A stretch of 64,000 bases of DNA from Urechis unicinctus (lineage: Eukaryota; Annelida; Polychaeta; Xenopneusta; Urechidae): assembly GCA_034190875.2 (NCBI GenBank), contig CM067354.1:49971908-50035907 (forward strand), in the 5' to 3' direction. The notes beneath the pieces were generated by a model. The model was not told the origin of the DNA and ran no database searches. It saw only the letters and a program-made list of their open reading frames with translations. Below, one piece after another: positions 1 through 64,000 of this stretch. The stretch's first letter is position 1. Each line of letters begins with the position of its first letter. Made by a program: the position numbers and the translations under genes.

Positions 1-925
1 GTATACTATTGACACCTGTTTTTTTTTATGATGCTTTTGTCATTAATCAATACTGTTAGGTTATTATTCAAACTCATCATATCCATATAACTCATAAAGC
101 TGCAAACAAATATATCTTTTATGTCTAATGCGTTAAGAGAATTGCGTATATATAACAGAAATACAGGGGCAAAAGAATACCAATGATATGATCAATACTA
201 ATTCGTAGTTAAAATACTGAACATGACTTATTTATTTGTGATGCAGCACATTGCATGATTATTTGCACAAATACATTAACACGTTTGCCAGGCAAGTTTC
301 AATGATTAAATATGTTTAATCAACCCAATGATTTGCTGTATCATTATCAAAATGGCAAAGACATATGCTTGATGCATGTCATTCTCAAATGAAAAGTAAG
401 GTCATTTTTATTTCCTGATGTGATGTTTCAACATAATTGTATTCTTTATGCAGAAATGCAGAATGAAGCCGGCAAAATGTTTTTAGGGCGTCCAAAGTTT
501 GTAGTACATGGCGTTGCATGTTTATCAAGTCAAAGTAATAATGTCAATCATCATTGTTCAGATAATGCTTAAGCTTGAATGTTACATAGCTTTGTTTCAG
601 AATTTCTACCCACGTTTGCATAGTGCCCATTTTTCCCAATGAGTCAGTTTACCATATCGACAGCAAGTTACCATATACAGGAAACATTTGAAAAAACGCA
701 TATATCGCGGTCGGTAATATCTAGTGATGATGCAGATCGAGAGTTGGTGGTTTGGTTCAATTTGCCACACTATGCGGGTACTCAGAAGCATGGTCAGCAT
801 TAAAAACATTAGAGAGAATGGTCTGAATGCTTATTTTGTTATAAGTGCAGTATATAGCCCCTGGACGAAGGCTGATTGTCGTGCAGTCCATACGTGAAGA
901 AGCAAACTATATATAGTGAAGCAAC

Positions 926-1111
926 TCATAGTACAATATCGCCAAACTGCAGTTTATTTTCTATTGTTGCTGGAAGTGTAAAAAGGCTCCAAGATGCTCT
1001 GGCGCAATAAAACCCCGCAAATCTACCTTGATTCAACGGCTTAAGGCATAGAGAGCATATGTTTGCAAACATTGCTATGCATTCAATGAGGAAATTTCGA
1101 TATACGACCAA
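926..1111 (-). CDS. Small conserved ORF downstream of the KCNMB-like pseudogene
   Basis: I do not recognise this ORF. It is kept in the same relative place (3' of the KCNMB-like locus, same strand) and the same frame on the right arm at 53,002-53,223. The shared core contains ICSLCLKPLNQGRF followed by ASWSLFTLPAT. In the aligned core several differences are synonymous third-position changes (for example ATC/ATA, CTG/CTA, TTA/TTG, CCG/CCA), which hints at past coding constraint. There is a CxxC pair but no recognised domain, signal peptide or splice model. It could instead be conserved 3' UTR of the KCNMB-like gene. The left copy stops earlier than the right one. Confidence 0.3.
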   Translation of the reverse strand: MVVYRNFLIECIAMFANICSLCLKPLNQGRFAGFYCARASWSLFTLPATIENKLQFGDIVL

Positions 1112-1221
1112 TCGGAAGCAGCAAAAGTTAAGAGAACAACAGCCGACTAATAATGATTTTACAGACGGATAGCATTAAACAAAATGTATTTCATAACTGA
1201 TTTCAGTACATATAACCGGCA

Positions 1222-2067
1222 CTTAAACTTGCATTCATATTTCGCGAATACATATTTGAATGATATATGTAAATAAGTACAATTATTGATGCTAACAATG
1301 CAATAAAAGGTCACATGCTGTAAATGAAATCGATGCTTCAGTTAAACAGGGTCTGAGTTATGAGGATTGTACCAACAAGGATAGCTGCGATTCCGTCGGC
1401 CATATTGAATTTCGAATCGACGCACAGCAGCTTCATTCTCGACTTTGGATCCCAAGCAGGTCGGGTAGAAGGAACACTGCAAATAGCACATACCATACAC
1501 AGTCCGTTCTAAATTAATCATGAATATTGATCATTCTTAACATGCTTCATTGACGATAAAGTGACTTACTGATTTGTGCAAATATGTCTCATCAACAACC
1601 AACGGAGAAATACGCATACTGTTATAGAGGTCTGTGATAGCGACCATAATACGAACACATGGATAATGTGAAGTGCATCCTTTACCACACGAACATTGTT
1701 TGTAAGCTGTGTATTCCGTCTCATTTCTAACGCACTCATTGACAATAAACCGTAACCCTTTTGTGTATGGTAGAAGAATGAACGTCGTACTGACAATCAG
1801 TGACACAATACTGCAAAGCAGTATCATTATCAGAAGTAGGTACATTGTCAAAATACAAGAGTTTGTAAATCTACAATCCATTTGTTTGGCGCATGTGTCT
1901 GATTACATCCTTAGTGAGGGAAAGTATCTAGACACAGTGTATTCCACGCTATAATCCTCAGCATCGCTGCTTTCACCACATCCATCACCGGCTGACGTAG
2001 TTTGGTTATCACCGTTTTCCACGTCCGAACTAGGACAAAGACGTATACAATCTTCTCTTTCATCCAT
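1222..2067 (-). pseudogene. Decayed BK-channel beta-subunit-like gene (left arm)
   Basis: This is the partner of the intact gene at 51,970-52,836. Exon 1 runs 2,067 to 1,570 and exon 2 from 1,476 down. The donor (GTAAGT at 1,569-1,564), the acceptor and the 93-bp intron length are all preserved. Three lesions break it. There is a TAA at 1,903-1,905 where the right copy has TCA. There is a second TAA at 1,342-1,344 where the right copy has TTA. About 17 nt are lost near 1,310, which shifts the frame before the second membrane segment. Six nt (two codons) are also missing ahead of the first membrane segment. The loop cysteines and the YPC motif are still readable, so inactivation looks recent. 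Reinitiation at the Met at 1,881 would not rescue exon 2. Confidence 0.8.
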
Positions 2068-2926
2068 GTTGCTGTTTTTGTACTATAATTCACTCTAATT
2101 GCACTTCACCATGCAAATATTCACCGTTATCCATATACGTACCGTCTTGAGATTGGTTCAGGCTAGACAGATATTTTCCAGTCTCATCTGATTCATCTGA
2201 CCATCCGCACTCTCCCTCTTTCAAACGCGACTGAGCCTCGAGCGAGAAGAAAAGTGCCCATCGCAGATTGGCGACTGCGCTGAAAAGGCATCTGGTCTGC
2301 TCTGTGAAATCACATTTAAGGTAGAACACTGCTTGGTGAATGGTGTTGTTTGATTCTGCAATTAGCATAAACGCCAGCATCCTAATCATTATATCGGACA
2401 TTAGCCCGAACACACCGCTCTTATTAGGTTAGAGCTTTATGTGGGTAGCATGGACAGCGGTAGTGATAAATATACAGGAGGTCAACAACCAATTAAAGCG
2501 AAGCGTCTGAAGTAACACTGTATAATATGCAGGTACTGTTCACTTGTTTAATGTAATGGTTCCAGCGATATCGTAATTTTCCCAATACAAAGACTTCATC
2601 TGCTTCAGACCTCATTGCTATTGATATGAATTCCAACACGGCCGTGCTTTAATTCTAGGTTACTCAACGTCATAGTACAGAATATGGTAATCATGCTACA
2701 AAGAGTCTTGTCTTGCAACCCAACACAAAGAAATATTGATATTGACACCCACAATGGGATGCTAAAATGTCGTATGGAAAAATAAATAAAGAAACCTTAT
2801 TTTCTTTTTGTTTCACTGCTTCACCGAGCAATTTCGTGACCTTATGCAAAGACCATAGGGTACATTCGGCACCCTGTTACAGGCATGATGACCAGTTACT
2901 AGCTCATTTCATCCATATCACTACAC

Positions 2927-3145
2927 CTGCACGGACAATGATACACGTTTTTCTGTAGTCTCAATATTTCTAGTATCGTTGTATGCGTGAAAAACTTGAG
3001 CAGTGATGTTGTTAATGTTGCTATGTGCTTCGAAGCAGGTATGCAGCTGTCCCTCTTCTGATTTATTATGGTTTTGTTTTGCCTCAAGTAAAAGCTTTGC
3101 ATTGCAAACAACATAGCAATAAGCAGTGCAATATACGTTTTGCTC
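2927..3145 (-). CDS. Unknown exon-like ORF, repeated family (open copy)
   Basis: The minus strand is open for 73 codons after a TAA at 3,146-3,148. It ends at CAG followed by GTGTAG, which could be a weak splice donor. The peptide contains KSEEGQL, two Asn-x-Ser/Thr sequons (NIT, NDT) and scattered cysteines, and would suit a secreted or extracellular segment. I do not recognise a family. The right-arm partner (50,745-51,017) keeps the same frame in its second half, with several synonymous differences, but has lost one base upstream and ends in TAG. More distant copies lie at 14,913-15,158 (-) and 42,668-42,961 (+). The exon borders are guesses; an overlapping frame with a hydrophobic start is also open. 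Confidence 0.28.
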
Positions 3146-4570
3146 TTACAGTCATTTGATAAACGCAAAAGATATGCAAATGTTCTAAAGGAAATATTGT
3201 ACCCTGCTAATTCACAATAACCATTCTTGCAAGGTATACCAATACACTATTTTAAATTGTGCAATTAGCATGTAATTAGTTCTCTAAAAGTAGTTACAAA
3301 AGCAGCGGTGTCAATGAAAGAAAACCGAACGTTTGACGGTATCAAAGATGCAGTTGGTTAATAAACTGAATAATAACATATAATGTTTTGAATAAACGGG
3401 TTTCATCTCTTTACGTTACTTATGTTAGCTAGCACAACAACTTGGCAATAAAAATTGTCTTTACGCTTGTGGTCATCAATGACTCACCTCATGCCTTTCT
3501 GAGTGTTTTAAACACAGAAATCACATTGGCTTACTAATATGGTACAATGCTTTTGATGGTGCGAAGCTAGAAAAGCGAACGAATTGCAAGAGAGCGTTCA
3601 AATGGACATTTGTGCAATTTGTTACTCTGATACTAAAACAATATTATCAGCTTTGTCGTGCTGTCCTGGTTTCATTTGCAATCTGCGTGTTAATTATGTA
3701 ATCTAAAATCCACTGATAGCTAAAAGCTTTTAATGTCAATACGATCATAATTAATTGCTTATTCGCATGGAATCCTGAGTAGCTTACCATTTTTCCTGCG
3801 ATTAGCAATGTTCCCGAAAGCTCTGCAAATTTATATCTAAGCCTTTCGTTGGAGTAACAATATATGCAGATAGAAATTCAACTAATACTATGCATTATCA
3901 CTGAACATCATAGCTTTTCAAAAATGATATAATTGCTGATAAGCCATTATGGGCAAAAGGGACAAGCCACCTTCGTGGATAGACCACTTGACTTATCAAA
4001 ATGGGAACAAACCAAAGTTCTACTGCACACTTCCGTTTATGCTAATAAGCGAATGTCAGCACCAAAAATAAACTTTGCTTTCAAAGGCTTATTAAGTTGC
4101 TTAAGTAAAGGCTTGCAATAAGCTGTCACTCCATTTATTTAGGTTTCTCCATATTAAAGGATGCATACGCCAGGAAGGTCATAGATTTCTCGCCTATGGA
4201 TGATGTAAATCTGCCAAAATCAGCTCTATAAGAAAGAGTTAAATTTAAATAACCTAAGATGATTTAAACATACAAATGCTGCGGGCAATTCGAAAAAAGG
4301 GTAGAATTCAATTACCAAAGTTATTAATATGCCCACTGGGGAAATAGGGATCGATAATTAAACGGCACAGACATAGAAGAGATACGGTGAATTTGAGTCA
4401 GTGCCACAAAGCGATGTTCTTTATTACAAGTGATTTAAATAACAAAAACACAAACATCCGCCGCATTGGTATTAAATCTGTGGTATTTTCGCTAACCTAC
4501 ACCGACTAGTCACCGTATAACTTGATCAGTGCACATTTCATGGTTCAATACCTATCCTTGTCCATGAAAC

Positions 4571-4690
4571 ATGACTAATAGAGCGTCCGTCCTTCAACCA
4601 AGTGATTACCCATGCGGAAACTGTTATCCTTGCGGATCACAATATGAAACCGCAACCATGTCCGTTACGCAACACTTCTACCCTGCCTAA
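4571..4690 (+). CDS. Short Cys-rich ORF / terminal exon, repeated family
   Basis: A 39-codon frame starts at ATG and ends TAA. It carries the pattern CGNCYPCGSxYET followed by TMSVTQHFYPA at the C-terminus. The same C-terminal pattern recurs at 40,022-40,174 (-) behind a good splice acceptor, and in decayed form at 48,480-48,600 (-). A trace of its end is visible near 62,970-62,995 (+). The closely spaced cysteines resemble a small disulfide- or metal-bound loop, but I cannot assign a family. In the 40-kb copy the exon is longer at its 5' end, so this ATG may be internal to an exon rather than a true start. Confidence 0.3.
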   Translation: MTNRASVLQPSDYPCGNCYPCGSQYETATMSVTQHFYPA

Positions 4691-5567
4691 GGGGATAAAC
4701 AACATACAACAGATTCCTTATCCCTCATTTGCACCATATAGGGATTCACATGTACATTTTTACTCTCCTTTTACTATGGAGCTCGTTCTCCTTCGTACAG
4801 CATCACGTTATGACTTCTCGCCTTTATGGTACGATGGACAGACCATCATTTATCCAATACATGTGCTCCATTAGACGAGCGTTTCCAGATGCAGCAAAGG
4901 GCTACTTGTAATGTTCACAAATACATACATATTCTTACACGAGCATTATCGCATATAGAAATCCAATGTATATGAGCTAGATCGACGTTATGTTATTCAT
5001 AATTCACTTATCATCAGTTATGTTGCTGCAAGCTTTATTACCGATATATCCTCGTCAATAGGGATGATATATAGGCATATCAGTTCTATTCATGCTACTA
5101 TTATGCTTCAATATAAATCTATGCACCTTTTACATGCAATATAAAAATAATTATTGCTTAATATCATATTTGTAATTAAGACATAAATAGTGGCGAGCAT
5201 TGCTAGTGAGATAAGCATACAAATAGTTACTAAATGATCGCAGACTATGTCTGCTGTCTAATGATTGTAAAACTATGAACATGAATACCATCGTCGTTGG
5301 ACCAAATATCATTTGCATTACAATTTACAAGTCGCACCGGAACAGACGATTATACCTTATTGACACTGCGCGTAAAAGCACCTGTGTGATGTCTGATGAG
5401 ACGTTGAGGTTTGAAATAAAAAAGCGGCAGTTGTGTGCATCGCTAGCTATTGCTTGATAATCATTGCGTTATATTAAGCAATTATTGTCCAGTAGAAGAT
5501 AATTGTATCGTTTCTGGTGTCGATACATATCTCCGCTAATATATTGTGGTGCATGCAGTGCACATTG

Positions 5568-5786
5568 TTAACTGACGCCATCATACTCTCTGTTTATATT
5601 AGTAACCATAATAAAATAGTCTGGATCATCTCCATCGTTAGCCATACTATTCCATATGTTGTCCCAAATGATCAGTGCATTGGTGCTATGTACACAATAT
5701 TGACCAGCATCAGATGCAAACCAGCTATAAGACGTGGTGTTATAACCCTGTAGCAACAAGCCGTGCTCTTCTATGCTGCTCATCAT
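5568..5786 (-). CDS. Unknown exon-like ORF (left copy, open)
   Basis: The frame is open for about 72 codons, starts at a double ATG and carries SSIEEHGLLLQGYN, one Cys and DDPDYFIMVTNIN. The reading frame and most residues are shared with the right arm at 47,293-47,562 (+). There the 3' end reads GTCAG followed by GTACC, a possible splice donor; the left copy reads GTCAGTTAAC and so runs into a stop. A third, badly decayed copy lies at 63,661-63,960. I do not recognise a family. The acidic NDGDDPDYF segment and lack of long hydrophobic runs suggest a soluble or extracellular piece. Confidence 0.3.
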   Translation of the reverse strand: MMSSIEEHGLLLQGYNTTSYSWFASDAGQYCVHSTNALIIWDNIWNSMANDGDDPDYFIMVTNINREYDGVS

Positions 5787-6449
5787 TGTACCGTGATATG
5801 AATAGTAACATTACGAAAATTACAGAAGATTATTTGATATTGCCCTTTTCCAAGAAGAATGACATAGAAAAGTAAACAAACAAATTGACTTATGCATCTG
5901 GTAATAGTGCATTCGGTGATAAATCATTTATGCAAGCAAACATGTCACCCATTGCTAGACCCATTTGCCCATCTATGTCGTACATTTACAGAACTGGTTG
6001 CGAATCTGCTGGTTTTGCATAACGTAACTGCTATAATATCGCTCATTTATATCAAGCAAATTTAGTCAAGCCAAGAAACTGCTACTTTGAAAATCGAATT
6101 TCATCCTTGGCCGGGTGATTAACAAGCCTAACGCAAATGTACTGGTACATGGTTAGCCATGCACCAAGCGACCATCACAGTAGAATTAAACAAACATCAT
6201 TATATGTCTGATCATGACTGTGGTTAGCAAACTGTAACTAATTGTTTTGCTATGATTGAATACTAGTCAGGTATATGTTTCGATCACATTTCACATATTT
6301 CATTCAACCAGTTCACTCAGTCTGTGATTGGTGCAGAAAGAGAAAGTAATCACTACTGCCTAATTTTGTAAGGTCAGAGTAGCATCCTAATTACAATTTG
6401 AAGCAGTATTGATGTTTATTGAAACGACAATTTGAGGTCACGATTTGAC

Positions 6450-7975
6450 TAATGAAATGAATTTACACCAGACGAGACTTTAGAATGATGTATTAGTTAT
6501 CAAAATATGTTGAATGTTACGCAAAGTTCGATTTATTATGCGCAAAGTATTTGAATATGATTCTGTATTCACTTTCATGAGGATAATTTGAAATCCGTAA
6601 TAGATTCAGTCCAGCAGATGATTTTATGCAATTTGTCATGGTATAACAATCAAACCTTCTTAATAAAATATTGCTCCTATTGTGTCTACAAAAGTAAGCC
6701 TCGAAGAAGAAAATATTGTACATCTTCCACTAAATCAATGTCGACAGATGTTTGGAGATCTTTAATTCCATATTGCTAAGAATACACTAATTGATCTCTC
6801 AAGTAACTGGTAAACTAGTCGCTGTGCCCTTTTCTGGATGGTGGCGTTAATGATGGTGTGGCAGAACCCCGTGAAAGTCGAGACATCCATACATACCATA
6901 GAAGCTCCATATCTCTAATCTTCTCTGTAAACTCTACAAGCGCTATCTGTCAACACATTGTCTCAATATAACTTCACCACGTAACTACATTTAATTATTG
7001 CTGTCAGTTCAGAGCGGATGTCCTTGGCTATTGTGGTCGACCATTTGTACATGCGGCTGTAGTTGATATGTAATTCACATCAATATCAGGGCTACATGGG
7101 CAACATAGATCGCTAACGACAACAACTTGTGAATTCATTCAATTTCCAACGTAATGTATACCCTACTCGTGCGCATCAAAATATGATAAAGTCCACGTGT
7201 CTGTCTGCTATTTCAGGCGAGACAAAGCAATGGTAGCGACGAATGCTTCTATCACGTCGTATTGAAAGAGCAATCCAGACCAGTTCTCATGTTGCCTTAT
7301 TCAGCCCTGCCTACCCTGACCCCTCCATTATCTTTGGGGTTTTTATCTTGGCCCAGCATCATGTTTGAAAAAACTTGCAGGAAATAAATCAAATCGACAG
7401 TAAACGCATTCTAGTTCAAATAATCGTACAGTTGGTACAAACCTCTCATCAACCACAGCCGAAATGCGTTACAATAACTTAGCAAAACCTAAACATCTGT
7501 ATGCTAACTTCCACCATTATACCTTCCACTCGTTTGAATACAAAGTGTTGGCAGAACATTCAATGTTATTTCATCATGATTCCGCCGCACATTCTGTCGT
7601 AAAGTGTCAGCTTTCATCACAAATATCATTGGAAAACCGGAAAAATGATCCATGCAATTACTTTGTGTGCTATTATAACACAAGCCATGGGTGATGCAAA
7701 ACGAAGCCCGTCAAAGACAGTAAATTGATGGAGAGGACCAGTATTCAAGAGAAACCATTGCAATAAATCATATCTGAGATGCGATGAAGGCTAATCTGTC
7801 CATTCTCTATTCATAAAGAAGAACAAATAAAGAACAGTGGTTATTTATTATTGTCAATCATAACTGAGACAGCAGTCGTATTTTGACTACAATGACAAGT
7901 CACACAGTTTGCTCTATGCCAATATATTCAGAAAAACGTGTTAACAGTAATTCATGGTATAACAATCAAACCTTC
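6450..7975. other. Unpaired left-arm sequence, no gene seen
   Basis: Homology with the right arm fades near 6,450. No ORF here has a recognisable motif or splice context. The phrase TCATGGTATAACAATCAAAC occurs near 6,640 and again near 7,955, marking a short direct duplication that ends just before the GGCC-motif segment. 11,200-12,560 is similar: AT-rich, without a gene I can support. Confidence 0.4.
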
Positions 7976-7976
7976 C

Positions 7977-9776
7977 TAATAAGCCCGTCGTGGCCCTTCA
8001 AGTGGCCGTGATGCACCTTGAAAATGACCAAATATTACGGCCAAGTTTGCCGTGCTCTTTCCCCCCATGGCCGTAGTGCCCTTTTTCGCCTTTTGCATCC
8101 AAGATCCACCGCGGCCGTCTGCCGGCAGCCCGACCTCGCCGCCGACAGCATCTTGAACCTTATTATTACATGCCCAATTCCAGCCACTGCTGCATTGAAC
8201 ACGACACACAACCAAACTCCACCACACGGCCTCATTTCCGCTGACAGATTGACCTCTTTAATGTTGGCCCCTCCGAAAATTAAACGCAACACACATGTAA
8301 ATAGCATTGAACTCATTGCTTTCCAGCAGAAGGAACATCATTAAACGAAGGCAGCTGCTATCCAGAACTTAATGTAGACTGGTCGTTACTCAGTTTCTCA
8401 AACTATTCTAAATGGTGACGTCTGATCTTCGGGCTAGGAGAGCGAACCAGCAAGGGCGCAGCGAGATCAGTGAGCGAAATCAATCATCCCTGAAATCAAA
8501 GTTGCTGCTGTGTGCGATGTTAACGGAGACCAGAGTTTTTGACAACCAAGGTTGTGAGAACTTCTGTTGTTTATTGAACACGCTGACAGCACATGATTGG
8601 TAAAAGTTTGACATCGCGTCGTCGTTGGACATAGCGTCGTTAGATTGTTGTCAACGAAAATACACACTTATCGTATGCTGTCACACCTAGTCGTTCATGG
8701 TTTTGAGTCCTTACTAAATAACATCGAAATGCCACGAAGGGATCGTTTGAAACGTCCTATAAATGAATTGCGTTTTAAATTTTCAAATCTTATTTTACAC
8801 TCACTGCAACATTGTCTTGTGAGAACACAGAAAAGAAAGTCTAGTGATTGGACCACAAGGCTAGTCAATACTTACCGCGTCTAGTGATTGGTTTTAAAAA
8901 GACTGTTCAGCCCCATATAAGGCAATCAGGGATCATTTCGTTATAACATTATTACATTTAACGCAGACGTAAGTAATGCCATCTTTAAATTTGTGCCGCA
9001 AAATTTACATGATGGAAAATTATGTTGATAAGTTTTTAACATTATTATTTGACTGGAAATATTCATGATCTACTGTGGAAATCTGTTTTATTCAGTTATG
9101 TCGTTCCATCGATAACGGTGCCTCCCTAAAACCATGAACCACACGAATGTTAACTATAAATCATAACACGCTCTGAATTTACCTCGCTATCGATGTGTGT
9201 ACTTCCGCTTTGGTTACATAATGTAGATTTCATCAAATCTTCAATCATTCAAGTTGTGGGCATCTTTGCGCACACATTAGACCGACAAGCAGAAAGGGTA
9301 ATGTACGACAACATAAATGGCGACAGCCGATGTAGCGACTGAAAGTCTGAAAACTTAACACTTTTGGTTTTCAAGGTGCGGTTGCCAAGCAGCTTGCTAG
9401 GCAACCTCGTTCTAAATATGGGGCTGAACAGTCTCTTTAAGACCAAACTTCCTCTCCTCAAAACATTTTTCATCAAGTGACAAGATTAAATGAAAAGAAT
9501 AATTCTGGAGCGCTCTAATAAATTATTCATAAAATGCAAATAATAAATTTACAATTCTTTTAAACTTAAAATTGATCTGTGCTTCCATAATTGTTTGTGT
9601 TTTTTTTCCATTTTCTTCTTTTGTAAATATTACAAGTTTAAAAATTCTTTGGCCTCTGTGCCCTTTAAAATGTTTCTATTTGGCCTTGGTGCCCTTCACT
9701 TTGGCCTTGGTGCCCTTCAAAATTTGCACCTATCGAAGGCCAAAGTGGCCTTGCCCTAAAAATGACGAAATTCCAG
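7977..9776. mobile_element. Left-arm-only insertion bounded by GGCC-rich motifs
   Basis: This segment has no right-arm partner and sits next to the third KCNMB-like copy, whose readable part stops near its right edge. Both ends are rich in GGCC phrases in the same direction. The start reads GGCCCTTCAAGTGGCC and GGCCAAGTTTGCC. The end (9,650-9,776) reads GGCCTTGGTGCCCTTCA twice and then GGCCAAAGTGGCCTTGCCC. The 8,000-8,300 part is clearly more GC-rich than its surroundings and is open on both strands, but no domain is recognised. It contains the inverted-repeat element at 8,887-9,447. I infer a composite insertion; its class is unknown. Confidence 0.4.
8887..9447. mobile_element. MITE-like element with ~32-bp terminal inverted repeats
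   Basis: The left arm (8,887-8,918) contains AAGACTGTTCAGCCCCATAT and the right arm (9,416-9,447) is its near-perfect inverse (ATATGGGGCTGAACAGTCTC then TTTAAGACC). The interior is about 500 bp, AT-rich and without a transposase-like ORF. This is the layout expected of a non-autonomous DNA transposon. Target-site duplications were not identified, and the outer ends may extend a little beyond these arms. Confidence 0.5.
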
Positions 9777-9789
9777 GCCTGATATACAC

Positions 9790-10450
9790 AACGCATGGAT
9801 CACCTTTCCGGTTTACTCATGATATTTGTGATGCAAACGACGTGACTATCGAACAATTGTTATATATGCGAATAACGACGACATTATCAAATGACTTAGT
9901 TGTTTGTACAACACGAACATTGCTTATGGTAGGCTATGCATTCCGTCACCTTACTTATGGACTTGGTTTCAATCAGCACGAAAACTGTTGTGTGCAGTAG
10001 CAGAACGAACTCCGTACTGACAAACAGTGACACAAAAATGCAAAGCAGTACAATTATAAGAAATGCATCAATTGCCACATGCAAGGCTTCTTTATTCAAC
10101 AGTCGATTTGTATGTATTTTGATTCAGGTGACGTCATCAGATAGGCTATGTATCCATAAGTTTCTCGCTATCATTCTCTATTTCGCTGCTTTTACGATAT
10201 CCATAACCATCTGAGATATTTTGGTTATCAACACTTTCCGCGTCAGAACATGTCACTATTCACTTTACAATGTTCACATGATTTCCCTTTAGCATGCCAA
10301 TATCTTACGTTATCTACGTTTCACATGATTTCACCTGGAGATTCGTTTAAGCGTCCTCAGATATTTTCCAGTGACCTTTGAGTTGCCTGAAGACTAGTAT
10401 GTGCCGTACTGTAATCGCGGCTGAGCATCTACCTGTAGCAAGTAGACCAT
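9790..10450 (-). pseudogene. Third, older BK-beta-like copy (decayed)
   Basis: On the minus strand the order matches exon 1 of the 51,970-52,836 gene. It has a Ser-Asp-rich N-terminus (SDAESVDNQN compares with SSDVENGDNQ), then a hydrophobic segment with LLCIFVSLFVST, then ECIAYHKQCSC, which compares with the ECVRNETEY...KQCSC loop. Stops interrupt the N-terminal part (TAG, TGA, TGA) and the loop (TAA after QCSCCTNN). The upstream part (to about 10,450) also resembles the 5' flank of the left copy (an AGATATTTTCCAGT phrase and a CGCGGCTGAG phrase), so a whole locus was duplicated. Exon 2 is not seen; the GGCC-bounded insertion begins where it should lie. It is much more diverged than the two arm copies. 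Confidence 0.65.
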
Positions 10451-10839
10451 GAACTCCTCTGCCATGTGATAATTCGGCTGTTTGATGGTTGGGTATAGAA
10501 GGCCCTAGCAGATTTGTTTCTATGCTGTAGTTAGGACATGGACTCGATAAACCTGTAGATGTGCGAAAAGTAAGTCATCGTGGGCGTCCAGAATCACGTA
10601 TGTAAATATTAGCGCATTTAAATATATACCTAGCTGGTCAGTAATTCTTGGTTTAACCTTCGAGGACTCGGAGGAACAATCTGTTACATTGAATGTTAAA
10701 TACCTATGTTTCCTTTTTTATATATAAGTCAGTGCATAAACCTATATCGTTAAATTTTGTTTGCACGATTGATTTGAACATATTCTCGGTTCGTTCGGCA
10801 TAAGAATTTTGATATTTTTAAAACTGTTAAATTACTTCC

Positions 10840-11200
10840 AAAACACTTTTGGATTTATTCTATCATTATCTGACACTCTATTATTACTCGTTTAGTAATA
10901 GCTTTTTTTCTATTATAATTGATCTGATTTTCGATTGCTGGACATCTGGAGAATTCATTTCGTGCTTGATTACGTTCTCTAATAGCTTTTTGACACTCTT
11001 GGTTCCACCAGGATTTAATGTTGTGTTAGATTTCGTTGTTGGTGTTGCTTGGTTGGCTGCATCATAAATGATTCTCCCTAACTTGATTTATGTATCTTGT
11101 ACATTTTCTGCAAATATGTCTTCTGTTATTTTGTCAGTACATATGGTTTAAATTTCTCATCCTGTTGCATTTTCCACTTAAGAATATGATCTGCAAGCAC
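10840..11200 (-). mobile_element. Non-LTR retrotransposon (LINE) fragment
   Basis: The minus strand encodes the linker between endonuclease and reverse transcriptase typical of I/Jockey/CR1-like LINEs. The motif WWNQECQKAIRERNQAR begins near 11,010. It is followed by a basic stretch with RKKAITK, and NPKVFWK is readable in another frame downstream. The upstream piece (TTKSNTTLNP) is in a different frame, so at least one frameshift separates it from the WWN motif. Neither the endonuclease catalytic part nor the YxDD reverse-transcriptase core is present. It lies in the part of the left arm that has no right-arm counterpart. Confidence 0.6.
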
Positions 11201-13139
11201 CGTTTGATCATGGATTATAAGGTTATAATATTTGTTAGTTGGAACATTTAGCAATATTTATTATAGTCTATTTAACTGTTATTGTCATATATATTATTGA
11301 TATAAAAAACACTTTAAGACAAATTTATTTTCATAGTTTGATTCCCAAATTCATTTCAAGTATCAATTATCCAATATATCAATTGTACCAATAAACGCAG
11401 CCCTTCTTTAGCCTCATTGTCCCTGACAGTCCTATAACAATAAAATAGTGTATGTAAGATTATAATCTGTTTAAAAAGGTCTCTTGAATGCATATTATAT
11501 GCGGCTTATATAGAGTTGGGTCATTATAAAGTCTTAGTCCATTATCATTTCTTCTTAGTTCATTTGCGTTCCATTGTCAAATGATGAACATCATGGATAA
11601 TATAACTTATGATAGTGTTATTATGAACCAATGGGATACCAAATTAAAATGACATTAACCCACGAGCGATCAATACTTAGCTCTTTATGGTTAAAAAACT
11701 CGGGAATCAATCTGGTGTACGTTTGACATACATAGATATGATAAATACACAATCATTACCATCTAGAATATTCTACTCATCTCAAAGAGTTTACAGCTAA
11801 GCTACGATGGCTAACTCGCGCATCCTTTCGCTAAATATGTGAATACTACATATGTAAGGTTGTGCTTTGTCTCATAGCGTTTCTAAGAACCACATAGTAT
11901 GTTCTGATTAATTCGGGGTCGTGTTTTATAAAAGGCGTTGGATCAACAGCGCCATGTTGTTTTGTTAATTTAATGGTAGCGTTACCTGATCATGGATTAA
12001 TGTTTAAACCATTTTCACGCTCACCACACAGCTAATTTGGGTTAGCCCTCTGAGCGTTGCTTCACGTTCTTTGGTCATACTTCTAAGGCGATGTGTGAGT
12101 TGATAGTATCAGTTATCACGGGCCTTTCCCAAAAACATATGCGGGCTAAAATTCGTGGTTGATGCCTTGGATAATGTCAAATAACCGGCACCAACAAGTT
12201 ATAGAATAGAACACACAGAAAAATGAACTTTGTCTTTTATGTACGATATTAGACATATTAGTTGAGGTTATTACAAAAGAAACATGGTGCCATGACAAAT
12301 AACACTTTATGACATGTAACTGCTTATTTAAGTTTCGAACAATATCATGTTGTTGATTCGCTATGTCCGAGTTCACACACTTCCGGTACTCAATCAGAAC
12401 GTGTACATAAAGTATATTTCGGTCGCATAAACATCATAACGTAAAAACAAAAACCTTGAACACTACAAGTATGTGAGATAATGATGTCACATTGCCAGAA
12501 TCAGTAATTGCTAAGCAGCTAAATGTGTTCTTTCATTTATCTCATATGTGAGAATAACTGCTGATGTGGAATATTTAAATCAGCTAATATTTTAAAACAA
12601 ATCTATGGGTCTTTGTTCGAAACTGATCAACTTGCAAGATGACACATATTTCTGTCTACAGTGTAATCGTTAATTTTTTGAGACCTCCTTAAATCCCGTG
12701 ATAGATTTGACAAATTTGTGGTAACACTTATGCAATCTTGATATCACCCCAGACCATCCTCGCCATTTCAACTCGTGCCATGGTTTGTATGTGATGCACA
12801 CGTATATACAAAGGTGATGGGTCAATCGCTATGTAGAGCTATGAATAAATCAGAGGAGAATTTTCTATGACATAAACTGCCTTGATTGCCTATAATGGTT
12901 GTTCTAACTGAGCTATATAGAGGTTATGCTAATGTTGTATTAAACAAATTCCACACAATGACTTCCTGAGAAAGTTGATATCGGCAGTATAAGCAATGGT
13001 GCTCCATAAGTTACATATTATTAACATTACGCTGTCTGAAATTAATGTTTACACGTGTGTTTAGTGAGCTCACCAATTTAACAATAAAGTACCAGCATTT
13101 AGAGCTATTGTGGAAATTGTCAGTCGCATGAAATATTAT

Positions 13140-13500
13140 TACGTCCTAAAGCAAGGATTTGTGAGACCATGAGAAATGGCAACTTTACGAGGTTCCCAAA
13201 CAGTGTTCACTGCACTGGAAACGCACAACATGGCTCGTTGCACGTGTGCTAAGATCACAGAACATGAAATATCGGGTATTAAGCGTGTGTCTGATGAGGT
13301 CGCTGAGGTTTTCCGATTAGACTGGATTGTGTTTATTGCCCTAACTCGGGGGCCCAGATACGCAAATTTACTGGGGCAATAACCGTTTGACGTGGTTTTT
13401 GTATGAGTCCTTCGTACACCTAATTGAAAAGCCCAACAGGTGACGCTTTTCGACGTTTGATTCAAAAACTTTTACCGACTCAAAGAATTAGGCTTTATAC
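13140..13500 (+). other. Well-conserved arm segment, open on both strands, function unknown
   Basis: This block matches 44,130-44,470 in inverse orientation. On the plus strand a 68-codon frame (13,176-13,382) begins MATLRGSQTVFTALE. The antisense strand is open for 108 codons. In the right copy the MATLRG frame is broken by TAA, so that frame is doubtful. Downstream a second shared phrase reads SPTGDAFRRLIQKL in both copies. I see no known domain. Read it as a conserved non-assigned segment rather than a gene. Confidence 0.25.
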
Positions 13501-16500
13501 AAATCTATTTACCAAATTTAAATATTAATGCTAAGTATCCACAGCGATATGTTTTAATCATCACGTTTACACTTCCATGACAACGGAACACCAATATAAC
13601 GGAGAATAAGCGATACGCATACACAAAGCTCAGGTATCGTTATATTTTGATGTTGAGAACTGTTGATGGTTTAAATGTACACGAATGAGATTTTTAACGT
13701 TGATCCCACCATATATTTGGTCATTTGCACCTGATCGGTCGCGAAATAATATCACTAGCTACCGTCGTACAATCTTTTGGTCTGGTGTGTATGTTCCTTT
13801 GATATCTCCAGCCTTGTGACGAAACTCTGCTCTGTCAACAATCAGCAAGTGTGAGTTGGAGGGTGGCAACCAGGGAGCCCTCGCGGTTACTCGCGGTATG
13901 CCAGAGAGTCGGGTTAATCTTATTCAATTTGCATTATTTGTACATAGCCCAAAAGGATATTTGACAAAATTGCGAGAATAGCGCACGTTCGCTTCATCAA
14001 CATCAACAAGGACGAAATGAGGTAAAACGTTGTCAGCGTTCTCAACGTTAACATTTTGTTGCAATGTGCCTCAACACCGCGGTGCGTTTTGCTAAGCAAA
14101 TATAAAGCTGGAAAATCTTAATCCGCGCTCTGCGATAAATTTAATAATATACTCTTGCACAATAGCTCGACATATCAACATTCGTTAACTGTAGCTTGAT
14201 TTGAAACATCCATGAGAGCAATATGGGAGGTAAACAGCATCGTAATAGAAAAACACTTTTGGTTTGTGCAAATAATGTTCAATTTTCAGATGATTCCGCC
14301 TAAAACAGCTGTTCGTATATTTTTTTTATACAAAAGCATACCTGAGCTACTCATATCAGCTGACGCGCGTAGCTATTCCTTCGAGGTGTTTCCTGCATAC
14401 CGAGGAGGTTTATTGTACAGTCTCGTCACGTTCGTGAGGCCCGTGATGTCAGAGCTAGCTAAAGTGTGCCAGTTCAAACTGTGGTCGAGCAACGATATTT
14501 GCTGCCGACGGCATTACAGCTGTCACTGGTCTGATAAAATCCCTTCTGCTTCGTGACAGTGAAGTAGCACATCTGTCCTCGTTCACCGCTTTGAGCAGAG
14601 CCAAAGATCACGTCTGCTGGTAGAAAAGAAGGAGTGCTTGAAAAATGTGACTCTACAAACTACATTATGATCTGCCATATCGTTCAGCATTTGGCGTTGC
14701 TTTTCCTGAAGATATACCTTTATCCAATAACTGAAATCACCTCCGACACAGACTGCGTTAACACATCAGGCTGTTCTTGGAGACTGGAACGTTCGGCACT
14801 CTTGTATATCACCATTTAATAGGCATGAAAACCAGTTGATATCAATATCAATATAAAAATAACTAATCAGGCAACGATACACCTTTATCCAAAGTCTCAA
14901 TATTTCGAATATTTATGTATACCGGAAATGCCTGAGGATGAACAATCGTGGCACTGCTGGCGCCGTGATTTTCAAAATGTTGTGCCTCCTCGTATTTAAT
15001 TGGTTTTTTTGTCGAAAAGAGAAGCTTTGCATTGCAGATAATATATTTTTTTCGGCGCTGGTATTCGTTTGACTAACTAAGAAGATATGCAAATGTTGTA
15101 TTGAAAATATATTACCCAGTTTATGTACAATAATCAAGCTTGAATGGCTTTTTACCAATTCATACGGTTATCCAGCGCCTTGTCTAGCATAAAAAATGTG
15201 CCATCAGCCAGCACTTGATATTTCTCATTACTTCTAGTAACTAGTTTACACAAGAAGCGGTGCCAATGATGATATCATATATATAGTTGGCTAATAAATT
15301 GAATTATAGATATGCAGATAACAGGTTTGTTTTATAAGCGTTAATATTAACATGGCAATATAAATAAACCGTATTACTAGTGATCATAGACAACTCCAAA
15401 TAGATAAAAATCACGCCTTTCTGAGTGTTGTCGAGCACTGAGATCCTCTTAGCTAATATAGACGACTTTTGATGTTGCATTGCGGGTGGTACGAACGATT
15501 TTCTGCAATTCGTGCTGTGCTGATATCATTTGCAAACTTCGTGTAAATACTATTAAAAAAATCCACTGATAACTAAAAGCTTTGAATGTCAAACGTGGCT
15601 TACTACTCTGGCTGAAGGATTTTCATCCTGATGTTGCTGCACTGGAGTGCGATTGATATTCCTCAATTAGTAGGTTATTGATCGTGAATTACATGTGCAA
15701 CATACCAATGATTAGATGTTGAGTACGCCCATGATTAATTGTTGATTCGAATTGAATCATGAATCACTATCTTTTCCATATTCCCTGCGATTGACATAAC
15801 ACCCAACTGCTCTGGAAAGTTATGGTAGCAACAAGATGTGTAGATAGAAATTCAGCTTATACTATGCATCATCAATAAAACACCGCTGCGTTCGCTACTA
15901 AACGAATTGACGGTTCTATGGCTATTTTATGATACATATATCCACCAAAACTGCTTCCCGAGGTAGCTATTAGTTAGAATTAACTTGTATTAACGAGCTG
16001 CATAAACCTCTTTATAGCTCAGTCGGGACATCAGTTAATAAGACAGATCAACTCATGGAAAATTGCCTAATATAGCCGTGTATTCCAAGCAATTTATGGA
16101 ATGTTACCCTTCTGGCTACACACCTCTCTTGAGCATCGGAAACATACCAAGGCAAAGACTTTCAAACAAATTGTATTAAACAATGATCAAAAGGTAACCC
16201 ATTCATGTGATATGAACCATTGATAACAATCTGATTAATATTGTTCATAATAAATCCATTAATTTTCAACTGACGACAGCGGTATTAGAAAAAGACCAAT
16301 ATGGAAATAGTAGTATCGAGAGTATGAGATCGTACTTATATATGGTCTTAAACACCAACGAGAACGTTTCGTCGCATATTGTGAAGATAGTTTACATTCT
16401 AGCAAGATTTCATCATTGCTGCATCACTGATCGAGCCCCTAACATTGGGCTTGTATTGCATCATAACTGCGACGCTCATTGTAAGCATGTCTCTTTGATT

Positions 16501-16877
16501 TTCTAATACACAGTTTGATTGCCCCCTTGGTAGACATTGGCTTGATTACACTTTCGTATCAAGGTGATTGCATCCTCTCAATAGCTCTGATTGAAATACC
16601 TCTGAGGGTACCCAGCGAGGTTTTGCCAATGGATAAAAGTGCCTGACGGAAACGTGTATTTTAAGCACTTCTTAGACACTGGTCCTTTAGGTTCATTCGT
16701 GTGGTGAACGATCATTATATAGTTCCTAGCTGTTTCCTGTGTGACATTAATCCACATTCAGCTGTTGGTCACTGCGCGTAAAAGCCTCTGCGTGTCATGT
16801 GATGATCACCGGTAGTTTGTAATATAGTTAGGAAATCAGCTAATGACTGCGCCCATTGCCTGTTAATTATTTTACAA

Positions 16878-17090
16878 TCAATTCATTATACTGTCGCATA
16901 CGCATATTACTTCATCTGTTGATAGCGTTGATAGCGGGCCGCTTGACCCTTTGATCTCTAACGGGCTCCAACAGGCACTGTGCGGACCCTGCAAAAGCCC
17001 AGTACAACTCAAGATGGCCATTTTGTTGTGTCCTTGAGGCGCATATTTAAACGCCAACGTTGTGAACCCAGGGGTTCCAGTTTTTATCAA
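16878..17090 (-). CDS. Unknown Cys-containing exon-like ORF (left copy)
   Basis: This is the partner of 40,494-40,697 (+). Shared pattern: LSCTG, QGPH, two to three codons, C, then PLEIKGxSGP, and an S/T-D/A-DEV-CV segment before the stop. The PLEIKG block and three cysteines are kept in frame in both arms while flanking sequence drifts, suggesting coding origin. The family is unknown. It is plus-strand relative to the right-arm genes, that is, the same direction as the KCNMB-like and ZU5-UPA genes. Confidence 0.3.
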   Translation of the reverse strand: MIKTGTPGFTTLAFKYAPQGHNKMAILSCTGLLQGPHSACWSPLEIKGSSGPLSTLSTDEVICVCDSIMN

Positions 17091-17949
17091 ATAGAATGAT
17101 ATAGATCACTTGGCTCTAAGGAAATTTATTTGTGTTATCATTGTGATTTACAACATGTTACGTGCGTCTATTTACATAATTACGTATGTTGTCGGTTTAT
17201 GCAATAAACGGTGATTTAATAAACGTATTATAAACACAAACCTCTGGAGAATTCTTTGATATATAAAAACAACCATAGAGTGCACTATAGATGTATTAAA
17301 GCTGTTCGATAATACTTAGGAATTACAAAAACTGAACTGTGGCCGTATTTGTAAAAAGAAGGCACACTTGTAAGAATTGATTATATTTTAATGAATCTAA
17401 GAACATTTAAAGATTATATGAACAATCCGTAGAACGCCCGCAGATCGCCTGTAAAGCATGTGACCACAGCATCGTAGAGGGATGATTACTTACAGGCTTC
17501 CAGGATTCGCAGGTAAAATCGATCACATATTAACCCGATAATTTTGATGGAACCATGTTTTGCATTCTCGCCTCTAAGTAATGATAGCCAATACATCACT
17601 AAAACGATACGTGGGCTTCTTTATCGGGTGTTTGCACCTTAATCCCTTCCATGAGCCTCAGCGACGTTAGTGATAACTCACTCATCATCCGTTGAGCCAA
17701 AGTCATGTTGCTACAAGCTTAACTCCCGGTACGTCAGTTCTATTCATGCTACTATTGTGTCAAGTGTATGCGAGTTACGTTTAAGTATAAAACATTCGCA
17801 GGATTGGAAAGGTTTAATGACGATGCCTAGTATTTATCTATCATCCACAGAAGGACCGAATGGACACTCAAAGTAATGCTAATTGTTAAACAGGAAATTG
17901 GTAATCTATATGATGTTTTATATGGCCAAATATATATAACAAATGAGTG

Positions 17950-19885
17950 TTATTAACGGAGGGAATACCGCATATATTGCATTATCTATTTAGCCAGATT
18001 AGGCTGTAAATATAGCGCATGAGTAAATATCCATTGAGCGGTTTGCCCTTGGAACCCGATGGTCTCTTTATTATGTAAGCCATTATACCGGTTATGATCA
18101 CAGTTTTGGTAACAGATTAACATGAGGCATAACTGTAATCGGTACGATTTGTTATGACAGTAACGGCTTCTTTAAGTATTCCAGTAGAACATTCGTAGTT
18201 TGATCAAATCTGTACTTCAGTGCAATCGGGACGGATGCAGTGCATATCAAGTAAAGCTAAGTGATTGTTCAAATGTGGTAAAGATGATAGCAGTAGGAAC
18301 ATGATTTATTACTGATCTTTTTTACAAAATTACGGCCAATGCATATAAATAAACGTAAAGCAGTGAAAACAATGAAGTAATTGCACTTTTGGACAGTTGC
18401 TGCCTAAATATTTACTAACTGCATCATCCGTGACTGATGAAGGCCCCGCACCGACGAGTGCCTGCGCATAATCTTAGCCAGTCAACAGGCTCTCTCGATC
18501 AATGGAAACCATGTACACAATCAGTTAAAATATAACAGATTCAATTACTGCTGCGTCAGTGAATGGAAGATAAGTCACACAATCCGAAGGCAGTATGCTG
18601 CGCCTTGTTAATTGTATTTTGTAACCATTTAAACTTCTCGGAATGAAGCATCATCCGTGTTAAGCAGAACGAACCATTCACTGTCATTGGTAGTAAGTGG
18701 TGTAACATCATGGTCTAAGTAAGAGGTCAACAATTGCTATTGGCTCTAAACCTATTTTTGTCATTTGCAGCATTACATTCATCATTTTCTGAGCAATTAA
18801 AAAGCCAATTCATCACAAAGCAGGTCTCAATCATCGATTCCTGTTTCACATTACCTCTGCACCTTCTGGTGATTAGATTGTTATTTGTGCACCTTCCACT
18901 CAGGACAAGTGACAAATGGTTTCACATATACCAGTAACAAATACTTACAGTCGTATTTCTGAAGTATTAAGCAATTATATTACGACAGTTGATTCAAGTG
19001 TAAACGTTGCTGTTTAAATGATTAATCCAAGAACGGCATCTTGACAGCTTCTCACGCTGTATTCTATTAAATGGTACCGACATTTAATCCGAAATGGCGA
19101 ACCGACGCTAACTAAACCGGCTGTAGTTATACATCATACATCCTCATGACTTCATTCCAGGTGATAATAACACTGGTTATGTTTTGATCATTAGTTAAGC
19201 GATCATCTAACTCAAAGTCAGTGCATCTACGCCAAACCAGCTTAACCTACCAGTTTGGTTTGCATGCATGATAACAAGAGCGATAAAATTGATGCTTTCA
19301 TCATTCCATGTATGCAACTGTGGATTCGATAAAATTAAAATATTTTGTTATGAATCATCCATGTCTGGAAAAGCGACTAGATGTTACAGAAATGTATAAA
19401 TATTGCATTGCAAAAATGCAACAATGCCCCAGTGATTATGGGGAAGCTGTATTTGAAATATCAAACACGTTGTTCTTTATCCTCACAGCCCTCGTGCACT
19501 AGAGAATCCCTAAACGCGCATGACCGAAGGTGACTTGCTTGATGTAGTACGATACTTTACTATCCTACACGAATATTTAAAATGTACATGCGTCGTTCCA
19601 TAAAATATATTTAAATATGCAATGTGAAGTAAGGGGTCGGCCTCTATGCTTTCTCCATCAGCGCAAGTATGACTCTATGAAAAGGAATAAACGAGAACAG
19701 CCAGTATTATTTGTCTTTTACAACCACATTCAACTCTCACTTCAGAAATCATATGCCAGTTTGCTTTCAATATGTTATTACTCATCAACAGGACAACACG
19801 AATGTATATTATGTATGCCAACAAAACGCAATCAACATGCAATGAGCCAAACACACGCATTCACATTTTGTCTGGGCTTGCGTGC
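17950..19885. other. AT-rich arm sequence without a recognised gene
   Basis: The beginning (about 17,945-18,260) matches 39,100-39,420 inversely, including the phrase ACGGAGGGAATACCGC. The remainder is AT-rich with short chance ORFs only. Confidence 0.4.
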
Positions 19886-20014
19886 AATGTGTATGCCTGT
19901 GCGTGTGTATAAATGTATTTGTGTGAGTGTGTGTGCGTGAGTGTGTGTGTGTATACACACACACATACACACACACACTCACGCACGTATGTGTGTGTCT
20001 ACACACACATACGT
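19886..20014. repeat. (TG)n/(CA)n tract forming nested palindromes
   Basis: Alternating purine-pyrimidine DNA. 19,933-19,952 (GTGCGTGAGTGTGTGTGTGT) is the exact inverse of 19,967-19,986, with TATACACACACACAT between. A second perfect palindrome follows (GTATGTGTGTGT CT ACACACACATAC, 19,987-20,012). Such sequence can adopt Z-DNA or cruciform structures. The ORFs crossing it are repeat translations, not genes. Confidence 0.85.
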
Positions 20015-20648
20015 GATGTTACACAATGAATCAGATTAATCCAAGTATTAGTACAACAATATACGTTTTTAAATGGTTATTTAATAATACATAGACTCCT
20101 TGTTTTCAATAATTATTTAGCTATGCGTAAAGATAACTTATACTTTTTCGAAAACTGTCCCAGAGTTATTTACCGTTGCAGGATATTCTTAATTTGCATT
20201 GTTTTGTTCTATGTTACAGTAAATGGAAATACGAAATTGAAACCATAAGGATAACAGTTTGCGTCCTATGTATACACGATAACTTTAAAGCATTTTCGTG
20301 AGGAAAACAAATTTACTTAAAACAGCTATGGAAACCTATAATGCGTTCTATAATCAGGTCATGATACAATATTTCAAAATCATTTATTAGTCATGTCATC
20401 GAATAGTTTCTATTTGAAAAATAGTTTTGATGTTTTGATTAGTAGTGTAGAAATCATCACAAAATCAAAATAAATCCTACTTAAGATTATTTTATCTATC
20501 ATAATTAGTGGATCACTGGGATAGCACTGAGTACAATTTATCATCTTGTTCTGTACAAATTAAGTGACGTGTGTGCCAATCAACCACATTACTAATGTAG
20601 TTCATGGCAATAGCCAATTCCAGCTTACAACATCTTCATATAAAGCTG

Positions 20649-21016
20649 TCAATGGCCTACAAAACGGGGTGTTCTAGCGTTTTCAAATAACTTGATTAGT
20701 CGCATATTCAATTCAGCATTATCCGAAGATGCAAAAGCTGATTCAGTAATGAATGTAGGTGGTACGAAATGTTGCGCTGTTGGTACATCCGAATCCGCTT
20801 TGGGTGGGGCATCTGTCTGCTGTGGTACATAGACGCGAGCCAGTACCTCACCATGGGTGTGCTCAAGGCAAGGGAACGGTTCGGCGCAGGCAACTTCTCC
20901 GGCTATGGATTGATGCGTTTTTTCGAACCTGGCTAAATATCCTCCTACTTTCGCTGGGTTTGCTGATTGGTTTTCCATCCAGGGACCACGCAGTTGCAGT
21001 TGGGGGGGGATGCACT
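20649..21016 (-). CDS. GC-richer candidate terminal exon of the left ZU5-UPA locus
   Basis: After a good acceptor (ACCCTTGCAG at 21,017-21,026) the minus strand is open for about 122 codons to TGA at 20,649-20,651. The acceptor phase (two bases, then TGC) fits the phase-1 donor at the end of the left UPA exon (21,806), so splicing would be in frame. The peptide is unlike anything in the right-arm gene: it starts CIPPQLQLRGPW, is rich in Ala, Pro and Glu, contains four Cys, and ends in a helical LIKLFENARTPRF. Base composition is visibly more GC-rich than the surroundings. No domain is recognised. The upstream ZU5 exon of this copy is broken, so it may be a remnant, or it may serve a separate transcript. 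Confidence 0.4.
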
Positions 21017-21126
21017 CTGCAAGGGTAAATCAATATATGACAATTATCACTTATTTGTATTTCATATCACCAACACCCAGGTTAAACTCTAAAAGGCCGA
21101 AAGGTAGAAGTAAGTTATGATATATA

Positions 21127-23130
21127 TCATAATGTAATTGAAGAAATCACAATACATGTTATCTCGAATATCCTATAAAAGTACGCGTATGGGTCTGTTG
21201 TTGCGATCGTAGGGAGCATGGTACACAGCCCCGCCCAACCCTGACATGTCCATTGTGATGACACCATTAGTCTGGACAGCTTCAACATTTTGAAGTAGAG
21301 CATCAGTATTTGCACAACCCATAAATACTGCATATGTAGCAAGCTAACACAAAGGCAAAATGAATTAACACCAGATGTAATGAGAGCCATTACATACGTG
21401 TTATTTCAAATATCATACAAACCACCGTTTGCTTGTCATATGTTTTGTGTGGGTCTTCCTTAGGTCGAGAGTATCCCTGTGTCTTCTGCTTGGGCGATCA
21501 TGCATTTCTTCATTATCGTGTTTATTACATTGCTGGGAATATATGTTTGCTTTCTCTTGGACACTTCCTTGTGGCTGCTGCATAAACTAACCGATTGGGT
21601 TGTTAGATATCAGTAAAAATGAACACTGCACGTCATCATCAAATACCTATCACTCCTGCACAATAAACCTTGGTTGCATTCTGTTGCATTTGGGTAATTC
21701 ATACGTTGTTAATATGAACAAATTGAAATGAGTGAAAACATACTTGTTATTAAAATCTTACAGACATCTCTCGATATGAATTAATATAAGTAATAGGGCC
21801 ATTACGCCTTCGTATATTGGCGATCAGTTTGAGTAGTCTAGAGAGGTCAAGTGTTACAGCATTTTCGTCACAACCTTGCTGCTTGGCACGTAGCCGGCAT
21901 ACCAAAAACACGTCCCGCTTGAATCGTGATGATACCTTCAGTTGGAAATGGAAAGTTGTGGTAGGGCTTTTATCTCTCCACACTGACATAAAAGGCAATA
22001 CCTGCAAACAGCGTATACTTTACAGTCTGCAAGAAACCAAACCTAGTGCTGCACAGTGTTAAAAATACCACGTATTCATAAGATGATTATGTTGAATTTG
22101 ACAAATGTATATAGCAGCCATAAACCCTAAGTTAATAAAGATACTTACGCATGAAATGTAAAATTCTCAATTGATTTATACATGTACGCATTTTTAAGGA
22201 TTATTTTTGTAGCTGCCTATATATACTTTACCATATTATAAGGAGTAAAAGGTACGATGGAATATCCTTCAGGAGGTTCAAATAACGACGTCTCTACAGT
22301 CAACTCTAAAGCCTCCTCGTTATTCCTCACGCAGAGGTGCTGTCTGACATCAAACTCCTGCACATTATCACAACACATTCGTTGATATTTACAAGTGATG
22401 AAATGATTTTTGTTTTTTGCTGTCACAGTATTGTATGCATAGCATATTACCAATCGTCATGACATCATCGGTGTCGTCAGGGGAGACTTTGACATCTACT
22501 TGAACCATGTCATTCGCTGGATGAAGCAGTAGCGAAGCTTGAAGCTGGCAGAATTTCGCCTCCGTGCGCTCACAAGTTGCCTTCTCAATTATAATGAATA
22601 CACAAAAATGAAGGAGTGATAGGACGACTTCCTTGGAGTTTGCATTTACTTGAGATGATATCCCAGCCACAGATTGTCCAGGTTCTGTCAGATCGATCCA
22701 CTCACATTATTCCCCAATATCGGTAGGGCTGTATAATACATGATACGATTTTGATGGGTTCAACTGGGGCAGCCGAAGCGTCACAGTCATTGTCTTTGCC
22801 AAACGAAACTTTTGTGGACAGAATTGAATCAACGGGCTCATTATTTTCCCGTTGTCATTGACCCTTGGCCTGAATAGCAGGTTGTATGACTGGGCAATGG
22901 CAACATAAGTTAGTGTTCTCACAGTGCCAGCTGGGATATCAATTGCTATCGTAACATGGGGTAGGCTGTCGATGAACCTACCACCCTGCTCAGTGGTCTC
23001 CAGCTTACTGATGTAGTTTTGGTGCCTATCTTGTTCATTCAGTGCTCGAGTGACATCAGAACTCATGACGGTTGCGACACCTCGTTCATGTAGTGGCCTC
23101 GTGAATACACAGGATCAGATAAATAATTAT
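21127..23130 (-). pseudogene. Decayed ZU5-UPA gene (left arm)
   Basis: This is the inverse partner of 34,289-36,433. The ZU5 exon lies about 22,455-23,110, the next exon 22,232-22,357 (126 nt, same length as on the right), and the UPA exon 21,806-22,001 (196 nt, same length). A short exon at about 21,127-21,194 reads YFYRIFEIT and then stops. Lesions: TAA at 22,707-22,709 inside the ZU5 domain, and the donor after the ZU5 exon reads AT instead of GT (22,454-22,453). The first-exon region (about 23,900) also has TGA where the right copy has TAC. The last-exon segment is present twice (about 21,360-21,430 and 21,127-21,194). Protein similarity to the right copy remains clear (IDIPAG, TVTLRLP, SKSYHVLYSPTDIG). 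Confidence 0.75.
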
Positions 23131-23959
23131 GTATTATTCCGCAAGTTGACATTTCTAGCACATTGCTACGTGTGCTTTTTTGTATACTGTATTGATTGAT
23201 GAAGAAAACCAAAAGCAACAAAGGCATACCTTATCAAAAGTAACCAACAATGGCTATTCAATAACGCCATTTGCATAATTGATATTCTTATCCATAAATT
23301 AAATGATCACAGCCATTAAATTTAAACGCCTCTCAACCATAAAGCACCTCATATCATATATTTAAAAATACATGCATTTGTCGTCCGTCGTCAGGACATT
23401 TGGAAGATAGTAATAATGAAGTGAAGATTGTCCGGCATGTCCAGAATTCTGTCATGGTAAAATTCGCCGACTTCCTCATCGGCAGACGTTTGGATGAGCC
23501 GCTGTGAAGGACTCAGGTGTTGTGTATGTTGGATTGTTCATCGCCATGTAAATATAAATCATGTGTTAATCTATGCACTGACTCATAAGAATCGGTCTCG
23601 GCCAGGAAACGTTGGTTAGAACGATCATCTCCTGAAAGCAATCGATAAAATATCGCTTAAACAACTTGTCTATGTGAGCAGTCCATGCGTCAATATGTGG
23701 ATCTACACACATGGTGTGTAGATGATGATGTGTCGGTGACATATAGACTGGTTGTTGCATTTATTTTTTTCTTCAGGCAAATTTTCTCTGTGAGAAGTGG
23801 AAAATATGCTTTCCATAATAGGCTCTTTTGTATTGTAGTTTTTTTCCAACAACTGCGTTATTGTTTCTATTCGAAGTGAATCGGAAGAGTCAAGTTCCAT
23901 TTCCAGTTGGAGAACTACAAACATCAACATAGACCACAGGTATGCACGACATGATTTTT

Positions 23960-25785
23960 CTGCTGTGATAATACGAACCAGAACGGTAAGCATATATAAT
24001 CAGTTTAGACGGCCATAACGATAAAGAGGCAGGAAGACATAGCAGTATGCAAGGGTGTGGGCAGCTTTCAAAGGGACGGCCCTAGGCACTCGCCGGCTCG
24101 GGAAGTCGGCACGAAAATGGTCGTGCAACACAAACCTTTAAGGAAATCACCAAACAGAGATTATGTTGGTTTGTGTATAGAACATCGATTATAGCAAGTA
24201 AACGTCCTAAAACACTTGTAACTAGATCAGAATCGGTTCTACAAAATGCGGAATCAAATGCGAGAATGATTAGCATAGGGCTTACAAAGCTCGCATGTAG
24301 CGCTATAATTTATTACCAACAGTTTCTTGTATGGAGTTAGTACCTCATGGAACCGTGGCTATGTTCGCGCTGTGGGGCTAGAAAACCCCAGAACCGATAA
24401 AAAACCCATTAAGGACCGTTCCACATGTCTTTTAAAGTTCACCATGAGTGAACTGTTAACTATACAGCCCGATCTTGAATAAGTAGTCGAGGCAAATGAT
24501 ATGATTTAAGTGCATACGAAAATCTATATTAGGGATAATGTCACCTGAGTGCATACGAAAATTAGAGAGTGGCTGTAATTAGCTATTAGAATGACACACG
24601 AATAACGAGAACAACAGGTTCGTAGAGCTGTTCTCACGGAAACGGGTTAAAACCCCCCATGCCCCAGATCACGATTGGAAGTGGAGTATAAGTGCAATAC
24701 CTATTGCCATTTAAAGTCATAAGTGATTGTCAGCATTTATGCACTAACGCCTGCGAGTTTAAAAACTCCCGCTTCATGCGCTCGTACAATGACGATATTT
24801 CAACCACGTTGTTAGCCATGCAATGTGATTTAACACGGTCAGCGGCACCTAAATGTTTCATACCATTTCACAACCCACAATTACCCCTTTAGTCCCACTA
24901 GCTCAAAGCTATTCTTCTCTAGTTTGTCTTGTCAAGTGTCCCACACATAAATTATTTAACTCTCATCGAGCACTTTCCATATTGACAATATAATCGCTCT
25001 TTTATTTAAAGAGCTTAGCCAATTCTAGTAGTCTGATTCAGGGTCATTTTATAACGGCAACAAACGAAAAATAAAATACTTCCCTCTGAAATGGCTCTTT
25101 CATTAGCAATTAGTTTTCCACGTTATGGTTCAAGATATCATACTTTCCTTACCTCTGAAGCTATAGTATTCTGAGCTTTCTTCGACAATAACGTTGCTGG
25201 TTTGAAAGCCATTGTGAGTAATGGAATGGTGCTCATTTGCAAAGTGGATCATGATAAACAAATTTGGCAACAACAATAAGTAAAGGCGATTTCCGCCTAC
25301 CATGGATACGTTCCCCTAGACAGCCAACGTATATTTCTGGTGTGAAAGGAATATAGCCCGAGCCTTAATGTTAAATTGCGATGTGATGTTACTTACCGTA
25401 TTGGCGTCGCCACACTGTCTGTGGTCGCTACTCTGAGGTGAATCGATGAAGCGTGTAAGTGAAAATTGATGTTGTCACCAAAGCGAGGTTATTACACGGT
25501 TATTTGAGGTGTTTTCCAGGGAAATCCACCTGAGCAAACTAAAAATATTCAATATAAGAACTGAATTATTAGCTGCTACTAATTTAGTATCCGAAGTACT
25601 GATCTTTAAAGCTATCACTATCCTACACGAAGTGTTACGAACTCCATGCTTAATGTGTAGGGATTCTTCGCTTATTCGTGACAATATAAACAATATTGGG
25701 TCGACACGCTGGCTGATACTTTTTCTGGAACGTTAAATGATGAAGCGTGTTTGATAAGCCGTGAGTCGATTGCGGTTCGAAAAGT
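23960..25785. other. Inner spacer, no gene seen
   Basis: Arm homology ends near 23,960, around the phrase TTATCACAGCAGAAAAATC that pairs with 34,272-34,292. The rest is AT-rich with short chance ORFs. A small direct repeat, GTGCATACGAAAAT, occurs twice near 24,510-24,565. I see no exon or transposon signature. Confidence 0.4.
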
Positions 25786-26440
25786 GTTGCCGATAATGGT
25801 GGATGATTTGGTTGGTAATGGTGAATAAAAGGATCGGTAGATGTAGGAAATGTTGCCAATAATGGCGGATGATGCGTCTGATAGTGATGGATAATGTTGC
25901 CAATAGTGGTAGGTGATGCGGCTGATATTGATGGATAAAGTTGCCAATAGGGTTGGCTGATGCCGCTGATAGTGATGGATAATGATGCCAATGATGGGCG
26001 ATGATGCGGCTGATAATGGTTGTTAATATTGCTGAAAGTTTTGAGAGCAATGACCGATAACAGTGCATCGCATTAGCTTCGACGTTTCTTGTCATTTAAA
26101 GCTTGCATCGTTAATATTGACCATTATCTTCATGCAATATGTTAGCTTTCCGTTTTGTCCCCCATGGATACACACTACTCAGAGAATGATCAGGGATTGT
26201 GACTGTGTTTATAATCCTGACATACTATAGATCCAGTGGTCATATAAAGCATAGATGGAAAAACAACGTGAATATTTTAATAATTCTGTCCCCTAAGGCG
26301 GTATGAGTGTCTGATAAACATCTTTAAATCATTGCAAATTAAGATTCCTCTGTTGATGCATTCGTCACTCACAGAGCAAGGATAAATCACGACCGCTGAC
26401 GATAGCACGGGAAGCCAAGTGTGTACATGCGTGGTTAACC
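25786..26440. repeat. First copy of a ~730-bp repeat with a 44-bp minisatellite
   Basis: 25,786-26,030 holds 44-bp units of the type GTTGCCAATAGTGGTAGGTG + ATGCGGCTGATA..GATGGATAA, clear in at least four successive units and fading leftwards. The following 400 bp (through the phrases CATTTAAAGCTTGC, ACACACTACTCAGAG and TACATGCGTGGTTAACC) match 30,345-31,480. Similarity stops at about 26,440, directly before the Polinton-containing block. The long ORFs here simply translate the 44-bp unit. Confidence 0.8.
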
Positions 26441-26622
26441 CCCGTTCTGCTTCGATGATTTGTAAAGCAAATACCGTCCAAACACAAACGATGATATCCA
26501 AGCGTTACATACCAATGTGCGAAAGCGTTTTCAATGTGAGGGCAAAACTACTCCCTGATGGTAGTAGTCAATAACTGCGCGCATATTTTTAAAAGATGGA
26601 AATATATCGACATAATATATAG

Positions 26623-26623
<1 letters not shown>

Positions 26624-26707
<84 letters not shown>

Positions 26708-26830
26708 TGCACACCCACCCACACACGCACACACACAATCATACACACACACACACACATACACACTGACACACACATACATACATACATACATGCATAG
26801 ATACAAAGATACCTACATACATTAATACAT
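26624..26830. repeat. (CA)n microsatellite grading into CATA/TACA repeats
   Basis: About 80 bp of uninterrupted CA (26,624-26,702) is followed by imperfect CACACC/CACATA units and then TACA tetranucleotide runs to about 26,830. It lies just outside the decayed polymerase fragment. Poly-His/Thr or poly-Cys/Val ORFs over it are artefacts. Confidence 0.9.
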
Positions 26831-26869
26831 ACATTAATACATCCGTATATACACATCAGCAGTGCGGAT

Positions 26870-26968
26870 CTTCTCAAGCAACGATTCTGTGTCTGTGCGT
26901 ATAACACGCCAACGTTGGCTTATTGTGTTATAAAAGAAATCTCCCATCACGTGCTTGGAGAAGTCGAG
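26870..26968 (-). pseudogene. Second, strongly decayed fragment of Polinton-type DNA polymerase B
   Basis: Thirty-three codons on the minus strand read LDFSKHVMGDFF, then RTDTES. They align with LDLSKHLMYDFY and YTDTDS of the larger fragment at 27,276-27,962. The catalytic motif C is altered (second catalytic Asp to Glu, first Tyr to Arg) and the segment is shorter between the blocks. It is a separate, more degraded copy of the same palm region, in the same direction, about 900 bp away. Confidence 0.6.
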
Positions 26969-27073
26969 TATGCACGTACTTACACACACCATCGCACTCG
27001 GTAGTGGTAGGTAGGAGCCACCCTTTTATTGCTGGTAGCAGGCAATATCAATCCTTAGGGTTGAGTAGTATAT

Positions 27074-27295
27074 ATGCTAGCGGTTCTAGAACACAACCTC
27101 TCCCATATCACTTCTTTCCCCCTTAGCAGCTTACACAAGATTTTTGCTCACCCTGATCACGCTGCGCTAATACCAATGAAGGACGGAACGTCGCCAAGAT
27201 CGTACTCGACCAGTTTATACAAGATATTTGCTCATCCTAAGGCACCTCGGACCAAACCCCCAAACGGGGCTGAGGCTATTTTGTTGGTAAACTAG
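27074..27295 (+). CDS. Convergent ORF next to the polymerase relic, internal duplication
   Basis: This plus-strand ORF of 73 codons ends at 27,295, overlapping the 3' end of the minus-strand polymerase relic by 20 bp. It contains a duplicated motif, SSLHKIFAHPDHA and TSLYKIFAHPKAP, 30-odd codons apart, and a Pro-rich tail ending NGAEAILLVN. Tail-to-tail placement is compatible with a neighbouring gene of the same element. I do not recognise the protein; it may be a chance ORF over a small tandem repeat. Confidence 0.25.
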   Translation: MLAVLEHNLSHITSFPLSSLHKIFAHPDHAALIPMKDGTSPRSYSTSLYKIFAHPKAPRTKPPNGAEAILLVN

Positions 27296-27962
27296 AGTGA
27301 CCATAGGCTGGGCTGTCTACATCGTTCTCAGCTATCCACCGCTTTGAGTCAAAGGGGGAGAGAGACACCTTGTTTACGTGCAACCCATAGACCTTATCAC
27401 TACGAAGCATGTTCATCAAATGGCAGAACTGTTTCTTTGTAAAAAGAGACTCCATGTGAATAGCGTGGCGTAGTTGCTTCTTCACCACCACCTTCTTCAC
27501 ACCCTTAGCTCTTTTTATCTCACCCTCATCAGACATCAGGACAGAGTAAATTTTTGTGCACAAACCAACGTACTTCTTGATGGGCACGCCAGCGCACTCA
27601 TCCTTCATCTTACCCAGAACCTTTTTGCTTTTGTCACTATGCAGGGAATGAGAAGGGTCAAAGTTACTAGTGTCAAAGAGATGCCAATCCTCCCTCATAT
27701 CAGCATACACGTCAGATTTACGGATTTCAAGAGGCAGCGAGTCCGTGTCTGTGTATAACAGGCCAAGGTTGTTACCGTATATGGGCTTCATAGTTTTATA
27801 ATAAAAGTCATACATCAAGTGCTTTGAAAGGTCTAGAATGCACATGCCCAAATACACCAGACGGTTTAAGACGGGTAAACTGGTCTTGTGCATGTGCAGA
27901 GAAGCCAAGTCATTATCAAACACCTGATGACGCGCATAGGCGGGAATGGCGATCCCAGTTCT
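27276..27962 (-). pseudogene. C-terminal part of protein-primed DNA polymerase B (Polinton/Maverick)
   Basis: The minus-strand frame is open for about 225 codons from a TAA near 27,965 to the stop at 27,276. It shows the order expected for the palm and thumb of the Polinton/adintovirus-type pPolB: LGMCILDLSKHLMYDFYY, the catalytic motif C YTDTDS, KKVLGKMKDE, YVGLCTKIYS, AKGVKKVVVKK, and a final KRW..LAYGH-like segment (PAYGH) near the C-terminus. Family members are about 1,000 residues or more; here the exonuclease, TPR insertions and motif A/B regions are missing, so it cannot be active alone. The frame itself has no internal stop, suggesting a younger insertion than its neighbours. It is an endogenous virus-like transposon relic. 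Confidence 0.8.
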
Positions 27963-28133
27963 ATTTTAGCACTAGCTTCAACAGAGTCGCTAGTAAACAA
28001 ATGAACCACACTTTCGTCTACACAGGGCTATTCTGTAGTGGAGGTCTTTTTTGTTGGTTAGCAAACTTGTGGCTGACCTTATCGAACCGACAATACATCC
28101 ACAATCCTAGGTTATTTCAACAACATTTTGTAT

Positions 28134-28421
28134 CTAATATCTGTGTAAGTTACAAAACTCTTGTGTACAGGGCCTGTTACAAGGGTCTTTCTTTCCCACC
28201 AATATCCACGGGCACTTGTTTGCTACCATTCGTGAGTATAAAATGTATAGATATATAATATCTAATTGAGAATGCCGTCTGGCAGCAAATGGGTATCTGA
28301 TTGCATCACAAGTAGCTCCTCTTTGCAAAGCCATGAGTGGGCCATCTAACAAATAGTTTAATACAGGTTCACCAGGTTTAATGACAGAGCGTCCAATCCG
28401 GTAAAAATTGAATGACCACAC
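28134..28421 (-). CDS. Unrecognised ORF inside the Polinton-like block
   Basis: A 95-codon minus-strand frame reads YRIGRSVIKPGEPVLNYLLD early, then ATCDAIRYPFAARRH, and ends Cys-rich (NRPCTQEFCNLH). It looks protein-like (balanced composition, no repeats) and lies in the same direction as the polymerase relic and the coiled-coil relic, so it may be another gene fragment of that element. No known capsid, protease, ATPase or integrase motif is visible. Between it and the next ORF (28,422-28,890) another short frame ends in LYREGELEQDH. Confidence 0.3.
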   Translation of the reverse strand: MWSFNFYRIGRSVIKPGEPVLNYLLDGPLMALQRGATCDAIRYPFAARRHSQLDIIYLYILYSRMVANKCPWILVGKKDPCNRPCTQEFCNLHRY

Positions 28422-28896
28422 AGGGTCTGTGGCACGTATCAGTGGTCCTGCTCCAGCTCACCTTCCCGGTAAAGGTAGCGAACGCCAACACCAGAGGGAA
28501 GCCTTTTTCTCCTTAAGCCCCAGTGGGCGACTTGGTACTACGGAAGAGGGCTTTTGTGCAACTCGTATTGCCTTTATGGCATCTTAAGTTTTTTTCCCAG
28601 TCAAACGGGACATCTCAATGTTTATGACAGAGACAACAGCCTGCCCTCGAAAAACCCACTCATTCGATCGTTCCTCAGTTGCCGACGGCATACTTGTGTC
28701 TCACGAATCGCTCGACAAGAGTGGGGTTAAAGCATTCCACTGTAGCCTTGTCTCGATCGACATGACCGAGACTCCATATGTTGCTAGCAGCTGGCACGAG
28801 AATGAGGAAACCGCTGTTATTGTAGGTGGAATCGCAATAGACTTTGCTTTGGTTTGCTACGTAGTAGGTTATTGCTTTTGTTTGCTACGTAGTTGG

Positions 28897-29760
28897 TTAT
28901 CCCATAAAGATAACTCCCCCCAACGCCACAGCTGCGGCCTATACATATTCCGTCATCACACCAGCCGCTTGTTGCAGCTGCCTTGAGCAGCCATAATACG
29001 TTGGAGCCAATGATCCCTGGGAGGGCAGCTGCAGCCTTACCGTCTAAACCCTTCAGGGCGTATGCCAAGGTTTTTTTAATCTAGTCATTCAGACTGGATA
29101 CGCGACCTGGTGTCGGTGTTGGTGCTGGGGTGGCACCAGTGCCTCCTCCACCCGTCAAAGCAAGTATCTGGGTCGAGATTGCCAATCCGATTGCAGTGAG
29201 GATGGAGGCGATTGTAATGTCTTGCTCCCAGAACATGGTGCGTGCACGCTCAGCTAGCTTTGTATTTTCGTTGATAAGTCTGTTGATCGTTCATGTTTTA
29301 AAGAGGCAGCATCAACACGAACACGACGCAGGCCCTTCAAGCTCTGCAAGCTCACGCTATTGGAATTTCCATGCCGGACTTTCCCCCTCCCTTCTTCTTC
29401 CAACCTTGCCATTTTAGCTTTCCGCTGGTTTGTCTCCCTTTCTAGCGCAGTTATCTTAGCTAGGTTGTTGACCAGATCACCCTTCAGGGTCTGCATAGCC
29501 TTGTCAAGCCTATAATTAGTTGACCATCTGTTTGTGTACCAATGTCTACTATAGCGTTATGAACGCCATCTATGAAGCTTGTTTCTTCCGTGCCACCCGT
29601 TACAGTCACGGCTTCGGGGCTACTCCTTTTTAACTTCTCTGCGGCTTTAGCAGCTTCTTGGTCTAGGCCTTGGAAATCGTTTGCTCCCATTTTGGATAGT
29701 TTAGGGGTTATCTCAAGCGCCTGTACCACCGTACTATTCAATACTGTTAGGCGAGATGAA
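28897..29760 (-). pseudogene. Broken element-encoded coiled-coil / membrane protein
   Basis: Three or four minus-strand frames abut in register and look like one decayed gene. The upstream part is acidic and helical (GANDFQGLDQEAAKAAEKL). The middle is a charged coiled coil (LAKITALERETNQRKAKMA). Then come a hydrophobic helix (ITIASILTAIGLAISTQILA), a Gly/Pro linker (TGGGGTGATPAPTPTP) and a second hydrophobic block (KAAAALPGIIGSNVLWLL), ending at TAA 28,897-28,899. Frameshifts occur near 29,500, 29,280 and 28,960, and TAG stops at two positions where Trp is plausible. From memory, proteins with this helix-Gly linker-ALPGIIGS layout are common as uncharacterised, multi-copy ORFs in marine invertebrate genomes; I infer a mobile-element origin. 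Confidence 0.5.
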
Positions 29761-29783
29761 TTTGTTGGGAATGGTCTTCAATG

Positions 29784-30020
29784 TCAGAAGCTTCCACTCT
29801 CGGCCCCACTTACCCAAAGTTCGCCTTCTTTGGACAATCTGAACTCCGGAGAGGTCTGAAGCCCAGACACTGCCTTCTCCCTCCTCCTAACTAAGACTTT
29901 GGTTTCTTCATGGGATCCCACCTGATCTTCTGTTAACCCAGCAGGCATTTCAGTAATAGCCCTTGATGGACTAGTCGTAATCTCACATCGCCTACTGCGA
30001 GACCTAACCCCTCTATGCAA
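29784..30020 (-). CDS. Short ORF upstream of the coiled-coil relic
   Basis: This 78-codon minus-strand ORF is rich in Ser, Arg and Glu, starting with an Arg-rich stretch (RSRSRRCEI) and ending ELWVSGAESGSF. It stops 23 codons before the next frame opens and runs in the same direction, so it may be the N-terminal part of the same broken protein after a frameshift. No domain is recognised. Confidence 0.25.
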   Translation of the reverse strand: MHRGVRSRSRRCEITTSPSRAITEMPAGLTEDQVGSHEETKVLVRRREKAVSGLQTSPEFRLSKEGELWVSGAESGSF

Positions 30021-30344
30021 CTAACCTAATAGTCAGGAATGGAGGTGTTGTAGTATAGGCACTAGGTCTGTATGATTATGAAATAAAGGCCCTGAATCAC
30101 CCTTACATAATACTCACATACAGAGCGCTCGACAACTTGTATCCCGGAAGTGACATACCAAAGGCTAATATTCATGTGTGTGTATCGATTAGACTATGTA
30201 CGACTAGCAGTGAGTGTAACTCTGATGGTGGTCACTGCCGGGGAGCATGTCGCCCTCAGAGAGTCTTTTACAACCCCTTTAAGTCATGTGACTGCCATTT
30301 GTACGTGATCATACGAGTCACGGAAAACAATGTGGCAACTATGC

Positions 30345-31480
30345 GCTTTATTAGAGAAAATGTGTTAATTATCTTGACTTACCATGGATCTAGTGGTCAT
30401 AGATAGCATAGATGGATAAACAATGTGAATATTTCTGTTCCCTAAGGCTGTATGAGTGTCCGATAAGCATAAGTGAATCCTTGCAATTCAGATTCCTCTG
30501 CTGTTGCTTTCTTCACTCACAGAACAAGAATACTTGCGTGATCTGCTGAATATATTAAGACCGCTGACATCAGCACGGGGAGTCGAGTGAGTACATGCGT
30601 GGTTAACCGAGCTGACGTAAACCTAACTTTCGTTGTCAGCAAATGACCCGAATTTGTCAACCTGGTCTTTTGGAACAATGCCAATAGCACTCTGTCGTAC
30701 CTCGATCGAAGTACTTCATACATAGTTGTCCTGGATCTGATTATAACTCCGAGTCGAGTGTATCATTGATTTTAGCTGATAGCGATGGATAATGTTGCCA
30801 ATAGTGGTAGATAATGCCGCTGATAGCGATGGATAATGTTGCCAATAGTGGTAGATGATGCGACTGATAGTTTGCCAATAATGGGCGATGATGCGGCTGA
30901 TAATGGTTGTTAATATTGCCGAAAGTACAGAGAGCAATGACCGATAACAGTGCATTGCATTGGCTTCGACGTTTCTTTCATTTAAAGCTTGTATCGTTAA
31001 TATTGACCTTTACCTTCAAGCAATATGTTTGCTTTCCGTTTTGTCTCACATGGATACACACTACTCAGAGACTGAATATGGATTGTGACTGTGTTAATGA
31101 TCTTGACTTACCATGGATCTAGTGGTCATAGATAGCATAGATGGATAAACAATGTGAATATTTCTGTTCCCTAAGGCTGTATGAATGTCCGATAAGCGTC
31201 AGTGAATCATTGTTGTTGCTTTCTTTACTCACCAAACAAAAATACTTGCGTGATCTGCTGAATATATGACGACCGCTGACATCAGCACGGGGAGTCGAGT
31301 GAGTACATGCGTGATTAACCAAGCTGACGTAAACCTAACTTTCATTTTCAACAAATGACCCGAGTTTGTCAGCCTGGTCTTTTCGAACAATGCCAATAGC
31401 ACTCAGTTGTATCTCGATCGAAGTACGCCATACATAGCCGTCCTTAATCTGACTATATCCCCGAGTCGAGTGCATCATTA
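30345..31480. repeat. Tandem ~730-bp repeat (about 1.5 units) with 44-bp minisatellite
   Basis: The phrase ATGGATCTAGTGGTCATAGA starts at 30,383 and again at 31,113, giving a 730-bp period. The internal 44-bp minisatellite lies at about 30,773-30,920. The second unit is cut at about 31,480. The same unit, minus its end, is at 25,786-26,440, so the Polinton-like block and the (CA)n tract interrupt what was probably one array. Confidence 0.85.
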
Positions 31481-33900
31481 ATTGAGCACTTGTACAAGAT
31501 TACGCAGCATTATTTATATGTATCTAGTTCTTATCGACTTCTTAATGACCAAAGTGTACTAGGCCTAACAAACCAAATATGTACATAAGGCACAAAATCA
31601 CCAATTGACTCTGCTGAACAGGTCACAAGCAAAGACATTGACATGGATGTTGCTCGAACTAACTTGCCAACAAGGTAAGAAAACCTCTATGCTTTTCTCT
31701 TTTACGGGATGAATAATTGATGAAAGATATCTTACAAACATGAGAATCTGCCCGTGTCAAAATCTCACAAAAGTGACGATGCTAGATGTAATAATTTGTT
31801 CTTATCACGTTCACCCTGCTTATTATGCCTGTGTTTTCATGTTTTTATAATTGTTGATCTTTATAATAAGGAAACAGTCAGAGCGTACTCAGCCATACAT
31901 TTAATGCCTTTGTGTTTGATGTCTTCAATGTCAAGTCAAGATTTTTATTTCGAGGTCAACATTATAAGCGAATGCATTAGACTGAATGTACATGTATATA
32001 CCTGTAAATTTAAGTTTCTGGGTCTTTCAATTAAGATGTCAAAGCAAGTACGACTTGGATATTTCTGGGAGATTTTGACGGGATGGCCAAAAGGTAAGAG
32101 GACTCAATTCGCTTGCTAAAACCCTGACCCAAGTGTTTATGATAGCTGAGCATGTGCCATTTTATATGCAATAGAGGTCACAAAGAAAAGAGTTCGACAC
32201 AACCATGCGCAGGTTTATCATGATTAAAGTCATTTCATCCAAGTGGGAAGGGGACAATTTCCTCATTGGTCCTCTCTTATTCCAGAGTCCTTACAAATAC
32301 TCTTAGAGCGTTTGTTGGGATGGTTTTCTTGGTGCCAACCTTATTTCCTTAACACATTGAGTTGCAAATGATCGAAAAGGTCACAAACCCTTAGCCTTGA
32401 TACTGTTACATCAGCGGACAACAACTCTGTGGTAATTTTCAGGTTACATGGTTGTTTTTTGGTCTTGGAGTGACATAATGTCATTACTTAAAAATCTTCA
32501 AGTTGGGCTTGCATGTCCATGATGATATTTTGCTGCTCAACACAACATCACATTTATATTTGTCTGTTCATTTACAAGAAAAGATGTAGGTGTGATCATC
32601 CTGTACGGTAGAGAATCCTCTTCTTTGCATTGGTCCTTTAGGGTTTAAATCCAAGATAGGTAATCCCAAATCATGACAGCATTCAGAGTTGCAACTGATG
32701 TGGGTCGAGGTGTGGGCGGCGTGTAGCTTTTGGGTTCGAGTCATAACCAAGACTTTTAGTTGGATACAGAGGTGTGGTGATGTCGTCAAAATGCCATGAA
32801 CATAAATGCCACGCGATCATTATTAATAAGGATCGAACTTTTACCAGCCACTTTATTTTTGCGATTGATCAAATTTATCGGATGATCAATTTGGAAAAGT
32901 CAACGTTAAAGAGGTGTAACTCGCACATCTGGTATACCTGTACCATAGTTATTTTGGTGTCAGTCGCAAAATCGTTTTGTTCCAATTACTCAATCGGTCA
33001 GTGCTGTTATCGCACCCGCATAAGTACGTCCAATATTAGACACATACATTTTGGCGAATGCCGAGCAACACATCTAGACTGACCTGAAAGACATTGTATG
33101 AATTGCGGAGTTGAAGATGGAGATCGCCTAACCGGGTGTAAACACAAAAACAAAATTTTGATGCAGCGAATCAGGATCTTCAAAAGACGGAATGCCGAGG
33201 ACATACTAAATATGAATGTCTTCTTTGAGCTGCCTGAAAGAAACCAAAACAAAGTTAACGTTTTTTTTCCTTCTGATCTCTTTCAATATTTCTAGGTTTC
33301 CACATTCTTTCAACTGTGGAACTCACTTTACACCCATGACTAACATAAGCATTATGGTTTTATATACTGACAAATTTGTTAATATCTGGTGTGATTATAT
33401 TAATCTCACTTTGTGTACATTCCAGAGATGATATTCTAGACCTTGACAAGGTTGACTCTATTGGGTACTAACAAGACACATGAATATCATGCTTATATTT
33501 CTATGTATGTTTGGTGATACAAAAGAAATAACTTATTGCCATACTTTTCCAATGTATCGTCAAATGTTTATGAAGATCTTCCTGAATGTGTCTGCCCCTA
33601 GAATTAGTACACGAGACAGCTGATGTGAGGCAGACTCTCATGAACATGGAGTCTGGGTGGAACTTTCATATATTCTCATCGATCCTTTTAGAAATCTGCC
33701 CCGTCCCAGGGCTTTCGTTTTTCCGGAAACCAAACGTCTTTTTCTTTGGCTCTTATTGGTTAGGTTCAAATAAATCCACTTTCAAACAGCAACATAATGC
33801 ATAAAAGTAGTCTGTACCAGGCCTATTCTTGCCACTCTGATCGACGCCGCACTGCCAGTAAACAACACACCCGCTTGCTGGTGCTGTTTGGTCCTGTGAC
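31480..33900. other. Spacer with no supported gene
   Basis: No recognised exon or transposon motif. 31,754-32,119 is a 121-codon plus-strand ORF of mixed hydrophobic composition without splice context. 33,660-33,960 is more GC-rich than its surroundings and leads into the TATA-containing region below. Confidence 0.4.
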
Positions 33901-33926
33901 GGCACACCACAGACAATAGCGCCGAC

Positions 33927-33933
33927 TATAAAA
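33927..33933 (+). promoter_or_regulatory. Candidate TATA box of the ZU5-UPA gene
   Basis: TATAAAA stands in a locally GC-richer stretch (GCGCCGAC before, TCAGCCCAGGACC after), about 360 bp upstream of the first ATG used in my model of the ZU5-UPA gene and on its strand. No initiator is certain. Direct evidence is only the motif and its placement. Confidence 0.35.
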
Positions 33934-34288
33934 TCAGCCCAGGACCAAGCGTTTTAAACAAAAGGGCAATATCATCCACATCGTCAAATGGTTACTCGTG
34001 ACTCGGATGATCACGTGTAATTTTGACACTCGTCGTATAAAGGCACGGCAGAGGGGGTGTTATTTGAAGCAGGCCTGAGTTTTGACTATTGTTTAAAAGA
34101 CAATGCAGATATGATTTTATATCTTCATGGGGGATGTGGCTGCCACAATACCTCTGTGATTGACAGCGATTAGTGTCAGGTGAGCTAGGAGATCTACTTG
34201 CCTGTGTATCTCTAAGGCTGTTCTCCTGCCTTTCAAACTGATTGTATATACTTATCTTCACGGTTCTTATTATCGCAACAGAAAAACG

Positions 34289-36433
34289 ATGCTATGCTTA
34301 CCTGTGAACTGTGTTGATATCTGTAGTTCTCTTACCGGGAATGGAACTTACTCCGACGATGAGCTATACGACGATGTGCCACTGGCTGACAAAGAACTAC
34401 CAATGGGGGAGCGCGGAGATGAGGATTCTGGTATAGACTCACCAGTCAAACGCATCCGTCCTGCCAAGAGGGACAGTTCTGTCTTGCACGACGAGCCTAG
34501 GTACGTTTTAAGGAAATGTTTGGCTATAGGTTTTAAGATATGGGGCACTGGTATATTATTGTTTCGATGGTATATTTTTTAATTAATAATACGGTTTTAT
34601 TAACTCGCAAATTACGCTATATACCAACTATTGATGATTACGTTTGCAACCAGAATACGATGTATGCGATTGTCGGTAATGGTTGATCTATCAATTAGTA
34701 CAGTAATTAAAAGTACACGCTAATTAATATTATTGTTTATTAAGGAAATCGACAAAATCAATCAAACAAGGGGATGTCGCATTTGTCAAGCCGTACAAGA
34801 ATTGCGAAGACCCTCAAGCATTGAATAGCCATCTAGATGCACAAGATATACCTCAAGACCACATCAGTAGACTACAGGTCAATAAAGAGGGCGGTACGTT
34901 CGTCGACAACCTACCCAAGGTTCCAATGACCATTGATATACCAGCTGGCGCTGTGAGAACACAGACAAATATCGCCATCATCCAGACATTCAACCGACGA
35001 TTCATGCCAATGATGGATGACAATAAGAAAATAACATGCCCATTGATTCATTTCTTTCCACACCAGCTTCGGTTGGAAAAGGCAATGACTGTGACGCTTC
35101 GACTGCCTCAGATGAACCCATCAAAATCGTATCATGTTTTATACAGCCCTACCGATATTGGAGATGAATGTGAGTGGATCGATCTGACAGAAACTGGACA
35201 TTCTGTGGCTGGGGTAGCATCACAAGTAAATGCAAACTCCAAGGAAGTCGTCTTATCCCTACTGCATTGCTGCGTATTCAGCATAACTGAGATGGTACCT
35301 GATGAGAACATTGCAAAATTCTGCATGGTACAAGCTTCACTGCTGTATAATCAAACGAATGACATGGTTGACGTGTGTGTCGAAGTCTCTCCTGACGACA
35401 ACGATGCTGTCATGACGGTAGGGAATATATTATGCATACAAGACTGTGACGACCAAAAACATAAATCATTTCATCATTTGTAAATATCACACGAAATGGT
35501 TAATGTGCAGGGAAATGATGTCAGACAGCGCCTCTGCATGAAAAAAAACTTAAAGCCTCTAGAGTTGACTGTAGAGACGTCGCTATTTGAAACTCCTGCA
35601 GGGTATTCAATGGTACCTGTGACTCCCCACAGTGAGGTAAAGTGTTTATAGGCAATCGCCAAAGAAGGTATGGATGCTTGTAAAAGAGTACATGCATAAG
35701 TCAATTCAGAGTTATACATTTCACGCAAATGTATTCGTTGGGTTCTATATTCGTTTGGATGCTATATATACAAATTCGTCCTGATTATCTGTTGAATACG
35801 TGGTATTGTTAACACCATGCAACATTAGGTTAGGTTTCTCGCAGCTCTGTTAAAATGCGGATGTAAGATATTCTCTGTTTGCAGGTACTGCCTTTTTTGT
35901 CAGCATGGATGAATAAAATCGATCCGAAAAAATACCAATTTAAATTGAAGAGATCATCACTAGTCCAGCAGAATGTAATTGTTGTGTGCCGTGTACTTGC
36001 CAAGCAGCAAGAGGGTGATAATGATGCTGTAACACTGAACTTTTCTAGACAGCTCCAACTGATGGCCAATGTACGAAGGGGTAATTGACCTATAACTTAT
36101 ATGAATAAATATCATATTGGTTAATTATCTGGTCGATTGCTATGTAAAATGAAACCAATGACCGCGGCAACAGACACATACACGTACATTTGTATGATAT
36201 TTGAAATAACACGTAATGTGATTTCTCTACTTATATTAATGATATCTGTCAAACGCATCAATCCACAGGCCGGTGATGTACCACAGCCGGTAGCTTCCCC
36301 ACCCGATGCAGATTTCAATGCAACACCAGCGCGAAATAGCGAACCAGATACAAGAATTACTGAAGCAGAATGTGAGGAATATCTCGAGAGATATTTTCCA
36401 AACGCTATAACATCCAATTTTGAACACCAATGA
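34289..36433 (+). CDS. ZU5-UPA domain protein (UNC5/PIDD/ankyrin-like), no death domain
   Basis: Five-exon model: 34,289-34,500; 34,745-35,417; 35,511-35,636; 35,885-36,080; 36,174-36,433. It totals 1,467 nt, 488 aa, with all phases consistent and GT..AG borders. Residues 1-71 are acidic (SDDELYDDVPL, GDEDSGIDSPVKR). Residues about 120-255 form a ZU5 domain (GGTFVDNLP, IDIPAGAVRT, MTVTLRLPQ, SKSYHVLYSPTDIG, LLHCCVFSI). Residues about 300-400 match UPA (GYSMVPVTP, VLPFLSAW, VVCRVLAKQQEGD, AVTLNFS). The tail has IFEITRNVISLLILMISV and then a Pro-rich/acidic end (EAECEEYLERYF). No death domain follows, unlike UNC5 and PIDD, and no transmembrane ectodomain is seen upstream. Likely a cytoplasmic scaffold or signalling protein. 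The start is uncertain: the TAG at 34,322-34,324 could be an acceptor, with exons further upstream. A shorter last exon from 36,269 is possible. Confidence 0.7.
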
Positions 36434-39400
36434 CGGCTGTATATGAAGATGTTTAAGCTAGAGTTTGCTATTGTCATGAACTACATTTGGCACAATTATC
36501 TTAGTCAGGATATATTTAATTTTTGTGATGATTTCAACACTACTGACAATAACTTTGTACACAATACTGTCAACTATTTTTGAAACTATTAGACGAATGA
36601 CAAATGTTTATCATTATTTCACTAATTATATTTTCAGCAATGCACCTGATTAGTTCTTATTAATGAATAAGAAATATTGTACAAGTAGAATTATAGAGCT
36701 CTAAAGGTCCAATCAGATGTTTCAATATCTGCTTTAAGTATTTTGTCCCCACGCAAACGCTTTAACATTATCGTATTTACATAGAACGCAAATTGTTATT
36801 TTCATGTACAAATGTACGACTAATTAATAACCAATTAATTATAGTTTCGATTTCACATTTTATTATGATATATTTCAGCATTATAGCAAGGAATTTATGC
36901 CATTTACTGTAACATATGATTAAACCATTCAAGTTTAGTATATCTTACAAAAGTCAACATAGCATCGTGAATGCGAATGTAATATGTATCATTACTTAAT
37001 CTTTAAGAACAGTAGCAGTCGATGCGACAGAATCGTTTGGCAAGAAAAGGCAACGATACACGTGACCTTCTTACTGGGTTAACACATCTTGCAAAACTCA
37101 TTGACGCAGTTTCGAAATGGTTATGATTGAGCATCTATGGAATCTGTGTGCGTAACCACTTGTTTTTACTATATCATAGCCATACAGAAGGAATTATGCC
37201 ACATGCATGTGCTTTAATATCAACACTCTGGCCACATTGCACTCTTACCGATAATGATAAGACTTTGTCGTGTTAACATCAGTGTATCATATCCTGAATA
37301 TATTGAAATAATTTAATCGACGCTGCCTGATTTTCTGTAGAAGCTGTCCTCCCATAGTTTAACTTGCAAATGATGCAAAATCTGATAAAGCAGTGGTGTG
37401 TAAAATAAAATATATCATTTTCATGAAGAGGTACTTCGTGCTTATGTGGTCTTTGCCATGTTGACATTTTAATTGTTCTGGCAGAAAGGAAAACAAAGAG
37501 GATAAATAGAAATTGACCAACGTGTAAGGATGCTTTGATTAGGAAACGTTGATTTAACACATGTCAAGTAAATCACATCCTTCTTATTATGCCTCCGATA
37601 TTATTATTTCAGTGCATGCGACATGTGTAATAACAATTGTAGTTTTATTAATTGTGCGATAGTAAATGTACGTTTACTGGCTTCGACTTAGTAAATCTCC
37701 ACACACTGCAACATAAATTGGCCCGTAATGGACAACATCTAACGGCCTTGTAGTGCAAAGGTTTATGATTACAATACAAGAAAAATATTATTGGTCTCAA
37801 GATTAACATACTGCGGAAGACTGGCTGGTGGCGCTGATAAAGCAAATCGAGTTCGATAATGTGCTTGGTGGTCCAGTATCACGTATTTAAATGTGTACAC
37901 TATGTTGGGGATTCTCTGAATATATGGTATTTGATCTCTTGAGAGTCTAAATACTATGTGACTGTTTTGTCCCCTTGTATAATCACAATATAAACATATC
38001 GGGGCTAAACCAAACGACAATGACAATGACACCCGCGATAAAGATAAACTATAAATGTTCAATAATAGTCTATAATATTTGCAGCAGTATGTGCACTGAC
38101 CTATTTAAAACAATTATAGTGTAATTCTATCTCAAAACGGTTCCGTTGTCTGTCGATCTGCTGGCCCGGCATCTCGAATTCCGCGGGGACTAGCCTTACC
38201 TCAAATATATCATTAACGTCACCACAGCTACTTGTTACCCATGACGCGGTTGCTCAAGCGATCCGTTAGTTTATTCTTGTAGTCAAGACGTAGTTGTGGC
38301 TTAAATCGTGTGATTCATCTAGACGTTGGATGTAGATGCTGCTGCTACTGGGTTGTAACAACAGGTGAGATCAGGTTATATCAGCAATCGGATGCAATTA
38401 ATTGCTTTACCAATTGATTCTTATGTTTGTATATAACACCAATATTCACTGATTATTCTAGTATTGGAGACAGCGTATATACTTACAAGACTTTCATTGG
38501 CGATACCATGATTCAACACCTTTGATGAGCCGATGTTTACTTATAACAGACGATGCCTTTTATCTAAGAATAAGAGAATGCACTATAATCATCAATGCCA
38601 TATGTTAAATGCCCAGCATTTGTGCTGTAAAATGACATACCTCAATGCTGGGTCATATTGTGATCAACGCGAACCTTTCACAATTTAGTTGGCACTACCT
38701 GTTAAGATTTACAGAAATATCTACATTATGTACTTCCTTCACTCCTTCATTTGTGTGTTGACGAGATAACCTAAGTTATTACAAATAAGTAATAATTAGC
38801 GCTCCAGTTGTTTTTAGCCTTATGTCATTAGAGATAGGTGCGGCATATGCATCATCCATTGAGCGCTGTTTCCATACTTCATAAAAAGTTGGTAAGGTGT
38901 AAGTAAATATTAAGAAAACAGCTATCAAAAGTGCGTTTACGTCACGAAACAGATTAAGATATCTCTGGAATGGCATAATGGCTAAACAACAATGGTTTCA
39001 CTGCTTGATGTTTATTTAGACGCTGGCCATAATTTGGTAATAGAGGTCAGTAATTAATCATGTGCCTACTGCTGTCATATTTACTACATTTGAACAATCA
39101 CTCAACTTTACTTGATTAATTTACACTGCAGTCGTCCGAAATACGACGGTTCATTTGAAATACTTTAAGAAGCCATTTAAGTCATAACAAATCGTACTTA
39201 TACAGTTATGCCCCATATTAATCTGTAATCAAAACTGTGATCATCCCCGGTATGATGGCTTACACAATAAAGGGAGCATCGGCTTACAAGGGCAAACTGC
39301 TTAATGGATATGTATGAGAAACAATGATTACTTGAACGAAGATCCCTCTATATTTACTTATGCGCTATAAATACAGCATAGTCTGGCAAAATAAATAATG

Positions 39401-40021
39401 CAATATACGCTGTATTCCCTCCGTTAATAACAATCATTTGTAATTTATATTTTGCCACATAAAACATCCTATGCAAATATTTCCATGCATGTATAAATAC
39501 CCTGCAAACATGGCATGGATTTTCAATTTCCTGCTAATCAGTTACTTGTATCGCCATTTAGTCCTTCTGTGGATGATAGATAAAGACTGGGCATTGCCAT
39601 AAAACCAATCTAATCCTGCGAATGATTTATACTGAAGCGTAACTCGCATACACTTGACACACTAGTTGCATGAATAGAACTGATGTGCCTATATATCTTA
39701 CCTATTGATGTGGATGTATCGGGAGTAAAGCTTGTAGCAACATAACCTTGGCTCAACGGATGATGAGTGAATTATCACAAACGTCGCTGAGGCTCTTGGA
39801 TGGGGTTACAGTGCAAACATCCGTCTAAGGAAGCCCACGTATCATTAAAGTGATGTATTGCCTATCATAACTTAGAGGCGGGAAGTCATCACAATTATGG
39901 GGTTGATCCGTGTTAACAAGTGATCGATTTTACTTGCGAATCCTTAGTTGTTGCCCATTGTAAGAGATTACAACGAGGAATCACAGGTCCAGAGAAGTCT
40001 ATGGTTTATTTTATACACCCC
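36434..40021. other. AT-rich arm DNA between genes
   Basis: No supported gene. 39,100-39,420 pairs inversely with about 17,945-18,260. 39,640-39,860 pairs with about 17,590-17,790 (phrases on the CTTCTTTATCGGGTG side of the left copy). The stretch 37,769-38,062 has a minus-strand ORF with short hydrophobic runs but no conserved partner noticed. Confidence 0.35.
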
Positions 40022-40174
40022 CTATGCAGGTGGGGAGTGTTGCATTACCGACATGGTTAAGGTTTCATATAGGGATCCACACGAAGAAGTGTTTCCACAG
40101 TGGTAGGCATTTATTTGCCCGACTGACACTCTATCCGTCTTTCCAGACGCTTTTTCAAACAGCCATTGTATTTC
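40022..40174 (-). CDS. Terminal exon of an unknown Cys-motif gene family
   Basis: On the minus strand a clear acceptor (CCTAATTTCTTACAG, ending at 40,175) opens a 50-codon exon: EIQWLFEKASGKTDRVSVGQ, then CGNTSSCGSLYETLTMSV, ending QHSPPA and TAG. It shares CGNxxxCGSxYET and the QHxxPA terminus with 4,571-4,690 (+) and with the broken copy at 48,480-48,600 (-). The polypyrimidine tract plus a cross-copy conserved stop make a real last exon plausible. It runs opposite to the KCNMB-like and ZU5-UPA genes of this arm. The gene body upstream is not identified. Confidence 0.38.
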   Translation of the reverse strand, partial: EIQWLFEKASGKTDRVSVGQINAYHCGNTSSCGSLYETLTMSVMQHSPPA

Positions 40175-40493
40175 CTGTAAGAAATTAGGTGGTACAAAAC
40201 TGAGGTAAGTTGCTAAAATGTTGCAAATATCACTAGGAAAGCACATTTACGCGGTAATGGTTATATATATTTCAAAAGGCATAGGAAACATGAATGATGT
40301 AATTTTTAAAAACTTTCAAGATAGATATAGATGGTGTACAATGATAGAAGCTGTAAGATGGCTAGCTATGCCTAGGTCACATGGTACGATGTTGTGGTCA
40401 CATATACGGGTTGTTCATATACTCTTTTAAGTTTCTTAGATTAAGTTCAGTTCACTTCAGTTTTTTAGAGCCAAGCGATCTCTACCATTCTAT

Positions 40494-40697
40494 TTGATCA
40501 AAACTGATGATTTAATATACGCCTTAAGGACACAACAAAATGGCGTATTGAGTTGTACTGGGTCCATGCAGGGGCCGCACAGGACCTGTCGGAACCCGTT
40601 AGAGATCAAGGGGACAAGCGGGCCCCAATCATCTTTCTCAGCAGATGAAGTTACATGCGTATTTGACAGTACAATTAACGGATTGTACAATAATTAA
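40494..40697 (+). CDS. Unknown Cys-containing exon-like ORF (right copy)
   Basis: Partner of 16,878-17,090. It carries VLSCTGSMQGPHRTC, PLEIKGTSGP and ADEVTCVF in frame and ends at TAA. The cysteine spacing and the PLEIKG block are the same in both arms. Upstream of the shared part the two copies differ, so the exon start is unknown. There is no recognised family. Confidence 0.3.
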   Translation: MIKTDDLIYALRTQQNGVLSCTGSMQGPHRTCRNPLEIKGTSGPQSSFSADEVTCVFDSTINGLYNN

Positions 40698-42667
40698 CAA
40701 GCAATGGGCGCAGTCATTAGCTGATTTCCTAACTATATAACAAACTTCCGGTGATCATCACATGCCACGCAGAGGCATTTACGTGCAGTGATCAACAGCT
40801 GAATGTGGATTAATGTCACGCTAGAAACAGCTAGGAACTTTATGTGTTTGTTTTTGCTAATTATAGTTGATGAGATAGTTTGGTGATGAGATGCGGTTGA
40901 AGTACGGGTCTTTGTTATTCAAATCGCTTGTAATGACGACCGTTGCTAGAAGTCAGATACTCAGTCAAATTACCAAGAGACCATAACTTTTCTCTGTCTC
41001 TGCCATTGGATTTATTTTCCCTATTTATATATCATTCTATTGGATATCATTCTATTTTTGATAATTGAATCGCCGAAAAGTTTATACCATTTTCACGAGT
41101 TTCATATCTTAAAATCAATTCAAGATACCTCCTCATGCTTGGAATTGTTTTTCTTGTTTGGAGCTCGATGCATAAATAGGCAACCGAACATAAAATGAAC
41201 GTCACGGGATGAACCTCAAGCAACAAGGTCTAAGTTTCCGCCAGGCAATTGTCCATTGGCAAAAATTCTCGCTGGGTACTCAGCGGTATTTCAATCAGAG
41301 CTATCGGGAGGATACTATCACCTTGATACGAAAGTGAAATCAAGTGTGTATTAGAAAATCAAAGAGACATGCTTACTTTGAGCAACGCAGTTATGATGCA
41401 ATACAATCCCAATGTTAGGGTTTCGATCAGTGGCGCAGCTATGATAAAATCTCGCTAGAATGGATATTATCTTCACAATATGCGACGAAACGTTTTCGTT
41501 TGTGTTTAAGACCATATATAACCAGACTACGATCTCATACTATCGATATTACTATTTCCATCGTGGTCTTTTCCTGATACCGCTGTCGTCAGTTGAAAAT
41601 TAATTGATTCGTTACCGACAATATTGGTCAGATTAGGGTTATATTAACAATAGTTCATATCACATGAATGGGTTATCTTTTGATCATGGTTAAATACTAT
41701 GTACTTGAATGTCATTGCCTTGGTATGTTGCCGATGCACAAGAGAGGGGTGTAGCCAGATGGTAACATTCTATAAAGTGCTTGGAATACACGGCCATATT
41801 ACGCAATTGTCCATGAGTTGATCTGAGTTTAAATGATGTCCCGACTGAGCTATAAAGAGGTTTATGTAGCTCGTTAATACAAATAATAGCTACCTCGGGA
41901 AGCAGTTTCGGTGGATATCTGTATCATAGAATAGCCATAAAACCAATTCGTTAAGTAGCGAACGCAATGGTGTTGCATTGATGATACATAGTAGAAGCTG
42001 AATGTCTATCTACACATCATGTTGCTACCATTAGCTTCCAGAGCAGTTGGGTGTTCTGTCAACCGCAGGAAATATGGTCAACATTGTGATTCGACATTCC
42101 ATGAAAATCAACAATTAATTACGAACGAACATAATCAATTGCACTCCATTGTGGCATCATCAGGGTATGTGAAAAAACTGACAGCAAGAGGGGTTAGCCT
42201 CAATGGACATTTAAAGGTTTTTACTTATCAGTGGCCTTAAGAGTGTATAATAAACACGAAGTTTGCAAATGACATCTGCACAGCTCGATACAGCACGAAT
42301 TGCGGAAATGACAATCTGAATATTTTTTTTCAACCCGTTCGTACCACAAGCAATGCAACCTCAAAAGTCATCTTTGTTAGCTAAAGGGATCTCAATATTC
42401 AACAACACTCAGAAAGTCTTGATTTTATCTATTTAATTAATGACTACTGTAATAAGGCTTATTTATATTGCCAAGTTGATATGTTCACTAAAATAAGCAA
42501 TCAGTTATCTGCCTATCCAGAATACAACTTATTAGCCAACTGCATATTTGTTATCATCATTGGCACCGCTTCTTGTGTAACCTAGTTACTAGAAGTAATG
42601 AGAAATGTTAAGTGCTGGCTGATTGCACATTTTTAATGATAGATATAGCGCTAGATAACCATATGAA

Positions 42668-42961
42668 TTGGTAAAAAGCCATTCAAGCTTGGTTATTGTA
42701 CATAAGCAGGGTACTATATTTCCCTTAAAGCAGACAAACCAATACCAGCGTCGACAAATCCATTGCGTAGTTGCAGTACGATCTTGTCTGCAATGCAAAG
42801 CTTCTCTTTTCGACAAAAACCCCAATAAATCAGAGGAGGCACAACTAGATAGACACCTGCTTCGTGGAAACATTTTGAAAATAACTGCGCCAGCAGTGCA
42901 ATGTTTGTTCATTCTTAGGCATTTCCGTTATACGAAAATATTCAAGATGTTGAGACTTTGA
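42668..42961 (+). CDS. Unknown exon-like ORF, distant member of the KSEEGQL family
   Basis: This 97-codon ORF contains CLQCKASLF and NKSEEAQLD, corresponding to the KSEEGQL exon at 2,927-3,145 and 50,745-51,017. Its inverse partner at 14,913-15,158 is shorter and shifted in frame. After AQLD the sequence diverges from the other subfamily because of indels, and the C-terminal part (LFILRHFRYT) is shared only with its arm partner. Function unknown; it may be a decayed copy. Confidence 0.22.
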   Translation: MVKSHSSLVIVHKQGTIFPLKQTNQYQRRQIHCVVAVRSCLQCKASLFDKNPNKSEEAQLDRHLLRGNILKITAPAVQCLFILRHFRYTKIFKMLRL

Positions 42962-44964
42962 ATAAAGGTGTACCATTGCCTGATTGATTATTGTGCTATT
43001 GATATTGATATCAACTGGTCTTCATGCCTATTAAATGGTGATATACATGAGTACCGAACGTTCCATTCCCAAGAACAGCCTGATGTGTTAACGCAGTCTG
43101 TGTCGGAGGTGATTTCAGCTATTAAAGGTATATCTTCAGGAAAAGCAACGCCAAATACCAACGATATGACAGATCATAATGTAATTTGTAGAGTCACATC
43201 TTTCAAACATTTCTTCTTTTCTACCAGCAGACATGAGCTTTGGCTCTGCTCGAAGCGGTGAGCGAGGACAGATGTGCTATTTCACTCTTAACAAGCAGAA
43301 GGGTTTTTATCAGACCAGTGACAGCTGTAATGACGTAAGAAAATATCGTTGCTCTACCACAGTGTGTCCTGGTACATTCAATTATTGGCTATGGAAACAT
43401 ATAGTAAATTGAATACGATTAGCATGTTCCGATCAGGTCTCCTCTCGGACACCTGACCCTCTGCCATACCGTGAGTAACTGCCAAGGCTCCCTGGTTGCC
43501 ACATCTACCCCACCAATTCAAATACCCAGGGTTGAGGGGAACCGCCCACCAAAATTTTTAGACACGAGATAACTGGGCGATAATGAGGGTGTGCACTACC
43601 GTCCTGGACACAGAAGACATATTTATCTCAAACCAACAAATATAGTCATTTAGTTGACTAGTACATCAAAATAAACTCTTCAGATATGTGATGAGATATA
43701 CCATTTCAAGAATATGATTCTGATATGGCTTGTAAACGATCGCAAATATAAGCAATATAAATATCCCTCGAACTCACACTCGCTTATTGTTGACAGAGCA
43801 GAGTTTCGTCACAAGGCTGGAGATATCAAATGAACTTTCAAACCAGACCAAAAGCTTGTACGTCAGTAGCTAGTAATAGTATTTCGCGACCGATCAGGTG
43901 CAAACGCCCGAAAATATGGTGGGGTTAAGGTTACAAATCTCAATCTCAATTCCAACCATCAACAGTTCACGACTTTAAAAATATGAGGATATCTGAGCTA
44001 TGTGTATGCGTATCGCTTATTCTCCGTTATATTGGTGTTCCGTAGTAATGGAGGCGTAAACAACTGATGATTAAAACATGTCGGTGTGGATGCTTAGAAT
44101 TAATATCGAAGTTTTGTAATTAGATATGTATTAAGCCTTATTCTTTGAGTCAGTAAAAAGTTTTTGGATCAAGCGCCGAAAAGCGTCACCTGTTGGGCTT
44201 TTCAATTGGGTGTAGGAGTGACAGAAACCACGTAAAACGATTATTGCCCCAGTAAATAGCGCATGTTGGCCCCCGGTATAGGGCACACAATCTAGTCTAA
44301 TAGATCTTATCAGACACACGCGTACTACCTGATATATCATGTTCTATAATCTTAGCACACGTGCAACGAGCAATGTTGCGCGTTTACAGTGCATTAGACA
44401 CTGTTTGGGAACCTCGTAAAGTTGCCATTTCTCATCGAATCACAAATCCCTGCTTTCGGACGTTATAATGTTTCATACTACTGACAATTTCTACAATGGC
44501 TCCAGATGCTCATACATTGTTGTTTAATCAGTGGGTTTATTACACACACGTGTTAACATTTAATTCATAGAGCTAATGGTAATGATATGTAACCATTACT
44601 TCTGCGGGTTTTTTGAGTTTTCAATAATGCCAATATCAAGATCTCAGGAAGTCATTGAGTTGATTTTTTTGTTTTATACAAGATTAGCATAACCTCTATA
44701 TAGCTCTGTTAGAACCACCATTAAAGGCAATCAAGGCGGTTTATGCCATAGAAAATTGTCCATTGATTTATTCATAGCACTACATAGCGATTGACCAAGC
44801 ACCTTTTTCTTTACATGTGCATCACAACCATACCTTGAAATGGTAAGGATGGTCAGATTGCATAAGTGTGACCACAAATTTGTTTTGTCAGATCAATCAC
44901 TGATCTTTTGGGATTTAGGGAGTTCTGACTCAATCATTTAACGATTACACCGTGAAGAGAGATA

Positions 44965-46300
44965 TTTGTCATCTTGCAATTTAATCACTTCCAAACAAAG
45001 GCCTTCTGATGAATTCGACAATTGCATCTGCTATTATGATGCCTTGAAATTCTCATTAATTGGAATATTTCGATCATTTCTATGCTTAATTAATTCGTTA
45101 CTTACTGTACAACATGTGAAAAATTATACGGACTATGTGTCATATGCAGGTCATGTTTTAGCTCCATACAAATATGCATGCGATATCTTCACCATGCCCC
45201 AATAATGGCTTTGAGCTCACTGGTCATATATAATAAGACCGTTTCATAACAAACGCTCTGCTACAATGCGCCGACACTAAAGCAATTACAGAATAGCTGC
45301 TAGATCTATATTGACTGTAAACTGAAAATAATTGCATAGGAATATCTACTCTGACATTCAGAGGCTGGTATTTAGAGTTTAATGTAAGGGTTGTTCCAGG
45401 CAAAGCATCTGGTTCTCGTTCCCTGTATAACAGATGTGCATTTATTTTCAGTAAAGGAATAAGTGTTGGTGCGTCCAATGCATTAGTTAATTAGCTCGCG
45501 GAAGGTATATTATGGGTGATGTTCTGCCCGGAGGTCTCAACGATAGCAACAATTAGTATTGTTCTGTCTGCATTCGGACTCTGTAAAATGCATGTTGATA
45601 ATAATAATGAATTAATATGTATTGTTAACAGTGAAATATATGATCATACATTGCTCGAAACAGCATCTTTGGCTTAGTTTGAGCTAAGGCTAATCATTGC
45701 CTCAATAATCGAACACCAGCGCCCCATTGCAGTATGATGGATTGCACAGTGCATGGGAGCATTGATTATCCCGCCACTGATGTATTGCTTTCTGAGTAGC
45801 AGATGTGCGTTGAGGACAAGTATACCTACTGAAATTGAGTCTACACTTGGAAGTAGCTGCTTGTTAGGGAGTCAAATTGACAATGTTCTCGTTGACAGTT
45901 GTGGTTTTGAAAACTAATGAAGGCACTCGACATGTGTGAGTTCACATAAAAGAGTGATCAGCGCGGCAATAAATTCTTGTTTGTATCCCCCGCCGTCCAG
46001 TTTTATTATATGATCTGTTCATGGTGGGGTAAGCATGTGCACCTATCTGTATTAGGAATACATGAAATTCAATGGTCGGTTATTTCCACAACTAAGTCCA
46101 TCAGGCATGGAACAGGGAACAGTGACAAAGTCATCAATATTATAATGCTGCACCAGTAACTTCATACTTATATTCAAGATACCGTATGAGGCGTGTATTT
46201 CTAAATGGCGTAATGTTTGGCTGAACTGCAACTTAATGCAGAAGGAATGTATCACTAAAACGAAAAAATCAATTGCGAGTGGCGCGGTCACTCACTTCCT
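44965..46300. repeat. Segment repeated in direct orientation at 58,300-60,480
   Basis: 45,170-45,265 matches 58,355-58,450 (ATGCATGC.ATATCTTCAC.ATGCC, then GTTTCATAA.AAAC.CTCTGC.ACAATG). 45,960-46,100 matches 60,275-60,410 (GCGCGGCAAT.AATT, TGATC.GTTCATGG). Same orientation, clearly diverged, with more material between the anchors in the 58-60 kb copy. No gene is recognised in either. Confidence 0.6.
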
Positions 46301-47289
46301 AGCACAATTACAAACCACATAGGATCATCACACATTACCCTAGTGCACTAAAAGTAGATAACCGTAACCTTTAAAGCGGCTGGGATCAATTGGGTCGATT
46401 TGCAGATGAAAAACGCGGCATATGATGCTGAAAATATTCGGTTTCTCCTCATTCCAATCATGTTTGATTATCTGACAGGCAATTTTGATAGCTAATACAT
46501 CATTCTAATGTCTGGTCGTGTGTTGAAGTATTTCATAAATCTAATCGTTAGCTCACATTTTCGTTTCAATTCATATCGATACTGCTTCAAATTGTTATTA
46601 GGATGCTACTCTGATCTTTAAAAAAATAGGCAGCAGTGATTACTTTCTCTTGCTCATATTTGCTGCACTAATCACAGACTGAGTGAACTATTGAAAAAAA
46701 TTTGTGAAATGCGATCGATACCTGACTAGTATTTAATCATAGCAAAACAATTAGTTGCAGTTTACTAACCACAGGCATGATCAGACATATAATGATGTTA
46801 GTTTAATTCAACAGTAATGGTCGTTTGGTGCATGGCCAACCATGTAGCAGTACATTTGCGTAAGCCTTGTTAATCACTCGGCCAAGGATGAAATTCAATT
46901 TTCAGAGAAGCAGTCGGCTTGACTGAAACTTGCTTGATATAATAGAGTGATATTATTACATGTCTCATTTCATTTACGTTATGCAAAACCAGCAGATCCG
47001 CAGCCAGTTCTTTACATTTATGATATAGCTGGGCACATGGGTCTAGCAATTGGTACCATAAGTGACTTGTTTGCTTGCATAAATGGTTTATCACCGGATA
47101 TTACATTGTATGTTATAGTCAAATATATTAGTAAATCTTGTGTACATATGACAACTAGGATCAGGTCTGCAACATCACCAGATACATAACTCAATTTGTT
47201 TGTTTACTTTTCTCGGTCATTCTTCTTGGAAAAGGGCAATATCAAACAAGCTTCTGTAATTTTCGTCATGTTACTATCCATATCTCGGT

Positions 47290-47440
47290 ACAATGATGAG
47301 CAGCATAGAAGAGCACGGCTTGCTGCTACAGGGTTATAACACCACGTGTTATAGCTGGTTTGCATCCGATGCCAGCTATAACACGTGGTGTTATAACCTT
47401 TTAGCAACAAGCCGTGCTCTTCTGTGCTGGTCATTATTGT
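47290..47440. repeat. Snap-back hairpin: 69-bp arms, 13-nt loop
   Basis: 47,290-47,358 and 47,372-47,440 are inverse copies with about six mismatches. The loop is TTTGCATCCGATG. The innermost 30 bp or so (GGTTATAACACCACGTGTTA plus TAGCTGG) are exact. The matching left-arm site (about 5,695-5,800) has only one of the two arms and the loop sequence, so the second arm is a local inverted duplication of about 55 nt added on this arm, as expected from template switching. Confidence 0.9.
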
Positions 47441-47562
47441 ATATATAACACCAATGCACTGATCACTGGGGACAACATATGGAATGGTATGGCTAACGAT
47501 AGAGATGATCCAGACTATTTTATTATGGTTACTAATATCAACAGACAGTATGATGGCGTCAG
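47293..47562 (+). pseudogene. Right copy of the SSIEEHG exon, broken by the hairpin insertion
   Basis: It begins with the same double ATG and SSIEEHGLLLQGYN as 5,568-5,786. The 55-nt snap-back insertion shifts the frame and leads to TAA soon after. Beyond the break the ancestral frame continues (WNGMANDRDDPDYF, VTNINRQYDG) to a possible donor GTCAG/GTACC at 47,562/47,563. On the other strand the same insertion happens to join short frames into a 165-codon ORF, which I regard as accidental. Confidence 0.45.
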
Positions 47563-48279
47563 GTACCAAGGTGCACTCCATGCACCATAATGAATAGCAG
47601 CGGAGATATGCATAGAGATCTAAACCGATGCAATAATCTTTTACTGGACTATAATTGCTACATATGACGCAATGATTATCAAGCAATAGCAAGCGATGCA
47701 AAAATCTGCCGCCTTTTTATTTCAAACCACATCTTCTCATCAGACATCACGCAGGTGCTTTTACGTGCAGTGCCAATCAGGTATAATCGTCTGTTCCGGT
47801 GCGGCTTGCAAATTGTCGTGAGACTGCGTCATCCAATTGCAAATGATATTTGGTCCAACGCCGATGGTATTTATGTTCATAGTTTTACAATCATTAGACA
47901 GCAGACATAGTCTGCGATCATTTAGTAATTATTTGCCTGCGTATCTCACTAGCAAAGCTCGCCACTATTTATGTCTTATTTACAAATATAATATTGAGCA
48001 ATATATGTTTGATATTGCATGTAAAAAGGTTTATAGATTTATACTGAAGCACAATAGTAGCATGAATAGAACTGATATGCCTATATATCATTCCTATTGA
48101 TGTGGATATATCGGGAATAAAGCATGTAGCAACATAACAGATAATAAGTGAGTTATGAATAACACAACGTCCATCAGGCTTATATATATTGAATTTCTAT
48201 GTGTGATAATGCTCGTTTAAGGATGAGTATGTATTGGTGAAGTTTACAAGTAGACATTTGCTGCATCTGGAAGCGCTGT

Positions 48280-48609
48280 CTAATGGAGCACATGTATTGG
48301 ATAAGTGATAGTCTGCCTATCATACCATAAAGGCGAGAGGTCAAAACGTGATGCCGTACAATGAAGAGCGAGCTCCATAGTAAAAGGAGAGTAATTGTAC
48401 TTGCAAATCCCTATTTGGTGCCCATTGCAAGAGATTTCAGCAGCAAATGAGGGATAAGGAGTCCGTTGTATATTGTGCATCCCCCTGAGCAGGGGAGAAG
48501 TTTTCATAACGGTTTCATATAGTGATCCGCACGGATAACAGTTTCCGCATGGGTAGTCGCTTGTTTGAAGGACGGACGCTCTATTAGTCATTTCCTGGCG
48601 CGTTTTCAA
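48280..48609 (-). pseudogene. Right-arm partner of the CGN/CGS short ORF (4,571-4,690)
   Basis: It starts MTNRASVLQ like the left copy and keeps SDYPCGNCYPCGSLYET, then shifts away (VMKTSPLLRG) and runs on in a frame that lacks the TMSVTQHFYPA ending. The shared phrase is thus broken by a small indel after YET. The downstream part of this ORF (YPIHVLH) is shared with 4,602-4,874 in another frame. Confidence 0.4.
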
Positions 48610-50744
48610 TCAGCAATTTGCTTTCATGTGTGATATTCAGGGGATCAAAACTAAGCTTGATTATAGCAATACTGAAAATATCACTAGGTTAGCTTATTGA
48701 CCGATTTTGCTGCTGTCGGGCAAACAAAACCTCGAGTATTAATCCTTATAGAGCATGTAAGCAACTCGTGCAACAGGAATGATGTCAACACAAAATAACC
48801 TAAACGTTTTATATATACTGAAGTGCAATGATAGGTGTTTTGAAATGACTAGCCTTATAATGTTTAATATCAGGCACGCATGATGGCAAGGTAGTCGGCA
48901 CAGGGTAACTTGGTTGGGCATCGATGTTTTTTAAATTATTGATTTAATCTTGATTTGCATAGAAAGTATAGTTCCGTCGCGGATTAAACCTGATGTCAAT
49001 GTCTTCATTGGAACATAAATGGATTTATTATGAATCAGAGTTGTTTTGTAAACTCCAAGGGACAGTATCCTGTCACAGCGCTTTTGCCCATAATGGCTTA
49101 TCAGCAATTATATTATTTGTTTCCAAACCAACTCTTTGTGTAATCAAAATCATATAAACTGAAATATATGTACAGGCAGCATTGTTTTGTATGTGTATAT
49201 TTATGGCATGCTGAATGAAACACGATTGAAATAGTTTTAATTGACTGGAGCTTGACGCATAAGTAGCCAACGAAACATATAATGAACGATCACCACATCA
49301 CAAGATGGACCACATCAGCTAAAGGACCAAGGTCTAACAATTGCTTTAAATACACGTCTCCGCTCGGCAATTGTCCATCAGTAAAACCTCGCAGGGTGCC
49401 CTCAATGATATTTCCATCAGAACTATTAAGAGGTTTCTATAACCTTGATATGAGATCCCGCAAATGGCTACAGAGGAGGTAATCTAGCTGTGTATAAAGA
49501 ATACAAAGGACAAGCACTCTATGAGCGTCGCAGGTATGGTGCAAGACTAGCCCAATATCAAGCGTTCCACCAATGGTGCAGCATTGATGAAATCTCGCTT
49601 GAATGACAGTTAACTTCATGTAAAATTCAAAGGTTATTTGAGATTAGAGGCAGCCGTTAAGAGCATTTGGCCGAACAGACTATTATTTTGATTATATATT
49701 ATCAGGTTTAGAAATATAAAATATTCTTTGAATACACAGCCATATTAGACAATTGTCCATAGGTGAACATGCATGTGTGCATTTAATGGTTGGCCTGACT
49801 GAACTATATAGGAGTTTATGTGGATCGTTAAAACAAGTGCAATCTAACAAATGGCTACCTAGGGAAGTAGTTTCGGTGATACCTGGATCATAGGATAGCA
49901 ATAGAACTGTCATTTTATTAAGTACCAAAAGCTATGATGTTCAGTGATAATGCATAGTATTAGCTAGATTTCTATCTGCATATATATTGTTACTCCAACG
50001 AAAGGCTTAGATATAAATTTTTCTGACCTGTCGGGAACATTGCCAATCGCAGGAAATATGGTCAAGATAGCTAGTCAAGATTCCATGCGAATCAGCAATT
50101 AATTATGAACGTATTTAACCAGAAATAATAAGGATGTTGCTCATTTGACATTAAAAGCTTTTAATTATTAATGGTCTTTAGATTTCATAATTAACACGCA
50201 GATTGCAAATGACATCAGAACAGCACGACAAAGCTGATAATATTGTTGTAATATCAGAGTAACAAAAATTGCACAAATGTCCATTTGAACGCTCTCTTGC
50301 AATAAGTTCGCTTTTCTAGCTTCGCACCATCAAAAGCATTGTACCATATTAGTAAGCCAATGTGATTTCTGTGTTTAATAACACTCAGAAAGGCATGAGG
50401 TGAGTTATTGATGACCACAACAGTAAACACAATTTATATTGCCAAGCTGTTGTGCTAGCTAACATAAGTGACGTAAAGAGATGAAACCCGTATATTCAAA
50501 ACACCATTTGCTATTATTCAGTTTTTTTAGCCAACTGCATCTTTGATACCGTTAAATGTTCGGTTTTCTTTCATTGACACCGCTGCTTTTGTATCTTATT
50601 TTCTAGAAGTATCTGCACGCTGATTGCACATAACAATTTAAAATAGTGTATTGGTAAATCAAATTAATGATAACAAGCCATGCAAGAATGGTTATTGTGC
50701 ATAAGCAAAGTATAATATTTCCCTTATAAAAATTTGCATATCTT

Positions 50745-51017
50745 TTGCGTCAATCAAATGACTGTCAGAGCAAATTTTTTTATTGCATTGTTCATCGCTA
50801 TGTTGTCTGCAATGCAAAGCTTATACTTGAGGCAAAAAAACCCATAATAAATCAGAAGAGGGACAGCTGGAAACCTGCTTCGAAGCACACAACAACATTA
50901 ACAGCATCACTGCTCAAGTTTTTGCCGCATACAACAATACCCGAAATATTGAGACTATATATAAAGGTGTATCATTATCTGTCTAGGTGTAGTGATATGG
51001 ATAAAATGAGCTGGTAA
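50745..51017 (+). pseudogene. Right-arm copy of the KSEEGQL exon
   Basis: In the frame used by 2,927-3,145 it reads EEGQLETCFEAHNNINSITA and continues close to the left copy (NTRNIET) until TAG, where the left has CAG followed by GTGTAG. One base is missing in an A-run near 50,840, so the upstream part is out of frame and hits TGA. An overlapping frame stays open for 90 codons but crosses this conserved block out of register. Confidence 0.35.
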
Positions 51018-51766
51018 CTGGTCATCATGCCTGTATCATGGTGGTGACAAGAGTGCCGAATGTACATTATGGTCTTTGCATAAGGTCATAGATTGACAAA
51101 TTGACCAAGCCTAATATGTTTATGCACCTTAAGTCTGTGTGGTTGTCTAACATAGACCCACCCACAAGGCCCTTTTCTTATGCCGAGCAGCAATGATACA
51201 AGTAGGGCACGTAATTGCTTTGTTAAGCAGTGAAACAAAAATAAAATAAGGTATTTTTGTTTATTTTTTCCAACATACGACATTTTAGCATCCCATTGTG
51301 AATGTCAAAATCAATATTTCTCTGTGTTGCAAGACAAGACTCTTTGTAGCATGATTACCACATTCTGTACTATGACGTTGGGTAACCTAGAATTAAAGCA
51401 CGGCCTTGTTGGAATTCATATCAATAGCAATGAGGTCTGAAGCAGATGAAGTCTTTGTATTGGTAAAATTACGACATCGCTGGAACCGTTACATTAAACA
51501 AGTCAACAGTACCTGCATATTAAACAGTGCTACATAAGACGTTTCTCTTTAAATGGTTATTGACCTCCTGTATATTTATCACTACCGCTATCCATGCTAC
51601 CCACATAAAGCTCTAATCTAATAAGAGCGGTGTGTTCAGGCTAATGTTCGATAAAATGATTTGAGTGCTGGTGTTTATGCTAATTGCAGAATCAAATAAC
51701 ACCATTTACCCAGCAGTGTTCTATCTTAAATGTGATTTCACAGAGCAGACCAGCGTGCCTATACTA

Positions 51767-51817
51767 CTGCGCAGGCGCTAATCTGCGATGGGCATTTTCA
51801 CTCTACTATTAGCCAAT
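51767..51817 (+). promoter_or_regulatory. Candidate promoter of the KCNMB-like gene: NRF1-like site and CCAAT box
   Basis: CTGCGCAGGCGC (51,767-51,778) resembles an NRF1 site and AGCCAATCGG (51,811-51,820) is a good NF-Y/CCAAT box, 150-200 bp upstream of the ATG at 51,970. The region is GC-richer than its surroundings. The left-arm equivalent (2,220-2,310) has CAGCGCAGTCGCC instead of the NRF1-like site and lacks about 55 nt including the CCAAT box. Assigning these as the working promoter is an inference. Confidence 0.45.
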
Positions 51818-51969
51818 CGGATGCCACCCACCGGCAGAGGAGCAGCTCGCTACAGGCAGAGGCACAGTCGCGTTTGAAAGAGGGAGCGTGCGGATGGTGA
51901 GATAAATCAGAGGATTAGAACGGCACGGTAGTATGCAATGTGAGTGAATTATAGTACAAAAACAGCAAC

Positions 51970-52836
51970 ATGGATGAAAGAGAAGATTGTATACGTCTTT
52001 GTCCTAGTTCGGACGTGGAAAACGGTGATAACCAAACTACGTCAGCCGGTGATGGATGTGGTGAAAGCAGCGATGCTGAGGATTATAGCGTGGAATACAC
52101 TGTGTCTAGATACTTTCCCTCACTAATGATGTCATCAGACACACGCGCCAAACGCATACAAATGGATTGTAGAATTACTAAGTCTTGTATTTTGACAATT
52201 TACCTATTTCTGATAATGATACTGCTTTGCAGTATTGTGTCAATGATTGTCAGTACGATGTTCATTCTTCTACCATACACAAAAGTGTCACGGTTTATTG
52301 TCACCGAGTGTGTTAGAAATGAGACGGAATACACAGCTTACAAACAATGTTCGTGTGGTAAAGGATGCACTTCACATTATCCATGTCTTCGCATTAAGGT
52401 TGCTTACACAGACCTCCATAACAGCATGCGTATTTCTCCCTTGGTTGTTGATGAGACAGATTTGCACAAACCAGTAAGTCACTTTGTCGTTATTGAAGAA
52501 TGTTAATCATTATCAATATTCATGTAGAAATTAGAACGGACTGTGTATGGTTTGTGTAAATGACAGTGTTCCTTCTACCCGACCTGCTTGGGCTCCAAAG
52601 CCGAGAATAAAGTAGCTGTGCGTCGATTCGAACTTCAATATGGCCGACGAAATCACAGCTATCCTTGTTGGTACAATTCTCATCACTCAGACTCTGTTTT
52701 ACTGAAGCGTCGATTTCATTTACAGCATGTGGTTCACGGACTACTGTGGCCTTTTATTTTATTTTTAGCATCAATAATTGCACTTATTTACATATATTAT
52801 TCAAATATGTATTCGAGAAACATGAATACAAATTAA
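51970..52836 (+). CDS. BK (Slo) channel beta-subunit-like two-TM protein
   Basis: Exon 1 is 51,970-52,473 (168 codons, donor GTAAGT), with a 93-bp intron, and exon 2 is 52,567-52,836; both are phase 0, 257 aa in all, within the range of KCNMB proteins. The order is: an acidic cytoplasmic N-terminus (1-70), TM1 about 73-101 (ILTIYLFLIMILLCSIVSMI), and an extracellular loop with Cys at 114, 127, 129, 133, 139, 169, 175 and 202. Then comes TM2 about 226-245 (WPFILFLASIIALIYIYY). Loop landmarks match the CaKB family: CSCGKGC..YPCL, CSFYPTC, SYPCWY and HGLLWP just before TM2. NET (117) and NHS (197) are possible N-glycosylation sites. In that family such proteins set the gating and calcium sensitivity of BK potassium channels; insect TipE is a distant relative. 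ATTAAA overlapping the stop could be a poly(A) signal. Confidence 0.82.
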
Positions 52837-53001
52837 AGTGCCGGTTATATGTACTTATTGACCGATATCAGTTATATTAGCATAGGGTAGCATTTTGTTC
52901 AATGCTACCCTTCTGTAAAAGCATTTTTAGTCGATTATTCTCAATATCATTGCTGCTTCCGATTCGTCTTATATTCAAATCTCCTCATTGAATGCATAGC
53001 C

Positions 53002-53223
53002 ATGTTGGCACATATCTGCTCTCTGTGCCTCAAGCCGTTAAATCAAGGTAGATTTGCGAGTTTTAGTTGCTGCAGAGCATCATGGAGCCTATTTACACTT
53101 CCGGCAACAGTAAAAAATGAACTGCAGTGTGGCCATATTGTACAACTATGCTTCATCACGTATGGACTGCAGGACAACCAGCCTTCGTCCAATGGCTATA
53201 TACTGCAGCTTATAACAAAATAA
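53002..53223 (+). CDS. Small conserved ORF downstream of the KCNMB-like gene (right copy)
   Basis: Partner of 926-1,111. Shared ICSLCLKPLNQGRF and ASWSLFTLPAT, same frame, same strand as the KCNMB-like gene, starting 165 bp after its stop. The right copy runs about 25 codons further (YGLQDNQPSSNGYI). No domain, signal peptide or acceptor is evident. Alternatives are conserved 3' UTR or an independent small protein. Confidence 0.3.
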   Translation: MLAHICSLCLKPLNQGRFASFSCCRASWSLFTLPATVKNELQCGHIVQLCFITYGLQDNQPSSNGYILQLITK

Positions 53224-53591
53224 GCATTCTTATGTTTTAATGCTGACCATGCTTCTGAGTACCCGCCTGTTGTGACAAATTGAACAAACTCTCGATTCGT
53301 ATTATCACTAGATTATACCGATCGTGATATATGCGTATTTTCATATGTGTCCTGTATATGGTTGCTTGCGGCCGATATGAGATAACTTTTGTTACACTGA
53401 CTTATTGATTAAAAGGGTGGCAATATTTGTTCCGTAGGATTAATGGAACAGAATGCAAAACGCATTAGACATTAAAAATATATTTGTTTGCAGCTTTGTG
53501 AGTTATATGGATATGATGAGTTTGAATAATAACCTAACAGTATTGATTAATGACAAAAGCATCATAAAAAAAACAGATGGCAATAGTATAC

Positions 53592-54900
53592 AGTGCATAT
53601 TAAATATTCCATACAGGTCACAGAAAAAGTGGCGTCTAACGTAATTAAAATGGCTATCTAAGTCTGCTTTTGGAACGCAATCAAAACAAATTCATTTATA
53701 CATTTGTATCAAGGCCTTACCAGTACCGAAACATCACACCATTGATGCCCTGCACTGTCTGCCAAAATATGCATTGCTAAATATGCATTAGCCTTTCTAC
53801 ATTGACGTTTATGGTATGCAGTATAATTGAGAGGTACCTATATGCGAACGCACATGTGCTTGTTTCTATGACCCACATCTATTTACCAGCAATGCCAATG
53901 CGGCTAAACATATTGCGTGCCAGAATAAATCTGCCATCCTCTGATAGCATGTCGACGTATTTGTTTATAACGTATAATCATTTTGAGACGTAAATTACAC
54001 GCGGATTGTATGCTGAACACAGTCAATGAAATAGTAAGACAGAATAACAGAACAACAGTCGGATATCGATATTTGGGTTTGTTAATGTATAGCAATCGTT
54101 TTCACATGTCGATGTACTGACATGTAGGAGACTCCAAGAGGTATTGCTTGTAACAGACTTATCCTACATTTCAACTTGTATATCACCATAGAAACACATG
54201 CATCAATGATATACACGAAAATGTGAAGCGCAGTAATGATACCACTGCAACTCTTAAATCAAAGTATAGGAACATTTACTTCATTCCTCGTTTCATGAGG
54301 ACGAAGCAAGATGGATTAAGTGTTTCCCTTATGAAGAATAATTCCTCTAATCGGGATAATGTTTGATCGCCTGATGCAATGTTTGTCTATGCGAGAAGTC
54401 TTGTCGAGTGTGTTGTGTTATTTATCATATATGCGATGGGGCAAATCACTCAATGTTGTGCGATGACCGTGAAGATGAGCATATATTTCACGGACTGGAA
54501 TTATGCATTAGCATGTTGGCTATAAGGTCTATCTGTTATTACAGATAACAATTTAATGCAATAGTTGACGTATGTGTCCAATCGATTGATCTTTTGCACA
54601 TTCAAGTTATGTGTGGTTTGTGTCACGTTCCCATGTCATATGCAAACGTTCATATGATGAACCAAGGATGGTGCAGTATGCACCGAGCAATGTTTATCAC
54701 TATGCAGATATTATGCGCCGCGTAACGAAGAGTTTGGAAGTTGTATGCATGGAAGAAGACATTTTATTTGTATTTCAAAGTTCACTATTCGTCGTTTTCT
54801 AATATCAGAATAGTGCCTCGCCTCTCTGCCTGCTTGCACTTTTAGCAAGTGATGTTAGGGAGTCCATTCGTGGCAATCTCTTTTGTGCAATTCGGAACCA
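53592..54900. other. Flank outside the visible inverted repeat, no gene seen
   Basis: The left arm has already reached the window edge, so it is unknown whether this stretch is still paired. Only short chance ORFs are visible. Near 53,765-53,795 the phrase AATATGCATT is repeated. Confidence 0.35.
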
Positions 54901-54929
54901 TCACATTATCCTATAAAACGGTTTTGTCG

Positions 54930-55560
54930 GTGTGTAAGACCAAACATAATCCGACTAGGTTCTCACACTATCTATATTAATTATAATAATTTCAATCGCG
55001 GTCATACTCTGAAATTTCACATGTCATTATCATTGGGAAAATACATATCTTGAGTAGTATCACATGGATGGATTACCTTCCGATCACGGTTTAATACTTT
55101 TTGCTTGAAAGTCTTAGCCTTGATATGTCGTCGTCAGATGAATATTACTTTATTTTCAACAATATATATCTAACTAATGGCTACCTAGGGAATAAATGTC
55201 GGCGGATATCTGCATCGTAGGATGGCCATATAATCGTCGATATGTTTAGAAGCGTAAGCAATGATGTTAGATTATGCATAGTATTAACGGAATGTCTACC
55301 TGCACATCTTGTTGTTCCAAAAAAAGATTGTGATATAAATTAAGAGAGCAGTTTAGAGTAATGCCAATCGCGTGAAATATGGTTACGATAGCGAGTCGAG
55401 TAACATGCGAATTAACATTTAATTATGGGCGTATTTATTCAGCAACAATAGGTAGGTTGCTCAAATGCATACAATCACAATCAATAACCTACTAAGTGAG
55501 GGATTATCAATCGCACTCCACTAAAGCAACATCAGGGTATGTGATCTATGCCGCATTAAG
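54930..55560. repeat. Diverged direct copy of 41,510-42,170
   Basis: Matching phrases in the same order and orientation: CACACTATCTATATTA, TCAATCGCGGTCAT, TCACATGGATGGATTACCTT (against TCACATGAATGGGTTATCTT), a run around CTTGATATGTCG, and CTACCTGCACATCTTGTTG (against CTATCTACACATCATGTTG). No coding content is recognised. Confidence 0.55.
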
Positions 55561-55865
55561 TTTGTATTCTAGTGTAATCTATATACCATACCATGGCCAT
55601 TTTCGTATGCCAAGCCGTAATGGGATAAGTAGATCATATAATTGCTTAGCTAAGTAGTGAAACAAAACGTATTAGGTATCTTTTTTGTTTTTCCAAACGT
55701 CATTTAAGTTTGGCATCGTACGCTATAAAATTCATCCCAAATCTTCAGAATTGCTTTGTACTCGGTTACAGCAAGTAGTAAATAAATCGATTTGTCGAAT
55801 GTGGTCTTGTGTTTAGTATTTTACGCAGGGAATATTTGTAACATTTCGTCTGTGTATCATGTTCC

Positions 55866-57254
55866 TTGTTATTCCTATACGAATTCAGCATTGCCAATTG
55901 CGTCATCTTGCTTGAAAATTGCAGGCCAAATGAGCAAATTCTTGGTCATCATGCTATCCCTCCGATTTCAGTAGAGAAGCAGTATTGCATTTCGTCCATG
56001 GTCGAAATTTTACGCGATGAACCACAACTTGGACGTTTTTGTGCTAATGTTCCAATAGAGGTATTTCACACTAATCATGTACAAATAACAAGATTGCGTG
56101 AGTGGTTTTACCTATGTACAAGCACAATATTTTACAGTGATTATGTGCAATATCCATGCTTTCGGGTTTTGTTATTTATCGAAATTGTCTAAAGAAAGCA
56201 GCGATGCTAATGAAAAGAGATCCCAAAAATAAACGATGGATAAACACAAAAATGACAGTGACAAACCTGAGACATATACGTGCTAATCAATTTCGTATTA
56301 GTGCCAAAATAATTTGTCTCTAGTTTTCCTTGTTTTTGATTATGCTAATTATGATTGCACTAGACAGCTACACGCAATAAAGACTATTTCTATGTAGTTT
56401 GCCTACTGCACACCTGGAGCGCTAAATTTCTTCTGCCATAAAATTCACTGTTGAATGCATGCGTGCTTAAGGCATTAGTAGTTATTTATAATGTACAAGG
56501 ATAGTGGCGATTTTGGCCAAATAAATAAATCATGCATAATTGTGTTGCTGTCCAGTGGGTTATAAAGGAAACTTCCGAAAAGATGTGTGTTATTGAGAAG
56601 CTCTTTTTGTCACCATTGGTCCCTTTTGTATATGGAATCGCACCTTACAAATATCCTAAAAATTACATAATAAACAATATAACACATACAATATTTGTCT
56701 TTTGCAGGCGCATGTATGACTAGTGTAACTTTGGGCAAATGTCTTTCCTTCTTTGATTGTTTGTACGGAACGAGGCTTGATCACTTTGAACCGAAGGTGC
56801 AGGTAGCATTGTCTCCCCTGAATAAATCATGGTTACGCAAATGTCATGCTTGCGCGACCTATACACCATTACTGGTTTTTGAAATGACCAGGCTCATGTG
56901 ATGCAATATTCATCAAGGCACTCTCAATTTGTAATGTTGCCATTAATAAGAAAAATCTGAATATGTTTTGCATTAAGCAAAACACTGTGCACTGAGTTTT
57001 GTCATGGGTTTACTCCTAATATGACTTCACCGATAGTGATGTTGGACATACTGAGCAGAATAAAGCAGTATAACATTGGGCATTCCAACCATAATGGTTT
57101 TGCTGTGACGCAACTTATCCAGGGAGCATCAACTTCATATATATGCAATTCGTTACCATGCTGTTACATCCTTATAATAGGCTTTAAATTCACCATGGAT
57201 GTGTACCAAGTGCAGACATCTAAAGGCGACTTTATGTTAAATGCCAATATTTAA
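55866..57254 (+). other. Cluster of plus-strand ORFs with one good splice acceptor
   Basis: 55,866-56,192 (108 codons) contains MVEILRDEPQLGRFCANVPI. 56,709 onward follows a strong acceptor (TATTTGTCTTTTGCAG) and reads CMTSVTLGKCLSFF and KSWLRKCHACATYTPLL to a stop at 56,901. 57,021-57,254 contains FTMDVYQVQTSKGDF. They share a strand and spacing that would suit exons of one gene, but I found no donor partners, no second copy and no family. Confidence 0.22.
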
Positions 57255-57259
57255 TTCAA

Positions 57260-58300
57260 AAACGACAGCATTGATCGTGTGTACCATGTTCAGCCTTTGT
57301 AGTACATTGGCCACTTTCGCTTTTCATACCTTACTGATATAACACAACATACGTTGGGACAAACTATGCTTTAAATGTCTGTTTGACATTCTCGTAACAA
57401 TTGTTACTTCTCATGGAATCTAAAATCTCTACCTTAGAGCTTAACAATATTTCATACGATTGACATTTTCCCAAATTGCTGTTGCTAGATATACATCAGT
57501 TTGAACGAGGAGTGCACTATACACACAGTCAGGAGACTGTAAACATTTAGCTCAGGCAACGTAATAAGATGTAAACTACTTTAATAGTATGCATCCACTG
57601 AAGCAACATTGGTTCTGAAACTTGGCAAATATTAGCTTCTCTTTGGTTATCATATAATGCAGATATTAACTTAAGCTGCTTCATCTGATTGTGTGAATTG
57701 TTCGTCCATGCAAGATTAACATTAACCTCTTTGTAGCCCAGCTGGACGTACCAACAAAGACAATCACGGCGGGTTTGTCCAAAGCAAATTGCTTTCTGCG
57801 GGCGTGTATTCATAGCAATACATATCCGTTGATCCATTGTTTTTATGTGTTTTTGCGTTTGCATCATATACAAACCATGTCATGAGTTTAATTGGCGCAG
57901 ATGGTTAGGGGCGTAACCAATATTGCATCTATATGGAGTAATCAAGCATGTTAAATATTAAAATACTTGCCTTTCGTTACAAGCGATGTAATTGTTTACA
58001 GCATACCACCTTAGTTCCAGGGCTTCCCTGAAATGCCATAGAAGTGTTATGTGTGAAGCACCAAACATCAAGGTTTGATCAAGGTTAATTTCGGCACTTG
58101 AATTTTATAGGCAAGGGGCATCTCGTTCGATAAAGTTTCTTGGGGCATTATTTCAAACACGCATAGCGCTGTAACACCGGTCACTCATATTCAAGATTAT
58201 CAATAACAAGGTTGTGCCAGCGAACATGTGGCAGTATCTCTAGCTCAAGTCTTTTTCTTATTGGATTCCAATGATCAGTTGATTGGTGCACAATGACCGC
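57260..58300. other. AT-rich stretch without a supported gene
   Basis: 57,547-57,873 has a minus-strand ORF of 108 codons with no motif, partner or splice context. Nothing else is visible. Confidence 0.3.
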
Positions 58301-60480
58301 TATTATATAAACGCGCCCAATCTGGCGAACCATTAAATTTGCATTTCACATGTACACCTCATGCATGCAATATCTTCACTATGCCGAAGGTTGTGCTCAC
58401 TGGTGTTATATATTAAGTCCGTTTCATAATAAACACTCTGCAACAATGACCGAATAGATTGCCACAAAATTTATTGCCATAATCGCTCACCAATGTAAAG
58501 GTAATATACGAATGTCTTACATTTGAAATGAAATCCGAGTTTACATTATATCAGTCTAATGTGAGCAAAGTTGGTGAATGACGGACTGTCCTCGCTAGCG
58601 CCTTTTGACCGAGCAAATGCAAATGTGCTGATAATAAAAAAATATTTTTTGAGTTGCTGCAGAATATGATTGAAATCTGTGATGTTAAAATAAGTATGCC
58701 AATCTGTGGGAATGACAAAGGATCGTGCTTCAGAGGAGCTGATACACTGCCTTACCGTTCATCATGAATACTTATTTGAATGATCGGTTATATTGAACAA
58801 CTAACGATTCAGCAGCAATATGATGAATGTTTTTTTAAGAATGATTCAGCATCAACAAAGTCAGTTTCGGTCAAGCGCGTTCACGGATTATGTGACGTAC
58901 AAAGACTGTGAGAATATGGATCAACCTGTTTAATATCATAAAAACTTGACAATAGTCAGGTGTGTCATTGTGGCATGCATTGGTATGCAATATAAATTGC
59001 TTACACATCAGGTTGCGTTTTAAGACATGAATCTATGTTAAAATACATCAACTTCCAAAATGCTCATTTTGTGACATTCACATTGACGTGCACGAAATGA
59101 TTAAAACAACATATGCATAACATTGGATAACATGAATGCAATAAAATAATATTCTTGTAATGCTAGGGCGGCTTTGACGCAACATCGTTGCAATAACTTT
59201 CGAATATATATGTCTGTGGTGTGGCTTTTTGACTATATTACCCTTTCCTATTAATCCTTGAAGCTAAAACCTTTCACTAATGATCCGAACGTACCCAGGG
59301 TTGTCTTTAACTTGCTTCGCTATTGATTGAAGCCATTAAGCTACTTAATAGATTACTGCTGTCGCCCTCGCCGAAGGTCTTTTGCCTATTCATATTGAAC
59401 TTCATAACATCAACTATCGTGAGAAAATGGCAAGATGTCTTGCTACATGCGTAAATAGTAGAAAGGCAACGCAGCCATTGACTTTAAATCTTGCATGAAC
59501 TGGGTATTAGCTACTAGATTTGCATCCCAACCAAGCGTCATTGGGAGATGAATTCACTTGACAAGTTAAAAGAATAGTAATATATGTGAAGCCATTTGGC
59601 ACCGATAATTCAACTCTGATTGGAAGGTGTTCAAAACTACGCTAGTTAAAACGTATGTGAGTGTTTTTCATATCCAAGGAAGTCGATCGTCGGGATCTGC
59701 TTTGTAATAAATTGACTATATATCGAGTTAGTAGTAGTCGGACTTAATCCAGGATTTGACCTAGGATAAAGGGTCCATTTGAATTGTCACCAATAACATA
59801 AGATTATTGATTGTGCTCAACGCGGAAGTTGCTCCCCCAAAAAACGAGCGATGCATTTGTAAGTCAACTTGTAAAGTTTAAACGAGTGCAGCTTAGCATA
59901 AACCAATATGTTGTATTCTGACTGGCTATGATGGCGGACTCCTCAACCGTCCACGGATTAAGCAGTGTTTTTATACACAACAGACACGCCTCACCCAGAA
60001 AAGATCAGATGGGCAAATATTCACCTGAGGTAGACCAGAGACACAAGAACACAACACGTAGCTGATCGCGAGCGCGCCAGAGATAAACGAAAATAAACAA
60101 ATTCGCAAAGTCTCTAATTACCTCAAAGTTCTCATTTCGAAAACAACTCGGTGCCTCAGATGGGCACCCAAAATAAACAGAATCCAAAACCTGCCAACAA
60201 TACATTCAATATTAATATATGATTAAGCAATGTCTGGCGGTTTTGTGGGAACTAATGCTTGCTCTCGACATGTACTTCAGCGCGGCAATCAATTTTCCTT
60301 AATATCTCCTATCACGCATTTTCTTTATGATCAGTTCATGGCAATGTAGGCAAGTATATTTTCCTGTGTTGGGAATAAGAGTCAGAGGTCTGTCGGTTTA
60401 ATAGCAAAGGTCATCGGGCATGAAGTGGTTAGTCAATCGCAACGTAGTAACAATAATGAGGTAGTTCCATAGAAGTAGGG
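58300..60480. repeat. Diverged direct copy of 45,000-46,300, expanded
   Basis: Anchors are given under the 44,965-46,300 entry. The copy here is longer between anchors. 60,005-60,205 carries a minus-strand ORF without recognised motifs, in a locally GC-richer patch. Confidence 0.5.
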
Positions 60481-61217
60481 CAGCACCTGGGTTGCCAATT
60501 CCTCTTGAGAATGAGCTACCAATTCATGTCACAACAGGGATGAGGAGACTGGGTATTCTTGTCTGTCCGTCCCTTGACTCATTGCTCTCCTATGCGGAAG
60601 AGACATATTGCTTTACAGGTATAGTTTTATGTATTGAAACGAAGAACTGTTTCTTCATCGGATGTCACATTGCTCTATACACTTAGCTACGAGAGTTAAT
60701 TGTCCAACAGTTATTGCTTTTTGTACAACGAGAGCATAATTAAGGTAGTTTGCCGCAACAATTATGAATATATCTGGAGGTAAGCTTATTTGATCGATTT
60801 TACTGACGCCGGGCAAATAATCACTTGGGCTATAACGTTATTATAATAAACAGTCTACTTTGTATTACTGTTCAAATTAACAAACAATCATAAGCAATAA
60901 CAGCAGGTATAGTATGACTGGACTCACGATGTTCAATATCAAGCATACTTATTGATTAGGTAGCTTTACAGTGTTCAGTTTCGAACATGTGCTACATAGA
61001 ATGTGCGTCCCCATTGAGTGGCACTGCTTCTGCTGCGATGCTCATGGAGGGTATGTCCCTTTGTACTCCTAATATACAGCTAGATCGCCTTCTTGGTAGC
61101 CATTTGTTGAATTTCACTTTCGCACTAAGGTCATAGAAACAACCTAATAGAACGGATGGAAATACCATTGGTGGCGCATCCAGCGAGGGTTAACCAATAG
61201 ACAATCGCCTGACGGAG

Positions 61218-61415
61218 ATGTGTGTTCAAAGCTCTTCTTATCCCATGATATCGTCATCGGTGTATAATCGGGTGTCTTCTTATGAATCTAGCTGTAAAAC
61301 AATGAAGCTATTTCAATCATGTTTCACTAAACATGTTTTAAATATACACTTACACACTGATGCTATTTCAGTATATATAATGTTGATAACACATCAAAAT
61401 AAATTATGCTTTTAG
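61218..61415 (+). CDS. Conserved short ORF pair member (KLFQSCF)
   Basis: It contains KLFQSCFTKHVLNIHL and a downstream ISVYIMLIT. 49,073-49,270 (-) has KLFQSCFIQHAINIHI and ISVYMILIT in the corresponding frame, so the frame has survived in two copies of opposite orientation. No family is recognised. With so short a peptide, survival by chance is possible. Confidence 0.22.
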   Translation: MCVQSSSYPMISSSVYNRVSSYESSCKTMKLFQSCFTKHVLNIHLHTDAISVYIMLITHQNKLCF

Positions 61416-61618
61416 GAAATTACTGTTAACGTATGTGAAAAACAGCGGTCGGAATTGATTAACTTTATTCCGCAAGGGCATGTAAAGTTGCCATCAATAT
61501 TCTGTTTGCAATAAGTTGTTACTCTATCGATGTAACTCACCTTATATCACAGGGTTCGTGCATATTTGACGCATGTATTATCTAGATCTGTATAGCTCTA
61601 TAACAAGAAGGTGAAAAT

Positions 61619-61708
61619 GAATAACTTGAAATGATTTGAACATGCAAAGATTGCATAAATATTGAATAACTTGAAATGATTTAAACGTACAAAGGTTGCC
61701 CAAAAGTA
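61619..61708. repeat. 45-bp tandem duplication
   Basis: Two units starting GAATAACTTGAAATGATTT at 61,619 and 61,664, with a few substitutions (GAACATGCAAAG against AAACGTACAAAG). Confidence 0.8.
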
Positions 61709-64000
61709 ATCTAGCAAAAGATAAGAACTTATGCGGTGATTCAATCTTCGAAAAAAGGAAAATATAATCGGATGACATAGACAATGCAGAGGTATGGTTA
61801 CTTGGTCATTTGAGTGAGTGCCGTCTTTCTAGCGAAAACTCAATTATCAACTGTACCAGAGGGAAACCAGTGGCATTTCCATTATTTGCAAAAACGCTTG
61901 TTTCTAGGATGACGTTAATCTACATTCAGCTGTTGATAACTACGCATATAAGGACCTTCGTGACATGTGATGTTCAAATGCGGATTGGGATAGAGTTAAG
62001 GAGTCTGCAAATGTCTGCGCCAGTGACAATGGCATGTAATTTATTGTCCTGTGTTGCGTACTCGCAGACCGAGAAGTGAATGTTTTTACAATGTGTACAC
62101 TGAGACACCTATAATTTTACCTGTTGAAAGCACTTACACAATGGCCAATAATTGCGATGCGTGCTGCAGGTCCCTGTAACAAATGCAAACACGTCAACTG
62201 ATCGTATTCACAAGAAGAAATATTGCAACGCATCACGGAGAATACAAAAGGAAAATTATTTTTGCACAATTACCTCTCTTAAATACACACACAGTTGCTA
62301 AAGGGAAAAAAAATCCCCATTTCGTGGTTCAATACCTAGCCTTGTCAATAAATCATGGAAATACCCTTGGACCCCGTATCCAATACGTTCAGACGGCTCA
62401 TCAGAAATAGGAATAGGATCGGATAGCACAGCATTGTACATTGAACAGCAATATTTCGCATATGCAATGAGCGTCAGGTCGTAAAATTATTGATTGAAGA
62501 GCATCCGCATTACCAATGCTTGACTTGTTGCCTCCATGTGCTGTCAAGATACTGTCCCTCGATGTTTACAAAAGGAAACGCACTCTATTTTCTGCAAATT
62601 TTCGGACAAATGTTATTCATACTTTAACCAGTTATGCTCTAATGCAGACATTGATATCAGATTTAATCCGATAAACATGTCAATCATGATGAAATACTGC
62701 ATTTCAAAACACCAATGCGTAACCAAGTCTCATTAAATATAGCGCATGTTCAAATCAAACGCACGTTACCGACTGTCTTGTCATCATGTGTGCCCGATAT
62801 TAATCACTACCAGGCTTGTCATCTTATAGTTCCGATCTTTGTCCATCACTATTTATCAATCTTTAAGGTTATTTTAGATTCACAACTAATAGGGTGTCCG
62901 TCTTACAAATAAGTGATGACCAATATGAAAACACTTTTTTGGGTGGATCACTTTATGAAAGCTCAACCAAGTCGGTAACGCAACACTTCCCGTCTGCATA
63001 TGGCGATATATATAATATACTTATGTGCATCACATAGGGATTCGCAAGTAAATTGTGGGCTTCATTGAACGTACGTTTGTAGATGCAGCAAAGCGCTGCT
63101 TGAAAACTGAACTAATTCATACACATCTTTAAACGAGCATTGGTACATATAAAAATCCCATATATAAGCCTCAGCGACGTTGTATTGTTCAAAACTCACT
63201 TGTTTATTGCAAACTGTGTAGACGCTCTATAAACCATGCAATGACGCAATTCCGCCGCTAATTTGAGCCAGAGCAGACAAATGGTTAATTTTTGTTGCCC
63301 GATGTCTTCTTTACTCTAGTAAGACATCAAACAAGTAGATAATGACATTATATTGTTGAGTCAATGCGTTTTCTTACAAATGATCCTCTGAAAGTTAGTC
63401 TGAATGCGTCGTTTTCAGGCCAAAGATCGGGAGGGCTGCCATTTCACCAAATCAAATGGGGGGCGAAGGAGGTGTATAACGCCAAGGTGTTATGGTTGGG
63501 ACAAAAATGGAAGATGGAAGATCATAAACAGCATCATGCATTTCCTACTGAATTATAAAAGGTCTTTCTTGTTCAATAAATGTCACTCAGTTGCAGAGCA
63601 TTTCACATAATGCAATGAGCTTTCTAGTCTATTTTGTTACTGCTTAGCAAAATTCAGTTTGTCTGTTTATATTATTAACCATGATAAAATAGTTTGATTA
63701 ACAATGGTGTTGGATCAGATCATCGCCATCAATAGTCAAGCAATTCCATACGTTGTCTTTAATACTTCAATAATCAGTGCGTTGGTGCTATATACAAATA
63801 GATAAATCAGTGAATTGCATCTTATACCAGCTATAAAACGTGCTCTAATAACCCTGTAGAAACAATTCTCTTCTACGCTGGTCTTTACTGTGCCGATATA
63901 TGAAGAGCAACATTACACAAATAGCAGGAGCTTATTTGATATTGCCCTTTCCAAGAAGACTGGCTTCGCACCAGGATAATTTATGGCGCCCGGTTTATTA

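Follow-up and report, generated by a model that had tools for sequence, protein, structure and literature searches.

Is the large inverted repeat that fills most of this 64,000-nucleotide stretch of Urechis unicinctus DNA (the window; C13:49,971,908-50,035,907 of a 1.19-Gb genome) a single old palindrome, or part of something larger? The initial annotation described a giant inverted repeat whose arms are far from identical and rich in indels, and both descriptions were borne out. In self-BLAST, positions 1-23,038 pair with 53,591-34,837 in one collinear inverted chain, the best blocks of which score 1692, 1459 and 1279 bits, compared to a top inverted self-match of 31-38 bits in 10 first-order Markov shuffles. 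While the inverted order of the arms held, their inner edges lie at 23,038 and 34,837 rather than at the 24 and 34.3 kb originally given. As had been stated, the outer end is not reached within the window; with flanks included, 34,837-68,391 matches the reverse of 23,038 to -14,938 with 86.4% identity over 17,882 aligned bases. Block identity along the full chain ranges from 69% to 97%, with numerous gaps and large indels (for example, 6,507-12,607 on the left is opposite 45,004-46,481 on the right). The palindrome consists of the following parts:

1-23,038, minus strand: left arm (unit B), extending past the window's left end as far as about -14.9 kb; reverse of the right arm
23,039-34,836, no strand: spacer of the palindrome, with partial copies at neighbouring palindromes
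34,837-64,000, plus strand: right arm (unit C), continuing to about 68.4 kb

The right arm carries an intact two-exon gene encoding 257 aa, and the left arm carries a broken copy:

51,970-52,473, plus strand: CaKB exon 1 (N-terminal part, TM1 and most of the cysteine loop), with donor GTAAGT and a predicted splice
52,567-52,836, plus strand: CaKB exon 2 (remaining loop, TM2 and stop), after a predicted 93-bp intron
1,230-2,067, minus strand: broken left-arm CaKB copy, with in-frame stops in exons 1 and 2
9,902-10,144, minus strand: older, degenerate remnant of a CaKB exon, also on the left arm

A codon-position selection scan, limited to frames of 30 aa or more, gave no clear exons among the 60 frames listed, many of which were frameshifted or stopped in other copies; the gene was found instead through its splice site and an alignment of exon 2. 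The open frame at 52,891-53,223 was rejected as a second TM exon because it shows stops or breaks in other copies and the true exon 2 lies at 52,567-52,836. The spliced right-arm gene matches Pfam CaKB (PF03185) with E 2.2e-19 and 70.3 bits (cut-off 25.1), while exon 1 alone falls below the curated cut-off (19.5 and 22.2 bits). Its protein matches the beta-4 chain (E 2.8e-10) and has two hydropathy peaks, at 72-91 and 226-244, as expected of two TM segments; between them are 8 cysteines, each aligned with a beta-4 cysteine in an alignment read by eye. The two TM segments, the eight aligned loop cysteines and the CaKB score above cut-off are features shared with vertebrate KCNMB (beta-4, 6v22); however, overall similarity is weak (43 bits), the host is not a vertebrate, and the gene is amplified here in inverted units. 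Five of the nine array copies examined are intact, and these share the 93-bp predicted intron and GTAAGT donor and have a pooled pN/pS of 0.40. Of 31 CaKB-like loci or fragments, 27 are on C13. A Slo1-like gene is also present in the genome, with exons scoring best against BK channel/5tj6 chains, followed by slowpoke, then human-type chains; 5tj6 is from Aplysia and slowpoke from Drosophila. This ranking points to a non-vertebrate host, probably a lophotrochozoan. By homology, the amplified genes are likely to encode auxiliary (beta) subunits of BK channels.

A second open frame marks the inner edge of each arm:

34,728-35,483, plus strand: 251-aa open frame resembling ZU5 (tentative), by the right arm's inner edge
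22,389-23,042, minus strand: counterpart of that frame in the left arm, interrupted by a stop

The ZU5 assignment is tentative because the frame scores 18.7 bits against Pfam ZU5, under the curated cut-off of 21; it also has a weak ankyrin-2 match (E 0.54), and its single-sequence fold (pLDDT 32.8) was not used. A search with this frame gave nine matches, in either orientation, and all fall within C13 49.898-50.400 Mb. Scans of the window identified no Rfam family at the gathering threshold and no tRNA. The spacer contains an element-like frame at 27,276-27,965, which has no family match and carries a putative polymerase motif.

The arms recur well beyond the window. With positions 55,001-60,000 as query, all 80 matches are on C13 at 49.93-50.41 Mb, and with 37,212-42,212 (40 of 49 candidates scored), 66 of 75 matches fall in C13 49.91-50.41 Mb and the remaining nine are pieces of 37-55 bp only. 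Those short pieces aside, non-gene arm DNA is confined to C13 49.91-50.41 Mb. The gene-bearing query 653-2,103 gave 16 of 22 matches in the array, with six weaker ones (71-78%) elsewhere on C13. In the grouping made here, the window arms are two of approximately 14 full or partial units, with the orientation order LRLRLRLRLLRLRR; 11 of the 13 unit-to-unit steps are flips and two bring no change of orientation. Flips are modestly more frequent than random orientation would give (binomial 0.011, permutation 0.025), and the unit list behind this count was assembled by hand after the matches were known, from two landmarks and an intron segment with small fragments omitted. Unit order is taken from the assembly alone, and the region 50.156-50.41 Mb was mapped from search matches and a few loci of 3-4 kb. 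Despite the modest excess, the flips argue against a plain head-to-tail tandem array, since such an array would give none. The locus is an alternating inverted segmental-duplication array, in which successive paralogous units mostly lie in opposite orientation. A full unit has the ZU5-like frame at one end and the two-exon CaKB gene, intact or broken, nearer the other, the two sharing a strand. Within the best-read part of the array (units A to D), adjoining units join by their ZU5 ends and then by their CaKB ends, in turn; the window centre, at about 29 kb, is one such ZU5-end turn, and a further turn lies at about 87 kb in window coordinates.

These observations bear on two rival explanations. 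A single old giant palindrome, produced by head-to-head duplication with unrelated transposon-rich DNA between its arms, would match the window taken alone, where B and C have no long homogenised tract; however, this explanation is contradicted by the assembly and is very unlikely, as arm and spacer DNA are repeated many times in both orientations across 0.5 Mb. The spacer is not unrelated DNA, as the initial annotation had it, because parts of it are duplicated, in the window's own orientation, at -71.6 to -64.1 kb and, reversed, at about 149-168 kb, the latter copy including a 4.75-kb unit repeated in tandem. Of the origin first proposed, an old inverted duplication with unhomogenised arms stands, while the solitary palindrome gives way to one link in a multi-unit chain. 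Inverted ends flanking a repeat-rich middle with an element-like frame would also be expected of the terminal inverted repeats of one very large mobile element, but the arms hold a host-like, intron-bearing gene, and their non-gene DNA is found at one locus, with matches off C13 of 55 bp or less; the chance that this is such an element is close to negligible.

Identity between arms varies among the pairs compared. For the window arms, the percent-identity profile that had been proposed as a check gives a mean ungapped identity of 86-87%, with no 500-bp bin (at least 100 aligned bases) at 95% and a lone short block of 95.5% (134 bp, positions 1-134). Other copies resemble the right arm more closely in two places:

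55,200-61,440, no strand: near-identity tract, against an inverted arm at about 119-112.7 kb
38,500-44,500, no strand: A/C high-identity stretch, against the same-strand unit A copy about 95 kb leftward

The first of these, whose partner is an inverted arm lying 51-64 kb off, is approximately 99.7% identical over about 5-6 kb, with 16 mismatches in 55,400-60,661 and 99.8% identity in 60,427-61,440. On its inner side divergence is about 7% (43 mismatches in 54,400-55,000), and the homology around it is collinear, with other bins mostly at 77-96%. The earlier view that strong gene conversion is lacking holds for the B/C pair only. The A/C stretch (about 6 kb) is mostly 93-98% identical, with an inner flank at 82-91% and an outer flank mostly at 91-95%, and so has no sharp outer boundary. 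Given this missing edge, and the return of the C/D comparison to 98-99% at 63-64 kb following 88-89%, piecewise later duplication is a possible cause of such tracts. Around the gene, the inverted pair H/I is 96.7% identical (1,499 columns). In this CaKB region, identity to C is 85.1% for B, 86.5-89.4% for A, D, H, I and K, 84.2% for G (844 columns) and 77.6% for M; thus, the window arms are not mutual closest copies around the gene. A tree of the region was poorly resolved except for the H/I pair, gave no clean duplication history and was not used for one; the G, M and outgroup comparisons rest on 835-1,064 columns.

It is also necessary to consider whether the inverted order arose in assembly, from haplotypes left unmerged or contigs misjoined in inverted order. 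The order is known from the assembly, a gap of 7,189 N occupies 78,712-85,900, approximately 15 kb past the window, and the 99.7% tract might resemble an allelic pair. However, the tract is embedded in collinear 77-96% homology, which is not expected of haplotypes, and the window arms are about 13% diverged, are separated by large indels and pair an intact gene with a broken copy. These differences agree with the earlier judgement that recent haplotype duplication is unlikely, and an assembly artefact is improbable.

Several known systems resemble parts of this array. Mammalian X/Y ampliconic palindromes, as described in the available text of PMC8981503 and PMC4772468, have large inverted arms with more than 99% identity, multicopy genes and between-arm conversion, whereas this locus has 86% arms, patchy conversion-like tracts and units in series. 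Sex-linked ampliconic palindromes maintained for arm-to-arm repair would account for the inverted arms, the multicopy genes concentrated on one chromosome and the conversion-like tracts, as well as a further inverted pair located at C13 43.54/43.56 Mb (99.7% over 372 bp). However, most arm pairs compared fall far under the mammalian value (PMC8981503, available text), the window arms being at 86.4% and 99% being found only in a tract of another pair, and nothing in these sequence data points to C13 being sex-linked; there is little chance that the array is of this kind. The sea urchin Sp185/333 genes also form an invertebrate multigene cluster with both gene orientations and segmental duplications; according to PMC5103432, two of these clusters measure 39 and 6.4 kb and contain tandem duplications of 4.2-4.6 kb, which are flanked by GAT repeats and all face the same way within a cluster, while the units here are tens of kb long and mostly alternate. 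The palindromes of Adineta vaga likewise place reversed homologous blocks on the same scaffold, but they involve homologous gene copies across the 2013 assembly and, in the available part of PMC5916493, were not seen in A. ricciae, whereas this is a local paralogous array.

Overall, the window is probably one palindrome of an approximately 0.5-Mb array (C13 ~49.90-50.41 Mb) in which a local gene family was repeatedly duplicated, both in inverted orientation and as whole palindromes, and gene conversion acted in patches. From the observed unit order, orientation, identity profiles and gene intactness, we infer that a local CaKB gene block would first have been duplicated in inverted orientation through fold-back or template-switch repair. 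Fold-back is a known route to inverted duplications near inverted repeats in yeast, in the experimental setting of Sae2- or Mre11-deficient cells described in the available text of PMC10622511, and may have acted here too. Whole palindromes, including the spacer, may then have been copied or flipped through recombination between repeats. Most arms would later have drifted, while gene conversion between copies may have overwritten some tracts; some CaKB copies would have been retained under moderate purifying selection and others, such as the left-arm copy, would have decayed. The likely product is an enlarged repertoire of putative BK-channel auxiliary subunits that diversifies slowly. More speculatively, and with considerable doubt, the array could represent an invertebrate lineage's own radiation of BK beta subunits, almost entirely confined to a single chromosome. 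Inverted duplications that propagate themselves as a chain would both generate this set and keep it diverse, with gene copies shuffled and rescued by patchy conversion between opposed arms.

Among open-access titles and the first lines of abstracts, no such array and no invertebrate CaKB expansion was reported, which is weak evidence. The locus provides a natural series of inverted duplications with varied divergence, some of whose gene copies are intact and others decayed, and it allows conversion between the inverted arms to be quantified. A further point of interest is that a non-vertebrate has a set of CaKB-family genes. As mammalian auxiliary subunits are termed a novel feature relative to invertebrate Slo1 in the available text of PMC6934384, this gene set makes the origin of BK beta subunits a testable question.

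Self-BLAST of the window (C13:49,971,908-50,035,907; C13 is 79.6 Mb in a genome of 1.19 Gb and 926 contigs) joined 1-23,038 to 53,591-34,837 in an inverted chain with blocks of up to 1692 bits, compared to 31.0-38.3 bits for the top inverted self-match in each of 10 Markov shuffles, confirming the inverted repeat proposed in the initial annotation. When 100 kb of flank was added on each side, as that annotation advised, 32 collinear inverted blocks were found (34,837-68,391 against 23,038 to -14,938; negative positions lie left of the window), with 86.4% identity over 17,882 aligned bases and a further 1,396 gap columns. Fifteen of the 32 blocks terminate within 53,591, the limit first given, and the chain continues to -14,938 and 68,391, bearing out the view that the outer end lies beyond the window.

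The arms are two among many copies of one gene block. At least 66 of 75 genome matches of the non-gene segment 37,212-42,212 fell on C13 at 49.91-50.41 Mb (40 of 49 candidates scored), the other nine being just 37-55 bp each, and at least 80 of 80 matches of non-gene segment 55,001-60,000 fell on C13 at 49.93-50.41 Mb. The ZU5-like frame at 34,728-35,483 had at least nine of nine matches on C13 (49.898-50.400 Mb), while gene-bearing 653-2103 had at least 22 of 22, with 16 within the array and six weaker ones (71-78%) outside it at 43.54, 43.56, 71.97 and 78.46 Mb; all of these counts are lower bounds. Because the non-gene arm DNA is restricted to a single locus, the idea that the arms are the ends of a giant mobile element is rejected. 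The units below are our own grouping of search matches, omitting small fragments (e.g., -40 to -30 kb).

Units of the array on C13 (L, oriented as the left arm; R, as the right arm)
49.898 Mb, L, unit
49.909-49.929 Mb, R, unit A
49.973-49.994 Mb, L, unit B (window)
50.007-50.024 Mb, R, unit C (window)
50.096-50.120 Mb, L, unit D
50.142 Mb, R, unit
50.148 Mb, L, unit
50.170-50.187 Mb, R, unit G
50.201 Mb, L, unit
50.238 Mb, L, unit K
50.243 Mb, R, unit M
50.293-50.319 Mb, L, unit H
50.356-50.371 Mb, R, unit I
50.399-50.409 Mb, R, unit

Orientation flips at 11 of the 13 steps along these hand-grouped units, whereas zero flips are expected of a head-to-tail tandem array. Relative to random orientation the excess is modest (binomial P 0.011; permutation 0.025). 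Between the C and D arms, outside the window, 7,189 bases of C13 read as N (78712-85900), perhaps a gap.

Identity along the right arm was profiled in 500-bp bins for unit C against A, B and D. The window's own pair, B and C, averaged 86.7%, and no bin with at least 100 aligned bases exceeded 94%. Compared to D, unit C showed 77-96% identity up to 55 kb, then 98-100% across 55.0-60.7 kb, and the best aligned block held 43 mismatches in 54,400-55,000 versus 16 in 55,400-60,661. The next block (60,427-61,440) reached 99.8%, followed by 0.8 kb lacking an in-place match and then 92.2% overall across 62,250-64,000 (bins of 88-89%, then 98-99%). Identity to A was 82-91% as far as 38.5 kb; it lay mostly at 93-98% in 38.5-44.5 kb and mostly at 91-95% over the following 3.5 kb, so the outer edge of this stretch is not sharp. 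A near-identical tract within longer diverged homology resembles the pattern left by ectopic gene conversion, although later duplication of pieces may be the cause instead. The same embedded tract, together with the 13% divergence of the arms, makes a haplotype artefact unlikely, in agreement with the initial annotation. The right arm also contains an imperfect palindrome of ~150 bp (47289-47441, 86.6% self-inverted), perhaps a small element. Older direct repeats (about 65-91%) occur within one arm at 39.7-42.3, 48.1-50.2 and 55.2-55.5 kb; therefore, the unit itself seems to be composed of tandem modules.

Parts of the spacer, from window positions 23.7-34.4 kb, are found again at -71.6 to -64.1 kb with orientation unchanged, between face-to-face ZU5 copies as in the window, and in reverse orientation at about 149-168 kb. 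There, between the arms of the next palindrome centred on ZU5 (spacer at 150.7-168.5 kb), a spacer-derived 4.75-kb unit is repeated in tandem; relative to its first copy, a second full copy is 98.0% identical and partial copies of 3.2, 4.1 and 1.1 kb are 95.5, 99.4 and 89% identical. Since spacer pieces recur at neighbouring palindromes, whole palindromes have probably been copied; one lies in reverse, an outcome expected from recombination between inverted arms. Within the window's spacer, 25849-26032 and 30775-30902 share a 44-bp minisatellite, along with repeat sequence of several hundred bp next to it. A 229-aa frame (27276-27965, minus strand) carries a YTDTDSL motif of the kind found in B-family DNA polymerases of Polinton-like elements; it had no Pfam or PDB match. 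The ZU5-like frame, used here as a landmark, scored 18.7 bits against Pfam ZU5 (cut-off 21) and is a probable decaying gene, with pairwise dN/dS of 0.51-1.11 among copies. Of five copies compared, only 34,728-35,483 is intact; three carry stops (22,389-23,042, 148,280-149,029 and -63,310 to -62,607) and one is spread across two frames (-74,002 to -73,246).

The right arm carries a predicted BK-channel beta-subunit-like (CaKB) gene:

51,970-52,473 and 52,567-52,836, two exons, predicted CaKB gene, 257 aa

Its predicted 93-bp intron reads GTAAGT...CAG. Against Pfam CaKB, whose cut-off is 25.1 bits, the gene scored 70.3 bits, and its match to 6v22_E, a BK beta-4 chain, had E 2.8e-10. Two peaks of hydrophobicity mark the product, and in an alignment read by eye each of its eight loop cysteines pairs with a beta-4 cysteine. 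Nine array copies were examined by anchors (A, B, C, D, G, H, I, K and M), and CaKB is intact in five of them (A, C, D, H and I). In-frame stops break the B copy of the left arm, G has a disrupted frame and a stop, K's match is split over several frames, and the anchors did not resolve M. At 50.201 Mb, only an exon-1 fragment is visible. Pooled pN/pS was 0.40 for the five intact copies (10 pairs, dN/dS 0.25-0.53), dN/dS was 0.29-0.34 against an intact paralogue at 78.456 Mb, and exon 1 of broken B gave 0.67-0.77 against A, C and D; these ratios would fit moderate purifying selection. Merging 56 matches (E up to 0.01) that lay within 1 kb of each other left 31 CaKB-like loci or fragments genome-wide, and 27 of these are on C13. 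The two on C11, 2.2 kb apart, may be one gene. A second inverted pair of CaKB-like genes on C13 (43.539 Mb, minus; 43.565 Mb, plus; about 25 kb apart) showed 99.73% identity in a comparison of 372 bp and is possibly a young palindrome.

Slo-like exons matched a human Slo1 peptide at 48-76% in 19 matches, far under the vertebrate level. In PDB, the best exons reached 262.8 bits with chains listed as BK channel/5tj6, 255 bits with slowpoke and 225-235 bits with human-type Slo1 chains. These matches indicate a non-vertebrate host, likely a lophotrochozoan. Beside the Slo1-like gene on C3, further Slo-like loci lie on C4 at 12.71, 12.78 and 24.86 Mb, so expansion may extend to the channels themselves.

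The array combines mostly alternating orientation, spacer-piece copies in two neighbouring palindromes, conversion-like tracts and mixed gene fates. The first step may have been inverted duplication through fold-back or template switching, and recombination among the repeats would have followed. Fold-back has been shown to produce inverted duplications close to inverted repeats in yeast (PMC10622511). Multigene arrays with inverted copies and conversion are already a known kind. PMC6934384 describes the auxiliary subunits of mammals as novel by comparison with invertebrate Slo1. A BK-beta-like family is unusual in a non-vertebrate, although such genes may already have been reported there; also unusual are its near-restriction to one chromosome and the serial alternation across half a megabase.
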